Positions 1 to 64,000 of a stretch of DNA of 64,000 bases are shown here, piece after piece. A program made the position numbers and the translations under genes. This stretch comes from an uncultured Lacinutrix sp. Lineage in GTDB: Bacteria; Bacteroidota; Bacteroidia; Flavobacteriales; Flavobacteriaceae. The notes under the pieces are model-generated. The model was given only the letters and a program-made list of their open reading frames with translations, had not been told where the DNA came from and made no database searches. How positions within the stretch are numbered: position 1 is the first letter of the stretch; each line of letters begins with the position of its first letter. The DNA lies in the NCBI RefSeq assembly GCF_947500605.1, contig NZ_CANMSJ010000009.1, positions 62,001 to 126,000 of the forward strand, in the 5' to 3' direction.

Positions 1-3
1 TGT

Positions 4-297
4 ATGAGCATAATAACTAACATAAATAAACTATTCGACCACAGAATTAGACTAGGCATCATGTCTATTTTAATGGTGAACGAGTATGCCGATTTTAATA
101 TGCTTAAAGAACTCCTGGGAGCCACAGATGGCAACTTAGCAAGCCATACAAAGGCCTTAGAAAAAGCAGAATATATTAAAATTGAAAAACAATTTATTGG
201 CAAGAAACCCAATACAAGATACAGCACTACTCCATTAGGAAAAGCTGAGTTTAAAAAACACATTAACGCTTTGGAAAAATTAATACACAAATCTTAG
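4..297 (+). CDS. Winged-helix transcriptional regulator
   Basis: A 97-residue one-domain protein of the HTH_34 winged-helix type (MarR/ArsR-like). Residues about 5-70 form the helix-turn-helix, with the recognition region around NLASHTKALEKAEYI, and the wing follows at about 72-85 (FIGKKPNTRYSTTPLGKAEF). The length is normal for this family, and the ATG at position 4 gives a complete domain even though it lies at the window edge. It is followed after 61 bases by a DUF4173 membrane gene. Such regulators often sit next to DUF4153/4173 genes in Flavobacteriia, so local control of that operon is the likely role (inference). The ligand is unknown. Confidence 0.85.
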   Translation: MSIITNINKLFDHRIRLGIMSILMVNEYADFNMLKELLGATDGNLASHTKALEKAEYIKIEKQFIGKKPNTRYSTTPLGKAEFKKHINALEKLIHKS

Positions 298-358
298 TTC
301 CTTTTTTTTATACACTTACTTTGAATTTCAAAGTACTTTTAAATAATAAATAAAACTT

Positions 359-1762
359 ATGAAACAAGCCATCATCATTCTCTCGTCTCTTGTATTTAGT
401 ACTTTATTCTACAGTCAGAATATTGGATTAAATCTATCCATTTTCAGCATCCTTACTTTAATCGTATTAATTATTAGCAATACCAATAAGTTTAAGAATA
501 AAGCAACAATTATCTATGCTCTACTCTATTTAGTAACTGCAGCAATAGTGTTCTTTCAACACACTACATTATCTATAATAACAAACTGTGTTGTCTTTTT
601 TACTTTAATTGGTAGTATTACTGAAGCTAGATCTTCAATATTTGTAAATTGGTTAAATGGTTTTTACACAACTGTTGCAGGCTTCTTTCATAGGAGTTTT
701 CATTTTAACGAAAAAGAAGCTAAGCCCATACTAAAAAAAGACATTGACTTTATACATTGGATAAAACTAATAGGCATACCATTAGTATTTATTATTGTTT
801 TTATTCTGCTTTACAAAAACGGAAACTCAGTTTTTAACGATTTAATCTCTCAAATAAATCTAAAGTTCATCAACATGCAATGGATTTTATTTTCGGTTTT
901 AGGTTACTTCTTATTCAGTAATATTATAAATCCTGTGGAAGTCGAACACGCAACAAAATTGGATTTAGAGACAGGAAACTCACTATTTAAAGGCAAGAAT
1001 TTTTCTGAAGAAGATTTAAAAAAAGAAAAACAACTGGGCACAACGCTTATGCTATTGCTTAATGTATTAATCGTATTTTATTTAGTTACAGATATTATTG
1101 CTATTAGCACGTCTGCTACTTCAAATGCTGAAACATTATCAAATCAGGTGCATAGCGGCATTAATGCTTTAATAGCCTCTATTGTAATTGCAATTGTTAT
1201 TATTCTATACTTTTTTAGAGGAAATCTTAACTTCTATAAAGACAATAAAACATTAAAAAGTTTAGCATTTATATGGATTATTTTAAATGCTGTATTAGTT
1301 ATTCTAATTGCACTTAAAAACAACATTTATGTTTCATCCTTTGGCTTCACCTATAAACGTGTTGGTGTTTACATATACTTACTATTAACATTTATAGGAC
1401 TTGTAACAACCTTTCTAAAAGTACTAAAAGTTAAAAATTTACTGTTTCTATTTAGAGTAAATACACAAATAGCTTTTGCAATACTTATGCTTTGCAGCGC
1501 TGTAAATTGGGATTACCATATAACGTATTACAACATTAACTATGCACAATCTGTAGATTTAAACTACCTAATAAAGTTATCTAATAACAATGCTTCCTTA
1601 TTAAAAACATACAACGATAAAAACACGTTAAGTAGTAATAACTACAAAAGAATAAATAATAAACACACCAATTTTATTGAATTATTAGAAGACCGAAACT
1701 GGCAGGAATACACCTACGAGAACTTAAAACAAAGTAATAACACCAAAACACAAAACTATTAA
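359..1762 (+). CDS. DUF4173/DUF4153-family polytopic membrane protein
   Basis: A 467-residue inner-membrane protein with about 11-12 hydrophobic segments spread over residues 1-400, and a hydrophilic Asn/Lys-rich tail from about 405. The overall pattern fits the DUF4153/DUF4173 family; no catalytic motif is visible and the function is unknown. Its stop codon overlaps the next start by one base (TAATG), so it is translationally coupled to the small membrane protein that follows. It is the first gene of a six-gene run ending at about 4.4 kb, and the winged-helix regulator just upstream probably controls it. Confidence 0.75.
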   Translation: MKQAIIILSSLVFSTLFYSQNIGLNLSIFSILTLIVLIISNTNKFKNKATIIYALLYLVTAAIVFFQHTTLSIITNCVVFFTLIGSITEARSSIFVNWLNGFYTTVAGFFHRSFHFNEKEAKPILKKDIDFIHWIKLIGIPLVFIIVFILLYKNGNSVFNDLISQINLKFINMQWILFSVLGYFLFSNIINPVEVEHATKLDLETGNSLFKGKNFSEEDLKKEKQLGTTLMLLLNVLIVFYLVTDIIAISTSATSNAETLSNQVHSGINALIASIVIAIVIILYFFRGNLNFYKDNKTLKSLAFIWIILNAVLVILIALKNNIYVSSFGFTYKRVGVYIYLLLTFIGLVTTFLKVLKVKNLLFLFRVNTQIAFAILMLCSAVNWDYHITYYNINYAQSVDLNYLIKLSNNNASLLKTYNDKNTLSSNNYKRINNKHTNFIELLEDRNWQEYTYENLKQSNNTKTQNY

Positions 1763-2136
1763 TGAATGTTCCATCTAACGTAGGGAAATCTACATTATTA
1801 GCCATGTGTATTTTCTGGATAATCAATTTTACAAAAGATGTAAGTATGGACTTAGCCGGAATTGTATTGTTATCGGCAATCCCAATTTTTATTTGCGTAA
1901 CACTTGTAATAATTATTACAATATGCCCAATCTTCTGGATTTTAAAAAAAGACACTATAAGTAATTACGCTATTGCAAAAAAGTACTTTCCATATTATGC
2001 AATAGTAATGTTTGGCTTGTGTCTTATGGGAGTAATAGCATCAAGAGCTGATATTTATTCTATTAGTTTCTTCATTACAGTATTTATTACAACAGCACAA
2101 TCATGGGTATGGTTTGCAAAAGAAAATAAGGTATGA
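1762..2136 (+). CDS. Small multi-pass membrane protein, unknown function
   Basis: A 124-residue protein not recognised as a named family. It shows three to four hydrophobic stretches (about 12-24, 29-56, 74-93, 97-117) separated by a short basic loop (ILKKDTISNYAIAKKYF). The start is fixed by a one-base overlap with the DUF4173 stop, and its own stop overlaps the next start by four bases (ATGA), so it is part of a tightly coupled operon. It may be a partner subunit of the upstream membrane protein (inference from coupling only). Confidence 0.7.
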   Translation: MNVPSNVGKSTLLAMCIFWIINFTKDVSMDLAGIVLLSAIPIFICVTLVIIITICPIFWILKKDTISNYAIAKKYFPYYAIVMFGLCLMGVIASRADIYSISFFITVFITTAQSWVWFAKENKV

Positions 2137-2639
2137 AAACACTAAGAAAACAACTTATTAATTGGCTATTCGAGGCTTCAAGTAAACTCTATACTCGTAT
2201 TTATAAAAACCAGAAACCATGGCAAATTACTAAATCAGATTTGCTCTCTTATTCTAAAAACAGTTTAGGTTACCGTTTGGGTTTATTTCTCGATAAAAAT
2301 AATTTCGAGCTCATTCCAAAAGTAGAACGTCATGATTGTTACCATGTTTTAACAGGTTACAGTACAAAAGTAGAAGATGAAATTGCTTTACAATATTTAA
2401 GTTTAGCAAATGGTAAACGAAGTCCGTATTTGTATGGTGTGGTAATTTTAGGCACTATTATTCTTCCAGACTATTTCACATACTATTTACAATCTTATAA
2501 AATAGGTAAAGAAGCAAATGTGTTTCATAATCTAGATTTTAAATCACTATTAAAAGTGAATATAAACACTATAAGGCAAGCTATATTTTCGAAGCAGCAA
2601 ATACAAACCATTAACAATTTACATTATGAGCAGACTTAA
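2133..2639 (+). CDS. Coq4-like protein
   Basis: A 168-residue protein with the Coq4 signature HDxxH-x11-E: H67, D68, H71 and E83 (ERHDCYHVLTGY). In Coq4 proteins these residues bind a divalent metal; COQ4 acts in ubiquinone assembly, with decarboxylation at ring C1 reported for eukaryotic and bacterial members. Flavobacteria normally make menaquinone rather than ubiquinone, so the substrate here may differ. It has no signal peptide or clear transmembrane segment, though LYGVVILGTIILPDYFTYYL (about 100-119) is a hydrophobic helix of the kind Coq4 uses at the membrane surface. It overlaps both neighbours, so it is co-transcribed with membrane proteins. Confidence 0.75.
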   Translation: MKTLRKQLINWLFEASSKLYTRIYKNQKPWQITKSDLLSYSKNSLGYRLGLFLDKNNFELIPKVERHDCYHVLTGYSTKVEDEIALQYLSLANGKRSPYLYGVVILGTIILPDYFTYYLQSYKIGKEANVFHNLDFKSLLKVNINTIRQAIFSKQQIQTINNLHYEQT

Positions 2640-3279
2640 AACTAAATTACTTAAATACATGAAAAAGGTTTCTATAATTACAGCTCTAACGGTAATATTC
2701 GCAGTAATATGTAATGGTATAATTATTTATAATGCTGAAGGTAAAACGTTTTCAGAAATTAAAAACATTCCTAAAAACAAAGTCGGAATCGTTCTAGGCG
2801 CAAGTAAATTTACTAATGGCAATCGCATTAATTTATATTACAAATACAGATTGGAAGCTGCTGAAGTACTTTACAATGCAGGAAAGATAGAATACATTTT
2901 GATAAGTGGAGATAATAGTAGGAAAGACTACGACGAACCTTCCACCTTTAAAAACGATTTAATAGCCAAAGGCATTCCAGAACATAAGATCTTTCTCGAC
3001 TATGCTGGATTTAGAACTTTAGACTCTATGGTTAGAGCAAAAGCTATATTTAGTTTAACCGAATGCACAATCATATCTCAAAAATTCCATAACGAACGTG
3101 CCATTTACTTAGCTCAGAAAAACAACATTAATGCTATCGCTTTCAATGCTAAAAACACAACAGGTCGGTACGGTTTAAAAACTAACCTTAGAGAATACTT
3201 AGCAAAAACAAAAGCCGTTTTAGACATCCTCTTTAGAGTGCAGCCTAAGTTTCTTGGTAAAAAAATAGACATTATATAA
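2626..3279 (+). CDS. SanA/YdcF-like DUF218 envelope protein
   Basis: A 217-residue protein with an N-terminal membrane anchor (about residues 15-33) followed by a DUF218 domain. Visible family features are GIVLGASKF near residue 54, YKYRLEAAEVLYNAGKIEYILISGDNSRKDYDEP, and the SQKFHNERAIYLAQ segment. The architecture resembles E. coli SanA (vancomycin exclusion, envelope barrier). The ATG at 2626 overlaps the Coq4-like gene by 14 bases. An internal ATG at 2659 would give a more conventional signal anchor (MKKVSIITALTVI) and is an equally good start. The molecular activity of DUF218 proteins is poorly defined. Confidence 0.82.
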   Translation: MSRLKTKLLKYMKKVSIITALTVIFAVICNGIIIYNAEGKTFSEIKNIPKNKVGIVLGASKFTNGNRINLYYKYRLEAAEVLYNAGKIEYILISGDNSRKDYDEPSTFKNDLIAKGIPEHKIFLDYAGFRTLDSMVRAKAIFSLTECTIISQKFHNERAIYLAQKNNINAIAFNAKNTTGRYGLKTNLREYLAKTKAVLDILFRVQPKFLGKKIDII

Positions 3280-3318
3280 AACGAGCCTTCTAAAAAAATG
3301 TAATTAAAACAACAACAC

Positions 3319-3711
3319 ATGAAAACTACATTTCAACCTTATTACTTCGCATCCTTTTACCTTCTGTTATTAATAGAAATTGCTATTGCTATATTCTTAA
3401 AAGGCGGATTTATAAGGCACACGTTTGGCGATTTCTTATCCGTAATTCTAATCTATTGTTTTATTAAAAGTTTTTTAAACATCAAGCCCATATTAGTAGC
3501 TGTGCTAGTACTTGCTATTGCTTTTATTATTGAATTCTTACAACTAGCAAACATTTTAGAGTTTTTAAATTTAAGAGACAATAGATTAATTGCAACAATA
3601 TTAGGCACATCTTTTAGCATTCAAGACCTCATCGCCTATACTTTGGGCACAATATTTATTTTGATTACAGACATTTCTATTAATAAAAAAAGCATTAAAA
3701 ATGAAGACTGA
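3319..3711 (+). CDS. DUF2809 family membrane protein
   Basis: A 130-residue protein with four hydrophobic helices. The segment FLKGGFIRHTFGDFLSVILIYCFIKSF and the later IIEFLQL match DUF2809, a small membrane-protein family of unknown role that resembles the VanZ fold. It follows the SanA-like gene after 39 bases and overlaps the DUF1361 gene by 11 bases, so the two are probably translated together. Confidence 0.8.
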   Translation: MKTTFQPYYFASFYLLLLIEIAIAIFLKGGFIRHTFGDFLSVILIYCFIKSFLNIKPILVAVLVLAIAFIIEFLQLANILEFLNLRDNRLIATILGTSFSIQDLIAYTLGTIFILITDISINKKSIKNED

Positions 3712-4402
3712 AATTCGTGAAATCAAATACCTAAAAAAAAGAAATATTGCTAATATCTTTAAAACGCTATTTCCAAAACAAGCGCATTCTTTAAGTATTC
3801 TATTTATGCTTATGTTTTTTAGTTTTGTCATTCTATTTTTTAGAATAGCAATTACCAAAACACTTTACTATACTTTTTTAGTTTGGAATATATTTTTAGC
3901 CATTATTCCTTATGTTATTACAATGTATTTATCCGATAAAAAGAAACTAAACAAAATCAGTTTTATACTAGCTTTTGGTGCTTGGTTAGCCTTTTTACGT
4001 AATGCTCCATATATAATTACAGATTTATATCATTTAAGCAGAAGCACCTTTAATATCATTTGGATAGATACTTTAGTAATTAGTGCATTTGCAATCACTG
4101 GTATGTTTTTGTTTTATTTTTCTTTATTTCAAATGAAAAATTTACTCTTATCTTTTTTAAGCAGAAAGGTTTCGGAAGCTTTAATTACTACAACCATATT
4201 TCTATCTGCTTTTGGTGTTTATATTGGTCGATTTTTACGCTATAATTCTTGGCAAATTTTAAGTCATCCGCAGCAATTATTTAGTGACATTATAAACATG
4301 ATACTTCATCCTATTACAAATAAAGAAGTTTGGTTATTCACACTATTATTTGGTTTCTTTTTACAACTTGGCTATTCCGTTTTTAAACGCTTAAAAAAAT
4401 AA
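3701..4402 (+). CDS. DUF1361 family membrane protein
   Basis: A 233-residue polytopic protein with about seven hydrophobic segments. The DUF1361 hallmark RNAPYIITDLYHL is present near residues 100-112, preceded by AWLAFL. The start overlaps the DUF2809 stop by 11 bases, and it is the last gene of the run. Function unknown. An internal methionine at the cytoplasmic N-terminus could be used instead, but the coupled start is preferred. Confidence 0.82.
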   Translation: MKTEIREIKYLKKRNIANIFKTLFPKQAHSLSILFMLMFFSFVILFFRIAITKTLYYTFLVWNIFLAIIPYVITMYLSDKKKLNKISFILAFGAWLAFLRNAPYIITDLYHLSRSTFNIIWIDTLVISAFAITGMFLFYFSLFQMKNLLLSFLSRKVSEALITTTIFLSAFGVYIGRFLRYNSWQILSHPQQLFSDIINMILHPITNKEVWLFTLLFGFFLQLGYSVFKRLKK

Positions 4403-4545
4403 TCTTTTTTATTCCTTAACATAATATGATTCTAGTTCATTTAACAACCATAAGTCTCTTATTATAAAACAATAACAAGAAATTAATACAATACTAATTT
4501 TCAATTTATTATTTTTATAAGATTAACCAAAACTTAAACAAAAAA

Positions 4546-6441
4546 ATGAAACATTTATCAGCTGGATTACTACTTGCGGTACTACTTGTTTTTTCATGTA
4601 AGAAAGAAACAGAAAAAGTAGAAAAAACAAACACTTATACTATGGGTGATTTTGAACTTTCTGCAGACGTTGTAACACACAACAAGCCAATTACTATTAC
4701 TTATAATGGAGAAGACCAAGATATGGAAGGTTTTTACTATATGCTTAATGGTTACAAATCCTACCCAAAGGATTTAAATTTTGAAAACGGGAAAGCAACT
4801 ATTTCAATTCCAGATTCTATTACTGCAATTGCTTTAAACTTAAAAGTAGATGGAAAGTATTTAGATAATGATAAAAAAGGCTATCTATTTCCTGTTTTAG
4901 ATAAAGATGGAGCAACTATTATTGGAAGCAATTCTAGTATGGAAGCTTACAAATCTGGTAATGGTCAAAATTACGGAATAGAAGGCGATGCAGATGTTTT
5001 AGCAAAAACACTTGAAGCAGATATTACAGCTAATCCAGAACTTAAAGAACTTTGGGGAACTCGATATTTAAGTAATGTTATGAGAAGTGACAGCAAAAAA
5101 GGAAAAGCATTGGCTAATACAATGTTAACTGAATTCGCTGCGAAAAAAGATTTAACAGAAGAAGACTACACACAAATAAGCACTATATACAGAAACTTAA
5201 GAGATGCAAAAGGTGTCGATTCTATTTCTAAGATTGCAATTGCAAAATTTCCTAATGGAGAATTGAAGCAACAAGCTTTAATGAATGATTTTTATGGTTC
5301 AAAAACATTAGATGAAAAGGAAACTATTTTTAACGAACTTGAAACTAAATTCGGAATGAGTCCTTCATTATCTTACGCTGCAAACAGTATTGCTGCTCAA
5401 AAATTTAAAGAAGGAGACGAAGCTGGTTTTAAATTATACGCAAGTAAAATAACTAACCCAAACGATAAAGCTGGATTATACAACAGTGTTGCTTGGCCTG
5501 CTGCCGAAGAAGGAAAAAACATGGAAATGGCTTCTCAACTGTCTAAAGCTTCTTTAGATTTATTAATGGAAGCAAAACAAGATGTATCTAACAAGCCTGC
5601 TTACTATACTGAAAATCAATACAAAAAAAGTGTTGATGATGCTTACAATATGTTTGCAGACACTTACGCTTTACTACAATACAAATTAGGAAACGTAAAA
5701 GAAGCGATTACATACCAAGCTAAAGCTATTGGAGATGGAAAAAGCAGTGATGTTAACGAACGCTATATTGAATTTTTAGTTGCAGATAAGCAATATAAAT
5801 TAGCAGCAGAAGAAGCTAATTTATTTTTAAGTGAAGGTCATGGAACTAGTAAAATAAAAGAGTTTTACAAAACAGCTTATACCTCAATAAATCCTGATGC
5901 TACAGATTTTGATTCTATTATTTCTAAAATAGACAAAGCGAACCACGAAAGAGAATTAGCCGAATTAAAGAAGTCTATGCTTGACGAAGAAGCGCCACAA
6001 TTTGTACTTAAAAATTTAGATGGAGAAAACGTTTCACTTGGAGATTTAAAAGGAAAAACAGTGATTTTAGATTTCTGGGCAACATGGTGCGGACCTTGTA
6101 AAGCTTCTTTTCCAGGAATGCAACAAGTAGTAGAAAAGTATAAAGACGATGAAAGTGTTGTTTTACTTTTTGTAGATACTTTTGAAGATGGTAAAAACAG
6201 AGAAGAAAATGTAGCTAAATTTATTAAAGATAACAACTACGATTTCCATGTGTTAATTGATGGAAAAGTAAAAGATAGTAACGATTACGAAGTTGCTAAA
6301 AAATATGGTATTACTGGAATACCTACTAAAATAATTATTGGCCCTACTGGAAAAATAAACTTTAGAGCTGTTGGTTTTAGTGGCAGTAACGATAAGTTAA
6401 AACAAGAAATGGACTTAATGATAGATTTATTAAAATCTTAA
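4546..6441 (+). CDS. TlpA-like thioredoxin-fold lipoprotein
   Basis: A 631-residue periplasm-facing lipoprotein (SpII site at C18 in LVFSCKK). Residues about 25-130 form a beta-rich N-terminal domain of the kind found ahead of Bacteroidota TlpA proteins. Residues about 140-470 are an all-helical, repeat-like region, and residues about 480-631 are a TlpA/AhpC-type thioredoxin domain with the redox pair WCGPC (C515, C518) and a cis-Pro loop (GIPTKIII). It probably reduces or isomerises disulphides in envelope proteins. It stands alone, with a 143-base spacer upstream and a bidirectional terminator downstream. Confidence 0.85.
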   Translation: MKHLSAGLLLAVLLVFSCKKETEKVEKTNTYTMGDFELSADVVTHNKPITITYNGEDQDMEGFYYMLNGYKSYPKDLNFENGKATISIPDSITAIALNLKVDGKYLDNDKKGYLFPVLDKDGATIIGSNSSMEAYKSGNGQNYGIEGDADVLAKTLEADITANPELKELWGTRYLSNVMRSDSKKGKALANTMLTEFAAKKDLTEEDYTQISTIYRNLRDAKGVDSISKIAIAKFPNGELKQQALMNDFYGSKTLDEKETIFNELETKFGMSPSLSYAANSIAAQKFKEGDEAGFKLYASKITNPNDKAGLYNSVAWPAAEEGKNMEMASQLSKASLDLLMEAKQDVSNKPAYYTENQYKKSVDDAYNMFADTYALLQYKLGNVKEAITYQAKAIGDGKSSDVNERYIEFLVADKQYKLAAEEANLFLSEGHGTSKIKEFYKTAYTSINPDATDFDSIISKIDKANHERELAELKKSMLDEEAPQFVLKNLDGENVSLGDLKGKTVILDFWATWCGPCKASFPGMQQVVEKYKDDESVVLLFVDTFEDGKNREENVAKFIKDNNYDFHVLIDGKVKDSNDYEVAKKYGITGIPTKIIIGPTGKINFRAVGFSGSNDKLKQEMDLMIDLLKS

Positions 6442-6462
6442 TTAAATAGATTTTATAAAAAG

Positions 6463-6492
6463 AAAAAGCCACGATATATATCGTGGCTTTTA
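6463..6492. terminator. Bidirectional intrinsic terminator
   Basis: A near-perfect palindrome built on AAAAAGCCACGAT and its complement, with A- and T-runs on its two flanks. It lies between two convergent genes (TlpA lipoprotein on plus, TSP3 lipoprotein on minus) and can serve both. Confidence 0.88.
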
Positions 6493-6511
6493 TATTTAAT
6501 AGTATTTAATA

Positions 6512-8587
6512 TTAAAAGTCTAAAGGATCGTTTGGATCTGTACCGTTTGTAGCTTCACTACAATCGTCTACGCCATCTCCATCGGTGTCTGGGTCATTTG
6601 GATCTGTAATATTTCCATTAGGATTACAAGTTGTTTCTGTAAAATCGTTACCAGACAATTCCTCACAATTAAACAAACCGTCTCCATCGCTATCTTCGAA
6701 ACCTAACGCAGTAATAACTCCAATTATATTTTGTCCTGTATTATCACTTTCTACTCTTACATAAAGTTGTTGCACTCCAATAACTATTGATGTATAAGGC
6801 ATTGACAAGGCATTAACTTCACTTTGCGCATCCATTAAAGTTTCATAATAATTATAAACAAAGTTTGGAAAAGAACCATCTTCATAATACAATGAAAAAT
6901 CGTAGGTATAAACATCAATTGCACAACCTATTTCATAAATTTCGGCATCAAACATATTAGAATTGTTATCGATATCGTCTAAATAATCTGGTGTTTGATC
7001 TCCATCTGTATCATCGTTCATTGGGTTACCATCATTATTAGCATCTTCATCTGCTGTATTTATTCCATCTCCATCATCGTCTTCATCTTGGTAATTTGGA
7101 ATCCCATCATTATCGGTATCATCATCATCTAAGTTACTATTTCCGTTTACATCTTCATCAATATCAAAAATACCATCAGCATCTGTATCTACTAAATCAA
7201 CACAAGACATTTCTGTGCCTAAATCTGTAGTTGGCGCTGTAAAACTCCCATTAAAAACACCTGTAGACTGACTATTAGTAACGTCTATTACTTGTGCAGA
7301 ATACGAAGTATCTGAAGCACAATAATCTATTACAACAGCAATTTCTCCATCTGTAATTGGAATTATTTGCGATTGGTTATTATATACTAATTGAAGGTAT
7401 CCATTAGTAATAGCATCTCCATTGCAATCGTTAAAAATAGCGGTGAAATTTGTTGTTAAAGCGCCTCCACTTTGTGCGGTTACTGATATGTTTTGATCTT
7501 CGGAATAAGGCCCTAACGCCATAGAAAATTCGTTACTTACACATCCAAAATCTGAAACAGTTAAGGTTAGAGTTTCATTTGCAGGAACTAAACCACAAAC
7601 CAGTCCATTATTATCTGTATACCCAGAAGTAGTAGAACTCCAACCAGAGGCATCTCTTTCTATTTGCACTAAAATATTAGGAATAGGATTGTTATTTTGA
7701 TCAACTATTGTAACACAAAAATCGATAGTTTCAAAAGGTGCGTCACAATTCCAGAAACTAAAATGAGAAACTTCTCCTTCGTATCTTCCATTAACTAACG
7801 TTGCAGAACCTTCTTCTTTCCAATACCCATTATCTTCATCAAAATACCATAATGGAATTGTAGCAGGAGGATTTGTAATGCTACTAGCAACTGGAACTCT
7901 TATAATCCCTGGTTCTCCTGGAGCGATATTTAATTCTTCTCCGCCATCTCCTCTTAACTCAACAGCAATCATTCCATAAGATTCTAAAACTCTAAGTTCT
8001 CCGTCTATATTTTCTGCAGTTAAATTACCAGGCATCATTTGCGTAAAGTATTCATTATCTACACTTAACGATTTCATTATAATATCTACATTTCCTTGAT
8101 ATGCTCCTCCAAATTGATTTGTAAACTGCCCTGGAAAATCTACTTCTACACCATCTGGTAAAGCTATAGTTAATGGTTGACCTGCAATTATTGTTGCTAC
8201 AGGATCTAAACTTAACAACATTATTTTAACTTGGTTAACACCGCTTGTTGGCACTAAGGCTCGAGAACTATTAATAAAACCATTTTTACTCACTTTTATA
8301 TCTGCAAACTTACTGTAAACTGTTGCACTAACTATTGAAAATACACCGTTAGCATCTGTTACAGTAAAAGTAGAACCAATATTAATAGTAGCTCCTGCTA
8401 TTGGATTATCTTCCTCGTTTACAACTGTCCCAATAAAACGAGCCTGAATGGCACTTCCAAAATTCTGTAAAAACGGATTAGTTTCTCCAGCTTCAGAACT
8501 TTCGTTTATAGGTATATTATTATCATTCTGGCAAGCGGTTAACGCAAACAAAAATGCTAAAATGAATACATTCTTTATTAATTTCAT
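6512..8587 (-). CDS. Thrombospondin type-3 repeat lipoprotein
   Basis: A 691-residue lipoprotein (LTAC lipobox, C19). Residues about 50-125 are a CarboxypepD_reg-like beta-sandwich (GTVVNEEDNPIAGATINIGS). A long beta-rich central region includes a second such segment near 290-370. Residues about 465-550 and 645-690 hold calcium-binding thrombospondin type-3 motifs (DTDADGIFD, DTDNDGIPNYQDEDDDGDG, DTDGDGVDDC). There is no type-IX sorting domain, so it is probably anchored by lipid in the outer membrane. The Asp-rich repeats suggest a calcium-stabilised stalk. Binding partner unknown. Confidence 0.82.
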   Translation of the reverse strand: MKLIKNVFILAFLFALTACQNDNNIPINESSEAGETNPFLQNFGSAIQARFIGTVVNEEDNPIAGATINIGSTFTVTDANGVFSIVSATVYSKFADIKVSKNGFINSSRALVPTSGVNQVKIMLLSLDPVATIIAGQPLTIALPDGVEVDFPGQFTNQFGGAYQGNVDIIMKSLSVDNEYFTQMMPGNLTAENIDGELRVLESYGMIAVELRGDGGEELNIAPGEPGIIRVPVASSITNPPATIPLWYFDEDNGYWKEEGSATLVNGRYEGEVSHFSFWNCDAPFETIDFCVTIVDQNNNPIPNILVQIERDASGWSSTTSGYTDNNGLVCGLVPANETLTLTVSDFGCVSNEFSMALGPYSEDQNISVTAQSGGALTTNFTAIFNDCNGDAITNGYLQLVYNNQSQIIPITDGEIAVVIDYCASDTSYSAQVIDVTNSQSTGVFNGSFTAPTTDLGTEMSCVDLVDTDADGIFDIDEDVNGNSNLDDDDTDNDGIPNYQDEDDDGDGINTADEDANNDGNPMNDDTDGDQTPDYLDDIDNNSNMFDAEIYEIGCAIDVYTYDFSLYYEDGSFPNFVYNYYETLMDAQSEVNALSMPYTSIVIGVQQLYVRVESDNTGQNIIGVITALGFEDSDGDGLFNCEELSGNDFTETTCNPNGNITDPNDPDTDGDGVDDCSEATNGTDPNDPLDF

Positions 8588-8680
8588 AATCTATTTTTTA
8601 TCTTATATAAATATAACAACTAGTCTTTAATAACTCCTAATCTAAAATTTTATTTGTTGTTAACACTTTAATATGCTGTA

Positions 8681-9517
8681 TTAAACACTTTTTTTAATTA
8701 ATGCAACATCATTTTCAAAATTTGTAACAGTTGAAGATTTCTCTCTATTTTTTTCTTGAATTTTTCTAACAATTTTGGTTGTTCTGTTTCTTGTTAAGAA
8801 ACGTGGTAAATTTGCTAAAAACTTATTAAAATTTCCCGGAACTGCAACTACTTTACCTTTTAACATTGCTTTATAACCATATGCAGCAACTGCTTTTGGG
8901 CAAGCCATATTAAAACTTATTTTATTTTCTGAAGAAGCGCTAGAAACCACTTCTTGAAAACAGGTTTTGGTTGGCCCTGGACATAAAACAGTAACTGAAA
9001 CACCTGTTCCTTTAAGTTCGTTTGCTATAGCTTCGGAAAAAGAAAGTAAATACGATTTCGAGGCATAATATAAAGCCATCATTGGCCCTGGCTGAAATGC
9101 TGCTAAAGAAGAGACGTTTAATATTTTACCATAATCTCGTTTTATCATGCCTTGCAAAACAAGCTTGGTTAAATGTGTAATAGTTATAATATGTAAATTT
9201 AACATTGCAGATTCCTGCTCCCAATTATTATCTACAAAAGAACCATAAATACCAAAACCTGCACAATTAACTAAAACATCTATTTCTACGTTTTTAATAG
9301 TATTAAAAACAATTTGGGCACTATTACTCTTGCTTAAATCTACAGCCATAACCTTTACGTTACAGCTGGTAGTTTTTTGTATTTGTTTTTTAATTTCTTC
9401 TAGTCTTACCTCATCTATATCTATTAAAACTAAATTGTAGTTATCTTTTGCTAACAACAGCATTAACTCGTATCCTAATCCTGATGCTGCTCCTGTTACT
9501 ACCGCTGTTTGGTGCAT
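8681..9517 (-). CDS. Short-chain dehydrogenase/reductase
   Basis: A 278-residue classical SDR. The NAD(P)-binding motif TGAASGLG is at residues 8-15, NCAG at 84-87, the catalytic Ser near 136-137, and YxxxK at Y150/K154. It belongs to the DltE/YqjQ-like branch (COG0300) judging by the opening and by the FSEAIANELKGTGVSVTVLCPGPT segment. The C-terminal basic tail (KIVRKIQEKNREK) is typical. The gene lies 19 bases after the AlaDH/LKR-like gene, so the two may be co-transcribed. Substrate unknown. Confidence 0.85.
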   Translation of the reverse strand: MHQTAVVTGAASGLGYELMLLLAKDNYNLVLIDIDEVRLEEIKKQIQKTTSCNVKVMAVDLSKSNSAQIVFNTIKNVEIDVLVNCAGFGIYGSFVDNNWEQESAMLNLHIITITHLTKLVLQGMIKRDYGKILNVSSLAAFQPGPMMALYYASKSYLLSFSEAIANELKGTGVSVTVLCPGPTKTCFQEVVSSASSENKISFNMACPKAVAAYGYKAMLKGKVVAVPGNFNKFLANLPRFLTRNRTTKIVRKIQEKNREKSSTVTNFENDVALIKKSV

Positions 9518-9536
9518 GTATTTATTTTTGTACTAT

Positions 9537-10745
9537 TTATTTTTCTCCGTCTACGTAGTCTTGTAAATATTTAAATCGCGGTGTTAATTTACTATCGCTT
9601 GTCGTTATTTTTGCTCGTTTTAAAATTTCGTTCTTATCGTTATTAAAAAACGATGGTATTACATGTTTTAAAAACATTTCTCCAAAACCTTCACTAGCAT
9701 CTTTTGGTAACTCGCAAGGTAAGTTATCTACTGCCATAACTGTAATAGCATCTTTTGCGTTAAAGGCTACTTCTTTTTCTGTTTCCGCATGGTAACCATA
9801 AAAAGGATCTGCAATTGTAGATGCTTTTAATGTTGATGCTACCGGTCCATCTACATCGCAAGAAATATCTGCTACCAAATTAATTTTAAAATCTGGAGAT
9901 TTAGCGTCTTCTCTTGTAAAAAGATAAGGTGCATTGTTTCCATAAAAATGTCCTGCGATAAAGAAATCTGTTTCTTTTGCATAAGGCATAAAGTTACTTA
10001 TGTATCCTGTTGGGTCTTTATAGAATTCCCACTTATCTCCTACTTTACCGTCTGCGCGTTTTGCATATTCCATTACATCTGCCATTACATAAACAGGTTC
10101 TGTAAATGCTGTTGTTAAATATAACGCGTCACTAACTTCTTTTATTTTTAAATGGTCTAAAATCTCTTTTGCTCCTAATGCTACTTTTCCTGTTCCTGTA
10201 AGTAGTATTTTAATATTTGGAAGTGTTATTTTATCTAATTCTGCTTTAACAGCATCTAAATCTGCTAGTGTTTCTACTTTTGGCAAATTAAACAAACCGT
10301 CTCTTAGCCCTAAAGCTCTAAAACCATTATAAGCACCTACTAATCCTGCATAGCGACCAAAACCAATTAATCGTGCACCATTTTGTTTTACAATGGTTTC
10401 ATGATCATACATTTCTATGTTTCTTTCTAGCATTGCCAAAAGTAACTTACGATTGTAAGGCTGCTTTTTTATGGTATGCGAAAAGTAAAAGTATTTTTTA
10501 TTTGGTATTAGGTTTTCTATTGGCACTTCTTTTACGCCTATCATAACATCACAATCGGACACGTTGTCTGTTACCTCAAAACCTAGCGCTCGGTATGCCT
10601 CGTCTGGGAACACACGAATGTCGCTAGACTCAACAACAAACTCTGCTTGCGGGAATTGCGACCTAGCTTCTGCTAGTTTTTCTGGTGAGAATACCACACG
10701 TCTGTCTGGTGGGTTTTTACGTTCTTTTATTATGGCGAATTTCAT
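9537..10745 (-). CDS. AlaDH/LKR-like NAD(P)-dependent dehydrogenase
   Basis: A protein of about 402 residues when started at the ATG ending at 10745 (MKFAIIKERKNPPDRRVVFSP). An upstream in-frame ATG at 10805 would add 20 residues of unrelated sequence and is less likely. The N-terminus matches the alanine dehydrogenase / transhydrogenase / lysine-ketoglutarate reductase substrate domain (RRVVFSPEKL), followed by HETIVKQNGARLIGFGRYAGLVGAYNGFRALG and a Rossmann motif GTGKVALGAKE. It resembles the lysine-ketoglutarate reductase half of AASS more than bacterial Ald, but the substrate cannot be assigned from sequence. Confidence 0.78.
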   Translation of the reverse strand: MKFAIIKERKNPPDRRVVFSPEKLAEARSQFPQAEFVVESSDIRVFPDEAYRALGFEVTDNVSDCDVMIGVKEVPIENLIPNKKYFYFSHTIKKQPYNRKLLLAMLERNIEMYDHETIVKQNGARLIGFGRYAGLVGAYNGFRALGLRDGLFNLPKVETLADLDAVKAELDKITLPNIKILLTGTGKVALGAKEILDHLKIKEVSDALYLTTAFTEPVYVMADVMEYAKRADGKVGDKWEFYKDPTGYISNFMPYAKETDFFIAGHFYGNNAPYLFTREDAKSPDFKINLVADISCDVDGPVASTLKASTIADPFYGYHAETEKEVAFNAKDAITVMAVDNLPCELPKDASEGFGEMFLKHVIPSFFNNDKNEILKRAKITTSDSKLTPRFKYLQDYVDGEK

Positions 10746-10815
10746 ATATAATTGTGATTGGAATAATTTTTGTACTAAAATAGTAGTAAAAGTAGGCTTA
10801 TACAAACTTTCTTAA

Positions 10816-10823
10816 TAACTTTG
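10816..10823 (+). promoter_or_regulatory. Candidate -7 element for the tmRNA
   Basis: TAACTTTG matches the Bacteroidota -7 consensus TAnnTTTG on the plus strand. No good TTTG is seen 19 bases upstream. If used, transcription would begin near 10830 and the tmRNA precursor would carry about 140 bases of 5' leader containing the intergenic repeat. Confidence 0.4.
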
Positions 10824-10852
10824 CATTCTTTACTTGATGCTTTTAAGGTTTT

Positions 10853-10955
10853 GAGTGAGTGCGTTAAGGATTGAAGTGGCATCCTTTTGCTTTTTGCAAA
10901 AGATATAACGGAAAGCCTGACTCTACGTAGTTTTTACGAAGTAGAGTAACGCCAA
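10853..10955 (+). repeat. Intergenic repeat element, copy 1
   Basis: An element bounded by GAGTGAGTGCGTTAAGGATT and GTAACGCC with two internal hairpins (ATCCTTTTGC / complement, and CTCTAC..GTAGAG). The outer blocks GCGTTAAGGATTGAA, GAAAGCCTGA and GTAACGC recur in inverse orientation between trpB and trpA (62126-62209). It looks like a family of palindromic intergenic repeats. No gene is present. Confidence 0.65.
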
Positions 10956-10970
10956 GATAATTTAATATTT

Positions 10971-11362
10971 GGGGTCGACTGGTTTTGACAGCGAGATTAA
11001 TTAGATTGTAAGCACGTCGTGTAATGGCATTGAAACACGTTAAAGACTAGACCAAATTTTAATCGGCGAGAATAACTACGCTTTAGCTGCATAATCTGAA
11101 TTATAGTAAGATTAAGCCTCGGTACACAAGGTGTACGAGCTTTATGTCTCCGGAAAGCCTTGATTGACGGCGTTCCAGATGAGACATCGAAAATGTCAAT
11201 ATAGATTAGGTAGTGCTTTGTTGCCTTTTTGAAACTAAAGAAGATAAGTTAAAAGTGGATTGTCTTTAATCAGCTTTTAATCGAAAACCTAAGAAAAGAA
11301 TAAACGTGTAGAAACCCTTTTGGTTACTTGTTTGGACGAGAGTTCGATTCTCTCCGGCTCCA
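10971..11362 (+). ncRNA. ssrA: Transfer-messenger RNA (tmRNA)
   Basis: A one-piece tmRNA. The 5' end GGGGTCGACTGGTTTTGACA and the 3' end GTTCGATTCTCTCCGGCTCC-A form the tRNA-like domain; GGGGTCG pairs with CGGCTCC. The 3' CCA is not encoded (the DNA reads CAA after the discriminator), so it must be added. The tag frame at 11065-11094 reads GENNYALAA then TAA, a typical Bacteroidota proteolysis tag. The molecule rescues stalled ribosomes together with SmpB. A strong terminator follows directly. Confidence 0.95.
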
Positions 11363-11364
11363 CA

Positions 11365-11406
11365 AATGCCCTTTTAACTAGCTAGTTAAAAGGGCATTAT
11401 TTTTTA
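11365..11406 (+). terminator. Intrinsic terminator of ssrA
   Basis: A long perfect palindrome (AATGCCCTTTTAACTAG and its complement) followed by a T-run at 11400-11406, starting three bases after the tmRNA. Confidence 0.92.
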
Positions 11407-11658
11407 GAGGTGCTGTATAGATGTTAATTTTCTTCAAAATGTCATTACTTCTTTTATTATAAAATTTATTGGGAATAAAATTAAACTGAGATAATAATAT
11501 GTTTTTTTTTAAACCTTCTTTAGTATTGCCTATTATATTGATATAATTTCTTTAGCGGCATTGCTAATAATTAATGTTTTAATAAAAAAAGCCTCGCTGG
11601 TTAAGCAAGGCTTTTAAGCGGAGTAAACACAAACTGATTTATAGCAATAATTTACTAT
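11407..11658. other. Gene-free spacer
   Basis: No coding frame is supported. An imperfect hairpin at about 11583-11615 (GCCTCGC / GCAAGGC, one mismatch, flanked by A- and T-runs) may be a second terminator. The rest is AT-rich without recognisable signals. Confidence 0.5.
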
Positions 11659-11800
11659 GTAAACTCTACTATTTACCAAGAAGTTATTGTTTGGTTAATA
11701 CATATTTAACTTGGGATGGTAAACTTAAAGTAAAGCTAGTATACTTAATTACGGGTTTCCGTAAAACGGAAATAAAAACCTTAAAAAGAAACAACCCTAG
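11659..11800. repeat. Diverged spacer repeat, copy A
   Basis: Shares an identical 18-base block GTAAACTCTACTATTTAC (11659-11676) and a longer diverged block around TTACGG-GTTT-CCGTAA (11749-11764) with copy B at 16312-16418. On the minus strand the similarity extends to TAGGGTTG and TTCAATA near 11793-11807, matching the 3' end of the response-regulator gene at 16418. Copy A may therefore be a relic of a duplicated regulator locus. Confidence 0.6.
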
Positions 11801-11842
11801 TTTATTGAAGTGTTTTATTTTGCAAACTAAAACCTAAACTAT

Positions 11843-12196
11843 TTAGTGCTGATAGCATCTTTGGTTAGTATTCTTAGTTTTACGTTTACAACGTTTTCCT
11901 GCTTTCGTTTTTCCAATACATTGCAAAGCAGATGTACTTTTGGCGATACTAGTTTGTTTATTATTTGATAATGAATTTGAAGTCGATTTACCTTTACCCG
12001 GCTTGCAAACTGAACATGCCGAAAAACCAAGCTCTAAAGCTCTCTTTAAGGTGTATTCCTTTTTAGAATATTTTAAATATTTACAACTAGACTTGTGATA
12101 TTTCTCTCCAGTTTTTGTGGTGTAAACAGATTGTGCCACAACAATATTTGCAAAAGCAAATGTTAAGATTAATAATAAGACTTTTAAGGACTTCAT
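11843..12196 (-). CDS. Secreted Cys/His-rich protein with two zinc-site motifs
   Basis: A 117-residue protein with a signal peptide (cleavage near AFANIVVAQ, residues 1-22). The first motif, H34-x3-C38...C61-x2-C64 (YHKSSCKYL...GFSACSVCKP), resembles the Ada-type metal-binding fold. The second, C93, C103, C114, H117 (CIGKTKAGKRCKRKTKNTNQRCYQH), resembles the DUF5763 type of small zinc module. A Ser/Asn/Lys-rich linker joins them. It lies 15 bases downstream of the SNase-like gene, and the pairing suggests an envelope or extracellular nucleic-acid role (inference). Confidence 0.7.
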   Translation of the reverse strand: MKSLKVLLLILTFAFANIVVAQSVYTTKTGEKYHKSSCKYLKYSKKEYTLKRALELGFSACSVCKPGKGKSTSNSLSNNKQTSIAKSTSALQCIGKTKAGKRCKRKTKNTNQRCYQH

Positions 12197-12211
12197 TTAT
12201 AATTATATTCT

Positions 12212-12742
12212 TTAACCCTTGTTTTTGTTTAGTTTCTTTAATCTATAGGCTTCTTTTTTATTATCTCTCCATTGCCAAGGAGAAATAGCATTCAAATCTT
12301 GCCATAAACCTACTTTGTCTTTTTTAGCATTATCTTCTAAACTTTGTAAAATGGTATCTTTAGAATATTTTACATAATGCCATGCTAATCCTTTTTTCAC
12401 CAATTGATGATTAAGGTTTATAGAATCTCCATAGAACACATTAGCTATTAATCGTCTATATCTGTCCTTTTTTAAGACTTGAACAGTTACATGTTTATTA
12501 AAAATGGCCTCTGAAACAAAATCCTTTGCTTTTGTTGAAAATGATTGCTTTTTTTCTGGGCAATCTATATTTGCCAATCTTACTTTTACGACTGTTGAAT
12601 CCTTAGTTAATAATTTAAAAGTGTCTCCATCCATAATACCAACTACTTTACCCAAAAGTATTGTTGGTTTAACTTCTTTATTTGTATTGAATGAAAGTAG
12701 AGAAATTACAAGCAATAATGATGATAGCCAAAGTTTATACAT
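12212..12742 (-). CDS. Thermonuclease (SNase-like) family protein
   Basis: A 176-residue staphylococcal-nuclease-fold protein with a hydrophobic N-terminal signal or anchor (residues 3-17). The active-site pattern is complete: DGDT at 38-41 (D40), R55, D60, E63 (NIDCPEKKQ) and R96/R97 (KDRYRRL). These correspond to nuclease residues D21, R35, D40, E43 and R87. It probably cleaves DNA or RNA outside the cytoplasm in a calcium-dependent way. It sits between the vWA-like lipoprotein and the Cys-rich protein with gaps of 15-16 bases, so it may belong to the same transcript. Confidence 0.88.
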   Translation of the reverse strand: MYKLWLSSLLLVISLLSFNTNKEVKPTILLGKVVGIMDGDTFKLLTKDSTVVKVRLANIDCPEKKQSFSTKAKDFVSEAIFNKHVTVQVLKKDRYRRLIANVFYGDSINLNHQLVKKGLAWHYVKYSKDTILQSLEDNAKKDKVGLWQDLNAISPWQWRDNKKEAYRLKKLNKNKG

Positions 12743-12758
12743 AGCTTATATAATTTAA

Positions 12759-13673
12759 TTAATTGTTTAAAATAAAATCTTTAATAATCTTATCCATGTT
12801 TGATGGCAATTCTGCTGTTTTAACATCATACCTTTTAACTTTCATAGCTTCAAACCAATCTTTCCAATATTTGACAATAACTTCTTGCTCGTAAGGATTT
12901 TTATTATCTGGATTTAGCCCTAAAACAAGAATTTCTAGATTAGATAAATCATCTGTTGCTGGTATAAAACCAAATTGTTCTTCTACTAATTTATTTTTCC
13001 AATCTTTATTATTTAACTTAAAGCCTCTAATAACCTTAGGTGTTAAGTAAGTAGTAAGATTTCCTTCTTTTATTTTTGTGTTTTCATGATATATATAGCC
13101 GTCCGTTAGCACTACTAAAATATTTCTATAATTTTCTTCAACACAATAATCATTAACTTTTGTTTTAAAAAATCTCCAAGTATCAGACCCTACATAATTA
13201 TTATCTATAATTGCTAAATCATATATTTCTTTTGGTTTTAATGCATAGCTTTCTTTTAACTTATCTAGAAGTTCTAATGTTACATTACTTCTATTTATAT
13301 TATATTTTAAACCTTTAGAGATTGTATTTATATTTTGATTTCTAGGTTCTGGATCAAAATACAATTGAATTTTATCATTCATACCTCTTATTTTTTTCCT
13401 TCTTAAATGTGTATCAAAAGCATCTGAAACAGATTTAATATAAGCCACGTCTCTTAAATAGTATTCCATAGATTCATTTGGATACTTTATAGGATCTATT
13501 CTATCAGACAAATCTAATAAAAAACTAATGTTTAAGTTTTTGTTTGAAGCACTTAGACTAGCTTGTTTTGACATAATTTTAGGTTTACTCACTTTTTTTT
13601 CGGTATCATTTACACAAGACGTAAAAACAATAAGTACCAAGCCTAATAAAATTTTATTTATACTTTTTTTCAT
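12759..13673 (-). CDS. vWA-like lipoprotein
   Basis: About 304 residues when started at MKKSINKILL; an upstream ATG at 13691 would overlap the preceding gene and add six residues. The SpII site is FTSC (C20). The mature part resembles a von Willebrand factor A-like fold, with a DxS-type first strand (NISFLLDLSDRID) and a later strand NILVVLTDGYI. The MIDAS serine pattern is incomplete, so metal binding is uncertain. It follows the four-TM coiled-coil gene directly and is probably a partner of it. Not assigned to a named family. Confidence 0.65.
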   Translation of the reverse strand: MKKSINKILLGLVLIVFTSCVNDTEKKVSKPKIMSKQASLSASNKNLNISFLLDLSDRIDPIKYPNESMEYYLRDVAYIKSVSDAFDTHLRRKKIRGMNDKIQLYFDPEPRNQNINTISKGLKYNINRSNVTLELLDKLKESYALKPKEIYDLAIIDNNYVGSDTWRFFKTKVNDYCVEENYRNILVVLTDGYIYHENTKIKEGNLTTYLTPKVIRGFKLNNKDWKNKLVEEQFGFIPATDDLSNLEILVLGLNPDNKNPYEQEVIVKYWKDWFEAMKVKRYDVKTAELPSNMDKIIKDFILNN

Positions 13674-13677
13674 TGTA

Positions 13678-14940
13678 TTAATTTTTAGCAAATATTAAGT
13701 GTTGAAAATCCATGTCTTCTAAATTCAATTCTTTTAAATGGTTTTGAGAGACTTCCTCACAACTATTTCTCAATTCATCTTTTGATTTAGAAGGTAAAGC
13801 TAACACCACATTTATAAATTGATACCATCCTTCTTTATATTGATAATGGTAATGAAGATATTCTTTTACAGGAAAAACAAATCCATCAATTTTGGATTGA
13901 AGTTCTGATATCTTACCATTAATAGAAGCAACTTCACTCCTTAAATCATCAACTTTTAGAAGTAAACCTGCTTTTTTCTTTTCTGTATTTTTTATTTCCT
14001 CTTTTTTATTTCTTATAAATGCTTTTATTTTATCTACGTTTTCATGTTCTTTCATTACAAAATCGAACACCAATCCCCAAATTAAATACACTACAAATCC
14101 AGCAAAAATAATCCCCCAAAAATTAACACTTTTAAGAGCCATTGAAGGCGAAAAACTTTGTCCTAAAACCATATCAAAATCAAATATTTTTTTTTCTATT
14201 AAATATGCCAATATCACATCAAACATAAATGTTAAAACAAAAAGGGCTAATAATTTTATGTAAGAGACAACTTTTTTTGTTTTTTGAAACATATGTATTA
14301 GATAACCTAATCCCATAAAGACAAAAGGAATTGTTCCTATAAAAATAGCCTCAAGCCATCCATCTGCAATTGCTTTATTTAATGCATTAGCATCAAAAAT
14401 AGCTGCAGTTAAACTTCCTGTTTCAAAATCTTTAAAAAAAGCAGAATATGATGCAGAAATATAAAATACGAATAAGTAAATTGTTATTGGTAATAATAAC
14501 AATAATCCAATATAGAATTGAGCCTTAGGTCTTTTATCTACATCTATTCCATAAACTTCTGGATTCTGTTTGACGTTTATCATTTCAAATTTACAATCAT
14601 CAATGTTTTTTATTAAAATATTTTTTTGTTCTTCATGTATCAATAATGCTGTTTCTCTTTTTTTAAGCTCTGTTCTTTCTTTTTCTTGTTGTTCTTTATA
14701 AGGTTGTTTCAGTCTTTCTTGTTCGTTTAATTGTTTTCTACATAAATCTTCAAAACTGTTATATAAATTCTTTAATCCAACACCAAAAGTTACCGCATTG
14801 CCTGACGCCTTTGTTGATGCTACATACCCACTTTCATAATAAGTGACACGAACTTGTTCCCTTGCTTCTTCTGTACTATCAAATAATGGCTTAGTAGCTT
14901 CATTACTTTTTAGTTTAAATAGTTTATTAATAGCTCCCAT
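13678..14940 (-). CDS. Four-TM protein with flanking coiled coils, unknown family
   Basis: A 420-residue protein not recognised as a named family. Residues 1-60 are soluble, 60-125 a charged coiled coil, and TM helices lie at about 142-165, 196-217, 226-248 and 272-294. A second coiled coil spans 296-352 and a C-terminal soluble part contains HYHYQYKEGWYQ near 363-375. The start lies three bases after the TerB-like stop, and its stop overlaps the extended start of the vWA-like gene, so the three form an operon. The layout suggests a membrane scaffold or channel with long cytoplasmic helices (inference). Confidence 0.65.
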   Translation of the reverse strand: MGAINKLFKLKSNEATKPLFDSTEEAREQVRVTYYESGYVASTKASGNAVTFGVGLKNLYNSFEDLCRKQLNEQERLKQPYKEQQEKERTELKKRETALLIHEEQKNILIKNIDDCKFEMINVKQNPEVYGIDVDKRPKAQFYIGLLLLLPITIYLFVFYISASYSAFFKDFETGSLTAAIFDANALNKAIADGWLEAIFIGTIPFVFMGLGYLIHMFQKTKKVVSYIKLLALFVLTFMFDVILAYLIEKKIFDFDMVLGQSFSPSMALKSVNFWGIIFAGFVVYLIWGLVFDFVMKEHENVDKIKAFIRNKKEEIKNTEKKKAGLLLKVDDLRSEVASINGKISELQSKIDGFVFPVKEYLHYHYQYKEGWYQFINVVLALPSKSKDELRNSCEEVSQNHLKELNLEDMDFQHLIFAKN

Positions 14941-14943
14941 ATT

Positions 14944-15339
14944 TTATGAATTTATATCTCTTATAATATCTTCTTTAGTAATACCTTTTTGTGCAGAATC
15001 CAATAAAAAATCTGCCAACTCTGTTATATTCTCCTCTAAAAACTCAAATTTTTTACAATACTTCTTTAGAGTAATATATTCATCATCAGTAACTTTTCCA
15101 TCTGCCCAAATCATCATAGATAAATCGTATAGATATTCAACTCTTAACTCTAATGATTCTGGTATCGATGAATCATGGGAAGGGTTTAGTAAAATTTCAT
15201 TTAGTTGTTCCTTTGTTAACCCTCTATCCTCTGCAAACCGATAGAGCATTTGCATCTCAAGCACATCAAAGTTATCATCTGAAAAAGCTATTTGATATAG
15301 TCTTAAAAAATGGCTTTTCAATTCTGTAGATATTATCAT
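14944..15339 (-). CDS. TerB-like protein
   Basis: A 131-residue all-helical acidic protein. The pattern LYQIAFSDDNFDVLEMQMLYRFAEDRGL, repeated as LYDLSMMIWADGKVTDDEYITLKKYCKKF, is the metal-binding TerB/TerB-like fold (D near 21-22 and the DGK-x3-D-E-Y segment). It is the first gene of an operon with the four-TM coiled-coil and vWA-like proteins. TerB domains are known from tellurite-resistance-type stress and conflict systems, often beside vWA proteins. No TerC, TerD or TerZ is present here. Confidence 0.7.
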   Translation of the reverse strand: MIISTELKSHFLRLYQIAFSDDNFDVLEMQMLYRFAEDRGLTKEQLNEILLNPSHDSSIPESLELRVEYLYDLSMMIWADGKVTDDEYITLKKYCKKFEFLEENITELADFLLDSAQKGITKEDIIRDINS

Positions 15340-15424
15340 AAATTAATTTTTTAGTTTGTTATATCATATAGTTTAAACTATACGACTTTTAATTCCTCAA
15401 ACTTAAACCCTTATAAAAACAAAA

Positions 15425-15444
15425 CCTTACGGGAATCCGTAAGG
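15425..15444 (-). terminator. Hairpin terminator (TTACGG-N4-CCGTAA, copy C)
   Basis: A perfect 8-bp stem CCTTACGG / CCGTAAGG with loop GAAT. On the minus strand it is followed by a TTTTGTTTTT tract, 38 bases beyond the stop of the 15482-16201 gene, so it reads as an intrinsic terminator. The same core dyad occurs at 11749 and 16385. Confidence 0.7.
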
Positions 15445-15481
15445 CTTGTAAAATGAATCTTAATTTAGTTATATCTATTTT

Positions 15482-16201
15482 CTAATCTTCATCGAAAAAG
15501 AAATCGTGTATTTTAATAATATCTCCTCTACCTATTTGTACAAGATCATTAGTTTCTTTTAAGAATATCCCTAAAGAACGTTCGTTATATAATAGTTTCA
15601 TATCCGACGAATAATCTGTTACTACATACATATCACCTTCTAATTTAAAAAATGGAATTATTAATTTGCTTTTTACTTTAACACCTCTGTTTACTACTTT
15701 ACCTTCTTTTAGTGTAGACATAATAGTAGTATTATTCGTTTCATTTGATGCTACTTTCACATAAGCTAACATCATATTTAACCATTCTGCATCGTCTATT
15801 AAATACCATTTTACTTTTTCAAAATCTATACCATATTCACTAATCCATCCACGACTAGTAAAACCAAATAACACTTGTTTTCTGCCATCTAGCTCTGGCT
15901 TATCTCCTGCTGTAAATTCTTGAATTTTAAATGAGATTACAGAAGTCGACGACATATCCTTTACCTTTTTACCATCGAAATCTAATGTTTTTAAGGAAAA
16001 ACTAGTAAGTGTTGGGTGATTGGTTAACACCCATTGTGTAGCTGTAAGTTCTGCTTGCTCTTTCATTTGATCTACAGCAGCTATTCCTGCTCCAATTGCT
16101 AAAAGTCCACCAATTGCAGCGACTGTTCCTTCGTTTTGTCCAGAGACTTGTTTAGGCATAAAATAAACCAGAACAAATAGGAATAAAATTGATTTTTTCA
16201 T
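15482..16201 (-). CDS. Secreted protein of unknown function
   Basis: A 239-residue protein with a signal peptide (residues 1-21, ending QVSGQ). A Gly/Ala-rich hydrophobic stretch follows at about 26-43 (VAAIGGLLAIGAGIAAVD), then a mixed alpha/beta domain. No family is recognised. It lies between the response-regulator gene and the TerB-like operon, all on the minus strand, and has its own terminator. It starts 184 bases downstream of the copy-B hairpin, so control by the adjacent two-component system is possible but unproven. Confidence 0.6.
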   Translation of the reverse strand: MKKSILFLFVLVYFMPKQVSGQNEGTVAAIGGLLAIGAGIAAVDQMKEQAELTATQWVLTNHPTLTSFSLKTLDFDGKKVKDMSSTSVISFKIQEFTAGDKPELDGRKQVLFGFTSRGWISEYGIDFEKVKWYLIDDAEWLNMMLAYVKVASNETNNTTIMSTLKEGKVVNRGVKVKSKLIIPFFKLEGDMYVVTDYSSDMKLLYNERSLGIFLKETNDLVQIGRGDIIKIHDFFFDED

Positions 16202-16311
16202 GTTTTAATATAATTTTAAATTGATTAATATTTTAATGTAAAAATTTCACTAGTTAGGTAGGTTATTAACTATACAAGTTTATAAAAATCTACAGTAACA
16301 AAAAGGATTCT

Positions 16312-16418
16312 GTAAACTCTACTATTTACGAGCAAACTATTATAAATTAAAATGCTAAATTTAAAATAAAGCTAGTGTAGTTAATTACGGCTTTCCGTAA
16401 AACGAAAAACAAAAAATT
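16312..16418. repeat. Diverged spacer repeat, copy B
   Basis: Contains GTAAACTCTACTATTTAC (16312-16329, identical to copy A) and TTACGG-CTTT-CCGTAA (16385-16400) with flanks shared with copy A (AAAGCTAGT, TTAATTACGG). It lies just downstream of the response-regulator stop. Confidence 0.6.
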
Positions 16419-17083
16419 TAAATCAACCCTAAATCTTTAGCTATTGAAACTAAATGAATAGTATTATTAGCTCCAAATTGGGTTTTTAATTTATTGATTT
16501 TCTTTTCTATAGAACTTAAACTGTAAGGTGATAAATTCTTTTTCTGTAAGTGTTGTGATATACCTTCTTGAGATAAACCTAGAGACAATTGCTTTAGTAA
16601 TATAATATCGAAATCGTCTATTTCTATATTTGTTTTAGGACTTGTAGCTGCTGCTACTTGAGGCGATAGATATGTATCGTTATTGTACACCGTATTAATT
16701 GCTGTATTAAGTTCTATAAGCCCTCTTCTGCCCTTACAAACATAAGCATTGCAGTTATGCTTGTTCATTAAGGTTCGTACTCTTTGTAAACGATCTTCTA
16801 CCGAATAGACTATCACTTTTAATTCTGGATGCTCCTTTTTTAAAACTTTTACTAATTCTTCACCAGAAGTGTAGGTTTCGTTTCTATGGTCTTTTTTATA
16901 AGACAAATCTGTAATAAGCAGCTCTATTGGCTCGTTATCTTGTGCCGCTTTTTTTACTTTTAAATAAGCATCGTCACAATACTGTACTTCTTGTACGTCT
17001 GTTATTTTTAATGTATCTAACACAGATACCACACCTTGGTTAATACTTAATAAATCGTCTGCAACAAGAACTTTTTTAAACAT
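16418..17083 (-). CDS. LuxR/NarL-type response regulator
   Basis: A 221-residue regulator. The receiver domain (1-125) has the acidic pair D9/D10, phospho-acceptor D59 (LLITDLS) and the conserved Lys in NAYVCKGRRG. The C-terminal domain (about 150-221) is a diverged LuxR-type HTH (IILLKQLSLGLSQEGISQHLQ...SIEKKINKLKTQF). The start lies two bases from the stop of the TPR histidine kinase, so the two form a cognate pair. Targets are unknown; the TTACGG-N4-CCGTAA dyads nearby are candidates. Confidence 0.88.
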   Translation of the reverse strand: MFKKVLVADDLLSINQGVVSVLDTLKITDVQEVQYCDDAYLKVKKAAQDNEPIELLITDLSYKKDHRNETYTSGEELVKVLKKEHPELKVIVYSVEDRLQRVRTLMNKHNCNAYVCKGRRGLIELNTAINTVYNNDTYLSPQVAAATSPKTNIEIDDFDIILLKQLSLGLSQEGISQHLQKKNLSPYSLSSIEKKINKLKTQFGANNTIHLVSIAKDLGLI

Positions 17084-17085
17084 AA

Positions 17086-18969
17086 CTAAACTTTAATTTC
17101 GGCTTTAAAGCCATTATTAACTTCGGTATCAAAAGTAATAGTTCCTTTTATTCCATTTATACGGTTTTCCACATTTTGCAATCCATTGGCTTTATTTAAC
17201 GTTGTACCAACACCATTATCTTTGTAAATAATTACTAATTTAGTATTAACCATTTCGAAGTTAACAACCACAAAAGAGGCTTCACTGTGTTTTTTCATAT
17301 TTACCATTAACTCTTGTAAAACTCTGTAAATGGTCATCTTTTTTAATTCAGAAATTGCCTGCCATTCTATTTTAGATAAGTTTCTGGTAATAACATTTGT
17401 AGTATTGCTTATATAGCTCTGTAAAAGGTCTGCCAACACATCATCAAAATTTTCGGTAACACCTACAGCGTTATTTTCTCTAGAAATATCTCTTGTTTTA
17501 ATGTAGATAGCCTCTAGATCGTCTAGCACAACTTCATTACTAGTTTTGTTGCCTTGTAGCTTTGCCATTACATGGTAAACATCGTTTGCAACCTCGTCGT
17601 GAACCTTTTTAGAAATACGCGCTTCGGTAGTAAAAATATTTTGCAGATTTGTTTTTTTATTTTTTGCTTTTAATATAAAGTACATAAAAACAGAAGCTAA
17701 AAAGATAAAACTTCCTAATGCCATGTAAATAAACTTAAGTCGTTTTTCCTTTTCTTTCTCTAATTCGCTTTCTTTAGCTAATAGTGTTTGCTTTGCATAA
17801 TCATACTTAATAGAGGTATATTTTGCCGTATTTAATAACCTCACCTCTTGTAAACTGTCTTTTAAGTATATATATTCTGTAATTTTAGAATGGCTTGTAG
17901 ACTTTCCTAAAACCGCAAGTGCTTCTATTCTATCGGATACACTTTTTGATATATTCGCCAATTTATAGGCTTGTTCTGAATGTGTTTTGGCTTTGTCAAA
18001 GTTATTTTTATCCAAATAATATTTAGCCAAATGAATATGACTAGTAAATAAACTAGAACTATTATTCTCTTTTTCCTTAAGTTGTAATGCTTTTTTTAAA
18101 TTCTTAAGCCCTTCTGGTTTGTTTAATTTAGATTGTACAAAACCTAAATTATCTAAAGCTTGTGCTTTTTGGCTAGATAGATTTTGACTTAAAGTGTTTT
18201 TATACACTAATTCGAATGTATGTTCTGCTTCTTTTAATTTATCTTGTTCTATAAAAACCACAGCTTTATTATTAAGAACTTTATTTCTATTCTTGATGTT
18301 TTTTGTTAAAAGCAAAGCTTTTTCATAAAGCATTAAAGCACGATCGTAATTTTTTAAATCTTTATACAAAATCCCCAAGTGATTATAAAGGCCTAGTTTA
18401 GAACCAACTACTTTGGGCGTTTCTTTAATTTTATCCAAAAGCATTAAGCATTCTACTGCTGTAACTTCACTCTCAAAAGGCAAACCTATTTTGTTTTGAG
18501 AACTTGCAATATACTGTAGTGCTTTTATTACAGCCAACGTGTCTTTATACTTTAAATTAAACTCTTTATAAGCTTCGTAATATTTATAAGCACTAATTAA
18601 ATCTTGGTTTAATCTATTATAGTCTGCTAATTTTTCTAGAGCTAATTTTTCCATTTTTAAGCTTTTCTGCTCTAAACTTCTTTTTAGCAACTTTTTAGAA
18701 AACACCAATGCGCTATCGTAATTTTTTGTTTGATTTAGCAAATAACTTTTTCTATTTAATGTCTTTAAGTAAAAATGATTAATAGTATCGTTTCCTAATA
18801 ACGAAATAGATTTTGAGATCGCATTCACTTTAAACTCCAAGGATTTAGATTTCTCTTTAGACATTGCATAATAAACCTTAGCACTGTCAATTACTTCTTG
18901 AGCATAACTATTACTTACTGTAAAAAGTAATAAAACAAAAAAGAGGAATGTGTTTTTTATACATTTCAT
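17086..18969 (-). CDS. TPR-containing sensor histidine kinase
   Basis: A 627-residue protein. The signal peptide is at 1-23 and periplasmic TPR-like helical repeats span about 30-390. One TM helix lies at about 413-433. The dimerisation and phospho-acceptor region has H457 (KKVHDEVANDVYHVM), and the HATPase domain spans about 530-627, with LQELMVNMKKHSEAS (N-box) and IIYKDNGVG (G-box). This layout (TPR sensor, HisKA_3-like box, adjacent LuxR regulator) is common in Flavobacteriia. The signal sensed is unknown. A small acidic lipoprotein gene lies 53 bases upstream. Confidence 0.88.
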   Translation of the reverse strand: MKCIKNTFLFFVLLLFTVSNSYAQEVIDSAKVYYAMSKEKSKSLEFKVNAISKSISLLGNDTINHFYLKTLNRKSYLLNQTKNYDSALVFSKKLLKRSLEQKSLKMEKLALEKLADYNRLNQDLISAYKYYEAYKEFNLKYKDTLAVIKALQYIASSQNKIGLPFESEVTAVECLMLLDKIKETPKVVGSKLGLYNHLGILYKDLKNYDRALMLYEKALLLTKNIKNRNKVLNNKAVVFIEQDKLKEAEHTFELVYKNTLSQNLSSQKAQALDNLGFVQSKLNKPEGLKNLKKALQLKEKENNSSSLFTSHIHLAKYYLDKNNFDKAKTHSEQAYKLANISKSVSDRIEALAVLGKSTSHSKITEYIYLKDSLQEVRLLNTAKYTSIKYDYAKQTLLAKESELEKEKEKRLKFIYMALGSFIFLASVFMYFILKAKNKKTNLQNIFTTEARISKKVHDEVANDVYHVMAKLQGNKTSNEVVLDDLEAIYIKTRDISRENNAVGVTENFDDVLADLLQSYISNTTNVITRNLSKIEWQAISELKKMTIYRVLQELMVNMKKHSEASFVVVNFEMVNTKLVIIYKDNGVGTTLNKANGLQNVENRINGIKGTITFDTEVNNGFKAEIKV

Positions 18970-19022
18970 TCCTCTAATTTATTAACTAAAAATTTATTTT
19001 TTAGTCCTTTGGTTAACTTTAT

Positions 19023-19193
19023 TTAATCGTCATCATTATCTCCATCATCCTCAGGTTCTTCCGGCAAAATCTCTTCATCTTCACCTGTTGTACCTTGTTC
19101 TGTATTAGCAACCTCGTGCAAACTAGTTGGTGTACAAGAAAAAAACGCTCCATTGAGGAAAACCGTAAATATTATTATAAAAAATTTCTTCAT
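19023..19193 (-). CDS. Small acidic lipoprotein
   Basis: A 56-residue protein beginning MKKFFIIIFTVF, with a lipobox FFSC (C20). The mature peptide is about 36 residues and becomes strongly acidic: 15 Asp/Glu among the last 20 residues (EDEEILPEEPEDDGDNDDD). The gene directly precedes the TPR histidine kinase on the same strand. Similar tiny lipoproteins are often seen beside such kinases in Flavobacteriia (recollection, not searched). It may be a signalling partner of the periplasmic TPR domain (inference). Confidence 0.72.
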   Translation of the reverse strand: MKKFFIIIFTVFLNGAFFSCTPTSLHEVANTEQGTTGEDEEILPEEPEDDGDNDDD

Positions 19194-19534
19194 TTTACTA
19201 AAATTTAAAATTTGACATTAGTGTTGCCGTCCGATAGGTTTATCGGACTATTAATTTGAATAGCAACACGCTAAAATTTGAGGAGAATCCTCTACTGTTT
19301 TTTGGAAAGTGTGGAGTATGTTTCTTAATAAAAATTGTTACTTTCCAAATGGCAATTTCAATTTAGAATAGTACTCCATGGTAGAATTAAAAATTCCGTA
19401 AGCCTTATTACGAAAAGGCATTTTTAATTCTGTGTCAAATAAATGAAGATTAATAAAAAAAGTTTGGAAAGACCCTGGAAGGTTCATGGAAAAGAATTTC
19501 CAAAACAATAAACACTTAAAAATAAGAAGGTTTA
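19194..19534. other. Divergent spacer dense in inverted repeats
   Basis: A gene-free region between the minus-strand lipoprotein/kinase operon and a plus-strand gene. It holds nested dyads: GTGTTGC (19221-19227) with GCAACAC (19263-19269) around GTCCGATA-GGTT-TATCGGAC (19229-19248); TTTGGAAAGT (19301-19310) with ACTTTCCAAA (19340-19349), interleaved with TGGAGTA (19312-19318) and TACTCCA (19372-19378); and AGAATTAAAAAT (19383-19394) with its complement (19420-19431) around CGTAA-N6-TTACG. A 22-codon frame (19443-19511, MKINKKSLERPWKVHGKEF..) precedes the next gene and may be a leader peptide. Confidence 0.6.
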
Positions 19535-20221
19535 ATGCATAGAAAATTACTTATAGATGCCTATAAAAAGGCCGAGAAAGAAGAAGGTTTGAAAAAGAAA
19601 ACACACGTTACTCTTTTTCTGTCTGATTATATTGTTGAAGATTCAGGAGAACCTTATGGTGAAAAAATTTTAAGGATTCATTATAATAATGCAATAGCCA
19701 ATACAAATGAAAAGGTTGAATTGAAAAATTTTGCAGCGAAGAGTTTATGTAATTATTTAGGCTACACAGCATTTAGTGATTATGATACAAGTGAATCTGT
19801 AACTCTTGTAAATAGTAAAGTCAATTTCTTTATAAAGCATAAAATAAAATTTCTATTAGTTATCGCTTTAATTTTGGGAACACTTTTAATAACCTCTTTT
19901 ACTATTGAAAATCAAAAATGGATGGTTTGGAAAACCAATCATTATGAAGAAGTATCTTTTAATATTGAAAAACATAGCTTAAACGATTTAAAGATTTATA
20001 ATGAAGATAGAATTAACTACTTTAAAAAGGTTAAACCTAGCTGTAGTACAACTTATTTTACACGTAATGGAAATGAAAAACTATGGTATGGTAAAAACAA
20101 CCAAAAGGTATTAGAATTCTTTTCGGCCTTAGGCTTACATCCTGAGACAGGTAAAACATTAAAACCAATAACTGAGTATATGATTAAAAAGTATATTTGT
20201 GAGGACTTTAATAAAAACTAA
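19535..20221 (+). CDS. Single-TM protein with cytoplasmic N-terminal domain, unknown
   Basis: A 228-residue protein. The N-terminal part (1-100; THVTLFLSDYIVEDSGEPYGEKILRIHYNNAI...SLCNYLGYTAFSDY) resembles an unnamed soluble domain seen in many Flavobacteriia proteins. A TM helix at about 103-122 follows, then an extracytoplasmic domain of about 100 residues. The start has AGAAGG nine bases upstream. The gene ends two bases before a phosphatase-like gene, so the two form a pair. No function is recognised. Confidence 0.6.
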   Translation: MHRKLLIDAYKKAEKEEGLKKKTHVTLFLSDYIVEDSGEPYGEKILRIHYNNAIANTNEKVELKNFAAKSLCNYLGYTAFSDYDTSESVTLVNSKVNFFIKHKIKFLLVIALILGTLLITSFTIENQKWMVWKTNHYEEVSFNIEKHSLNDLKIYNEDRINYFKKVKPSCSTTYFTRNGNEKLWYGKNNQKVLEFFSALGLHPETGKTLKPITEYMIKKYICEDFNKN

Positions 20222-20223
20222 TT

Positions 20224-20550
20224 GTGAATATATTATTTGTTTGTTCTGCCAATAAACAGCGTTCTAAAACTGCTGAAGATTATTTTGCGTTAAATTATCC
20301 TGATTTTACATTTTTAAGCGCAGGAACAAACTCTAAAATTTGTAGAAAAGAAGGCACCACAGAATTAACCGAAGATTTATTAATCTGGGCAGATAAAGTA
20401 TATGTGATGGAACAAAGACATTTAGAGCAAGTTAAAAAACATACAGGTTCTAAATACTATAATAAAATAACAGTTTTAAATATTCCTGATATATACAAAT
20501 ATTATGATGCTGAGCTAATATCTATTTTAGTTGGAAAGCTCGTATTCTAA
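20224..20550 (+). CDS. Low-molecular-weight tyrosine phosphatase-like protein
   Basis: A 108-residue protein starting at GTG. The P-loop C-x5-R-S is at C7-R13-S14 (FVCSANKQRSKTAE), as in the COG4551 group of predicted protein tyrosine phosphatases. ADKVYVMEQRH follows in the middle. The usual C-terminal DPY/DPW acid is replaced by IPDIYKYYD, in line with this short group. Catalytic activity is likely but substrate unknown. It follows the single-TM gene after two bases. Confidence 0.78.
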   Translation: MNILFVCSANKQRSKTAEDYFALNYPDFTFLSAGTNSKICRKEGTTELTEDLLIWADKVYVMEQRHLEQVKKHTGSKYYNKITVLNIPDIYKYYDAELISILVGKLVF

Positions 20551-20590
20551 AACATTAATCTAATAATGAGTTATTAAAACGAGTTGTTCT

Positions 20591-21430
20591 TTATTTTTTT
20601 GATTGTTTAGTAACAATATTAAGCACCAACCCAGAAACAATTAAACCAATGCCTAGAACGCTCCATAATGTATAGTCTTCACTAAACCATAAAGAACCTA
20701 TTACCATTGTAAAAATCACTTCTAAATACTTTAATGGAGCAATTTGATTTGTTTCACCAAGCTGCATTGCTTTAGTCATATATAATTGCGCAAAATATCC
20801 AAAAGCACCCAAACTTAAAAAAGTTAACCATTGTATTCCGGTTGGGTTAATCCAATTATTAATAGATAACACACCTCCAATTAATGCAGAGATAATCATA
20901 AAATAATTGACAACTACAACAGGATGGTCTTGGTTGCCTATTTTTCTAATGGTTATATAAACCAAGCCTGCAAATACGGCAGAAATTAAAGCAAAAACAA
21001 CACCTTCAATTTGTAACTCGTTATCAAGTCCTTTTAAAACTAAAACACCTGAGAAGGCCAGAGCAAAAAAGAGCCATTGTATTAATTTAATTTTTTCTTT
21101 GAGGAAGAACACAGCAAATAATGCTGCAAAAACAGGTGCAATATACCTAAGAGAAACAGCCGTTCCCATAGCTATATATTTTAAAGAAAAGAAAAACAAC
21201 ATCATGGATGCTAGTCCGAAAACACTACGCAATACCAGTAATCCTTTTTGATTTCCTTTTAATGAAATTTTGTTTTTTAATAAAAATGGAAGTGTAAAAA
21301 ATAAAGACCCTATAGATCTAAAGAATACAATTTGGTAAACACTAAAATTATGTAATGATTTTACAAGTACATTTAGAAAAGTAAATGCAACTGCGCTTAT
21401 AACCATAAACAAAATTGCCTTTTTAAGCAT
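20591..21430 (-). CDS. EamA/DMT-family transporter
   Basis: A 279-residue membrane protein with ten hydrophobic helices arranged as two EamA repeats (about 5-135 and 145-275). Family features include FRSIGSLFFTLPFLL, FSLKYIAMGTAVSLRYIAPVFAALFAVFFLKEKI and GALFGYFAQ-like/ETNQIAPLKYLEVIFTMVIGSLWFSE. Drug/metabolite transporters of this type export small molecules. It lies 28 bases after the short LacI gene at the end of the KDG-catabolic operon, so it may be co-expressed, but a link to alginate is only positional. Confidence 0.85.
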   Translation of the reverse strand: MLKKAILFMVISAVAFTFLNVLVKSLHNFSVYQIVFFRSIGSLFFTLPFLLKNKISLKGNQKGLLVLRSVFGLASMMLFFFSLKYIAMGTAVSLRYIAPVFAALFAVFFLKEKIKLIQWLFFALAFSGVLVLKGLDNELQIEGVVFALISAVFAGLVYITIRKIGNQDHPVVVVNYFMIISALIGGVLSINNWINPTGIQWLTFLSLGAFGYFAQLYMTKAMQLGETNQIAPLKYLEVIFTMVIGSLWFSEDYTLWSVLGIGLIVSGLVLNIVTKQSKK

Positions 21431-21458
21431 TTAAGTAGGTATTAGTTTATTAAGCAAA

Positions 21459-21977
21459 TTAAGCGATATTTTTTAACAATGCATTAAAACTATTAATACA
21501 ATATTTCTCTAATTGCTCTTGAGATTGGTTTTCTGTTATTTTAATAAACTCAATAGGATGGTTGTAGTTTTCTATTAGAGGCTTTGTTTTAGACAACAAA
21601 ATAACGCCATCTACACTACCATCGTTACTATTTTCTATACATTCTTTTTCTTTAGAAGGAGATTCTAAAGATTGAAAAAGCACAATTTTGTAACCATTAC
21701 TATAAGCTAGTTTTTCTATATTAAATAAAAACCAGCTGTAAAGGCTATTATTAACCTGTGGTATTATAACAGCTACTGCTTGTGTTTTTTTCTTCCTTAA
21801 ACCTATGGCATAAGTATTAGGTCTATAATTATATTCTTTAGCAATATCCTTAATTAATTTCCTTGTACTACTACTAATATCAAGTTTATTATTTAATGCT
21901 TTAGAAACAGTAGAAACCGAAAAACCCGATATATGGGATAACTGTTTTAATGTCATTATAGAAACTAAATCTTTCAT
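21459..21977 (-). CDS. Short LacI-family regulator
   Basis: A 172-residue protein. Residues about 9-60 are a full LacI HTH and hinge (MTLKQLSHISGFSVSTVSKALNNKLDISSSTRKLIKDIAKEYNYRPN). Residues about 65-140 match the first half of the periplasmic-binding-like core (AVAVIIPQVNNSLYSWFLFNIEKLAYSNGYKIVLFQS...DGVILLSK). The usual second half (to about 340 residues) is absent and the protein ends cleanly in LEKYCINSFNALLKNIA. It overlaps the aldolase stop by four bases (ATGA). It is either a short functional form or a truncated regulator. M9 is an alternative start. Confidence 0.78.
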   Translation of the reverse strand: MKDLVSIMTLKQLSHISGFSVSTVSKALNNKLDISSSTRKLIKDIAKEYNYRPNTYAIGLRKKKTQAVAVIIPQVNNSLYSWFLFNIEKLAYSNGYKIVLFQSLESPSKEKECIENSNDGSVDGVILLSKTKPLIENYNHPIEFIKITENQSQEQLEKYCINSFNALLKNIA

Positions 21978-22642
21978 GATCTAAGCTCTTTGATTATTTC
22001 GATAGCCTGGTTTGTAAGTGATTCGATACCGTTAAAATCAAATTCTCCGTTAGCATTCTTTTTAATTAATTTTGAACCAATACCAACGCAAGTTACTCCT
22101 GCAGAAAACCAACCTTCTAAATTTTCTTTAGTTGGCGAAACACCTCCTGTAGGCATAATACTTGTCCAAGGTTGAGGTCCTTTTATCGCTTTTATAAAAT
22201 CTGGTCCATAAATACCTCCTGGAAATAACTTTACAATTTCGCAACCTAATTCTTCGGCTCTAGCAATTTCTGTAAGCGATCCACATCCTGGAGACCATAA
22301 TACTTTTCTTCTATTACAAGCTATTGCAATATCTTCTCTAAACACTGGTGTAACAATAAAGTTTGCACCTAAAGCCATATATAACGAAGCAGAAGCTGCA
22401 TCTGTTACAGAACCAACACCAAGAATCATTCCTGGTAATTCTTTTAAAGCATACTTATTAAGGGCACCAAATATTTCATGTGCAAAATCTCCTCGAGCAG
22501 TAAATTCCATTAATCTTGCTCCACCTGCATAACATGCTTTTAAAACCTGTTTACAGTTATCTATATCACTATCGTAAAACAAAGGAACTAAACCCGTTTG
22601 TTGCATTACATTTGCTACTTCTATTCTTGAATATTTTGCCAT
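21974..22642 (-). CDS. eda: KDPG/KHG aldolase
   Basis: A 222-residue class-I aldolase that splits 2-keto-3-deoxy-6-phosphogluconate into pyruvate and glyceraldehyde-3-phosphate, the last step of alginate uronate breakdown. The Schiff-base lysine is K138 (EIVKLFPGG), the catalytic Glu is E46 (LMEFTAR), and the phosphate loop is PTGGVSP (164-170). It follows kdgK by 11 bases and overlaps the lacI start. Confidence 0.93.
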   Translation of the reverse strand: MAKYSRIEVANVMQQTGLVPLFYDSDIDNCKQVLKACYAGGARLMEFTARGDFAHEIFGALNKYALKELPGMILGVGSVTDAASASLYMALGANFIVTPVFREDIAIACNRRKVLWSPGCGSLTEIARAEELGCEIVKLFPGGIYGPDFIKAIKGPQPWTSIMPTGGVSPTKENLEGWFSAGVTCVGIGSKLIKKNANGEFDFNGIESLTNQAIEIIKELRS

Positions 22643-22653
22643 CTTACTTTTAT

Positions 22654-23676
22654 TTATCTTGAAACTTTTCCTGAAGAATCTCCACTTAATAATTTTTCTA
22701 TATCATCAAGTGTAATTAAATTACAATCACCTGAAATGGTATGTTTTAAACAACAAGCAGCTACGGCTATATTTAAAGCCTTCTGCTTATCGGTTGAATG
22801 ATTTATTAGTCCATAAATTAATCCGCCCATAAAGGCATCTCCACTACCAACTCTATCTACAACAGGAGTTACTTCTTTAACATCTGCATTGTATATACTT
22901 TTACCATCATACAAAACACCTCCAATACGTTGATGCGATGCACTAACTGAATATCTTAATGTTGTAGCAACAGTTTCTAAATTAGGACATAATTTAAAAA
23001 GTTGATCGTATAAAAAAGGTAAAGACTTTTCGTCTTGATAATTAGGGTTTACTTTATCTTTTCCTAACATAAAAAAAGCAGTGTCAATATCTCCTAAAAT
23101 TATATTACTGTACTTTAAAAGTTCTGGCATTACCTCTTTAGGTTCTTTACCATATTGCCATAATTTAGATCTATAATTTAAATCTGAAGAAATAGTAATT
23201 CCTAATTTATGTGCAACTTTTAAAGCCTCTAAACATTCTTCTGCAGCAGACTCTGAGATTGCTGGAGTAATACCACTCCAATGAAACCAAGTTGCGTCTT
23301 TTAAAACAGATTCCCAATCTATAGCGCCTTTTGCAATAGTTGCCATAGAGCTATTAGCTCTATCGTAAACCACATTACTACCTCTTGTACCCGCACCAGT
23401 TTCTAGATAATATATACCTAATCGATCTCCGCCATACACAACATTTTTAGATTCAACGTTATGTCTGCGCATCTCTTTTAATGCACAAGCACCTATCTCG
23501 TTTTTAGGTAATCTGGTAACAAATTCTGCCGGAACACCATAATTTGCAAGGGATACTGCTACATTAAATTCACCACCGCCATAAGAAGCAGCAAATGTTT
23601 TTGCTTGAGAAAATCTTAAATGACGCTCTGTAGAGAGTCTTAACATAATTTCACCAAATGTGACAACTTTACTCAT
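22654..23676 (-). CDS. kdgK: 2-keto-3-deoxygluconate kinase
   Basis: A 340-residue PfkB-family sugar kinase that phosphorylates KDG to KDPG. The N-terminal substrate motif GGGEFN is at 33-38, DLNYR at 165-169 and the anion-hole/catalytic motif GSGD at 277-280 (D280). Its place directly before eda, within an alginate locus and beside a DEH-reductase-like SDR, fixes the specificity. A hairpin terminator lies between it and the SDR gene upstream. Confidence 0.92.
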   Translation of the reverse strand: MSKVVTFGEIMLRLSTERHLRFSQAKTFAASYGGGEFNVAVSLANYGVPAEFVTRLPKNEIGACALKEMRRHNVESKNVVYGGDRLGIYYLETGAGTRGSNVVYDRANSSMATIAKGAIDWESVLKDATWFHWSGITPAISESAAEECLEALKVAHKLGITISSDLNYRSKLWQYGKEPKEVMPELLKYSNIILGDIDTAFFMLGKDKVNPNYQDEKSLPFLYDQLFKLCPNLETVATTLRYSVSASHQRIGGVLYDGKSIYNADVKEVTPVVDRVGSGDAFMGGLIYGLINHSTDKQKALNIAVAACCLKHTISGDCNLITLDDIEKLLSGDSSGKVSR

Positions 23677-23709
23677 TTCTTGAATTTAATTTATTTACTT
23701 TTTATAAAT

Positions 23710-23746
23710 AAAGCCAAATAGATTTGTAATAAAACTATTTGGCTTT
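23710..23746 (-). terminator. Intrinsic terminator between SDR and kdgK
   Basis: A perfect 12-bp stem AAAGCCAAATAG / CTATTTGGCTTT with a 13-base loop, 18 bases beyond the SDR stop. On the minus strand it is followed by a T/A-rich tract. It may partly separate kdgK-eda-lacI from the SDR transcript. Confidence 0.75.
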
Positions 23747-23763
23747 CAACTAAAACTTAGGTC

Positions 23764-24528
23764 TTAGATACCTAATGCCTGACCTCCACCAATTTGAATA
23801 GTTTCGGCTGTGATAAATGATGCATCTTTACTTGCTAAGAAAGAAACAACTCCAGCAACATCTTCTGGCTGACCTAATCTTCCTAACATAATATTGTTTG
23901 CCCATGAAGCGAAAACCTCAGGTTTTGTTGCTTTAATTTGAGCGTGAAAAGGAGTATCTATCGTACCTGGTGATACTGCATTTACTCTAATTCCGTATTC
24001 TGCTAAATCTTTTGCAAACGCTCTTGTAATAGCGTGAACTCCAGCTTTAGACGTTCCGTATATTCCTGCTCCTGGTCCACCTGCTGTCCATCCTGCATTA
24101 GATGTATAGTTAATGATTGAAGGATGCTCTCCATTTTTTAGAAAAGGTATTGCTGCTCTAGAAGCAAAAAATACAGAATCTAAATTTAATGCCATTACAT
24201 TTCTGTAAAACTCAGTAGTCATTTCTTCGAATCTAGATCTTCCACCTAATCCACCTGCATTATTTACTAATACATCAATTCTACCATATTTGTTTCCAAT
24301 TGCTTGGATATTAGAAGTTACTGCTTCTTCACTTGTAACGTCAAAACCATAGTACTCTGCAGTGATTCCTTCATCTGTAAGCATTTTTAGTTTTTCGGCT
24401 CCAGCCTCATTATCAATACCGTTTAAAATTACCGTGTATCCATCTTTTCCTAATCGTTTTGCTACTTCAAAACCAATTCCTCCCGTTGCTCCAGTTACTA
24501 TTGCAACTTTTCCACTATTTTTACTCAT
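23764..24528 (-). CDS. SDR, probable DEH reductase
   Basis: A 254-residue classical SDR: TGATGGIG at 12-19, NNAGG from 89, catalytic S143, Y157 and K161. In marine flavobacteria an SDR of this type in the alginate locus reduces 4-deoxy-L-erythro-5-hexoseulose uronate (DEH) to 2-keto-3-deoxygluconate. The context (MFS carrier upstream, kdgK-eda downstream) supports that role. Cofactor preference is not decided by the sequence read here. Confidence 0.85.
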   Translation of the reverse strand: MSKNSGKVAIVTGATGGIGFEVAKRLGKDGYTVILNGIDNEAGAEKLKMLTDEGITAEYYGFDVTSEEAVTSNIQAIGNKYGRIDVLVNNAGGLGGRSRFEEMTTEFYRNVMALNLDSVFFASRAAIPFLKNGEHPSIINYTSNAGWTAGGPGAGIYGTSKAGVHAITRAFAKDLAEYGIRVNAVSPGTIDTPFHAQIKATKPEVFASWANNIMLGRLGQPEDVAGVVSFLASKDASFITAETIQIGGGQALGI

Positions 24529-24610
24529 CTTTCTAATATTAGATTTTAATTTATTGTAATATTTTATATTCTAATTTTCTTAATTCTTACTTTAAACTTA
24601 ATTTACTCTA

Positions 24611-25912
24611 TTAAGCTTTTGGCTTTAAAGGTTCTATTTTTGGACATAAAACCCAAACAGCTAGTAATGCTATTATTGCTAATACTCCTCCAATTATAAA
24701 TGCAGGTGTATAATTACCTCCTGTTGTAACAATTGTTACTACTACTGTAAGTCCTGCTGCACCAAGTTTAGCTGCCATTCCAGCAAAACCAGAAAGCGTA
24801 CCCACAATTTTACCACTAAATAAATCACTTGGCATAGTTTGAATATTACCAATTGCTACTTGAAACCCAAAAAGTAAAACAGCCATAATAATCACGGCAC
24901 TTGTAGCCGATGCTGGTGCTTTTAAAAGGAAAAAACATGGAATCATAATTAAACAACCTAAAGTAATAGTCATTTTTCTTGTTTTATCTACAGACCATCC
25001 TGCGGTAAGTCTATTCTTAGCAAGTAAACCTCCAAATATAGCTCCAATCATTGCTCCAACATAAGGTACCCATGCAGAGAATGCTATTTGTTTAACATCC
25101 ATTCCAAAAACTTCAGATAAATAGAGTGGGATCCAAACTATAAACAGCCACCAAATAGGATCTAATGCTGCCGAAGCAATTATTACTCCCCAACTTTCTT
25201 TATGTTTAAGAAGCGTTTTTGTATCAGGCACATAACCTTCATCATATTCACCATCTTCATCTAAATCTTGATTTTTTTGACCAGAAAGAATATATTTCCT
25301 CTCATCTTCGGACAGCCAAGGATGTGTTTTAGGTCCTGATTTTACAATGTACAACCATGGTACTAACCATAATAAACCCATTGCTCCAACAACTATAAAT
25401 ATAGACTTCCATTCTAGATAAGCTGACAATAATCCAATTACAGGATATGCTACTATTCCTCCAATTGCAGCTCCCGAATTAAAGACACCTTGAGCAAGTG
25501 CTCTTTCTTTTGTTGGAAACCATTCTGCATTTGCTTTAGCCGCGCCAGGCCAATTTCCAGCTTCTGCAATACCTAATATTGATCTAAAGATTGAAAAACT
25601 TAATATTCCTTGAGCGAAAGCATGAAATATTGTTGCAACAGACCATACTCCTATAGATAAAGCAAAACCCATTCTAGTTCCTATCCAATCGAAAATTTTA
25701 CCAAAAAGAGCTTGACCTCCAGCGTAAGAAATTATAAATACGGTTGATATGATACCGTATATCTCTTTATGACCATCCTTATCCATCTCTGGAAATAAAT
25801 CATTAGCAATGTCTGGCCAAAGAGCTCCAAATGCTTGTCTATCGATATAGTTTACAACTGCTGCTAAAGCAACTAGCCCTACTACCCACCATCTTAATCC
25901 TTTTAATTTCAT
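24611..25912 (-). CDS. MFS hexuronate-type transporter
   Basis: A 433-residue, 12-TM major facilitator of the anion:cation symporter group (ExuT/GudP-like). Features include WWVVGLVALAAVVNYIDRQAFGALWP at the N-terminus, AEAGNWPGAAKANAEWFPTKERALAQGVFNSGAAIGGIVAYP, and a cytoplasmic central loop rich in Asp/Glu (about 205-230). It probably carries the unsaturated uronate or DEH into the cytoplasm. It sits 82 bases upstream of the DEH-reductase-like SDR on the same strand. Confidence 0.87.
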   Translation of the reverse strand: MKLKGLRWWVVGLVALAAVVNYIDRQAFGALWPDIANDLFPEMDKDGHKEIYGIISTVFIISYAGGQALFGKIFDWIGTRMGFALSIGVWSVATIFHAFAQGILSFSIFRSILGIAEAGNWPGAAKANAEWFPTKERALAQGVFNSGAAIGGIVAYPVIGLLSAYLEWKSIFIVVGAMGLLWLVPWLYIVKSGPKTHPWLSEDERKYILSGQKNQDLDEDGEYDEGYVPDTKTLLKHKESWGVIIASAALDPIWWLFIVWIPLYLSEVFGMDVKQIAFSAWVPYVGAMIGAIFGGLLAKNRLTAGWSVDKTRKMTITLGCLIMIPCFFLLKAPASATSAVIIMAVLLFGFQVAIGNIQTMPSDLFSGKIVGTLSGFAGMAAKLGAAGLTVVVTIVTTGGNYTPAFIIGGVLAIIALLAVWVLCPKIEPLKPKA

Positions 25913-26125
25913 TTATAGTAGTTTGTTATGTTATTATTTTAAGAAAAATATATAAAAACTATTTTTCTTGACATCAATTTTAAGGTAACTGATTATTTAT
26001 TTCAAGTAAGTTGCAAAGAAAATCGTATTCGACTCCTTTTTAACATAATTACTATCCCTCCTGATTCTTTATTTTAAAAACATTCACTTAATAAATTGTG
26101 CACTTTATTAATTGAAGTTTACATT

Positions 26126-26827
26126 TTAAACATTGTAACAATACTTGTATAATTCTTTAAAATGTTCTTTCATTTTTTTCTTTGCTAACTGTGGATTTTT
26201 ATCTTCAATTGCTTTAAAAATAGCATTATGCTCTTCTATACCTACTTCAGCATTACTTGTATCGCAAACATGGTACTTTGCAAAATTTGTTATAATCTCT
26301 GGAGTAATAATTAACATGAATGTATTCATACTACTATTACCACTTGCTTTTGCAATAGCAAGGTGAAATAATAAATCTTCTTGTACTGCATCCTCACCAT
26401 TTCTCACTTTTTTAGAAAAAGCTTCTAAGGCCACTTTCATTTCTACAAGATCATCTTCTGTTCTTCTTAATGCAGCTAATCTTACTGTTTTTAGTTCAAG
26501 AAGAATTCTTGTTTCAACTAAAGATTTAAAATCTGGAGCTTCTAAACGAAGAATATCTTCGATCATACCATTCATGGCAATTACGCCTATATTAGCAACA
26601 AAAGTTCCACTCTGCGGAATAGACTCAAGTAAACCATAAAACTCTAATTTTTGAATTGCCTCTCTAACATTACCTCTTGAAACACTAAATCTTTCGGATA
26701 GCATACGTTCAGAAGGTAGTTTATCTCCAGGCTCAAGATTCTTTAAATTAATTAAATCTCTTATGCTAGCGATAATGTGTTTTTGCACATCAAAATTTTC
26801 AGTTTTAGTTAGTATGTCTAATTTCAT
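26126..26827 (-). CDS. GntR/FCD regulator, AusR-like
   Basis: A 233-residue FadR-type regulator. The winged HTH spans about 12-78 (LEPGDKLPSERMLSERFSVSRGNVREAIQKLEFYGLLESIPQSGTFVAN), and the FCD ligand domain about 95-230, with the metal-binding D/H pattern (HLAIAKASGN, EEHNAIFKAI). In Zobellia galactanivorans a GntR/FCD protein, AusR, represses the alginate operons. Position and family make this the likely orthologue. TGGTNNACCA palindromes at its own promoter and at three alginate promoters are the expected operators for a FadR-type protein. Confidence 0.88.
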   Translation of the reverse strand: MKLDILTKTENFDVQKHIIASIRDLINLKNLEPGDKLPSERMLSERFSVSRGNVREAIQKLEFYGLLESIPQSGTFVANIGVIAMNGMIEDILRLEAPDFKSLVETRILLELKTVRLAALRRTEDDLVEMKVALEAFSKKVRNGEDAVQEDLLFHLAIAKASGNSSMNTFMLIITPEIITNFAKYHVCDTSNAEVGIEEHNAIFKAIEDKNPQLAKKKMKEHFKELYKYCYNV

Positions 26828-26839
26828 AAACTCAATAAT

Positions 26840-26849
26840 TGGTTAACCA
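26840..26849. promoter_or_regulatory. TGGTTAACCA operator upstream of the GntR gene
   Basis: A perfect palindrome TGGTTAACCA ending 13 bases from the regulator ATG, suggesting autoregulation. A one-mismatch copy (TGCTAGACCA) lies at 26930-26939. It is single here, unlike the tandem sites at the PUL promoters. Confidence 0.65.
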
Positions 26850-27171
26850 GTTCCTAATGCTAAATTAGGGTATATCTGTTAAAAAACATTGTACTATATT
26901 ATATTTTTTACTAAAATTTACTGATCTAATGCTAGACCAGTAAAACTCAGTTTTGCACACATTATCAAGACTAATCAAATTACAGTTAACGTGTTACTAT
27001 TAATCAACAACATTTCTTTTAGAATAAACTTGAAGAATCTTCTTCTTTATTTTATAAACATTGAAAACTATCTAGAATTAAACTCAACTATTAAGATTTG
27101 CCGACCTATAATATATTAGGTCGGACAAAACCTCAATAAGACTAATTCAAATAGTAATTCATTTATTAATA
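26850..27171. other. Spacer between GntR gene and susD1
   Basis: No coding frame is supported. It holds the degenerate TGCTAGACCA and, near the susD1 end, a perfect hairpin CCGACCTA-N8-TAGGTCGG (27101-27124), 48 bases beyond the susD1 stop. The hairpin lacks a good U-tract on either strand, so it is a weak terminator candidate or an mRNA-end stabiliser. Confidence 0.5.
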
Positions 27172-28731
27172 TTAGTAACCAGGATTGTTAGGCAATAAAT
27201 TAGGGTTTCTTGCTAACTCATCTGCTGGTAAAGGCATTAAATAATCGTTTGGAGAAAAATCTGGCTTAACACCTTCTAATCCTGAAGCTCCAAATGCAGT
27301 TGCTCCTAATTGTCTTCTAACAATATCGTACCATCTTTTCCCTTCAAAAGCCAACTCTAATCTACGCTCTTCAAGTACATCATTAGCTGTAACTGTACCT
27401 GTATGGTCTGCAGGTTCTGCACTACCAGTAACTGTTACTTCTACTCCTGAACTTAATGTAGTACCTCCCATTCTTGCTCTAGACCTCACTTCGTTTAAGT
27501 AAGTTCTTGCAAATTCTGGTTCGTTTATTTCTACTGCAGCTTCTGCTGCAATTAATAACACCTCTGCGTAACGCATCATAGAATAATTATGACTTGTTGC
27601 TCTGGCATTTCCACGAGCAAAAGCTCCAGGGAAACGTGTATACTTTGCAATATAAGGTCTGTTTTTAGCAAATTGGTGACCACTTACTGTGAAGTTAGTG
27701 TAAAGTTCTAAATTACCATTAATAGATGCTCCGTCGTCTAAACTAACTGCTCTTCTGTAATCTTGTGCATTCCAAGTAGTATATACTTCTAAAGAAGGAA
27801 CTGCTACAGACCAACCTCCACCTGAATTTCTATCGTCACCTCTAATACCCGTCATTGGTGCTATTTGATCATAAGCATTATCAGGAGCTTCAAAATTATT
27901 ATAATCTAATGCAAAAATTGGTTCTATTGAACTATCTATAACATCAGCATTAAATAAATTTTGAAAATCTGGATCTAAATCTAAATTATAAACTCCTTTA
28001 TTAAGAATAACATCTTGTGCTTCGTCAAAAGCTTTTTGAAAATTTGCTGTATCATTTGTTCCAGCCATTGTTAAGTACACTAAAGCTAAATAAGAACTCG
28101 CTGCTGCTTTAGAAGGTATTGCTCTAGATGCTTGTGTATTTGGCAACCAAGTTTTAGCAAACTGTAAATCTGCAATAATATTCTCATATACTTGTTCTGC
28201 AGATGTTTTACCAATAGTACCCATTTGAGCAGTATTATCTGGTGTTAACGCTTCACTAATATATGGTATATCTCCAAATTGTCTTACTAAATGGAAATAG
28301 TAAAATGCTCTTGCAAAATAAGCTTGTGCAGTAACTGGATTTTTAGCTTCAGCAGGTACATTTACAGATTCTGCTCCTTTAATAGCCTGATTTGCTGCTG
28401 CAATTCCTTGATATGTTTTTAACCAAAACTCACTAATCATTCCATTGTTAGCAAGAGTTGTTAACTCATTGTTTTCAACTCTTCTTGTCTCGTTAGATGC
28501 AAGATCAACCATATCTGAACGTAGCATTAATGCTACCGATAGTTTTCTTCCCCAAAACTTCTCATTAATTGCATGTGTAAGAGAACCGTTTACTGCTGTT
28601 TGGATATTGTCTGTTGTTTGAAAAAAGTCATCAGGAGATGCTAATAATCCTACTGGATCTTCTTCTAAATCTGAACAACTTACTATTCCTAGACTTACAA
28701 ATAGTAAGAATAAATATTTATATGCTTTCAT
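27172..28731 (-). CDS. SusD/RagB-type glycan-binding lipoprotein (pair 1)
   Basis: A 519-residue SusD family protein (lipobox VSCS, C19) with the N-terminal TPR-like helices (AYFARAFYYFHLVRQFGDIPYI) and the C-terminal SusD_RagB domain (YAEVLLIAAEAAVEINEPEFARTYLNEVRSRARMGG; ERRLELAFEGKRWYDIVRR; ending LPNNPGY). It caps the TonB-dependent SusC1 transporter encoded 24 bases upstream and binds alginate oligosaccharides at the cell surface (inferred from the locus). Confidence 0.93.
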   Translation of the reverse strand: MKAYKYLFLLFVSLGIVSCSDLEEDPVGLLASPDDFFQTTDNIQTAVNGSLTHAINEKFWGRKLSVALMLRSDMVDLASNETRRVENNELTTLANNGMISEFWLKTYQGIAAANQAIKGAESVNVPAEAKNPVTAQAYFARAFYYFHLVRQFGDIPYISEALTPDNTAQMGTIGKTSAEQVYENIIADLQFAKTWLPNTQASRAIPSKAAASSYLALVYLTMAGTNDTANFQKAFDEAQDVILNKGVYNLDLDPDFQNLFNADVIDSSIEPIFALDYNNFEAPDNAYDQIAPMTGIRGDDRNSGGGWSVAVPSLEVYTTWNAQDYRRAVSLDDGASINGNLELYTNFTVSGHQFAKNRPYIAKYTRFPGAFARGNARATSHNYSMMRYAEVLLIAAEAAVEINEPEFARTYLNEVRSRARMGGTTLSSGVEVTVTGSAEPADHTGTVTANDVLEERRLELAFEGKRWYDIVRRQLGATAFGASGLEGVKPDFSPNDYLMPLPADELARNPNLLPNNPGY

Positions 28732-28755
28732 AATTTCTATTTTTTAATTGTTTTA

Positions 28756-31700
28756 TTAAAATTTCACATTAAGACTTAAGTTCACTGACTTTACTGTTGG
28801 ATAATTTCCAAAATCGAAGCCTTGAACCGTATTTGCCGATGTATTATTACTTCCACTAGCTCCGAAGTAATTTACTTCTGGATCTAAACCTGAATAATCT
28901 GTAATCGTTAATAAGTTCTGTGCACTTAAAGTAATCCTTAAATTATCTAGCCCTATTTTTTCTACAACATCACTTGGAAGATTATATCCTATAGCAATAT
29001 TTTTTAATCTTATATAACTTCCATCTTCAACAAAACGAGATGAAATTTCTCTATTACTATTGTTTCCTACACGAGGAGAATTAGTATTCGTATTTGTAGG
29101 TGTCCAAGCAGAGTTGTAATAATCTCTAGTTGTATTTGCATCGCCATTGTTTAACTGCACATCTGTTAAGTTAAAGATATCTCCACCTTGAGAACCTTGA
29201 AAAAAGATACTTAAATCGAAATTTTTATAACTAAAGTTGTTTGTAATTCCAAAAGTATAATCTGGATTCGGGTTACCAATCGCTTTTCTATCATCATCTG
29301 TAATACTACCATTATCATCTATATCTCTAAATAATGGATCTCCTGCTACACCATTTGCTAAAGTTGCAGTACCTGCTGGTACAGCTCCTCCTTGATAAAC
29401 ACCTGCGTATTCATATCCCCAGAAAAGACCAACTTCTTCACCAACTCTTAGAATATAGTTATCATCAACACTAAAATAACTCGGCGCAGCATCACCAAAT
29501 AAATCGGCATCGTTTATTAAACTTACTACTTCATTTTTATTTTTAGAAAAGTTAAAATCTGTAGTCCAGCTAAAGTTATCATTAGTAATATTTCTAGTAT
29601 TTAAAGACACTTCGAAACCTCTGTTATTAATCTCACCTAAATTAGTTAAGATAGCATCGTTTAAGAAACCAAAGTATTCTGGTATTCCGTTATTACCTAA
29701 AATTAAATCTTTAGTATCAATATTATAGTAATCTAGAGAAAGTGTGATTCTATTATCTAACAATCCTAAATCAACTCCAAAATTCGCTTGGTAAGAGGAT
29801 TCCCATTTTAAATCTGGGTTAGCAGGCTGCTCTGGAGAAATAGCAAACGTAGTTTCGCCATTACTAGAAGCATATATACTTGAAAATCTAGCTAAAGATT
29901 GGTATGGGCTAATAGATGGGTTACCAGTAACACCATAACTTGCTCTTAATTTTAAATTAGATATTGTTTCGCTATCTGCTAAAAAGTCTTCGTTAGACAT
30001 TTTCCACCCTATAGCTCCAGAAGGGAAAATTGCATATTTATTATTAGCTGCAAAATTTGATGCTCCATCTCTTCTTACTGTAGCAGTAATTAAGTATTTA
30101 TCATCATAATCGTAATTTACTCTACCAAACTGAGATTGAATCTCTGTAACATTTAAATAAGAATCAGGCTGTAAAAGACCAGAAGCTGTACCTAAAGCAT
30201 GGTATGAAAAAGCATCTGAAATAAAACCTGTTCCAGCTGCAGCAAATACATCTGTTTTTGTTTTTTGATAAGAGTAACCTGCTAATAATGTTAAATCACC
30301 TTTTCCTATTTCCTTGTTGTAGGTTAAGTAATTTTCACTTAAAATATTTGTTCTTTGTGAGTTTGTAACTCTAGCTCTACCACCTACACCTCCTGCAGTA
30401 ATTTGCAGAGTTGAAGGTTGGTAAACTCCTCTTGTATCATTCTCTGTACTTAAACCAAATGTTGTTTTAAACGCAAGACCTTCTAAAAGCTCATAATTAG
30501 CATAAAAGTTTGCTCTAAAATTATCTGTAACTGTCTCATCTACTCTTTGAGATGCAACAGCATAAGGGTTATCTACCTCATCACCAACAGCATCATTTGT
30601 TGTAAATGATCCATCTGCATTATAAACACCTTTATCTGGAGCAAAACGCATAGCTAGAGAAATAACATCATCTCCACCAACAGTAACCGACCCATCAGAC
30701 TGTGTAGCAACACCATCTTTAGAACCTCTGCTTCCAAAAAGGTTAAGTCCTAATTTTAATTTATCTGATACTTGTGCATCTATATTAGATAGAAATGTTG
30801 TTCTCTCAAAACCTGAATTAATTAAAATACCATCTTGCTTAAAGTAGTTACCAGAAGCATAAAAATTTATTTTCTCTGAACCTCCAGAAAATGATAATTG
30901 ATGATTTACAGTACTACCTGAAGTATAGATTAAGTCTTGCCAATCTGTATTAGCATTACCTTGAGTATAAATAGCTGGTGTCTCACCAGATGTAATAGCA
31001 ATGTTATTATTAACATCTTGTTGGTAAGCTGCAAACTCGTCTGCGTTTAATAAATCTAATCTATTTGCAGTATTTTGAATAGCGTAAGTAGTATTTAATT
31101 CTATACTTAGCTTACCACTCTTTCCTTTTTTTGTTGTTACTAAAACAACACCGTTAGAACCTCTAGAACCGTATATTGCAGTTGCAGAAGCATCTTTTAA
31201 CACCTCTAAAGATTTAATATCGTTTGCTTGAGGCATGCTTGCTCCAACAAAACCATCCACTACAATTAGCGGAGAACTATTAGCACTAATAGAAGTATTA
31301 CCTCTAATCTTAATATTTATAGGAGCTCCTGGCTCACCACCATTGTTAGATTGCACAACTACACCAGCTGCTCTACCTTGAAGCGCTTGTGCTGCATCTA
31401 AAACAGGAAAAGCATTTAATTCATCGGCAGTAACCGAAGAAACAGCTCCTGTAATATCACTTTTCTTACGACTACCATAACCAACAACTACAACCTCTTC
31501 TAGTTTGTTAGTATCTTCTTCTAAAGAAGTATCAATTGTCGTTTTATTAGTTACTTTAATAGATTTAGTTACAAATCCTACAAAAGAAAATTGAAGTAAA
31601 TCTCCTTCTTTTGCACTTATTTGATAGTTACCATCAAAATCTGTACTTGTACCATTACTTGTACCTGATACTAATACATTAACACCTGGAAGTCCCATGT

Positions 31701-31809
31701 TGTCTAATGATGAAACCACTTTTCCTTTTATGGTTAAATTTTCTTGCGCAAAAGCAGAAATACACATAAAAAGTACTGCAAATAATGCCGACTTAGCTTT
31801 TAAATTCAT
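28756..31809 (-). CDS. SusC/RagA-type TonB-dependent transporter (pair 1)
   Basis: A 1017-residue outer-membrane transporter. Signal peptide 1-21 (ending SAFAQ), CarboxypepD_reg domain about 25-95, plug domain about 105-225 (ITGAVSSVTADELNAFPVLDAAQALQGRAAGVVVQSNNGGEPG; LVVDGFVG; SVLKDASATAIYGSRGSNGVVLVTTKKG-like), then a 22-strand barrel ending in SLNVKF. TonB energises uptake of alginate oligomers. It heads a two-gene operon with susD1. The promoter region carries tandem TGGTNNACCA sites. Its first 85 residues are nearly identical to those of SusC2. Confidence 0.93.
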   Translation of the reverse strand: MNLKAKSALFAVLFMCISAFAQENLTIKGKVVSSLDNMGLPGVNVLVSGTSNGTSTDFDGNYQISAKEGDLLQFSFVGFVTKSIKVTNKTTIDTSLEEDTNKLEEVVVVGYGSRKKSDITGAVSSVTADELNAFPVLDAAQALQGRAAGVVVQSNNGGEPGAPINIKIRGNTSISANSSPLIVVDGFVGASMPQANDIKSLEVLKDASATAIYGSRGSNGVVLVTTKKGKSGKLSIELNTTYAIQNTANRLDLLNADEFAAYQQDVNNNIAITSGETPAIYTQGNANTDWQDLIYTSGSTVNHQLSFSGGSEKINFYASGNYFKQDGILINSGFERTTFLSNIDAQVSDKLKLGLNLFGSRGSKDGVATQSDGSVTVGGDDVISLAMRFAPDKGVYNADGSFTTNDAVGDEVDNPYAVASQRVDETVTDNFRANFYANYELLEGLAFKTTFGLSTENDTRGVYQPSTLQITAGGVGGRARVTNSQRTNILSENYLTYNKEIGKGDLTLLAGYSYQKTKTDVFAAAGTGFISDAFSYHALGTASGLLQPDSYLNVTEIQSQFGRVNYDYDDKYLITATVRRDGASNFAANNKYAIFPSGAIGWKMSNEDFLADSETISNLKLRASYGVTGNPSISPYQSLARFSSIYASSNGETTFAISPEQPANPDLKWESSYQANFGVDLGLLDNRITLSLDYYNIDTKDLILGNNGIPEYFGFLNDAILTNLGEINNRGFEVSLNTRNITNDNFSWTTDFNFSKNKNEVVSLINDADLFGDAAPSYFSVDDNYILRVGEEVGLFWGYEYAGVYQGGAVPAGTATLANGVAGDPLFRDIDDNGSITDDDRKAIGNPNPDYTFGITNNFSYKNFDLSIFFQGSQGGDIFNLTDVQLNNGDANTTRDYYNSAWTPTNTNTNSPRVGNNSNREISSRFVEDGSYIRLKNIAIGYNLPSDVVEKIGLDNLRITLSAQNLLTITDYSGLDPEVNYFGASGSNNTSANTVQGFDFGNYPTVKSVNLSLNVKF

Positions 31810-31901
31810 AATTAATTTTTAATTTTAAGTTAGTTAATATTATTATTTACTTAAAAACATAATCATACAGAAGTTGTAAATAGTTTATTACTTTTGCCGT
31901 G

Positions 31902-31980
31902 TTATGTTTTTAAACATAATTACTTCCCTCCAAAGAAGTATTTTTCTAAAAAGGATAGGTGTGCACCTGTCCTTTTTTTT
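31902..31980 (+). ncRNA. Candidate antisense RNA or leader structure of susC1
   Basis: Three hairpins in a row: TTATGTTT-TT-AAACATAA (31902-31919), TACTTC-N8-GAAGTA (31921-31940) and AAAGGATAGGT-GTGC-ACCTGTCCTTT (within 31948-31977), ending on the plus strand in a T9 tract. A -7 match TACTTTTG lies at 31889-31896, placing a plus-strand start near 31903. No good -33 is present. Read on the minus strand, the same hairpins form the susC1 leader. Bacteroides PULs are known to use cis-antisense RNAs at susC leaders. Confidence 0.35.
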
Positions 31981-32004
31981 GTCCAAATCAATGTGTAAAA
32001 AATA

Positions 32005-32068
32005 ATTGGTTTACCAGATTGGTTTACCAAATATAAACAAATTTTTATCTTATACAACGTTTTCGTAA
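32005..32068 (-). promoter_or_regulatory. susC1 promoter with tandem operators
   Basis: Two TGGTTTACCA palindromes at 32007-32016 and 32020-32029, 13 bases apart. On the minus strand the -7 box TATATTTG (32028-32035) overlaps the second. After a 19-base spacer the -33 position reads GTTG (32055-32058), inside TACAACGTTTTCGTAA (32053-32068). The same layout occurs at susC2. A repressor bound here would block both the -7 box and the start site. Confidence 0.75.
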
Positions 32069-32128
32069 TAAAAAGTTAAATATTGTTAATTATTTATTAG
32101 AAAAATAAAACAAAAGTTCATAAATAGA

Positions 32129-32155
32129 TAAAGCCCTATTTTATAGGGCTTTATC
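32129..32155 (-). terminator. Terminator downstream of the PL7 gene
   Basis: A near-perfect palindrome ATAAAGCCCTA-N5-TAGGGCTTTAT, 56 bases beyond the PL7 stop. It separates the susC2-to-PL7 operon from the susC1 promoter. Confidence 0.8.
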
Positions 32156-32210
32156 TTATTAGTAATTATTAAGTACAAAAAAAATATATTAGTATAAGAA
32201 TCTCTACATA

Positions 32211-33134
32211 CTAATGTTTAACTTCTAAATCATAGTATCTCACTTTAGCATAAGCACCCTCATCTCTTGATTGAAAATAGTTACCTGCTTTAAAGTAATT
32301 TTCAAAAATCCCCCATTTTCTCATATGAATGTTCTCATATACTTTAAATTCATTTTTATTTAAAGCGATTACCATTTTACCATCAGAAACTTTAACTTCT
32401 AGTATAAACTTTTTAAAACCAACTTCTTGCTCAAAATTAAAACCTTCATCGTCTCCCCAAGCATCTTTATGTAGCATTTCTTCAGGAGTTGCATTTAAAT
32501 TTTTTAGCACTTTTGTTTTTACTCTAATTTTACCTTTATCCCAATATATTTTTAATATTGGAGGTGCATTATTATCTTTTTGACCTATTAAATCTCTCTG
32601 CTCATCTGAAAGTCTTCCATGAATTTGCATTACAATTACTCTATGGTATTTACCATCGGCATCTTTAGTAACATCTTCCATGGCTAACTTACCTTTCATA
32701 TATGCACCTTCTTTAAAAGTCCAATTAACATTATTATCTCCAGGCACCATTTGCTCTCTTAACTCGGATCTCGAGTATTTGGTATTAGCAGTCGTTGCTT
32801 TACTAGGATAAGAATAAAACACTAATGCACCCTTTGTAGAATCGTTATACATGTATGGTTTAATCTCTTCATTTGTCGCATAATTAGTAACAACTTCTTT
32901 TCCTTTAAAACTTTTTGCTTTACCATTTTCTCCTTCAGGAATAGTAAGAGACCAATGTGTTAAATCTATTTCAGGAAGCTTAAATTTCTTTTTTCTTTTC
33001 TTCTTTTTTTTAGACTCTACTTTAACTTCCGATTCAGAGACACTTCCTTTTTGCGTTTGGCAAGATGCATTTAGTGCAATAAATACCATTAACACAATAC
33101 TTAATATTTGCTTATTCAAGTGTTTCAACATCAT
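32211..33134 (-). CDS. PL7 alginate lyase lipoprotein
   Basis: A 307-residue lipoprotein (lipobox NASC, C25) with a Lys/Arg-rich linker at 42-50 (KKKKKRKKK) and an alginate_lyase2 (PL7) beta-jelly-roll. All three family motifs are present: RSELRE at 122-127, QIH at 170-172 and YFKAGNYFQ at 280-288. QIH-type PL7 enzymes usually act on guluronate-containing blocks. It is probably a surface endolyase that starts alginate breakdown. It is the last gene of the susC2 operon. Confidence 0.93.
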   Translation of the reverse strand: MMLKHLNKQILSIVLMVFIALNASCQTQKGSVSESEVKVESKKKKKRKKKFKLPEIDLTHWSLTIPEGENGKAKSFKGKEVVTNYATNEEIKPYMYNDSTKGALVFYSYPSKATTANTKYSRSELREQMVPGDNNVNWTFKEGAYMKGKLAMEDVTKDADGKYHRVIVMQIHGRLSDEQRDLIGQKDNNAPPILKIYWDKGKIRVKTKVLKNLNATPEEMLHKDAWGDDEGFNFEQEVGFKKFILEVKVSDGKMVIALNKNEFKVYENIHMRKWGIFENYFKAGNYFQSRDEGAYAKVRYYDLEVKH

Positions 33135-33179
33135 TATAATTTAGTTCGTTATGCTTTTATTAATAGTATAGAAATTATA

Positions 33180-34709
33180 TTATAGAGTCGTTATAACTAT
33201 ATCAGTTAAGAACACCTCATTACTACTATCAACTGTATTAGTAGGTATAAAATAGAAGATAACAAATTTTTGATCTGTTGATACTAGAATATCATTTGTA
33301 TTCTCATCTACTCTACTTGTAGGGAAGCTAAAAGTAGCATCTGCCGTAAAATTAAATGTTGATTGTTGCCAACCATCTACAGCATTTGAAATCACTTGTT
33401 GACTAGATAATGTTAATGAAGGTAAATCATTATCACTAGATGGCTCACCTGATAAAATATAAAATGTTCCCTCTACATCTCCTACAGGAGTTAATTCGCT
33501 TTTTAGAAATGCTGAAATTGAATATTCAACTCCTGTTTCAACTTCAAACGCTTGATAAGCTCTTTCTCCCGAACTATCAAACTTAAGAGATCTACCCGAA
33601 GTACCACCAGCAGACATTGCATCTGTACCAGAAGAACTAGGCTTATCTGTTGTTCCACTACCTCCATTATTGGCAGGTGATGAAACCCAAGCCTCTAAAT
33701 CATCGTTTCTCCAAAAATTAAATGGTGTATCTGTACCATTATTAAAAGTATTATCTGGATCGACTGTCCAAGCATCAACTAGGTCATTATTATTATTTTC
33801 TGAAGTAGGATAAGATTCCATATCTGCATTTTGCAAGACAGCATTAAATGTTGCTTGAATTCCTCCTACAGGCACTTGCTGTGTGATACTATTAGAAACA
33901 CCTGCCGCATTTGTAGTTGTTAATGTAACATCGTATGTTCCATCGACTGCATAAGTATGTGTAGGATTGATATCTGTAGAAGTATTACCATCTCCAAAGT
34001 CCCAACTATATGATACCGCTAAAATAGAAGCATCTGTAAAGTTAACCATCAAGTTAGAAGTAGTAAAAGTAAAGTTAGGTATTGTGGACAAAACTAATCC
34101 TTCAATATTTTCGCTAACAGAAATCTCAACACCTAAAAAATTAATTGCAGTAAGTGTTGCAACATAAGTATCTTCTGTTAAATAAACATGAACAGGACTA
34201 AAATTAGGATCTTGAATTGTATCCTCAAAATTCCACTCTAAAGTTTCTCCATTACCAAAATCCCAAACTAAATCTCTCACTCCAGTACTTAAGTTTTCAA
34301 AAGTTACTTGAGTATCAACAGAGGTGTGATTAAAACTAACAAAAATTGGAGAAACATCTTCTGATGCTTCAGCAACTAAACCATCAGAACTTGTTGTAGT
34401 TAATGTTACATTATATAATCCTCCTGTGGTATAGGTATGATTAGGGTTTTCTTCGGTTGAAGTATTACCATCTCCAAAATCCCACAAATAAGAAACAGCA
34501 TCTGTAGAATAGCTTCTAAACACTATCCCTAAACTATCGTCTGGATTAGTACTCGTTGTAAATAGTGTATTTGGCTGTATATCGTTTACATTTCCTGTAG
34601 GTGGAACAAATTCCTCGTAACCTGTGTCATAACATGAGAAAAGTCCAAAAAACACTAAAGAAATAGCGAAAATACTTTTACTGAATTTTTTAATTAATTT
34701 AAAAATCAT
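33180..34709 (-). CDS. PKD-domain surface glycan-binding lipoprotein
   Basis: A 509-residue lipoprotein (LFSC, C26). Three or more PKD-type beta-sandwiches lie at about 45-285, recognised by repeats of YLWDFGDGNTSTEENPNHTY, LVWDFGNGE and YSWDFGDGNTSTDINPTHTY. The C-terminal region (about 290-509) has the jelly-roll-like pattern (SSGERAYQAFEVETGVEYSISAFLKSE) also seen in the next gene upstream. Such proteins follow susD in alginate PULs and act as SusE/F-like surface binders. No catalytic motif is visible. Confidence 0.85.
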   Translation of the reverse strand: MIFKLIKKFSKSIFAISLVFFGLFSCYDTGYEEFVPPTGNVNDIQPNTLFTTSTNPDDSLGIVFRSYSTDAVSYLWDFGDGNTSTEENPNHTYTTGGLYNVTLTTTSSDGLVAEASEDVSPIFVSFNHTSVDTQVTFENLSTGVRDLVWDFGNGETLEWNFEDTIQDPNFSPVHVYLTEDTYVATLTAINFLGVEISVSENIEGLVLSTIPNFTFTTSNLMVNFTDASILAVSYSWDFGDGNTSTDINPTHTYAVDGTYDVTLTTTNAAGVSNSITQQVPVGGIQATFNAVLQNADMESYPTSENNNNDLVDAWTVDPDNTFNNGTDTPFNFWRNDDLEAWVSSPANNGGSGTTDKPSSSGTDAMSAGGTSGRSLKFDSSGERAYQAFEVETGVEYSISAFLKSELTPVGDVEGTFYILSGEPSSDNDLPSLTLSSQQVISNAVDGWQQSTFNFTADATFSFPTSRVDENTNDILVSTDQKFVIFYFIPTNTVDSSNEVFLTDIVITTL

Positions 34710-34730
34710 AATATTAAATTTTAGAATTTT

Positions 34731-35933
34731 TTATTCTTTTACTACTATATCGAATGCATCTAGCCTAGTCTCAACTCCTGAATTTGAAGCAAAAATAATT
34801 ACTGATTCATTATCACCAGCCTCAAAGGTGATAGCATGTTTTTTGAAAACATTATCAACTCTCCCAACGTTACTATCTGTTCTAGAAGCTACAATATTTT
34901 CTTCTAATTGTGCTTCTGCATAAGTTGATGTACTTGGCTTTAATATTGACACCTTCATCTCTCCAAAATTATCCTCTTCAAAGGCAGTAAAATAAGTCAA
35001 AACATATTCTGCTCCTGGAGTAACTTCAATTTCTTGGTAAGCAACTCTTTCTCCACCTCCTGGAAATTTTGCTGCCTGCGTACCATCTGGTAAATTAGGT
35101 GCATCAATTGGGTTGCTATCTGTATTAATCTGGATTACAGTGGTACCTGCACCAAACGGGCTCCATGCATCGTTACTAGGAGTTTTCCATGAATCTCTAC
35201 CATCTCCTGTTCCATCGAATAAGCTATTATCTTCAAAACTAGGCTCAGATATTTCTGGTACTGGAATTGTTGGTACAGCTTGATTAACTGTAATTATTTT
35301 TTCTGTATAATTTAATTTTCCAAGATTATCTGTTACCGTTAAACCAACTGTATACTCGCCTGGATTAGGAAAAGAAAAGATTATCTCTCTATCTTGTAAG
35401 GTTGCCGGCTCTAAAACAGATATTTGATTTTCTAAATTAGAAACATTTTCCAATGTTTCATCTGTAAGTGCTTCTTCAGCAATAACTAATTGATTTTCTA
35501 AATCAACAATTTGAGCTTGTAATACTATAACTCTAGCAGGATCTGTCTCGCAAGGTATTTTAAATTCTAATTTAGCTATTTCTTTTTCAATTGCAACAAC
35601 AGTTGCCAACTCTGCCTCTATTAATTGTTCTAAAATAGGTAAGTTTTTGTTGATTAAATCTACTCCATCAGATGGTGTAATTGACCATTGGTAATCTGTA
35701 CCATTTACTGCCAAATTTGAACCTGCAAGAAAATTAAAATCATAGTCAGCCCATAGTTCAACGTCATTACAATCAAACTCCGAACGAGTAACATCGGTTA
35801 CGTTATAAAAAGGCGTAGGACCTGTAATATCTTCAAGATCTCCTACATTGGCCAAGTCATCACTTACGCAAGCTGTTAAAGACACAAACGTACCTAAAAC
35901 GATATATTTTATTTTAAATAAATATTTTTTCAT
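34731..35933 (-). CDS. Surface glycan-binding lipoprotein with split PKD domain
   Basis: A 400-residue lipoprotein (LTAC, C22). A PKD-like fold spans about 55-217 but is interrupted at about 97-177 by a charged helical, coiled-coil-like insertion (LEQLIEAELATVVAIEKEIAKLEF ... VLQAQIVDLENQLVIAEEALTDETL), then resumes with IIFSFPNPGEYTVGLTVTDNLG. The C-terminal part (about 235-400) is a carbohydrate-binding-like jelly roll (RVAYQEIEVTPGAEYVLTYF). It lies between susD2 and the PKD protein and is probably part of the surface alginate-binding complex. Confidence 0.82.
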   Translation of the reverse strand: MKKYLFKIKYIVLGTFVSLTACVSDDLANVGDLEDITGPTPFYNVTDVTRSEFDCNDVELWADYDFNFLAGSNLAVNGTDYQWSITPSDGVDLINKNLPILEQLIEAELATVVAIEKEIAKLEFKIPCETDPARVIVLQAQIVDLENQLVIAEEALTDETLENVSNLENQISVLEPATLQDREIIFSFPNPGEYTVGLTVTDNLGKLNYTEKIITVNQAVPTIPVPEISEPSFEDNSLFDGTGDGRDSWKTPSNDAWSPFGAGTTVIQINTDSNPIDAPNLPDGTQAAKFPGGGERVAYQEIEVTPGAEYVLTYFTAFEEDNFGEMKVSILKPSTSTYAEAQLEENIVASRTDSNVGRVDNVFKKHAITFEAGDNESVIIFASNSGVETRLDAFDIVVKE

Positions 35934-35945
35934 AATTATTAGGTT

Positions 35946-37538
35946 TTAGTATCCAGGATTCTGTGTATAAAAATTAGGTAAATTATCTATTTCTCTTTGC
36001 GGAAAAGGAAGATATTTCTTTTCTATTGTATAAAACAGACTGTTTTGATTAGAGAATTCTGTTAAAACAGCATCAACCTGATCAAATCTTATTAAATCAT
36101 ATAAACGTTGGTTTTCGTATACAAACTCCACTCTTCTTTCTGCCAATAATAGTGGTTTTGTTAAATTAGCGACAGCTTCAAGACCTGCTCTCTCTCTAAC
36201 TTTATTAAAAGCATCAATAGCTCTTGAATCTGTAGTACTAGCATTATCTCCCAAAATTGCCTCTGCATATAACAACAATACATCTGCATACCTTAATACA
36301 ATCCAGTCGTTATCCCCTATCTCACCATCTGTAGGAAATTTGGCATTAAAAGTATCATTTGTAATATCAGATGGATTGTAAGATAATGCATCAATACTAG
36401 CATAAAACCTTACTGGTTGTAACTCTGGGTTCATAAAATCTAAAAAGTCAAGTGAAGCAATATTTACTCCATTAGATGGCCCTTGCAAGGTCATCGCAAA
36501 ACTATGAGACTCTGAGTCCGTTTCTACTTGATCGTCTAAACCACTATCACTAGTTGTATAATTATCGCTACTAACCAAATCGTATGCGATTGAAAAAATA
36601 ACCTCATCGTTAATTTCAAGTCCTGGATTATTTGACCAAGAACCATCAAGTACTCCGTCTGTATAACCGCTAGATATTTCATTACCAAAAACATTACCAT
36701 AATCTATAACTAGGTTTGCATTGTATTCGGCATCCGTTAGAAGATCTTCAGAAGGATTTAAAGGATTAGCATTAAACTCAAACTGATCTGCTTGACTTCT
36801 TTCAGTAAATAATAAGTTATAATTATAAGTATTACCTTCTACAACTGAAGCTAACAATAATTCTGCTTCTGTAAAATCAGGATTAGGTTGACTTAAATAT
36901 GCTTTTGCCGCTAAACAAATAGCTGCTCCTTCCGATGGGCGATATCTATTTTGTTCTACGCCATTTAAATAAGCTATTGATGTTTTAAAATCGGCTATAA
37001 TTTTCTCGTAAACTTCTGCTTCCGGTAATTGAGGATAATTTAAAGCTTCATTACTAGTTATATCTAAAACTTTATCTATAAAAGGCACATTTTTATATGC
37101 TCTTACCAAATTAAAATGACATAAACCTCTCATAAAATAAGCTTCACCAACTGTATATTGCTGGTTTTCTGGAGCTAAAAAACGATTATCTATAATTGTA
37201 TTTGCATGTTTAATAGAAGCCATATTATTAGAGTAATACGTTGCTACATCTCCATTATTAGGATCTACATTGTAGGCATTAATTGCAGCAAAATTTCCGT
37301 TTTCTGTATTAGCCCTTACATTATCTGATCTTAACTCAGTTAGTAAAAATTCGTTAGCCGGAATCTTTTGATAAGCATCTAAAACTCCATTTGCTAATAA
37401 TTCAAATCCATTTTCTGTTTGAAGTAACTCTTCTATTGAAAGCGCAGTAGGGTTACTAAGATCTAGTTCTTCTGTACAACTTGTTAATAAAGCCATAACA
37501 GAAAAACAAACTATTATATTTTTAAATGTATTTTTCAT
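35946..37538 (-). CDS. SusD/RagB-type glycan-binding lipoprotein (pair 2)
   Basis: A 530-residue SusD family protein (LLTSC, C21). The helical N-terminal part contains AYFMRGLCHFNLVRAYKNVPFI, and the C-terminal SusD_RagB region contains RYADVLLLYAEAILG...AIDAFNKVRERAGL and LAERRVEFVYENQRLYDLIRF, ending FYTQNPGY. It partners SusC2, encoded six bases upstream. Sequence differs clearly from SusD1, so the two pairs may prefer different alginate lengths or blocks. Confidence 0.93.
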   Translation of the reverse strand: MKNTFKNIIVCFSVMALLTSCTEELDLSNPTALSIEELLQTENGFELLANGVLDAYQKIPANEFLLTELRSDNVRANTENGNFAAINAYNVDPNNGDVATYYSNNMASIKHANTIIDNRFLAPENQQYTVGEAYFMRGLCHFNLVRAYKNVPFIDKVLDITSNEALNYPQLPEAEVYEKIIADFKTSIAYLNGVEQNRYRPSEGAAICLAAKAYLSQPNPDFTEAELLLASVVEGNTYNYNLLFTERSQADQFEFNANPLNPSEDLLTDAEYNANLVIDYGNVFGNEISSGYTDGVLDGSWSNNPGLEINDEVIFSIAYDLVSSDNYTTSDSGLDDQVETDSESHSFAMTLQGPSNGVNIASLDFLDFMNPELQPVRFYASIDALSYNPSDITNDTFNAKFPTDGEIGDNDWIVLRYADVLLLYAEAILGDNASTTDSRAIDAFNKVRERAGLEAVANLTKPLLLAERRVEFVYENQRLYDLIRFDQVDAVLTEFSNQNSLFYTIEKKYLPFPQREIDNLPNFYTQNPGY

Positions 37539-37544
37539 AATTAA

Positions 37545-40500
37545 TTAAAATTGAAAGTTAACTCCTGCTGAAATTGTTCTCACTATAGGACCATCTCCTC
37601 TTTGATAACCTGATGTTAAGGCAGTGTTAGCATTATTAGATGTTTGCCCAGCAGCTTCAGGATTAAATCCTTCATAACCTTTGGCTGTAAAGAATAATAA
37701 ATTTTCACCTGTTATATAAAATCTTAGTTTATTAAGATTATTTCTAGTTATAAATGATTCTGGCAGTGTATAACCAAAAGTCAAATTTCTTAAGGCAATA
37801 TAAGAAGCGTCTTGTATATGAGCATCTGTAAACCTTCTGTGAACTGTTTTATCTGCATCTGGAAAATTAGCTACTTCGTTAACTGCTGATTCACTAGCAT
37901 AATACAATTGATCTAAATCTGCAACTCTTACCTCAGCACCATGAGATCCTTCCCATTGAAAAGAAAAGTCAAAATCTTTAATTCCGTAATCGGCACTAAA
38001 TCCCCAAGTAAAATCTGGATAAGGACTACCTAACTCTGTTCTATCTTCATCATCAATAACACCATCATTATTTAAATCTTTAACATAAACATCTGCATAC
38101 TGGTTATTAAATCTATTAAAAGGATTATCTACCCACTCTAATGGAATTTCTTTTTCATAAACCCATCCATAAAAAGAAGTTATTGGTTGTCCCACAGTTG
38201 CAATAAACTCTGTTGGCCTAGTATCTTGATCAATTCTAGAAATAATTTGCTGATTATTACCTAAATCCTGAACAGTATTTCTGTTTAAAGAAAATTGCCC
38301 TGATACGTTTAATCTTGATTTTTCGTTAGCGAATATTCTACTATTCAATTCTAACTCTACACCTTCATTTTTAACTTCTCCTATATTTTGCAGCCAATTA
38401 TCTGTCCCATAACTAGCTGGAACCGGAGCAAAAAGAATTAAATCTTCACTTGTTCTTGTGTAGTAATCTAGAGATAAACCTAAAAGACCTCTACCAAAAG
38501 TTACATCTATTCCAGGATTAAACTCTACTAATTTTTCCCATCCTAAATCTTGATTTGCTAGAGTTACACCCTTAACACCAGTCTGTCCATTGTATCCAAT
38601 AGTACTAAATGTTTCTTCAAATCTATATAGAGATTCAAATATGTTGTTTGATATTTCGTTAGAACCTGAAATACCATAACTAGCTCTTAATTTTAAAAAT
38701 GTTACAAAATCACTAGATGACAAGAACTCCTCGCTAGACATTAGCCACCCAACTGAAGCAGCTGGAAAGAAACCAAATCTGCTATTTGAACCAAATCGAG
38801 TACTACCATCGGTACGTGCAGATAGTTGTAAAAGGTATTTTTCGTTATAGTTATAATTTACTCTTCCAAAATATGAAACCAATTTATCTGTTCCATTATT
38901 TGTAAATGTAGTTCCTCCGTCTGCAATAGCAATATTATTATTAAAATCGTCTGTGAAACCTACAGCTTCTGATTCTTGAACAGAAAAATCTCTGCGTGTA
39001 TATTCAAATCCAAGGATTGAATTAAAACTATGCTTTCCAAAGTCTTTATCATATTTAAGTAGAGATTCAAATGCATATTGATTTAACTCATCTCTTCTTT
39101 CTAATCTATACGATTCTTGTTCTCTATTTTCTTGACCCAATAAATAATCGTTTTCGGTAGTTTTATTATGTCTAATAACTCCAGAAAAAGATTGTCTAAA
39201 ACTAAGACCTTTTGCTAATTTAAAATCCATATAAGTAGAAGCATTTAAACTTAGCTTTTGCTTTACTCTAGATCTTTCAAGAAAATGTACCAAAGGATGT
39301 ACATTTTTTGTGGTAGATAAAGTTAAACCACCAGATGTTAAAGGGCTAACCAATGGAAGTCCTGTTGAAGGATCTCTAGCTATTGCTCTAGGATTATTAG
39401 GATCCACTGTAAAAACATGATCAAAAGCTCTTGAAAAACCATAGCTTCCTACACCAATGTTTTCAAATTGAGATCCAGCATCTCCTGGATCTGACTGAGT
39501 AATATATTTTAAATGTTCTTCGTTTAAGTATAATGGAATATGACCTAATTGCCTTAATGGATCTGTAAATCTTGCAGGTAATTTATCTTGGTCGTTATAA
39601 TTAACACGTAAATTCCCTCCAAATTTTATCTTTTTGTTTTTTGTTTTGCTATCAACTTTTATTCTAGCGTTATATTTCTTAAAATTATCTGTTATGGCAA
39701 TACCTTCGTCTTCAAGGTAACCTAAAGATGCAGTATAACTTGTTAGTTCTGATCCTCCTCTTGCTGATAAAGAATGACTTCTTACAATACCTCCTTCAAA
39801 AACTTCATCTTGCCAATTAGTTTCACCACCTCCTAATGATGCAATAAAGTCCATAGCTTCTAACTCTGCATAGGCTGTATTGTAATCGTTAATAATTCTA
39901 TTATAATTTTCACTGTCCGGTGAGATACCATTAACTGTACTTTGCAAACTATTTAATCTACTTCTTTCTTGAGCAATAGAAGTATTAAAATTTTCGTTTT
40001 TATTAGAATACCTAACACCTGTAAATGCATTGTATGAGAATTGTGTTTTACCTGCAACACCTTTTTTAAGTGTTACTAAAATTACTCCGTTTGCGCCACG
40101 AGACCCATAAATTGCTACAGAAGAAGCATCCTTTAAAACACTAATAGAATCAATATTATTATTATCTATAGAACCTAATATATCTGAATCTGTTCCTAAA
40201 ACAACACCATCAACAACAATTAAAGGTGACGAAGAACCGGTAATAGAACCAGGACCTCTTAGTGTAATTTTAGAATCTCCACCAGCTTCTGAACCTACTG
40301 TTTGTATTCTTAAACCCGCTACTTTTCCTTTAAGTGCATCTTCCACACGAGAAACTGCAACATCTTTAAGATCCTTGGCAGAAACTTTAGTTAAAGCACT
40401 TGTTATATTTTTTTGTTTTTGATCTCCATATGCAACAACAACAACTTCATCTAATTGATTAGCATCTTCTGCTAGTGAAACATTTAAAATTGCATCAGTT

Positions 40501-40760
40501 ATAACTGGCATTAGTTTAGTTTCAAAACCAATAAAAGAAAAATGAAGTACTTCTCCTTTTTTTACTTTAATTTGATAATTTCCATCAAAATCTGTACTTG
40601 TTCCATTACTTGATCCGGCTACAGTTACATTTACACCTGGAAGTGGCATATTGTCTATTGCCGAAATTACTTGACCTTTTACGATTAAGTTTTCTTGGGC
40701 AAAAGCAGATATACACATAAAGAGTATCGCAAAAATTGCCGATTTAGCTTTTAAATTCAT
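37545..40760 (-). CDS. SusC/RagA-type TonB-dependent transporter (pair 2)
   Basis: A 1071-residue outer-membrane transporter with signal peptide (1-21), CarboxypepD_reg domain (about 25-95), plug (QKQKNITSALTKVSAKDLKDVAVSRVEDALKGKVAGLRIQ; LVVDGVVLG; SVLKDASSVAIYGSRGANGVILVTLKKG) and barrel ending ISAGVNFQF. It heads the operon susC2-susD2-SGBP-PKD-PL7. The first 85 residues nearly match SusC1, while plug and barrel diverge. The promoter carries tandem TGGTNNACCA sites. Confidence 0.93.
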   Translation of the reverse strand: MNLKAKSAIFAILFMCISAFAQENLIVKGQVISAIDNMPLPGVNVTVAGSSNGTSTDFDGNYQIKVKKGEVLHFSFIGFETKLMPVITDAILNVSLAEDANQLDEVVVVAYGDQKQKNITSALTKVSAKDLKDVAVSRVEDALKGKVAGLRIQTVGSEAGGDSKITLRGPGSITGSSSPLIVVDGVVLGTDSDILGSIDNNNIDSISVLKDASSVAIYGSRGANGVILVTLKKGVAGKTQFSYNAFTGVRYSNKNENFNTSIAQERSRLNSLQSTVNGISPDSENYNRIINDYNTAYAELEAMDFIASLGGGETNWQDEVFEGGIVRSHSLSARGGSELTSYTASLGYLEDEGIAITDNFKKYNARIKVDSKTKNKKIKFGGNLRVNYNDQDKLPARFTDPLRQLGHIPLYLNEEHLKYITQSDPGDAGSQFENIGVGSYGFSRAFDHVFTVDPNNPRAIARDPSTGLPLVSPLTSGGLTLSTTKNVHPLVHFLERSRVKQKLSLNASTYMDFKLAKGLSFRQSFSGVIRHNKTTENDYLLGQENREQESYRLERRDELNQYAFESLLKYDKDFGKHSFNSILGFEYTRRDFSVQESEAVGFTDDFNNNIAIADGGTTFTNNGTDKLVSYFGRVNYNYNEKYLLQLSARTDGSTRFGSNSRFGFFPAASVGWLMSSEEFLSSSDFVTFLKLRASYGISGSNEISNNIFESLYRFEETFSTIGYNGQTGVKGVTLANQDLGWEKLVEFNPGIDVTFGRGLLGLSLDYYTRTSEDLILFAPVPASYGTDNWLQNIGEVKNEGVELELNSRIFANEKSRLNVSGQFSLNRNTVQDLGNNQQIISRIDQDTRPTEFIATVGQPITSFYGWVYEKEIPLEWVDNPFNRFNNQYADVYVKDLNNDGVIDDEDRTELGSPYPDFTWGFSADYGIKDFDFSFQWEGSHGAEVRVADLDQLYYASESAVNEVANFPDADKTVHRRFTDAHIQDASYIALRNLTFGYTLPESFITRNNLNKLRFYITGENLLFFTAKGYEGFNPEAAGQTSNNANTALTSGYQRGDGPIVRTISAGVNFQF

Positions 40761-40826
40761 AATTAGTTATTAATTATTAAGGTTAGATAGTTAGTTAATA
40801 TTTACCATTAAATAGTATTTCAAAAA

Positions 40827-40855
40827 AAAAGAACAGCTATAAATGCTGTTCTTTT
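40827..40855 (-). terminator. Intrinsic terminator-like hairpin in the susC2 leader
   Basis: Perfect stem AAAAGAACAGC / GCTGTTCTTTT with a 7-base loop. On the minus strand it is followed by a T9 tract (40822-40830 as A on plus); on the plus strand by T7. It lies about 45 bases after the predicted susC2 start site, i.e. within the leader, the same distance as the susC1 hairpin. Confidence 0.65.
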
Positions 40856-40879
40856 TTTATTGTAAAACAGTTTTATAAT

Positions 40880-40943
40880 ATTGGTTTACCAATCTGGTCA
40901 ACCAAATATATATAAAATTTTGTTAAATACAACGTTTTCGTAA
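40880..40943 (-). promoter_or_regulatory. susC2 promoter with tandem operators
   Basis: Palindromes TGGTTTACCA (40882-40891) and TGGTCAACCA (40895-40904), 13 bases apart. The minus-strand -7 box TATATTTG (40903-40910) overlaps the second. A 19-base spacer leads to GTTG (40930-40933) inside TACAACGTTTTCGTAA (40928-40943). Box order, spacing and the 16-base upstream box are the same as at susC1. Confidence 0.75.
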
Positions 40944-41136
40944 ATGATAAATGTGAAAATAGCATATAATTAAGTTAAAATAACAATGTTTCTCTTTAAA
41001 GACAATGCTTTTCAACTTTACTATAAACCCCTAACACATAGCATTAAAGATATTTATTTAAAAATCTACCTCCATACTAAAGCTCAACAATTAAACAAAT
41101 AAGCTTTAATTATCAGAAGTTTTTAATCAATTTTAA
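40944..41136. other. Spacer between the susC2 promoter and KdgF
   Basis: No gene and no clear terminator for the upstream PL6-PL17-KdgF operon is seen. The sequence is AT-rich. Confidence 0.45.
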
Positions 41137-41511
41137 TTAAGACTTATCTCCAAAATAAGACACTGCATCTCCACTTAAGAAATCTTCTCTTACAGGACTA
41201 AACGTATCAATTAACTGACCTGCTTCTAAACAAACTGCACTGTGCAATAAATTAGGTTCGATGTAAACACCATCACCTGCTTCTACAATTTTCTTTTCTC
41301 CATCAATTTCAAATTCAAATTTACCTGAGACACAGTAAGTAGCTTGTGTATGAAAATGCTGATGTGGTGCACCTAATGCTCCTTTATCAAACTTTACGCT
41401 TACCATCATGATTTGGTTATCGTAACCTAAGAATTTTCTTGACACTCCTCCTCCAAGTTCTTCCCATTCCATATCCTTTGTGATAACATACTTTTCACTA
41501 AATCTTTTCAT
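41137..41511 (-). CDS. kdgF: KdgF-like cupin, uronate ring-opening
   Basis: A 124-residue single-domain cupin. Metal ligands are H50, H52, Q56 and H90 (GAPHQHFHTQATY; LLHSAV). KdgF converts 4,5-unsaturated monouronates, made by exolyases, to linear ketouronate (DEH). The place directly after the PL17 exolyase gene, 20 bases away, fits this. No signal peptide, so it is cytoplasmic. Confidence 0.9.
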   Translation of the reverse strand: MKRFSEKYVITKDMEWEELGGGVSRKFLGYDNQIMMVSVKFDKGALGAPHQHFHTQATYCVSGKFEFEIDGEKKIVEAGDGVYIEPNLLHSAVCLEAGQLIDTFSPVREDFLSGDAVSYFGDKS

Positions 41512-41531
41512 AATTTTTATTCTATTTGTTT

Positions 41532-43793
41532 TTATTTAAAATAGTAAGAACCCGACCATTCGTAATTCTTATCATTAATTTTTACATTATGTTTCGTTTC
41601 TTTTGAAGCATCTGCATTTACAGTTATAAACAACTTTGTGTTTCCGTTTACATTTATTATTTCAATTGCAGTGTACTTTTCTTCATCCAAAACAACTTTT
41701 AATTCTTTTATAGCGCTATTTGAATTTATTGCAGATTCTGTAACAGGACTATAACTTCCATGCGCTTCTATCGCAGAAACAAAAAGTGTGTTTTTAGTAT
41801 TTTTTCGTCTTAACATTAAAGCAGCTTCACGTCTTAAGTTAAATTCTGGATCGTTAGCTCCAATTCTAGTAAATAATAATTCATCATTAGTACTAGTTAC
41901 AGATGTTAAAGTGTAAAACCTACCTTTATTTAACCATGATAATTTACTATTATCGCTAGAAGCTTTGGCAGTTCCTTCAACAAATAAATGTTGATATCCG
42001 TTTTTGTCTCCTAGTGTCGTTAATGATTTAGGTACTTTATAATCAAAATTTGTTTCCACAACTTGCCCTAAGAAGTAATAAGGAAAATCATATTTATTTG
42101 CTTTATTTGAAGTCACCTTCATTATATCTAACACATATGGTTTTTCAAAATCTTCATCTTTTATAATTGCCATTGTACGTAACATCTCTGTACCCGGATA
42201 TGCATTATCCTCTTTTGCACTCGCTACTTGCACAGCTTCATTCTCTGAAGAAAAATAATTTAAAACTGAATGGTGCTTACTTCCTATTTCATACTTTCCT
42301 GTAAAATGAGAAGTTTCATTTTGTGTTACTGTATTATGTGCTATAGTTTGTTTTGCCCAAGTTTTATTTTCCTTAAGGTAATTTCCACCACCTTTTTGCT
42401 CTATGTTTACAAATCTTGCTAAACCGTAATCTTGTATAACCTCATCACCTTTTTCGTATAACGAATAAGATAATTTATCGTAATGACCATGACTAGAACC
42501 TTGCGCTGCATATTTAAAAACCAACTCAACATCTTTATTTCTTAATATAGCAACACCTCCTTGTGTTCCTTCTGGTCCATCCGAAAGATTAATTGATTTT
42601 TTATTAAACTGTTCTGCTTTACCATCTTTAACACCAAGCGCTACTGCCAAACCAGAATCGTCTAATAAAACTCGATCTTGTGCTGATGCTATAGATAATA
42701 AACCAGGATCTTGACCTCCAAAATGATAAGAAATATCTACTGCAGTAACTAATGCACTTGTGTAATAAGACATTCCTTTTTGTCCATCGTTAAGCGGAAA
42801 GAAATCTCCATCGGCATCAGATAAATTCAATAATGCATTTATTGATTTTAGTAAAACACCATCTTTATATTCAAATATTTTTAGTTCTGGTTTTACATTA
42901 TGCAATCCTTCAGCAAAAATTAAAAAAGGATACATAGCGTAACGTTGGTAATATGGCCCTTCGTTATAATAACCATCTGGAGAAAAAGGCTCTTCTATAT
43001 TTGCTAAGAAACCTGCTTTTCCATCTTTATTTAAAAAACCTCCGTCGTCGTCTTTCGCCTTAGTATCTAATTTCAAATCTTTAATTCCGTACAAAGCACG
43101 ATCTATTAATTCTTGGTCATCCATTACTAAACCAATCATACCAACAGCTGCATTTCCCCAAGTACTATGGTTATGTACTCTTTGATAAAATTGTGGGCTA
43201 TCTACTGAAATATGATCTGCGAATGGTTTAAATAAATTTTCTTCTAGCTTCGTGCGTTCCTCTTCAGATAAATAATTATAAACACAATCGTAAGCTTGAC
43301 TTACATACACTAACCAGTTAGAATCGTTTAAACATTGCCAAAATAATTTACCTCTAGCATAAGATCTTGTTTTTGGGTGTAATGGTAATGTTTTGTACAT
43401 TTCCTCGTATTGCATTAACATGTCTTTTACATATTTCGCATACTTTTCGTCATCTAAAATCTGATACAAAACACCTGCTTTCTGCAAAACAATCATATTA
43501 CGTTTGTGGCGCACATGTGTGTATCCTCCAGAATAATCTAATGGTATTGGCGTTTCTATCCCTAAAGCTATTTCAGCATCAATTTCTTCTTTAACCTTTT
43601 CTAGTGTTTTATCGAAAATAGGAACATTACCCAACTGTGCTCTAATATCTTTAACACCTTGAGCAGTAAGAATTAACTTAGGATGCTCTTGAGATGTAGA
43701 GATTTCCTTTTTATTGTCTGCAACAGCAGTCTCTTTCTCTTTGCAAGAAAAACTAAACACTAAAAGAATAACTATTGCTAATTTAAATTTCAT
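41532..43793 (-). CDS. PL17 oligoalginate lyase lipoprotein
   Basis: A 753-residue lipoprotein (FSFSC, C17). Residues about 35-370 are the (alpha/alpha) toroid alginate_lyase domain, with RVHNHSTWGNAAVGM (catalytic N/H pair as in Alg17C) and YYNEGPYYQRYAMYPF (catalytic Tyr). Residues about 380-750 are the heparinase II/III-like beta-domain, with SHGHYDKLSYSLYEKGDEVIQDYG (conserved His). It releases unsaturated monouronate from oligoalginate ends, probably in the periplasm. Between PL6 and kdgF. Confidence 0.93.
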   Translation of the reverse strand: MKFKLAIVILLVFSFSCKEKETAVADNKKEISTSQEHPKLILTAQGVKDIRAQLGNVPIFDKTLEKVKEEIDAEIALGIETPIPLDYSGGYTHVRHKRNMIVLQKAGVLYQILDDEKYAKYVKDMLMQYEEMYKTLPLHPKTRSYARGKLFWQCLNDSNWLVYVSQAYDCVYNYLSEEERTKLEENLFKPFADHISVDSPQFYQRVHNHSTWGNAAVGMIGLVMDDQELIDRALYGIKDLKLDTKAKDDDGGFLNKDGKAGFLANIEEPFSPDGYYNEGPYYQRYAMYPFLIFAEGLHNVKPELKIFEYKDGVLLKSINALLNLSDADGDFFPLNDGQKGMSYYTSALVTAVDISYHFGGQDPGLLSIASAQDRVLLDDSGLAVALGVKDGKAEQFNKKSINLSDGPEGTQGGVAILRNKDVELVFKYAAQGSSHGHYDKLSYSLYEKGDEVIQDYGLARFVNIEQKGGGNYLKENKTWAKQTIAHNTVTQNETSHFTGKYEIGSKHHSVLNYFSSENEAVQVASAKEDNAYPGTEMLRTMAIIKDEDFEKPYVLDIMKVTSNKANKYDFPYYFLGQVVETNFDYKVPKSLTTLGDKNGYQHLFVEGTAKASSDNSKLSWLNKGRFYTLTSVTSTNDELLFTRIGANDPEFNLRREAALMLRRKNTKNTLFVSAIEAHGSYSPVTESAINSNSAIKELKVVLDEEKYTAIEIINVNGNTKLFITVNADASKETKHNVKINDKNYEWSGSYYFK

Positions 43794-43813
43794 ACTATTT
43801 TATTTATTATGTA

Positions 43814-43840
43814 CATTTTCGACTGCACTCAATTTTGCTT
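43814..43840. repeat. Degenerate intergenic repeat fragment
   Basis: The stretch TTTTCGACTGCACTCAATTTTG between PL6 and PL17 resembles a TTTCGACTGCGCTC-type repeat common between flavobacterial genes. Only a short remnant is present. Confidence 0.35.
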
Positions 43841-43864
43841 CTATCTTATTTGTCTAAAAAACAA

Positions 43865-46171
43865 TTAGTACATTAGTTTCATGACTAAATTTTCTTCTGT
43901 TTTTATTTTACCTGAACTCATTAAACTATTTCCTGACTCGATATTATTTTTTGCTCCCCACAAAATAGAAACAAACTGAACCTTATTATTTTTAAATGTG
44001 TTTTTAGAAATATTTACATTTACAATACCTCTATGGTTTAATAAGATTTTGTTTTTCTCGTTAGCACCACAATTAATAAATGTACTATTAGTTACTAGAA
44101 GATTTCCACCAATTGTAGACTCATCGTACCCACCTCTATAATAATCTACCACGTTTTGCTTTACGTTATTAAACGTACAATTATCGATGGTTAAATACTC
44201 TGTATTATAATCTCCTCTATCGTTTGTTTCTTCAGATAATTCTATTCCGTTTTCGCAATTTAATATTGAAGTGTTTTTAAAAGTAATCTCTTCAGAAAAA
44301 GATTGCTTGTACACTTTTAATGCGTAGTTGAAATTACTTATTTCAGAATTTAAAACTTCTAACCCAAAATGATTAGACATGTTATTTTTTAAACTAGCAA
44401 AGGCATATTGAGTATCTGTCCCTTTTAACTTTATCTTATTTAGTATTAACTTTCCGTAAGGATGTAATTGAAAAGCAGGCGTCTCTTTCTCTCCATTATA
44501 TAGAATTTCAACATCTCCTTCAGATTCAATAGTTATAGTTTTATTAATAATTAACGGTTGAGCAATAGCGTAAGAACCTTCTTTTAACTTAAGAACATCT
44601 CCACTTTCTGCAGTCTTTAGTTTTACTACTAATTCTTCCGTGTTTGTAACTGTGTGAGTTGTTTCTTCTTTCTCTTCAACTTCGTTAGAAAACCAAGTTG
44701 CTCCATATTTATCTTTGTTTAAAAGATCTAAACTAACATTCTCCGAACTCAATATTGCTCCAATTTTATTAGACTGTTCTCTAGAGTTTCCTAATAAATC
44801 ATTAGTAATTGTTTCGAAATCGAATCCTTTATAGATCTCTACATCATCGAAACCTGTAGTTGGCACAGAAAGCTCTTTACCTATTTCTGTTAAGCTTAAT
44901 TCTTTAGAAATTAATCCATGCGCATTTGTTATTTCTACACCGCTATTATAAATAACATTACTTTTAAAAGTAACACCATCTGCCTTATCATGCTCAATAA
45001 TAGGATTTGCATCTCCAACAGAATTATAAATCACATTATTTACAACCTCTGTTCTTAAAGGTCTTGCAGAACGAATTTCAGATTTTGGCAAAACATCAGC
45101 TTGCGCAATGTTTGTTCCTACACCAAATTGCCAAGGCGAACTAGAATCTACATAAGTATTATAAGCAACTACAACATCTGTAACTTGATTATAACGGTTT
45201 AATGGCGATTTAGGAATCCCGTTCATTATTGCTAATGGGCTTCTAAAATTCTTTCCTTTTAATTTATAAAACAAGTTGTTTGTAACCCAATGTCCAGTAT
45301 TGACAATTCTAATTCCTCCATATTGCTCGTTAACACCATCACCAATAAAATAGTTTCCATCTATAGAGCAATAATTACCATGCCTTGTAACTACCGAACC
45401 TTCACTCTTAAAAAACACATTGTTTTTAATAATATTAAAGTTTGTTTTACTTGAAATAATTTCCACCTCTCCATTACACTCTTCAAATAAGTTATTTGCA
45501 ATAGTTGTATTACTTGGTGACATAGAAGTAAAACTACTTCCTAATTGAATTGTTTCTCCTCTTGCACCACCTTTTCTAGGTCTAGGTCCAAAATGATTAT
45601 TTACAATTTTATGGTAATTTCTAATACTTTGGTTCCCTTTTAAGTCCACCCTAACTGTTGGTCCTCCATTTGTTTTACCAGCAATATAACAGTGCTCTAA
45701 TGTATTGTGCTTTCCATAAAACTGCACCCAAAGATTATCTTGATCACGTTCAAGATTATTAAAATCTAGAATCACACAGTTTGAAACACTACTATTGTTA
45801 GCTACTTTGCTTTCACTTGTTCTAAAAGCAATTACGTTTTGAGTTGGAGAATGTCCGTTTCTAAAAAACAAACCATTAACCTTTAAATAATTTCCACTTA
45901 TTTCTAAATTAGACTCTCCTTCTATAAAAACCCTTCCTTCTGTTTCTGCTTTTAATACTATTGGGCTGTCTTCTGTTCCTTCTCCAATAAATTTAATTTC
46001 AACATCTTCCCAAACACCATTTGCTAAAATAATATTATCTCCAGGTTTAGAATCTTTAATAGCATTGTTTAGTGCCTCAACATCTGAGACTTTAATAGTA
46101 TTGATCCCTAACGGCTTTTTATCACAAGCGATAAATAAGATTAACACAGAAAATAGAATTATTTTTTTCAT
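43865..46171 (-). CDS. PL6 alginate lyase lipoprotein
   Basis: A 768-residue lipoprotein (FIAC, C16). The N-terminal beta-helix (about 25-475) is a PL6/chondroitinase-B-type lyase with the catalytic base and acid at K178 (VRVDLKGNQ) and R204 (KGGARGETIQLGSS). A second right-handed beta-helix fills about 505-768, as in two-domain PL6 enzymes such as AlyGC. It degrades guluronate-rich or mixed alginate at the surface or periplasm. It heads the PL6-PL17-kdgF operon and has its own promoter with tandem TGGTNNACCA sites. Confidence 0.92.
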   Translation of the reverse strand: MKKIILFSVLILFIACDKKPLGINTIKVSDVEALNNAIKDSKPGDNIILANGVWEDVEIKFIGEGTEDSPIVLKAETEGRVFIEGESNLEISGNYLKVNGLFFRNGHSPTQNVIAFRTSESKVANNSSVSNCVILDFNNLERDQDNLWVQFYGKHNTLEHCYIAGKTNGGPTVRVDLKGNQSIRNYHKIVNNHFGPRPRKGGARGETIQLGSSFTSMSPSNTTIANNLFEECNGEVEIISSKTNFNIIKNNVFFKSEGSVVTRHGNYCSIDGNYFIGDGVNEQYGGIRIVNTGHWVTNNLFYKLKGKNFRSPLAIMNGIPKSPLNRYNQVTDVVVAYNTYVDSSSPWQFGVGTNIAQADVLPKSEIRSARPLRTEVVNNVIYNSVGDANPIIEHDKADGVTFKSNVIYNSGVEITNAHGLISKELSLTEIGKELSVPTTGFDDVEIYKGFDFETITNDLLGNSREQSNKIGAILSSENVSLDLLNKDKYGATWFSNEVEEKEETTHTVTNTEELVVKLKTAESGDVLKLKEGSYAIAQPLIINKTITIESEGDVEILYNGEKETPAFQLHPYGKLILNKIKLKGTDTQYAFASLKNNMSNHFGLEVLNSEISNFNYALKVYKQSFSEEITFKNTSILNCENGIELSEETNDRGDYNTEYLTIDNCTFNNVKQNVVDYYRGGYDESTIGGNLLVTNSTFINCGANEKNKILLNHRGIVNVNISKNTFKNNKVQFVSILWGAKNNIESGNSLMSSGKIKTEENLVMKLMY

Positions 46172-46303
46172 AAAAAGAACTTATATAATTGGTTTAAAAA
46201 ATTTATGCCAACTTTAAAAATTATAATAAATTACATAAGCAGAAAGCTGAGCTGTAGAAGCATTTTAATGCGCTATATTATAACATGATTAAGCATAAAA
46301 CAA

Positions 46304-46357
46304 ACTGGTTTACCAAATTGGTTTACCAAATATAAGTATATTTAAGTAGCGTGCAAA
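46304..46357 (-). promoter_or_regulatory. PL6 promoter with tandem operators
   Basis: Two TGGTTTACCA palindromes at 46306-46315 and 46319-46328, 13 bases apart. The minus-strand -7 box TATATTTG (46327-46334) overlaps the second; exactly 19 bases further is a TTTG -33 box (46354-46357). It lacks the AACG-N4-CGT box of the susC promoters. Confidence 0.78.
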
Positions 46358-46762
46358 TTTTTAACAAAAAGTTTCGTTGAAGAAAAAAGACAACCAACTA
46401 CTGAATATCAACAAGATACAAAAAATCATATAAATAAAAGAAAGAGTTGTTAATCAATAATTAACAATAAAAACTATAAATCTCCTTGCTAAAATAACAT
46501 CATTCTAACTCAAAATTACAAATATATTATTGCCTTTTAATAACAATTATTAAAAGCTAGCAAGATTATAATTCACAACTACTAAAAATATATTTGAACT
46601 TAATTCAAGAAAAAAACAACTTATCACATATTCATTTTATTGCTAATTTTAATACATAAAATATAGTCATTTAACTGATTGTTAACATTTCAATAAAAAT
46701 ACTAGCACAATTAAAAATAATGAAAACTAATTAGTACTTTAGAAACTGTTAAAAAAAGTTAC
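46358..46762. other. Divergent spacer, PL6 to glgA
   Basis: AT-rich without coding potential. A weak plus-strand -7 match TACTTTAG lies at 46735-46742, 20 bases before glgA. No operator of the alginate type is seen on the glgA side. Confidence 0.45.
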
Positions 46763-48169
46763 ATGAAAATAATACACATTAGTGCCGAATGTTATCCAAT
46801 AGCAAAAGTTGGTGGTCTTGCAGATGTTGTGGGCGCCCTTCCTAAATATCAAAACATGTTAGGTGAAGAATCTAGTGTTATTATGCCTTATTACAATATT
46901 GCTTTTACACAACAACATGAATTTGAAAGCGTACATGAAAACACTATTGTTTTAGGCGAAGACATTTATACTTTTAAAGTACTAAAACCAATCGATTTAT
47001 CACTTGACTTTGATTTATTCTTAATAGACATACCAGAGCTACTATATAAAGATTACATCTATTCTTTTGATGATTCTAATCGCTTTTTAGCTTTTCAAAT
47101 CGCTGCTTTAGATTGGATATTAACTTTAAAAACAAAACCAGACACCATACATTGTCATGATCATCACACCGGGCTCATTCCGTTTATGCTTCAAGAAAGT
47201 TTTAAATATGAAGCTTTAAATAAAATTCCTGCTGTAACCACAATACACAACGCACAATATCAAGGTTGGTTTTCTCATGATAAAGTAAACTTAATTCCTG
47301 AATTTAATTTTGAAAACGTTGGATTATTAGATTGGGACAACTCTATAAACCCATTAGCTGCTGCTATAAAATGCGCTTGGAAAGTAACCACTGTTTCTCC
47401 AAGTTATATGGAAGAATTAAAAAGTGCTGCAAATGGTTTGGAATCTTTATTAAGTGACGAACATAAAAAATGCGTTGGTATATTAAATGGTATAGATACC
47501 AATGTTTGGAACACTGAAACCGATCCTTTTATTACTAAACACTACTCTATTTCTAATAATGTTGCCGGCAAAAAAGCGAATAAAAAATGGCTTTGCGATA
47601 CTTTTAATTTAGATAGTAATAAACCTTTATTCGCATTTATTGGTAGACTTGTACATGAGAAAGGATCCGATTTATTTCCTGAAGCTTTTGATATCGCATT
47701 AAAAGATAATGACATTTCAATATTACTATTAGGTTCTGGAAACAAAGAAACGGAAGCCGAATTAGAAGCTTTAAAAACAAAACATATAGGAAACTACAAT
47801 ACACATATTGGTTATGATGAAAAACTATCTCATAACGTTTACGCTGGAGCAGATTTCCTTTTAATGCCATCCCGTGTAGAACCTTGTGGTTTAAACCAAA
47901 TGTATTCGCTACGTTATGGAACAATTCCTATAGTTAGAAGTATTGGGGGTCTAAAAGATACCATTATAGACATTGAGGACAATGGTTTTGGTTTTACTCA
48001 CAAAAACACAACTGTAGAAGATATTTGTACAGCTATAAAAAGAGCATCTGCTTTTTATAAAGATGAAACAAGCTTCAAAAAAACAAAAACACAAATAATG
48101 AATATAGATCACTCGTGGGACAATTCAGCAAAAAAATATATAGAATTATATAAATCTCTAAACAACTAA
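46763..48169 (+). CDS. glgA: Glycogen synthase (GT5)
   Basis: A 468-residue ADP-glucose glycogen synthase, with the KVGGLADVVGALPK motif at 15-28 binding ADP-glucose and the C-terminal GT-B segment MPSRVEPCGLNQMYSLRYGTIPIVRSIGGLKDTI. It extends alpha-1,4-glucan. It is first in a glgA-glgC-glgB operon with gaps of 3 bases, so synthesis of precursor, chain and branches is coupled. Confidence 0.95.
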   Translation: MKIIHISAECYPIAKVGGLADVVGALPKYQNMLGEESSVIMPYYNIAFTQQHEFESVHENTIVLGEDIYTFKVLKPIDLSLDFDLFLIDIPELLYKDYIYSFDDSNRFLAFQIAALDWILTLKTKPDTIHCHDHHTGLIPFMLQESFKYEALNKIPAVTTIHNAQYQGWFSHDKVNLIPEFNFENVGLLDWDNSINPLAAAIKCAWKVTTVSPSYMEELKSAANGLESLLSDEHKKCVGILNGIDTNVWNTETDPFITKHYSISNNVAGKKANKKWLCDTFNLDSNKPLFAFIGRLVHEKGSDLFPEAFDIALKDNDISILLLGSGNKETEAELEALKTKHIGNYNTHIGYDEKLSHNVYAGADFLLMPSRVEPCGLNQMYSLRYGTIPIVRSIGGLKDTIIDIEDNGFGFTHKNTTVEDICTAIKRASAFYKDETSFKKTKTQIMNIDHSWDNSAKKYIELYKSLNN

Positions 48170-48172
48170 ACT

Positions 48173-49438
48173 ATGGTGAATGACAAGGTTTTAAGTATCA
48201 TTTTAGGAGGAGGCCAAGGTTCTAGGCTATATCCATTAACAGAGAGCAGATCTAAACCAGCTGTTCCAATTGCAGGAAAATACAGACTAGTAGACATCCC
48301 GATTTCTAATTGTATAAATTCTGATATAAAACGCATATTTGTTTTAACACAATTTAATTCGGCTTCCCTAAACAGACATATTAAAAACACCTTTCACTTT
48401 AGTTTTTTTAGTTCCGCTTTTGTAGATGTTTTAGCAGCAGAACAAACTCCTGATAATAAAGGTTGGTTTCAAGGGACTGCAGATGCGGTAAGACAGAGTA
48501 TGCATCATTTTAAAAGACATGATTTTGAATACGCATTAATTCTATCTGGCGATCAATTATACCAAATGGATTTTAATGATATGATTAAAGCTCATATAGA
48601 TGCTAAAGCAGAAATATCTATTGCTACAATTCCTGTAAATGAGAAAGACGCTACTTCTTTTGGAATATTAAAAACAGACGATAAAAACGTTGTTACATCT
48701 TTTATAGAGAAACCTGACGCTAGTTTATTACCAGATTGGACTTCCGCTACAAGCGAAGAAATGCAAAATCAAGGTAAAAACCATTTGGCATCAATGGGAA
48801 TCTATATTTTTAATAAGGAACTATTATTCGAACTAATGGATAATCCTGATACTATAGATTTTGGAAAAGAAATAATCCCTCAATCTATAGACAAGCACAA
48901 AACATTAAGTTATCAATTTGAAGGTTATTGGACAGACATTGGAAATATCGACTCATTTTTTGAAGCCAATTTAGGTTTAACAGATGATATTCCTAAGTTT
49001 AATTTATACGACAAACATAAAAGAATATACACTAGAGCACGTATTTTACCAACATCTAAAATTAATGGTACAGCTTTAGACAAAGCCGTAATTGCCGAAG
49101 GTTGTATGATTAACGCAGCTAAGATTGAAAAATCGGTAATTGGTATTCGTTCTCGAATTGGTAAAGAATCCACTGTAATAAACACTTACATGATGGGTAA
49201 TGATAAATACGAAACACTAGAAGAAATTAATAAAGACAAAACCGAAATATTAATTGGTATTGGCGAAAGATGCTTTATTAAAAATACCATTATCGATAAA
49301 AATGTTCGTATTGGTGACGATGTTAGAATAAATGGAGGATCTCATTTAGAAGATATTGAAACAGAGAACTACGTTGTAAAAGAAGGCATTGTTGTTATAA
49401 AAAAAGGAGCTACAATCCCTAAAGGATTTGTAATATAA
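48173..49438 (+). CDS. glgC: Glucose-1-phosphate adenylyltransferase
   Basis: A 421-residue enzyme that makes ADP-glucose from glucose-1-phosphate and ATP. The nucleotide-binding loop LGGGQGSRLYPLTESRSKPAVP is at 11-32, YRLVDIPISNC follows, and a left-handed beta-helix is at the C-terminus (about 300-421). The start lies three bases after the glgA stop and the gene ends three bases before glgB. Confidence 0.95.
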   Translation: MVNDKVLSIILGGGQGSRLYPLTESRSKPAVPIAGKYRLVDIPISNCINSDIKRIFVLTQFNSASLNRHIKNTFHFSFFSSAFVDVLAAEQTPDNKGWFQGTADAVRQSMHHFKRHDFEYALILSGDQLYQMDFNDMIKAHIDAKAEISIATIPVNEKDATSFGILKTDDKNVVTSFIEKPDASLLPDWTSATSEEMQNQGKNHLASMGIYIFNKELLFELMDNPDTIDFGKEIIPQSIDKHKTLSYQFEGYWTDIGNIDSFFEANLGLTDDIPKFNLYDKHKRIYTRARILPTSKINGTALDKAVIAEGCMINAAKIEKSVIGIRSRIGKESTVINTYMMGNDKYETLEEINKDKTEILIGIGERCFIKNTIIDKNVRIGDDVRINGGSHLEDIETENYVVKEGIVVIKKGATIPKGFVI

Positions 49439-49441
49439 AAT

Positions 49442-51349
49442 ATGACTAAAGTTATACCACACAGTCTTTTTACCGATTTTGATATTAATTTATTTAAATC
49501 CGGAAAACACTACAAACTCTACGAAAAGTTTGGATCGCATATTACAACCATAGATGGAGAAGAAGGCACTTACTTTGCTGTTTGGGCTCCAAGCGCTAAA
49601 TCAGTTTCTGTAATTGGAGATTTTAATTTTTGGAAAGAAAACGAACACAAACTTAACGTACGTTGGGATGAAAGTGGTATTTGGGAAGGTTTCATACCTA
49701 ATGTAGGAAAAGGAACAACCTACAAATACAAAATAGAAAGTAACCATAATAATGTAATTACAGAAAAGGCAGATCCTTACGCTAAACGTAACGAGCATCC
49801 TCCAAAAACAGCATCTATTGTTTGGGAAGACAATTACAAATGGAAAGACTCAAAATGGTTAAAAAAACGTAAAAAACACAATGCTTTAGATGCGCCTTAT
49901 TCTGTATACGAAGTTCATTTAGGTTCTTGGAAAAAACATCTTGAAGAAAATCGTTTTTTAAGCTACGTAGAACTTGCAGACCAATTGGTAGATTATGTTA
50001 AGGAAATGAATTTTACTCATGTAGAGTTTATGCCAATAATGGAATTTCCTTATAATCCTAGTTGGGGTTACCAAATTACAGGCTACTTTGCTCCTACTTC
50101 AAGATTTGGTTATCCCGAAGAATTTAAACTGCTTGTAGATACTTTTCATGAAAACGATATTGGAATTATTTTAGATTGGGTACCTTCTCATTTTCCAGAA
50201 GACGCTCACGGACTTGGTTTTTTTGACGGTACTTGTTTATATGAACACCCAGATAAACGCAAAGGCTACCACCCTGATTGGAAAAGTTTAATTTTTAATT
50301 ATGGCCGTAACGAAGTCAAATCTTTTTTAATTAGTAATGCTTTTTATTGGTTCGATCAATACCATGCAGATGCTATAAGAGTAGATGCCGTAGCCTCAAT
50401 GTTATTTTTAGACTATTCTAGAAATGAAGGCGAATGGGAACCAAATATTTATGGCGGACGTGAAAACTTAGATGCCATTGCATTTATGAAAGAACTAAAC
50501 GAAGCTGTTTACGGCGAGTTTCCAGATGTACAAACCATTGCCGAAGAATCCACTTCTTTTCCAGGTGTTTCTAAACCTGTATTTTTAGGTGGTTTAGGCT
50601 TTGGTATGAAATGGATGATGGGCTGGATGCACGATACATTAGATTATTTTGCTAAAGAACCGGTCTATAGAAAACACCATCAAAATGATTTAACTTTTAG
50701 TATGACCTATGCTTTTACCGAAAACTTTATGCTTCCGTTAAGTCATGACGAAGTCGTTTATGGTAAAAAGTCTATTCTCAATAAAATGCCTGGTGACGAA
50801 TGGCAAAAATTCGCCAATTTACGTACAATGTATAGTTATATGTTTACACATCCAGGAACTAAATTATTATTTCAAGGCAATGAATTTGCACAAGGTGAAG
50901 AATGGAATTTCCAAGAGAGCTTAGATTGGCATTTACTAGAATACAAACCACACATAGGTATTAAAAACCTAATTAGAGACTTAAATCTATTATACAAAAC
51001 GGAGCCCGCACTTTCGCAAAAGCAATTTTCGAAGGATGGTTTCGAGTGGATAGATTATAACGATGCCGAAAACTCTGTTCTTGTATACATTAGAAAAGGA
51101 AACAAACCAAAAGACAATCTTATTATTGTTTGTAATATGACACCTCAGCCTAGAGAAAACTATCGAATTGGTTTACCTAAAAAAGGAACATTAAAGCAAA
51201 TATTTAATAGTGATGATAAACAGTATTTTGGCTCAGGAGATTTTAATAATACAACTATAACTTCCGAAGCAAAAAAATGGCACTCTAGAACACATTCAAC
51301 AGAAGTTACATTGCCTCCATTAGCAATGATTACACTAAAATATTCATAA
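49442..51349 (+). CDS. glgB: 1,4-alpha-glucan branching enzyme (GH13)
   Basis: A 635-residue branching enzyme with an N-terminal CBM48 (about 30-125) and a GH13 barrel. The catalytic nucleophile is D315 (AIRVDAVASML), the acid/base E368 (TIAEESTSFPG), and the third acid lies in LPLSHDEVVYGKKS. It introduces alpha-1,6 branches into glycogen. Last gene of the glgACB operon. Confidence 0.95.
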   Translation: MTKVIPHSLFTDFDINLFKSGKHYKLYEKFGSHITTIDGEEGTYFAVWAPSAKSVSVIGDFNFWKENEHKLNVRWDESGIWEGFIPNVGKGTTYKYKIESNHNNVITEKADPYAKRNEHPPKTASIVWEDNYKWKDSKWLKKRKKHNALDAPYSVYEVHLGSWKKHLEENRFLSYVELADQLVDYVKEMNFTHVEFMPIMEFPYNPSWGYQITGYFAPTSRFGYPEEFKLLVDTFHENDIGIILDWVPSHFPEDAHGLGFFDGTCLYEHPDKRKGYHPDWKSLIFNYGRNEVKSFLISNAFYWFDQYHADAIRVDAVASMLFLDYSRNEGEWEPNIYGGRENLDAIAFMKELNEAVYGEFPDVQTIAEESTSFPGVSKPVFLGGLGFGMKWMMGWMHDTLDYFAKEPVYRKHHQNDLTFSMTYAFTENFMLPLSHDEVVYGKKSILNKMPGDEWQKFANLRTMYSYMFTHPGTKLLFQGNEFAQGEEWNFQESLDWHLLEYKPHIGIKNLIRDLNLLYKTEPALSQKQFSKDGFEWIDYNDAENSVLVYIRKGNKPKDNLIIVCNMTPQPRENYRIGLPKKGTLKQIFNSDDKQYFGSGDFNNTTITSEAKKWHSRTHSTEVTLPPLAMITLKYS

Positions 51350-51380
51350 TATAAAAGCCTTATTTTAAGAATAATACAAT

Positions 51381-51396
51381 TACAACGTTTGCGTTA
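51381..51396. promoter_or_regulatory. AACG-N4-CGTT box upstream of the alpha-glucosidase
   Basis: TACAACGTTTGCGTTA, closely matching the 16-base box over the -33 region of both susC promoters (TACAACGTTTTCGTAA). It lies 71 bases before the GH31 start and forms a LacI-operator-like dyad AACG-TTTG-CGTT. Confidence 0.4.
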
Positions 51397-51467
51397 GTAA
51401 GTCGTCATTAATATTGTTTTTATTGTGATAACTTTTACGTTTTTTTGTATACCTAAACATCAATTTC

Positions 51468-53873
51468 ATGATAGTTAATATAGAGTTAGAACAAAAAGGA
51501 AACTTATTTCCTTCAGAAATTATAAACTACGAGAAAGATGTAGATACATTACATTTTTCCACAAAAAATGGAGTTGTATTACAAGTAACCGTTGTAAGAG
51601 ATAGTGTAATTAGATTTAGATACAGTACAACTGGTAAATTTGAAAACGATTTTTCTTACGGAGTTACCATACACGCAAGTAGAGGTTATAGTTTTTTAAA
51701 CATAACCGAAGATGAAACACACTATACTATTACTACTTCAAAATTAATTTGCAAGGTTGAAAAACTAAGTTTGCAAGTCAGTTTATTTGATGCTATCGAC
51801 AATAAACTAATTAATGAAGATGAAATTGGTTTTCACTGGGAAGAAAGTTATGAGTATGGTGGAGATATTGTAAAAATGAGTAAGGCTTGTCAAAAAGCGG
51901 AAAGTTTTTACGGCTTAGGCGATAAACCTGTAGATGTCAATTTAAAAGGTAAACGTTTTGAAAATTGGGCTACAGACTCTTACGCTTTTGGAAAAAACAC
52001 AGATCCTATATACAAAGCTATTCCATTTTATACAGCGATACAAAACAACAAATCTTACGGTATATTTTTTGACAATACCTTTAAAACATATTTCGACTTT
52101 GCACACGAAAGAAGAAATGTAACTAGTTTTTGGGCTCAAGGAGGTGAAATGAATTATTATTTTATCTACGGACCAAAAATGGAAGATGTTGTTAAAAACT
52201 ATACCGATTTAACCGGTAAGCCACATACACTGCCGCCTTTATGGGCTTTAGGTTTTCACCAATGTAAATGGAGTTATTATCCAGAAGCTAACGTAAAAGA
52301 AGTTACTAAAACTTTTAGAGATTTAAAAATTCCTTGCGACGCTATCTATTTAGATATCGATTACATGGATGGCTTTCGTTGTTTTACTTGGGACAAAAAA
52401 CTATTTCCAGACCCAAAAAGAATGGTCAAGGAACTAGAAGACGATGGTTTTAAAACCGTAGTAATTATAGATCCAGGTATTAAAATAGATTTAGATTATT
52501 CTGTTTTTAAAGAAGGATTAGATAAAGATTATTTCTGTAAACGAGCAGATGGACCTTACATGAAAGGTAAAGTATGGCCTGGAGAATGTTATTTCCCAGA
52601 TTATACTAAACCAGAAGTTAGAGAATGGTGGTCTGGCTTATTTAAAGAATTAATTGAAGATATTGGTGTAAAAGGTGTGTGGAACGACATGAACGAACCT
52701 GCAGTAATGGATGTTCCTAACAAATCGTTTCCAAACGATGTTCGACATGATTACGATGGTAATCCTTGTTCGCACAGAAAAGCACACAATATTTATGGCA
52801 CACAAATGGCACGTGCAACCTATCATGGTTTAAAAAAATACGCCTATCCAAAAAGGCCTTTTGTTATAACAAGATCTGCATATTCTGGCGCACAACGCTA
52901 TACTTCTACTTGGATGGGAGATAACGTTGCAACCTGGGAACATTTAGCTATTGCCAATAATCAAGCCCAAAGAATGGCCATGTCTGGCTTTTCTTTTGCA
53001 GGAAGTGATATTGGAGGTTTTGCAGAGCAACCGCAAGGAGAGCTATTTGCTCGATGGATTCAACTAGGTGTTTTTCATGCCTTCTGTAGAGTACACTCTT
53101 CTGGAGATCATGGTGATCAAGAACCATGGGTTTTTGGTGATGAAATAACAGATATTGTTAGAAAATTTGTAGAAATTAGATACCAATTACTCCCCTATTT
53201 ATACACTGCTTTTTGGCAGTATCTTACAGACGGAACACCAATTCTAAAATCATTAGTGCTATACGACCAAGAAGATACAGCTACACATTATAGAAGTGAT
53301 GAGTTTGTTTATGGAGAACAGATTTTAGTTTGCCCAATTTTAGAACCAAATGCTAAAGGAAGAAGAATGTATATTCCTAAAGGGAAATGGTATAATTTCT
53401 GGACAGATGAAGTTATTGAAGGTGGAAAAGAATATTGGGTAGATGCAGATTTAGATAGTATGCCAATGTTTATTAAAGAAGGAGCCGTGATACCTAAATA
53501 CCCAGTACAGCAATATGTTGGCGAAAAAGAGTTTGACGAAATTACATTAGACATCTACTACAAAGAAGGTAAAGAATCTTCAAAACTGTATGATGATGCT
53601 CATGATGGTTATGATTATAAAAAAGGAAGATTCAGTTTGCGTACTTTTAAACTCACTGGTAAAAAAGAAGAACTAATTTTACAACAACATAAACAAGGAG
53701 ACTTTAATGCAGGTTACACCAAATTTAATCTTGTGTTTCATAATTTACCTTTTACAATTACATCTTTACAAGTAGATAATGTAGAAATTGATTTAAATCA
53801 TGTAAAGACTAATGGCAATCAATCATTCTCTATTGATAAAACATTTACAGAAATACACTTATTCGGAAAATAA
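51468..53873 (+). CDS. GH31 alpha-glucosidase
   Basis: An 801-residue GH31 enzyme without signal peptide, so probably cytoplasmic. The nucleophile is D407 (GVWNDMNEPAVM) and the acid/base D485 (TWMGDNVATWEH). The N-terminal galactose-mutarotase-like domain spans about 25-240 and C-terminal beta-domains about 600-801 (VNFWTDEVIEGG-like segment). It releases glucose from alpha-glucans, consistent with a role in glycogen or maltodextrin turnover beside glgACB. Confidence 0.92.
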   Translation: MIVNIELEQKGNLFPSEIINYEKDVDTLHFSTKNGVVLQVTVVRDSVIRFRYSTTGKFENDFSYGVTIHASRGYSFLNITEDETHYTITTSKLICKVEKLSLQVSLFDAIDNKLINEDEIGFHWEESYEYGGDIVKMSKACQKAESFYGLGDKPVDVNLKGKRFENWATDSYAFGKNTDPIYKAIPFYTAIQNNKSYGIFFDNTFKTYFDFAHERRNVTSFWAQGGEMNYYFIYGPKMEDVVKNYTDLTGKPHTLPPLWALGFHQCKWSYYPEANVKEVTKTFRDLKIPCDAIYLDIDYMDGFRCFTWDKKLFPDPKRMVKELEDDGFKTVVIIDPGIKIDLDYSVFKEGLDKDYFCKRADGPYMKGKVWPGECYFPDYTKPEVREWWSGLFKELIEDIGVKGVWNDMNEPAVMDVPNKSFPNDVRHDYDGNPCSHRKAHNIYGTQMARATYHGLKKYAYPKRPFVITRSAYSGAQRYTSTWMGDNVATWEHLAIANNQAQRMAMSGFSFAGSDIGGFAEQPQGELFARWIQLGVFHAFCRVHSSGDHGDQEPWVFGDEITDIVRKFVEIRYQLLPYLYTAFWQYLTDGTPILKSLVLYDQEDTATHYRSDEFVYGEQILVCPILEPNAKGRRMYIPKGKWYNFWTDEVIEGGKEYWVDADLDSMPMFIKEGAVIPKYPVQQYVGEKEFDEITLDIYYKEGKESSKLYDDAHDGYDYKKGRFSLRTFKLTGKKEELILQQHKQGDFNAGYTKFNLVFHNLPFTITSLQVDNVEIDLNHVKTNGNQSFSIDKTFTEIHLFGK

Positions 53874-53885
53874 GATCATCTTTTA

Positions 53886-53937
53886 TTAAAAAGAAAAGCC
53901 TCAAAAAAAAATATCTTTTGAGGCTTTTCTTTTAACT
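53886..53937. terminator. Bidirectional intrinsic terminator
   Basis: Stem AAAAGAAAAGCCTCAAAA with its complement CTTTTGAGGCTTTTCTTTT lies between the convergent GH31 (plus) and rhodanese (minus) genes, with flanking A- and T-runs. Confidence 0.88.
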
Positions 53938-53945
53938 TTATTCTT

Positions 53946-54338
53946 TTAAAGATTAAGTTTTAAATCTACGTGTTCCCATTCTGAAAAACCACCTTTTAAA
54001 TCGAATATCTTCTTAAAACCTGCTTCTAATAACTTATCAGCACATTTAGCACTTCTACCACCTTTTTGGCAATATAAAATCACTGGCTTATCTTTATCTA
54101 GTTTTGTAATATCGTCATCAAAAGTAGGTGAGTTATAGTCTATATTTTGAGAATTCGCAATATGTCCTACTTTGTGTTCTATTGGTGTTCTAACATCAAC
54201 TAATTGCACATTTTCAAGAGCCATTAACGTTTGCATTTCCTCAACCGAAACTGTAGTAATACTACTTTTATCTTTAGTAGAACAACTAAATACACTTATC
54301 ATTAAAGCTAACACGATTATTATAGTAGACTTTTTCAT
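53946..54338 (-). CDS. Rhodanese-domain lipoprotein
   Basis: A 130-residue single rhodanese domain with a lipoprotein signal (SVFSC, C19). The active-site loop is C90-QKGGR (LYCQKGGRSAKC), the basic-ended loop typical of sulfurtransferases. It probably carries persulfide sulfur on the periplasmic side. A second, cytoplasmic rhodanese is encoded 54 bases upstream. Confidence 0.88.
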   Translation of the reverse strand: MKKSTIIIVLALMISVFSCSTKDKSSITTVSVEEMQTLMALENVQLVDVRTPIEHKVGHIANSQNIDYNSPTFDDDITKLDKDKPVILYCQKGGRSAKCADKLLEAGFKKIFDLKGGFSEWEHVDLKLNL

Positions 54339-54392
54339 TGCTTATGGTTTTATATTTCCGCGTAGACGGAAAATTATATTTTAATTACCGTT

Positions 54393-54704
54393 CTATTTTT
54401 TAATATCGCCAGTCCATTCTGAGATTCCGCCAACTAAATTATAGGCGTTTTCAAATCCCATTTGATTCATTAGCGCACAAGCCTGTCCGCTTCTTCCTCC
54501 AGATCTACAATACACATAATAATTTTTATTTTTATCTAGTGCTTCTAATTCATAGACAAAGGCTTGACCTTTAAATATATTAAGATTTTTTGCATTTGGT
54601 ATATAACCTTCTGCAACCTCTTCTTCTGTTCTTACATCTAATAAAAAAGCATTATCGTCTGCTTTTAATTGTTGAGCCCATTGCTCTTGTGATAAATCTG
54701 CCAT
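54393..54704 (-). CDS. Single-domain rhodanese
   Basis: A 103-residue cytoplasmic rhodanese; active Cys C66 in YCRSGGRSGQAC. It handles sulfane sulfur. It is similar in size and loop to the lipoprotein rhodanese next to it, suggesting a periplasm/cytoplasm pair (inference). Confidence 0.9.
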   Translation of the reverse strand: MADLSQEQWAQQLKADDNAFLLDVRTEEEVAEGYIPNAKNLNIFKGQAFVYELEALDKNKNYYVYCRSGGRSGQACALMNQMGFENAYNLVGGISEWTGDIKK

Positions 54705-54766
54705 TGTTATTTTTTAAAGTGCAAAGTTAATGAAATTAACTTTTCTTTAAGATATAGACGTAAAAA

Positions 54767-54792
54767 AACCTGAAGTGTTACAGCTCCAGGTT
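54767..54792 (-). terminator. Intrinsic terminator
   Basis: AACCTG-N-AG...CT-N-CAGGTT hairpin with one internal mismatch. On the minus strand it is followed by a T7 tract, 26 bases beyond the thioredoxin-like gene stop. Confidence 0.75.
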
Positions 54793-54817
54793 ATATTTTA
54801 TATAATATAAGTATAAA

Positions 54818-55438
54818 TTATACTTTAATCGAGCAGCCAATTGCTTTAGTTTCCTTGACCTCAACCTCTTGACCTTTCAACAAAGCATTTACTGCTGCTT
54901 CAACATATTTATTTTTTACAGCATCAGCATCTTGGTAATTATCGTCTATTGCACCAATGTATTTAACAACATTTCCTTTTTTTGTTTTTTCAACTACATA
55001 CATGTGTGGTGTTTTTGTTGCTCCAAACTTAGGATACACAAGCTGACCTTTATCCATTAAATAAGGAAAAGTAAATCCTTTTTCTTTAGCACGTTCTTGC
55101 ATAGCTTCCATATTATCTCCAGGCTTTACCTCAACATTATTAGGCATTATAGCAATTACAGGATAACCTTTTGATGCATACATTTTGTTTAACGCTTCTA
55201 CTCTATCTTCATAAGCAACAGCATAAGGACACGTATTGCATGTAAACGTAATTATAAATCCTTTGGCTTCTTTAAAATCTGCCATAGATACCATTTTACC
55301 ATCTATGTTTTCTAATTTAAAATCTGCAACAACATCACCTATTTTATAACCGTTATCCATTAACTTGTCTGTAGTAGTAAAAGACCAAGCACCAAAGACT
55401 ACTGCTACTAGCAGCATTAATTTTACAACTTTTTTCAT
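54818..55438 (-). CDS. AhpC/TSA-type thioredoxin-fold protein
   Basis: A 206-residue protein with a signal peptide (1-20). The redoxin domain is at about 33-190, with the pair C67/C70 (FTCNTCPYAVAYEDRV) and FPYLMDKGQLVYPKFGATKTPHMYVV. It resembles the ResA-like group with a CxxCP motif. It probably acts as a thiol oxidoreductase in the periplasm. A third Cys lies near the C-terminus (AIGCSIKV). It follows a TlpA lipoprotein gene by 6 bases. Confidence 0.85.
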   Translation of the reverse strand: MKKVVKLMLLVAVVFGAWSFTTTDKLMDNGYKIGDVVADFKLENIDGKMVSMADFKEAKGFIITFTCNTCPYAVAYEDRVEALNKMYASKGYPVIAIMPNNVEVKPGDNMEAMQERAKEKGFTFPYLMDKGQLVYPKFGATKTPHMYVVEKTKKGNVVKYIGAIDDNYQDADAVKNKYVEAAVNALLKGQEVEVKETKAIGCSIKV

Positions 55439-55444
55439 TTTATC

Positions 55445-55978
55445 TTAATTTAAAAATTTATTTAATTCTATTTTTAATTCCTCTAAGTCAAACGACTTTT
55501 CATAAAAAGCCCTTTTATTTTTGTTATAAATAATTGTTGTTGGTATAGCGCCAGACCAATCCTTATCTACTTTTGGAATCCATGTATTAGAATCGACATC
55601 GTCTAATACCACAATTTTTGACTCTAATTTATGCTTAACAATAAAAGGCTTCAATTTAGTGTCATACTGTTTTGGGAAATCTAAACTCACCAATATCACT
55701 TCTACATTTTTAGACTTATACTCTTTATTTAAAGTTTCAAAATACGGTAACTCTTTAATACAAGGCGCACACCAAGTTGCCCAAAAATTAATAACATATA
55801 TTTTATCGTCCTTTATATTTAAAAGCGGTTCTAGCTCATTAAAATTATAAACAGTTAGATCTATTGCCTCTATCTTGCTTTCTTCGGTTTTAGTAATTGG
55901 TTCTGCTTTAACTTTTGCAACGTCCTTTTGCTTACAAGCAGAAAAACAGACGATTAATAATACTAGATATAACTTCAT
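55445..55978 (-). CDS. TlpA-family thioredoxin-like lipoprotein
   Basis: A 177-residue lipoprotein (CFSAC, C15) with a TlpA/ResA domain and the active-site pair C70/C73 (FWATWCAPCIKELPYF), followed by GAIPTTII as the cis-Pro loop. It is a periplasmic disulfide reductant. Upstream of the AhpC/TSA-type gene in the same operon, divergent from the trp operon. Confidence 0.9.
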   Translation of the reverse strand: MKLYLVLLIVCFSACKQKDVAKVKAEPITKTEESKIEAIDLTVYNFNELEPLLNIKDDKIYVINFWATWCAPCIKELPYFETLNKEYKSKNVEVILVSLDFPKQYDTKLKPFIVKHKLESKIVVLDDVDSNTWIPKVDKDWSGAIPTTIIYNKNKRAFYEKSFDLEELKIELNKFLN

Positions 55979-56044
55979 TTTATAAAAATAATAACAGAAA
56001 AGTAGATATAAACCTCTTTTAACAAATATTTACGTTAAAATTAA

Positions 56045-56075
56045 TTTGATTATTATCAAGCAAGTTATATATTTG
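56045..56075 (+). promoter_or_regulatory. trp operon promoter
   Basis: TTTG (56045-56048), a spacer of exactly 19 bases, and TATATTTG (56068-56075) match the Bacteroidota -33/-7 consensus on the plus strand. Transcription would start near 56082, nine bases before the leader-peptide ATG. Confidence 0.8.
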
Positions 56076-56090
56076 TCTTTTAAATAAAAC

Positions 56091-56153
56091 ATGAAAACAA
56101 AATTAAATCATACTTGGTGGTGGACTTCTCGAAACTTTAACTTCGTGAACTAA
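56091..56153 (+). CDS. trpL: trp leader peptide
   Basis: A 20-codon frame starting MKTKLNHT and then three consecutive Trp codons (TGG at 56115-56123), ending SRNFNFVN and TAA. Three adjacent Trp codons in a tiny frame between the trp promoter and an intrinsic terminator are diagnostic of ribosome-mediated attenuation. The TAA stop lies within TAATCCT (56151-56157), which can pair with AGGCTTG of the terminator stem (56187-56193) apart from one mismatch. Confidence 0.85.
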   Translation: MKTKLNHTWWWTSRNFNFVN

Positions 56154-56182
56154 TCCTGTACGTATTATTTATATAACTATAC

Positions 56183-56216
56183 AAAAAGGCTTGTCTCACG
56201 ACAAGCCTTTTTTTTA
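56183..56216 (+). terminator. trp attenuator terminator
   Basis: Stem AAAGGCTTGT / ACAAGCCTTT (56185-56210) with loop CTCACG and a long T-run to 56215, placed 30 bases after the leader-peptide stop and 76 bases before trpE. Confidence 0.9.
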
Positions 56217-56291
56217 TTCTGAAATTTTTCAGAATGTTAAACAAAAAAATAACATCTCATTAATTGAGATACTGAAACAAATTCAGCATAA

Positions 56292-57689
56292 ATGAAGACT
56301 TTTAGCCTTTACACCAATTACAAAAAAATTCTTGCAGATACTATTACACCTGTAAGCATTTATTTAAAAATTCGCGATAAATTTCCGAATAGCATCTTAT
56401 TAGAAAGTAGCGACTATCATGCTAATGATAATAGTTTTTCTTACATCTGTTTTAATCCTATTGCATCTATAAAAGTGTCGGGAGATACTATTGAGCAAAA
56501 GTTTCCAGATGGTAGCGTATTAAGAAACCGTACTAAAGATGTTCCCAAAATGATTCATAAGTTCACCCAACGTTTCAAGGTAAACTCCGATGACGATTTT
56601 AAATTTATTAATAATGGAATTTTTGGTTACACCTCTTACGATGCTGTTAAGTATTTTGAAGATATCGAGATTTCAAAAAAACCTGATTCTATAGAAATAC
56701 CAGATATTTATTATGCCGTTTATCAAAATATTATTGCGATAAATCATTTTAAAAATGAAGCTTATATTTTTGCGCATTGTTTTAATGATAACGCTAGTAA
56801 CATTGACGAAATATTACATTTAATAAAGTCTACCAATTTTGCTTCTTATGAATTTTCTACAGATTCGGAAATTGAATCTAACTTAACAGATAACGAATAC
56901 AAAGAACACGTAGCATTAGCAAAACAACACTGTGCTAGAGGTGATGTTTTTCAGCTTGTGCTTTCAAAAAAATTCTCTCAAAAATTTAAAGGAGATGAAT
57001 TTAATGTTTACCGTGCTTTACGAAGCATTAATCCTTCTCCATATTTATTCTATTTCGATTATGGAGATTTTAAAATATTTGGAAGTTCACCAGAAGCACA
57101 ATTAGTAGTAAGTGAAGGTATAGCCGAAATTCATCCTATTGCAGGAACGTTTAAACGTACTGGAAACGATGAAAAAGATGCCGAGCTAGCAAAACAACTA
57201 GCAGCAGACGAAAAAGAAAACTCAGAACATGTAATGCTTGTTGATTTGGCTAGAAACGATTTAAGTAGACATGGAAGTCAAGTAAAAGTAGAAACCTACA
57301 GAGAAGCACAATTTTTCTCTCATGTTATTCACTTAGTAAGTAAGGTTACAGGTAAAATACACGACAATACACCTACAATGCAAGTAGTCGCAGACACCTT
57401 TCCGGCAGGAACATTAAGTGGCGCACCCAAACATAATGCGATGCAGCTTATTGAAAAATACGAAAAAACCAGTCGTGCTTTTTATGGTGGAGCTATTGGT
57501 TTTATGGATTTTAATGGCAACTACAATCACGCTATTATGATACGAACATTCTTAAGTAAAAATCACGAATTGCATTGGCAAGCAGGAGCCGGTTTAGTTT
57601 CTAGATCTAATCCAGAAAGCGAATTACAAGAAGTGTATAATAAATTAGGAGCGTTGACAAATGCTATTGAGTTAGCAAAAGAAATTTAA
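56292..57689 (+). CDS. trpE: Anthranilate synthase component I
   Basis: A 465-residue chorismate-binding enzyme that forms anthranilate with TrpG. The tryptophan feedback motif LLESS is at 36-40, and the C-terminal catalytic domain includes GDVFQLVLSKKFSQ, IAGTFKRTGNDEKDAELAKQL, DLARNDLSRHG, FPAGTLSGAPKHNAMQLI and QAGAGLVSRSNPESE. First gene after the attenuator. Gap to trpG is one base. Confidence 0.95.
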   Translation: MKTFSLYTNYKKILADTITPVSIYLKIRDKFPNSILLESSDYHANDNSFSYICFNPIASIKVSGDTIEQKFPDGSVLRNRTKDVPKMIHKFTQRFKVNSDDDFKFINNGIFGYTSYDAVKYFEDIEISKKPDSIEIPDIYYAVYQNIIAINHFKNEAYIFAHCFNDNASNIDEILHLIKSTNFASYEFSTDSEIESNLTDNEYKEHVALAKQHCARGDVFQLVLSKKFSQKFKGDEFNVYRALRSINPSPYLFYFDYGDFKIFGSSPEAQLVVSEGIAEIHPIAGTFKRTGNDEKDAELAKQLAADEKENSEHVMLVDLARNDLSRHGSQVKVETYREAQFFSHVIHLVSKVTGKIHDNTPTMQVVADTFPAGTLSGAPKHNAMQLIEKYEKTSRAFYGGAIGFMDFNGNYNHAIMIRTFLSKNHELHWQAGAGLVSRSNPESELQEVYNKLGALTNAIELAKEI

Positions 57690-57690
57690 T

Positions 57691-58257
57691 ATGAAAAAAG
57701 TATTAGTAATAGACAACTACGATAGTTTTACCTACAACCTAGTCCACTATTTAGAAGACTTAGATTGCGAAGTAACCGTAAAACGTAACGATAAATTAAC
57801 ACTAGAAGAAGTTGATGCATTCGATAAAATAGTACTATCACCAGGACCAGGAATTCCAGAAGAAGCAGGTTTACTAAAAGCTATTATTAAACAATATGCA
57901 CCAACTAAAAGTATTCTTGGAGTTTGTTTAGGGCAACAAGCAATAGCAGAAGTTTTTGGAGGAAGTTTAGTAAATTTAGATTCTGTTTTTCATGGTGTGA
58001 CAACTAAAGTTGAAATTACAGTAGATAATGAGCCTTTATTTAAAGACATGGGTAAAAGTATTGAGGTTGGTAGATACCATTCTTGGGTTGTAAACGCTAA
58101 TTTACCAGAAGAATTAGAAGCCACTTCTTTTGATGACAACGGACAAATAATGTCGTTAAGACATCGGTTTTACGATGTAAAAGGTGTACAATACCATCCA
58201 GAAAGTGTTTTAACACCTAATGGGAAACAGATTTTAAAAAACTGGGTTAATCAGTAA
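57691..58257 (+). CDS. trpG: Anthranilate synthase component II (glutamine amidotransferase)
   Basis: A 188-residue class-I glutaminase. The catalytic triad is C79 (GVCLGQQAIAE), H169 and E171 (VQYHPESVLTP). It supplies ammonia to TrpE. The place directly after trpE supports TrpG rather than PabA, although the two can be shared. Confidence 0.94.
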   Translation: MKKVLVIDNYDSFTYNLVHYLEDLDCEVTVKRNDKLTLEEVDAFDKIVLSPGPGIPEEAGLLKAIIKQYAPTKSILGVCLGQQAIAEVFGGSLVNLDSVFHGVTTKVEITVDNEPLFKDMGKSIEVGRYHSWVVNANLPEELEATSFDDNGQIMSLRHRFYDVKGVQYHPESVLTPNGKQILKNWVNQ

Positions 58258-58329
58258 TTATTAAGAACAGGAATGATTAGAGAGAAAAGAAATATCGTTA
58301 ATAAAGCACCACTTACACGAGAAGTGAAC

Positions 58330-59322
58330 ATGAAAGAGATATTAAGTAGGTTAATAAACCATGAGAATATTTCTAGTGAAGAAGCAAGAAATGTATTGGT
58401 TAATATTTCTGAAGGTAAATATAACCAAAGCCAAATAGCATCGTTTCTAACCGTTTTTATGATGCGTAGCATTACACTAGAAGAGCTTCAAGGCTTTCGC
58501 GATGCCCTTTTAGAGTTATGTATTCCAGTAAATTTATCCGATTTTAATGCCATAGATTTATGTGGCACTGGAGGCGATGGAAAAGACACCTTTAACATCT
58601 CTACTTTATCTTCTTTTGTAACTGCGGGAGCAGGTGTAAAAGTTGCTAAACATGGAAATTATGGTGTATCATCTGCTTCAGGTTCATCTAATGTAATGGA
58701 AGCTTTAGGAATTCATTTTTCAAATAAATCAGATTATTTAAAATACGCTTTAGATCAAGCTGGAATATGCGTGTTACATGCACCTTTATTTCATCCTGCA
58801 ATGAAACATGTTGCTCCCATACGTAAAGAACTAGGTGTTAAAACCTTTTTTAATATGTTGGGACCTATGGTAAACCCTTCATTTCCAAAGAACCAAATGG
58901 TAGGTGTTTTTAACCTAGAATTGCAGAGATTATACGGCTATTTATACCAAAACACAGATAAAAACTATAGTATCGTTCATGCGCTAGATGGTTATGATGA
59001 AATTTCTTTAACAGGAAAAACCAAAATAATTTCTAACACTTCTGAATCTATGTTGGATCCTTCAGATTTAAACGTGCAACAAATAGAACAATCAGAAATT
59101 TTTGGAGGCTCATCTGTAAAAGAAGCTACAAAAATTTTTAAAAGTATTATTAAAGGAAAAGGAACCGAAGCCCAAAACAATGTTGTTTGTGCTAATGCAG
59201 GATTAGCAATTGCTACAGTTAATAATATTTCGCACCAAGACGGCTTTCAACTTGCTAAAGAAAGTTTAGAAAGCGGAAGAGCAAAAGCGAGTCTTGAACG
59301 ATTAATAAAAATGAGTAAATAA
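58330..59322 (+). CDS. trpD: Anthranilate phosphoribosyltransferase
   Basis: About 330 residues from MKEILSRLINHEN; an upstream ATG at 58273 adds 19 residues (MIREKRN...) not typical for the family. The PRPP-binding motif CGTGGDGKDTFNIS and KHGNYGVSSASGSSNVMEALG are present. It transfers phosphoribose to anthranilate. The chosen start leaves 72 bases after trpG. Confidence 0.94.
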   Translation: MKEILSRLINHENISSEEARNVLVNISEGKYNQSQIASFLTVFMMRSITLEELQGFRDALLELCIPVNLSDFNAIDLCGTGGDGKDTFNISTLSSFVTAGAGVKVAKHGNYGVSSASGSSNVMEALGIHFSNKSDYLKYALDQAGICVLHAPLFHPAMKHVAPIRKELGVKTFFNMLGPMVNPSFPKNQMVGVFNLELQRLYGYLYQNTDKNYSIVHALDGYDEISLTGKTKIISNTSESMLDPSDLNVQQIEQSEIFGGSSVKEATKIFKSIIKGKGTEAQNNVVCANAGLAIATVNNISHQDGFQLAKESLESGRAKASLERLIKMSK

Positions 59323-59329
59323 AATGTCA

Positions 59330-59425
59330 CATCGAGTAATTTTAAGTAACGAAAAATTGCATCGCAAAGCATAAAACATTCTCAATACAATTTTACTAAA
59401 AAAAGAAAGCTCTCGAAAAGACAAG
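59330..59425. repeat. Degenerate intergenic repeat in the trpD-trpC gap
   Basis: The gap holds TGTCACATCGAGTAATTTTA and later TCTCGAAAAGAC, whose ends pair (TCGAG / CTCGA). The wording CACATCGAG is like repeats found between many flavobacterial genes. No coding frame is present. Confidence 0.4.
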
Positions 59426-59436
59426 AATACTAAAAC

Positions 59437-60222
59437 ATGGATATTTTAACCAAAATAGTAAACGATAAGCGCATAGAAGTAAACCTTCGAAAGCAGCTTA
59501 TTCCAACAAAGCAATTAGAGCAATCTATTTTGTTTGAAAGAGAAACGGTTTCTTTGGCCAACAAACTTAGAAACAGTACTACAGGAATTATTGCAGAACA
59601 TAAACGACGCTCACCATCGAAACAAGTTATAAATCACGATTTAAATGTTTTCGATGTAGCTAAAGGTTACGAAGAAGCAGGCGTTTGCGGTATGTCTGTT
59701 TTAACAGATACCAAATATTTTGGAGGTTCTCTGGACGATTTGCTAACAGCACGAGCAAGCTGTAACCTACCATTACTTCGAAAAGAATTTATTATAGATA
59801 CTTATCAAATAATAGAAGCCAAAGCTTATGGTGCAGATGTTATTTTATTAATAGCTGCAATACTAACAAAAAACGAAATAAAACAGTTTTCGGAACTTGC
59901 AAAAAGCTTAAATTTAGATGTTCTTTTAGAAGTCCATAACGAAGAAGAATTAAACAAATCTATAATGCCTAGTTTAGACATGTTAGGTGTTAACAATAGA
60001 AATTTAAAAACATTTGAAGTCAGCTTAGAAACGAGTAAACAACTAAGCGCGTTAATTCCAGACGATTTTGTAAAAATATCAGAAAGTGGAATTAGTAATA
60101 TAGAAGCCATTAAAACTTTACAACCTTTTGGCTATAAAGGATTCTTAATAGGAGAAAACTTTATGAAAACAAACAATGCTGGAGAAAGCGCAAAACAATT
60201 TATAAAAGATTTAAGACTATGA
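59437..60222 (+). CDS. trpC: Indole-3-glycerol phosphate synthase
   Basis: A 261-residue TIM barrel. Features are IIAEHKRRSPSKQVI (substrate-binding Lys), SVLTDTKYFGGSLDDL, LRKEFIIDTYQI, GVNNRNLKTFEV and SESGISN. It closes the indole ring. Its stop overlaps the trpF start by four bases. Confidence 0.95.
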   Translation: MDILTKIVNDKRIEVNLRKQLIPTKQLEQSILFERETVSLANKLRNSTTGIIAEHKRRSPSKQVINHDLNVFDVAKGYEEAGVCGMSVLTDTKYFGGSLDDLLTARASCNLPLLRKEFIIDTYQIIEAKAYGADVILLIAAILTKNEIKQFSELAKSLNLDVLLEVHNEEELNKSIMPSLDMLGVNNRNLKTFEVSLETSKQLSALIPDDFVKISESGISNIEAIKTLQPFGYKGFLIGENFMKTNNAGESAKQFIKDLRL

Positions 60223-60863
60223 AACTAAAAGTATGCGGAATGAAAAATGAAAACAACATCCTTGATGTTGCAGATATTAAACCAGATTATATGGGTTTCA
60301 TTTTTTACGAAAAATCATCACGTTATTTTGATAGCGTTATTCCAGAAATTTCAGAAGACATCAATAAAATTGGAGTTTTTGTAAATGCTACTTTCGATTT
60401 TATAAGAGGCAAAGTAGAAAAGCACAATCTTCAAGGTGTGCAATTACATGGTGGCGACGAAACTCCAGAATTGTGCGAAAGACTTAAAGCATTAGACTTA
60501 ACAGTTATTAAAGTGTTTTCTGTAAAAAATCAATTCGATTTTAAAGTTTTAGAGCCTTTTGAGGACGTTTGCGACTATTATTTATTCGATACAAAAGGAA
60601 AAGAACCTGGAGGAAATGGCTATACTTTTAACTGGAATATCTTTAAAAAATATCCATCTATAAAACCTTATTTTTTAAGTGGAGGTATTGGTCCAAACGA
60701 AATGGAAGCACTACTTCTATTCTTAAAAAGACCAGAATCCGATTTTTGTTGTACGTTAGATTTAAACAGCAAATTCGAAACAGCAGCAGGATTAAAAGAC
60801 TATACAAAACTAAAAGATTTTCGCAAAAAATTAGTAGAAGCTAATTACATAAAAGAAGATTAA
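60219..60863 (+). CDS. trpF: Phosphoribosylanthranilate isomerase
   Basis: A 214-residue TIM barrel starting MKLKVCGMKN, with catalytic C6 and the later Asp in YLFDTKGKEPGGNGYTFNW. The strand FLSGGIGPNEME binds phosphate. It acts between TrpD and TrpC. Coupled by ATGA overlap to trpC. Confidence 0.94.
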   Translation: MKLKVCGMKNENNILDVADIKPDYMGFIFYEKSSRYFDSVIPEISEDINKIGVFVNATFDFIRGKVEKHNLQGVQLHGGDETPELCERLKALDLTVIKVFSVKNQFDFKVLEPFEDVCDYYLFDTKGKEPGGNGYTFNWNIFKKYPSIKPYFLSGGIGPNEMEALLLFLKRPESDFCCTLDLNSKFETAAGLKDYTKLKDFRKKLVEANYIKED

Positions 60864-60870
60864 ATAATTA

Positions 60871-60920
60871 TTTCATGTCGTTCCGTTAAGCGTATTAATA
60901 CAAATATCGGAATCCATTAT
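60871..60920. repeat. Degenerate intergenic repeat in the trpF-trpB gap
   Basis: TTTCATGTCGTTCC...CGGAATCCATTAT resembles a shortened TGTCATTCC...GGAATCCA repeat common in Bacteroidota genomes. It fills most of the 70-base gap. Confidence 0.4.
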
Positions 60921-60933
60921 TTACAGAAAACAC

Positions 60934-62115
60934 ATGACATACAATATTACCGATAAAGGATATTACGGAGAATTTGGAGGCGCATACATTCCAGAAATGC
61001 TCTATCCAAATGTAGAAGAATTACGCCAAAACTATCTTAAAATAATGGCAGAACCTTCTTTTAAAGAAGAATTCGATCAGTTATTAAAAGATTACGTTGG
61101 ACGTCCTTCTCCACTCTATTTAGCAAAAAGGCTAAGCGAAAAATACAATACAAAAATCTACTTAAAACGAGAAGATTTAAACCATACTGGAGCACATAAA
61201 ATCAATAATACTATTGGGCAAATTTTAATGGCACAGCGTTTAGGAAAAAAACGAATTATTGCTGAAACCGGAGCCGGACAACACGGTGTTGCAACAGCAA
61301 CTGTTTGCGCACTTATGGGCTTAGAATGTATTGTTTACATGGGCGAAATTGATATTGCACGTCAAGCTCCAAACGTTGCAAGAATGAAAATGTTAGGTGC
61401 AACCGTAGTTCCTGCATTATCAGGAAGTCGTACGTTAAAAGATGCCACTAACGAAGCCATAAGAGACTGGATTAACAATCCTGTAAACACCCATTACATT
61501 ATTGGTAGTGTTGTAGGACCTCATCCCTATCCAGATATGGTTGCTCGTTTTCAAGCAGTCGTATCCGAAGAGATGCAATGGCAATTACAAGAAAAAGAAG
61601 GCAAAACCACGCCAGATTACGTAATAGCTTGCGTTGGCGGAGGTAGTAATGCTGCTGGTGCTTTTTATCATTATTTAGAAAATACAGACGTAAAATTAAT
61701 AGCAGTAGAAGCTGCCGGAAAAGGCATACATACAGGTGAAAGCGCGGCAACATCTGCACTTGGTAAAGAAGGAATTATACACGGTAGTAAAACACTACTA
61801 ATGCAAACCGACGACGGACAAATTACAGAACCGTATTCTATTTCGGCAGGACTAGATTACCCAGGAGTTGGACCAATGCATGCACACTTATACAAAACAG
61901 GGCGTGCAGAATTTATATCCATTACAGACGACCAAGCCATGAATGCGGGATTGGAACTAAGTAAATTAGAAGGTATTATTCCAGCGATAGAATCATCTCA
62001 CGCCTTTGCTATTTTAAAAGAGAAAAATTTCAAAAAAGACGATGTAGTAGTGATCAATTTATCTGGTCGTGGTGATAAAGATTTACAAAACTATATAGAC
62101 TATTTCAAGCTGTAA
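60934..62115 (+). CDS. trpB: Tryptophan synthase beta chain
   Basis: A 393-residue PLP enzyme that joins indole and serine. The PLP lysine is K89 ([13 protein letters not shown]), with [16 protein letters not shown] and the PLP phosphate loop [10 protein letters not shown]. It forms the alpha2-beta2 complex with TrpA encoded next. Confidence 0.96.
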
Positions 62116-62125
62116 ATTTATTTGT

Positions 62126-62209
62126 GCGTTACCACAAGGATCAGGCTTTCAAGGCTCGCTCTCTGAGAGGAGCTCAAACAAACCTTTCAATCCTTAACGC
62201 GCTAACTCA
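62126..62209 (-). repeat. Intergenic repeat element, copy 2
   Basis: Inverse copy of the element at 10853-10955: GCGTTACCAC, GGATCAGGCTTTC, an internal hairpin (AGGCTCGCTCTCTGAGAGGAGCTC region), and TTCAATCCTTAACGCGCTAACTCAA. It lies inside the trp operon between trpB and trpA and is presumably transcribed. Confidence 0.65.
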
Positions 62210-62255
62210 ATTACAAAAACATACAAAGTCTTAAACAAAATAAATTCATTTTAAA

Positions 62256-63020
62256 ATGAACAGAATAAACCAAAAACTAAAAGAAAACAAAAAGCTATTA
62301 AGCATCTACTTTTCGGCAGGTTATCCTAATTTAAACGATACCGTTTCAATAATAGAAAACCTTGAAAAAAATGGAACAGACCTAATAGAAATTGGTCTAC
62401 CATTTAGCGATCCTTTAGCAGATGGTCCAACAATACAAGCCAGTTCTACACAAGCTCTAAAAAACGGAATGACAACCGATGTTCTTTTTAATCAGTTAAA
62501 AGACATTCGTAAAACCGTATCTATACCATTAATTATCATGGGTTATTTTAATCCAATGCTTCAATATGGCGTAGAAGCCTTTTGTAAAAAGTGTCAAGAC
62601 ATTGGTATCGATGGTTTAATTATTCCAGATTTACCAGTAGATGTTTATAACGACCAATACAAAGCTACTTTCGAAAAATACGGATTAATAAACGTGTTTT
62701 TAATTACACCACAAACAAGTGTAGAGCGTATAAACTTTATCGATTCTATTTCTAACGGATTTATTTACATGGTAAGTAGCGCAAGTGTAACAGGAAGTAA
62801 TTCTGGTTTTGGAGAAGAACAAACAGCATACTTTAAACGTATTGCAGACATGAAATTAAAAAATCCGCAAATAGTAGGTTTTGGTATTTCAGATAATAAA
62901 ACATTCTCACAAGCTACAGAATATGCAAAAGGTGCTATTATTGGTAGTGCTTTTATTAAACACTTATCTAAAAACGGAACAGATAACATAGATTCTTTTG
63001 TAGATACTATTTTAAAATAG
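62256..63020 (+). CDS. trpA: Tryptophan synthase alpha chain
   Basis: A 254-residue TIM barrel. Catalytic residues are E45 (DLIEIGLPFSDPLADGP) and D56. Other motifs are MGYFNPMLQYG, GLIIPDLP and GSAFIKHL. It splits indole-3-glycerol phosphate. Last trp gene. Confidence 0.95.
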   Translation: MNRINQKLKENKKLLSIYFSAGYPNLNDTVSIIENLEKNGTDLIEIGLPFSDPLADGPTIQASSTQALKNGMTTDVLFNQLKDIRKTVSIPLIIMGYFNPMLQYGVEAFCKKCQDIGIDGLIIPDLPVDVYNDQYKATFEKYGLINVFLITPQTSVERINFIDSISNGFIYMVSSASVTGSNSGFGEEQTAYFKRIADMKLKNPQIVGFGISDNKTFSQATEYAKGAIIGSAFIKHLSKNGTDNIDSFVDTILK

Positions 63021-63028
63021 ATAAAATT

Positions 63029-63493
63029 ATGAAGGATAATATTATATACAGAGCAGCAACACTAAAAGACATTCCAACACTTTTAGGTTTCGAGCAAGAA
63101 CTAATTGCTTACGAGCGTCCTTTCGACTCTAATTTAAAAGACAGCTGCACTTATTATGATTTAGACTACCTAATAACATCTAGTAAAGCTCAGCTTATTG
63201 TTGGTCATCTCGATAATCGCATTATAACCTGTGGTTATGCGAAAATTATTGAAGCAAAACCATATCACAAAAATCCGGAATACTCTTATATGGGATTTAT
63301 GTATGTTAATCCGGAGTTTAGAGGACAAGGTATTATTCAAGAAACAATAGCACTACTTAAAAAGTGGTCTATTTCCAAAAACATTTTCGAGGTACGCTTA
63401 GAAGTTTATAGCGAGAACGCTTCAGCATTAAAAGCTTACCTAAACAATGGTTTTAAAGAGCATATGGTTGAAATGAAAATGAATTTAAAATAA
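63029..63493 (+). CDS. GNAT family N-acetyltransferase
   Basis: A 154-residue GNAT fold. The acetyl-CoA-binding segment is MGFMYVNPEFRGQGIIQETIALLKKW and the terminal part LEVYSENASALKAYLNNGFKEHMVEM is typical of small-molecule or protein acetyltransferases. It follows trpA after 8 bases and may be co-transcribed. Substrate unknown. Confidence 0.88.
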   Translation: MKDNIIYRAATLKDIPTLLGFEQELIAYERPFDSNLKDSCTYYDLDYLITSSKAQLIVGHLDNRIITCGYAKIIEAKPYHKNPEYSYMGFMYVNPEFRGQGIIQETIALLKKWSISKNIFEVRLEVYSENASALKAYLNNGFKEHMVEMKMNLK

Positions 63494-63497
63494 CCCG

Positions 63498-63710
63498 ATG
63501 AAAATTCTTAACAATTTTCGTCTCATTATTATACTCTGCCTCACTTTAGGTCTAGCTCCATTTTTTCCAGAACCTCATCTTTGGGGAAAATTAAAATGGC
63601 TTTTTGGTGGTGCAAATGGCATGCAAATAAAAGACTGGTTCGATATAGTACTTCATGGTTTCCCATGGGTACTTTTAATTCGTATAATATTTATAAAAAT
63701 CTTCAAATAA
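63498..63710 (+). CDS. Small membrane protein, conserved type
   Basis: A 70-residue protein with two hydrophobic helices (about 8-22 and 50-67) and the segment PFFPEPHLWGKLKWLFGGANGMQIKDWFDIVLHGFPW. It resembles a short flavobacterial membrane protein of unknown function often seen next to trmL. It lies 4 bases after the acetyltransferase and 2 bases before trmL. Confidence 0.75.
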   Translation: MKILNNFRLIIILCLTLGLAPFFPEPHLWGKLKWLFGGANGMQIKDWFDIVLHGFPWVLLIRIIFIKIFK

Positions 63711-63712
63711 AA

Positions 63713-64000
63713 ATGGCGCTTAACATTGTATTAATAGAACCAGAAATACCAAATAACACTGGAAACATTGGCAGATTAGCTTTAGCCTCAGGCTCTAATT
63801 TACATCTAGTAAAACCATTTGGATTCGAAATTACAGATGCACGATTAAAGCGTGCTGGACTAGATTATTGGCAACATCTCAATTTGCATTATTATGATAA
63901 CGTTGCAGATTTCTTTAATAAAAATGAAGATAAAAAAATGGTATTTCTTTCTAGCCATGGCACAAAACAACATTGGGATATTGAATTTGAAGATGATTTA
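63713..64000 (+). CDS. trmL: tRNA (cytidine(34)-2'-O)-methyltransferase, 3' end cut
   Basis: The first 96 codons are present, with no stop before the window edge. The N-terminus MALNIVLIEPEIPNNTGNIGRLALA carries the SPOUT-fold signature of TrmL (YibK), followed by LHLVKPFGFEITDARLKRAGLDYW. It methylates the wobble ribose of tRNA-Leu species. Function of the missing part cannot be checked. Confidence 0.92.
   Translation, partial: MALNIVLIEPEIPNNTGNIGRLALASGSNLHLVKPFGFEITDARLKRAGLDYWQHLNLHYYDNVADFFNKNEDKKMVFLSSHGTKQHWDIEFEDDL

Follow-up and report, generated by a model that had tools for sequence, protein, structure and literature searches.

Alginate is one of the major polysaccharides of brown algae, and marine flavobacteria rank among its important consumers; how such cells keep uptake of the polymer in step with use of its monomers is, to our knowledge, not settled. 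Within the window (the whole stretch of DNA analysed, 64,000 nucleotides), the promoters of susC1 (28756–31809, minus strand), susC2 and a PL6 gene carry paired operators. The genes for monomer use, an MFS transporter (24611–25912, minus strand) followed by an SDR (23764–24528), a kdgK-like PfkB kinase (22654–23676) and a KDPG aldolase (21974–22642), are arranged differently: an earlier note on this DNA had seen no operator before MFS, SDR or kdgK, and this holds for the source genome, in which exact and one-mismatch sites are intragenic and the gaps between these genes are empty. The suggestion made there, that the monomer-catabolic genes may be controlled differently, seems right, with a two-part match to a predicted small RNA (sRNA) in the MFS leader. 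The arrangement that we regard as likely has two linked layers, the repressor AusR on a 13-bp ladder of operators and an antisense sRNA from the susC1 leader acting on MFS–SDR–kdgK.

Operators lie on a 13-bp ladder that enters the −7 box

Six TGGTNNACCA palindromes lie where they had been placed, at 32007/32020, 40882/40895 and 46306/46319, each pair 13 bp apart; by motif search they form tandem operators at the promoters of susC1 (32007–32029), susC2 (40882–40904) and PL6 (46306–46328; Pfam Chondroitinas_B). The window holds eight exact matches to TGGTNNACCA against a mean of 0.56 and a maximum of 2 in 100 shuffles, the two further matches being at 26840, ahead of the gntR start codon by 12 bases, and at 62393, within the ORF 62256–63020. 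CAAATATA, which is the −7 box TATATTTG on the minus strand, stands at 32028–32035 (susC1), 40903–40910 (susC2) and 46327–46334 (PL6). The claimed overlap of a palindrome with this box is real, except that the palindrome concerned is not the second of the pair: all three promoters face the minus strand, so in the reading direction it is the first, and the other palindrome lies downstream, covering the expected start site. The 19-base gap to a −33 TTG is, by a count made by eye, the same at all three promoters, as had been described.

The genome-wide motif scan that the note had called for (3,497,241 bases, 40 contigs) finds the exact 13-bp tandem of TGGTNNACCA in five places and the reversed control in none, where chance would supply about 0.004 pairs at +13 across the genome. 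A single TGGTNNACCA was rejected as a marker of the regulon, with 116 genome matches against 112 in the reversed control. The two tandems outside the window precede a gene (L002) with a PL7-type product (Alginate_lyase2) that has, as judged by eye, a lipoprotein-like start, and a gene (L001) for an Nramp-family metal transporter.

Relatives show the same geometry. Flavobacteria that have such a locus include Lacinutrix algicola, Kordia algicida and a Maribacter. In 80 loci picked by GntR protein similarity alone (the best 80 of 311 relatives), TGGTNNACCA has 292 matches and the reversed motif 35; 79 of these 80 loci have at least one site and 62 have a 13-bp tandem. Site pairs up to 60 bp apart in these best 80 of 311 relatives take spacings of 13 (n = 103), 26 (n = 25) and 39 bp (n = 2) only, with no control pairs. 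Palindromic operators are present as one to three copies at PUL promoters, as in an AusR-type regulon, and one array (L071) has four copies. The window and the 80 loci together give 100 arrays, two of which are too close to a locus end for alignment; in 90 of the remaining 98, TAnnTTTG begins six bases ahead of the first palindrome in the reading direction, so that the −7 box enters the operator and later rungs reach into the transcribed side. These comparisons establish the operators and their fusion to the −7 box as features of the sequence, and a ladder joined to the −7 box in this way would be a simple rule for finding AusR targets in flavobacterial genomes, unexpected ones included. A survey of the family finds the 13-bp tandem in 69 of 299 genomes and no control matches. 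Of 395 genomes drawn phylum-wide, 10 have it, and these are all members of the same family, which contributes 41 genomes to the draw; three genomes have control matches, one of them within the family.

The gntR promoter has a single operator (26840–26849; motif search and comparison of 81 loci), which would allow autoregulation. An exact site lies in the 80 bp before gntR in 47 of the 81 loci and is absent in 34. A −7-like box (at least five of six) precedes gntR at −19 in 23 of the 47 and at −20 in 15, other offsets accounting for at most 10, and an exact TAnnTTTG at −19 occurs in seven loci. The gntR promoter seems, from these offsets, to follow the same ladder with a weak or degenerate rung 1, the window site being in register with rung 2 as in many relatives. 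The MFS gene itself has tandem operators in five relatives (L069, L075, L083, L120 and L122).

The local GntR/FCD protein as the probable repressor

The gene at 26126–26827 (minus strand) lies within the alginate PUL and encodes, by Pfam and orthologue alignment, an AusR-type repressor with a GntR HTH (9.1e-19) and an FCD domain (1.5e-24). Alignment of 81 orthologues gives 89 invariant residues, which include R41, R51 and R55 of the HTH and also D151, H155, H200 and H222; we take the latter four to be the usual FCD metal-site pattern. An excerpt of PMC7874173 states that promoter binding by AusR in Zobellia involves single, double or triple operators, and excerpts of PMC8286568 and PMC8073546 concur on the role of AusR, to which the earlier note had also pointed. 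The operator part of the present locus is the AusR system of Zobellia, already known in kind.

Because the motif travels with its gene (79 of 80 loci) and AusR operators are reported for Zobellia, the best reading of the sequence is that the local GntR/FCD protein represses sterically over the −7 box. Of the proposal that two FadR-type dimers repress directly from one DNA face, the −7-box repression is kept in this form and the single face has to be given up: a 13-bp step covers 1.24 turns of a helix with 10.5 bp per turn, which by arithmetic places the next dimer about 86 degrees round, and a strict ladder with this rotation at each rung suits dimers that abut or interlock around the helix. 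Repressor binding at the tandems is here a prediction from sequence, and some other regulator might read the ladder instead. We consider this very unlikely, since 79 of those 80 loci, chosen solely by the local GntR/FCD protein, carry the motif, a close AusR orthologue is present in 29 of the 29 RNA-positive genomes tested, and it is AusR that is reported on such operators in the excerpt of PMC7874173.

An antisense RNA is predicted in the susC1 leader

The susC1 leader (about 31810–32021) forms a hairpin between the operators and the start codon. Alignment, folding and model search place here a predicted antisense sRNA (31901–31980, plus strand) that consists of hairpin A (31901–31920), hairpin B (31921–31940, loop CCTCCAAA) and a terminator hairpin (31948–31977, tip GTGCAC), all on the plus strand, after which a U-tract runs to 31980. 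Its putative −7 box TACTTTTG (TAnnTTTG) lies at 31889–31896 on the same strand. Both hairpins are recovered by regex in 55 of 77 operator-paired susC leaders, the 22 without them including the susC2 leader of the window. RNAalifold on the antisense-strand alignment gives 16 pairs, with 98.5% of cells able to pair; the covariation is 0.130, compared with 0.099 for shuffles (0 of 500), and does not exceed 0.065 when the alignment is slid.

The wobble pairs of the terminator stem point to the antisense strand as that of the RNA: read antisense, the stem has 491 Watson–Crick, 52 G–U and 7 mismatched pairs, and read sense it has 491, 3 and 56, so that all terminator pairs are standard in 49 of 55 leaders on the antisense strand against 8 of 55 on the sense strand. 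The antisense U-run exceeds the sense T-run in 54 of 55 leaders. Both strands fold well, with a mean z of −4.67 for antisense and −4.03 for sense, the antisense strand being the more stable in 46 of 55. An exact TAnnTTTG precedes hairpin B by 25–75 nt in 44 of 55 loci, compared with 7.6% of shuffled stretches; a −33 box of the predicted sRNA that is conserved among these 55 loci was looked for and not found. The alignments establish the conservation of the RNA and its strand, and we infer that it is expressed. Judged by sequence features, its layout is DonS-like: a small RNA gene faces the 5′ region of susC and has a putative promoter and terminator of its own.

Sense-strand transcription attenuation at susC1 was considered and dropped, because the pairs of the terminator-like hairpin hold on the antisense strand (49 of 55 against 8 of 55). 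A generic terminator scan lists neither susC1 leader hairpin, perhaps because the stem continues into the U-tract. A general terminator of TonB-receptor leaders was also rejected, as a crude finder places antisense terminators in 3 of 28 such leaders of the source genome, those of alginate susC1, alginate susC2 and L204 only. The susC2 leader has a bidirectional terminator-like hairpin.

A model of the RNA finds one high-scoring copy in the source genome (91.4 bits, the next matches reaching at most 33.5 bits). It matches 56 of the 81 sources, and the 25 without a match include some whose susC leader is off the contig. The sRNA is present in 64 of 298 family genomes, as a single copy in 61 and as two copies in 3, and 55 of these 64 fall among the 69 genomes with tandems (Fisher 5e-37). 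All 30 copies that were fetched, the best of 67 matches, have an operator 3′ of the RNA and no more than about 155 nt from hairpin B. A class-wide draw at a stricter E-value finds the sRNA in 2 of 295, both of the same family. A search of positions 26000–46600 of the window against Rfam 15 gave nothing that reached a gathering score; the three hits with E up to 1, mir-6 (twice) and Ref66, all fall far below theirs. Antisense RNAs are reported in F. psychrophilum, and such studies are suggested for flavobacteria, in an excerpt of PMC9723704. Flavo-1, a candidate from that excerpt, was rejected as the identity of the sRNA, having no match in the window stretch; Rfp18, from the same source, was considered as well.

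A second match lies between gntR and the MFS gene

The gap between gntR and the MFS gene, on the minus strand, contains a hairpin with loop GTGCACAA (26088–26111) and a G-rich site AGGAGGGATAGTAATTATGTTAAAAAGG (26035–26062), the two halves of a proposed sRNA target past which MFS is the first gene. The sRNA terminator loop matches the hairpin loop, TGCAC(A/G), which lies mostly 15–31 nt past the gntR stop, and AGGAGGGATAGTAATTATGTTAAAAAGG is a near-complement of the hairpin A–B stretch. Across the 3.5 Mb genome, TGCACR followed after 22–52 bases by GGAGGGA occurs in exactly two places, the susC1 and MFS leaders, and the control in none. A search of the genome for extra trans targets through the B-loop found none above background, TTTGGAGGGAAG with at most one mismatch having 9 places against 9 in the control.

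Of the 51 loci (out of 55) that a plain-alignment test took in, 20 have a best match between the complement of the sRNA and its own MFS leader that beats shuffles at the 0.01 level, and 24 have one that does so at 0.05. The mean energy of the predicted duplexes is −30.1 kcal/mol for the own leader, −24.6 for leaders of other species, −22.7 when the leader is reversed and −18.8 when it is reverse-complemented; the own leader ranks in the top three in 14 of 41 long leaders, with a mean rank fraction of 0.30 (Wilcoxon 4e-5). Long MFS leaders accompany the GTGCAC terminator tip in 26 of 26 cases, against 15 of 27 without it (Fisher 1e-4), and the terminator-loop match taken singly beats shuffles at 0.05 in 17 of 26.

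The gntR–MFS gap measures at least 140 nt in 31 of 32 loci with a G-rich loop and in 10 of 21 others, and drifted RNA loops tend toward a short gap. The 25 loci classed as being without the sRNA divide into 16 with a gap below 90 nt, 4 with operators at MFS and 5 with neither, a class that includes one locus misplaced according to the model search (L059) and some, such as L088, whose susC leader is off the contig. The MFS-leader hairpin has 23 G–U pairs on the mRNA strand against 5 on the other, with clear stems in 36 leaders and not in 8; on this pairing evidence it is structured on the mRNA strand, the opposite of the susC leader. The start of the target hairpin, just past the gntR stop, makes co-transcription of MFS with gntR probable. 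The proposed target sits about 70–200 nt ahead of the MFS start, so its mode of action is not obvious; the idea that it hides the MFS start region was dropped, with a mean z of −0.08 and 0 of 45 cases reaching z ≤ −2.

Joint changes in loop and target

A second set was drawn from the 29 best-scoring RNA-positive genomes of the family, the source genome left out, and all 29 have a close AusR. Two failed the regex and two had no MFS found beside gntR, leaving 25 leaders; 24 of these are long, the TGCACR loop is present in 23 of the 24, and 18 give a match at the 0.05 level. Combining both sets after removal of 7 identical records (near-identical ones may remain) gives 71 loci, 58 with long leaders.

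Sorted by loop, RNAs of the GGAGGG type face GGAGGG in 28 of 32 MFS leaders, the other 4 lacking an exact target; those of the GAAGGG type face GAAGGG in 10 of 10 and those of the AGAGGG type AGAGGG in 4 of 4, and for each of the three the count of targets of another type is 0. Among 12 RNAs with unusual loops, one (GAAGAG) fits its target, three face a different type and eight are without the sought target. At the last base of the terminator-side loop, sRNA and target correspond as A–A 10, G–G 31, G–A 2 and A–G 0 (Fisher 3e-8, with 15 rows lacking one or both sides). All these cell counts overstate independence, because each trait changes 4–6 times only on a tree of 68 AusR proteins, from which 3 rows of the GAAGGG type are missing; loop retention changes 14 times. 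Supported independent pairs agree on average in 1.9 of 2, 2 of 2 and 4.8 of 5 cases, too few for p < 0.05. What marks a trans-acting RNA, conserved and co-varying complementarity to a second mRNA, is present here, with a tree-corrected test that is too small. The co-variation of the target is established in these alignments, and on that footing the predicted pairing of sRNA and MFS leader is well supported.

Other readings of the RNA signal

Since the susC and MFS leaders hold identical letters in identical order, both might share a sense-strand element, a TGCACR loop and then GGAGGG, that a protein or some other factor recognizes, with the antisense RNA as a by-product; a common reader would also make the two leaders change together, and stable folding is seen on the sense strand of the susC leader too (mean z −4.03). 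We judge this unlikely. Of 55 susC leaders, 49 have an intact terminator hairpin on the antisense strand but only 8 on the sense strand; 44 have an antisense −7 box, and in 54 the antisense U-run exceeds the T-run of the sense strand. An RNA that acts in cis on susC only, with the MFS match as a relic or chance, would have a parallel in the DonS-type RNAs of Bacteroides, which are antisense to susC homologues and reduce their expression according to an excerpt of PMC7366714, and would sit well with the persistence of the RNA structure where the gntR–MFS gap is short. It is quite unlikely in view of three loop types that match their targets with 0 cross-matches, a hairpin loop in 23 of 24 long leaders of the second set (7 records of which are identical to the first set) and a two-part pattern that is unique genome-wide to the two leaders. 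The MFS leader signal might, finally, consist of a Shine–Dalgarno-like GGAGGG and a small upstream ORF (ATG 8–9 nt on) common to both leaders; such an ATG does follow GGAGGG in both window leaders, but many relatives are without it, and the GAAGGG and AGAGGG types leave the Shine–Dalgarno-like motif yet still match each other, which makes this explanation extremely improbable.

A proposed two-layer model

Set against these alternatives, we lean towards the reading in which one sRNA carries the decision of the repressor to an operon that has no operator, matching susC in cis and, through two co-evolving loops, the gntR–MFS intercistronic RNA in trans, with the susC leader as a sponge. AusR would bind and repress susC1, susC2, PL6 and the two distant genes through palindrome arrays on a fixed 13-bp ladder, the first rung of which holds the end of the −7 box. 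The opposite strand of the susC1 leader would encode an sRNA of about 80 nt, fully complementary in cis to that leader and able in trans to pair, by its terminator loop and a C-rich loop, with the hairpin loop and GGAGGG site of gntR–MFS. When alginate is absent, AusR would silence susC1, the convergent sRNA would be made undisturbed and MFS–SDR–kdgK would be silenced by it, gntR expression continuing. When alginate is present, susC1 transcription would cross the sRNA gene and the susC1 leader would soak up the sRNA; depletion of the sRNA, in the direction of control that we infer, would free the catabolic genes that have no operator.

Pairing after the gntR stop could let the catabolic genes and gntR meet separate fates. 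RyhB acting on iscRSUA offers a comparable splitting of fates within one transcript. If the model is true, an sRNA uncouples a repressor from the catabolic genes on its own transcript across alginate-degrading Flavobacteriaceae, and the lack of operators at the catabolic operon becomes a question open to direct experiments.

Relation to known systems

The AusR regulon of Zobellia galactanivorans (Dudek et al. 2020) is like the present one, as far as excerpts of the literature on it go, in having a GntR-family repressor encoded in the alginate PUL and single, double or triple operators at alginate promoters. The excerpts of PMC7874173, PMC8286568 and PMC8073546 make no mention of the 13-bp ladder, the −7 fusion or an antisense RNA, parts of which Dudek et al. 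2020 may already contain. A search of the open-access literature (titles and abstract beginnings) turned up, among the matches listed, neither antisense nor small RNAs from alginate loci or flavobacterial susC leaders. The RNA part would accordingly be an sRNA family found neither in Rfam 15 nor in this search, with a target backed by co-variation.

DonS-type RNAs of Bacteroides PULs are 78–128 nt long and antisense to susC homologues in the excerpt of PMC7366714. Their likeness to the present sRNA is one of layout, antisense at susC; unlike them, it is flavobacterial, linked to AusR operators and provided with a co-varying second match in trans. MtlS of Vibrio cholerae is a cis-antisense RNA whose level is inverse to transcription of its target transporter gene, an example of a transporter gene that can reduce its own antisense RNA by being transcribed (excerpt of PMC6597380); it belongs to another phylum and another sugar, and the present sRNA seems to have a second mRNA target as well. 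FopS and GibS of Bacteroides thetaiotaomicron act on PUL mRNAs by base pairing (excerpt of PMC11697453), and FopS, like DonS, exemplifies control of Bacteroides susC genes by RNA; FopS comprises 14 paralogues that act near start codons, whereas the present sRNA is mostly found as one copy per genome and its proposed target is distant from the start codon.

For the operators, the closest comparison is NanR of E. coli, a GntR-type repressor whose dimers sit side by side on the close repeats (GGTATA)3 in the excerpt of PMC8012715; those repeats are direct, whereas the present operators are palindromes every 13 bp. A NanR-like N-terminal extension in AusR was rejected, as the Pfam HTH match starts at residue 16 and is preceded by 15 residues, compared with the 32-residue extension of NanR.

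Predicted AusR operators beyond the main alginate locus

The Nramp-family metal transporter is an unexpected putative member of the alginate regulon, judging from the sequence in front of its gene. In the genome of the window, but outside it, the Nramp-family ORF (locus L001, 166–1419, minus strand) is preceded by the 13-bp tandem of predicted AusR operators (1501–1523) together with a −7 box. The same tandem and −7 box also lie upstream of an Nramp gene in a second genome, G099 (locus L030, tandem at 1501–1523), whose Nramp gene is distant from that of the present genome (34% identical). A different contig of the present genome carries the 13-bp tandem (locus L002, 1501–1523) in front of a gene for a PL7-family (Alginate_lyase2) lyase (533–1444, minus strand).

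In L071, L072, L090, L111 and L121, the products of the tandem-controlled genes bear a Por_Secre_tail (type IX secretion) match and no further Pfam match at 0.001. The gene for a shikimate-kinase-family (SKI) protein in L033 (991–1488, minus strand) has the tandem 12 bp upstream. Five loci (L069, L075, L083, L120 and L122) carry tandem AusR operators at MFS, within the gntR–MFS gap; the model of the predicted antisense RNA has no match in four of them (L069, L075, L120 and L122), whereas L083 combines both features.

Sequences flanking and extending the arrays

The motif GAAAACGTT lies 34–35 bases upstream of the first palindrome in 24 of the 98 alignable arrays, a position that overlaps the −33 region; in the window it reads on the minus strand at 32056–32064 and 40931–40939. 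These 24 copies are among 41 in total on both strands of 1.63 Mb. GAAAACGTT may be a second operator, from its resemblance perhaps that of a LacI-type regulator.

Between the AusR promoter and the start codon, the susC2 leader contains a bidirectional terminator-like hairpin (40822–40860) and lacks hairpin B; the terminator-like hairpin could possibly reflect attenuation, or an RNA gene copy in decay.

Where exact sites stand 26 bp apart (L084, L091, L092, L096, L098–L101 and L109), a one-mismatch palindrome, for example TGGTTATCCA, occupies the middle rung, and in L071 four operators follow one another in a single row on the 13-bp ladder (4240–4288).
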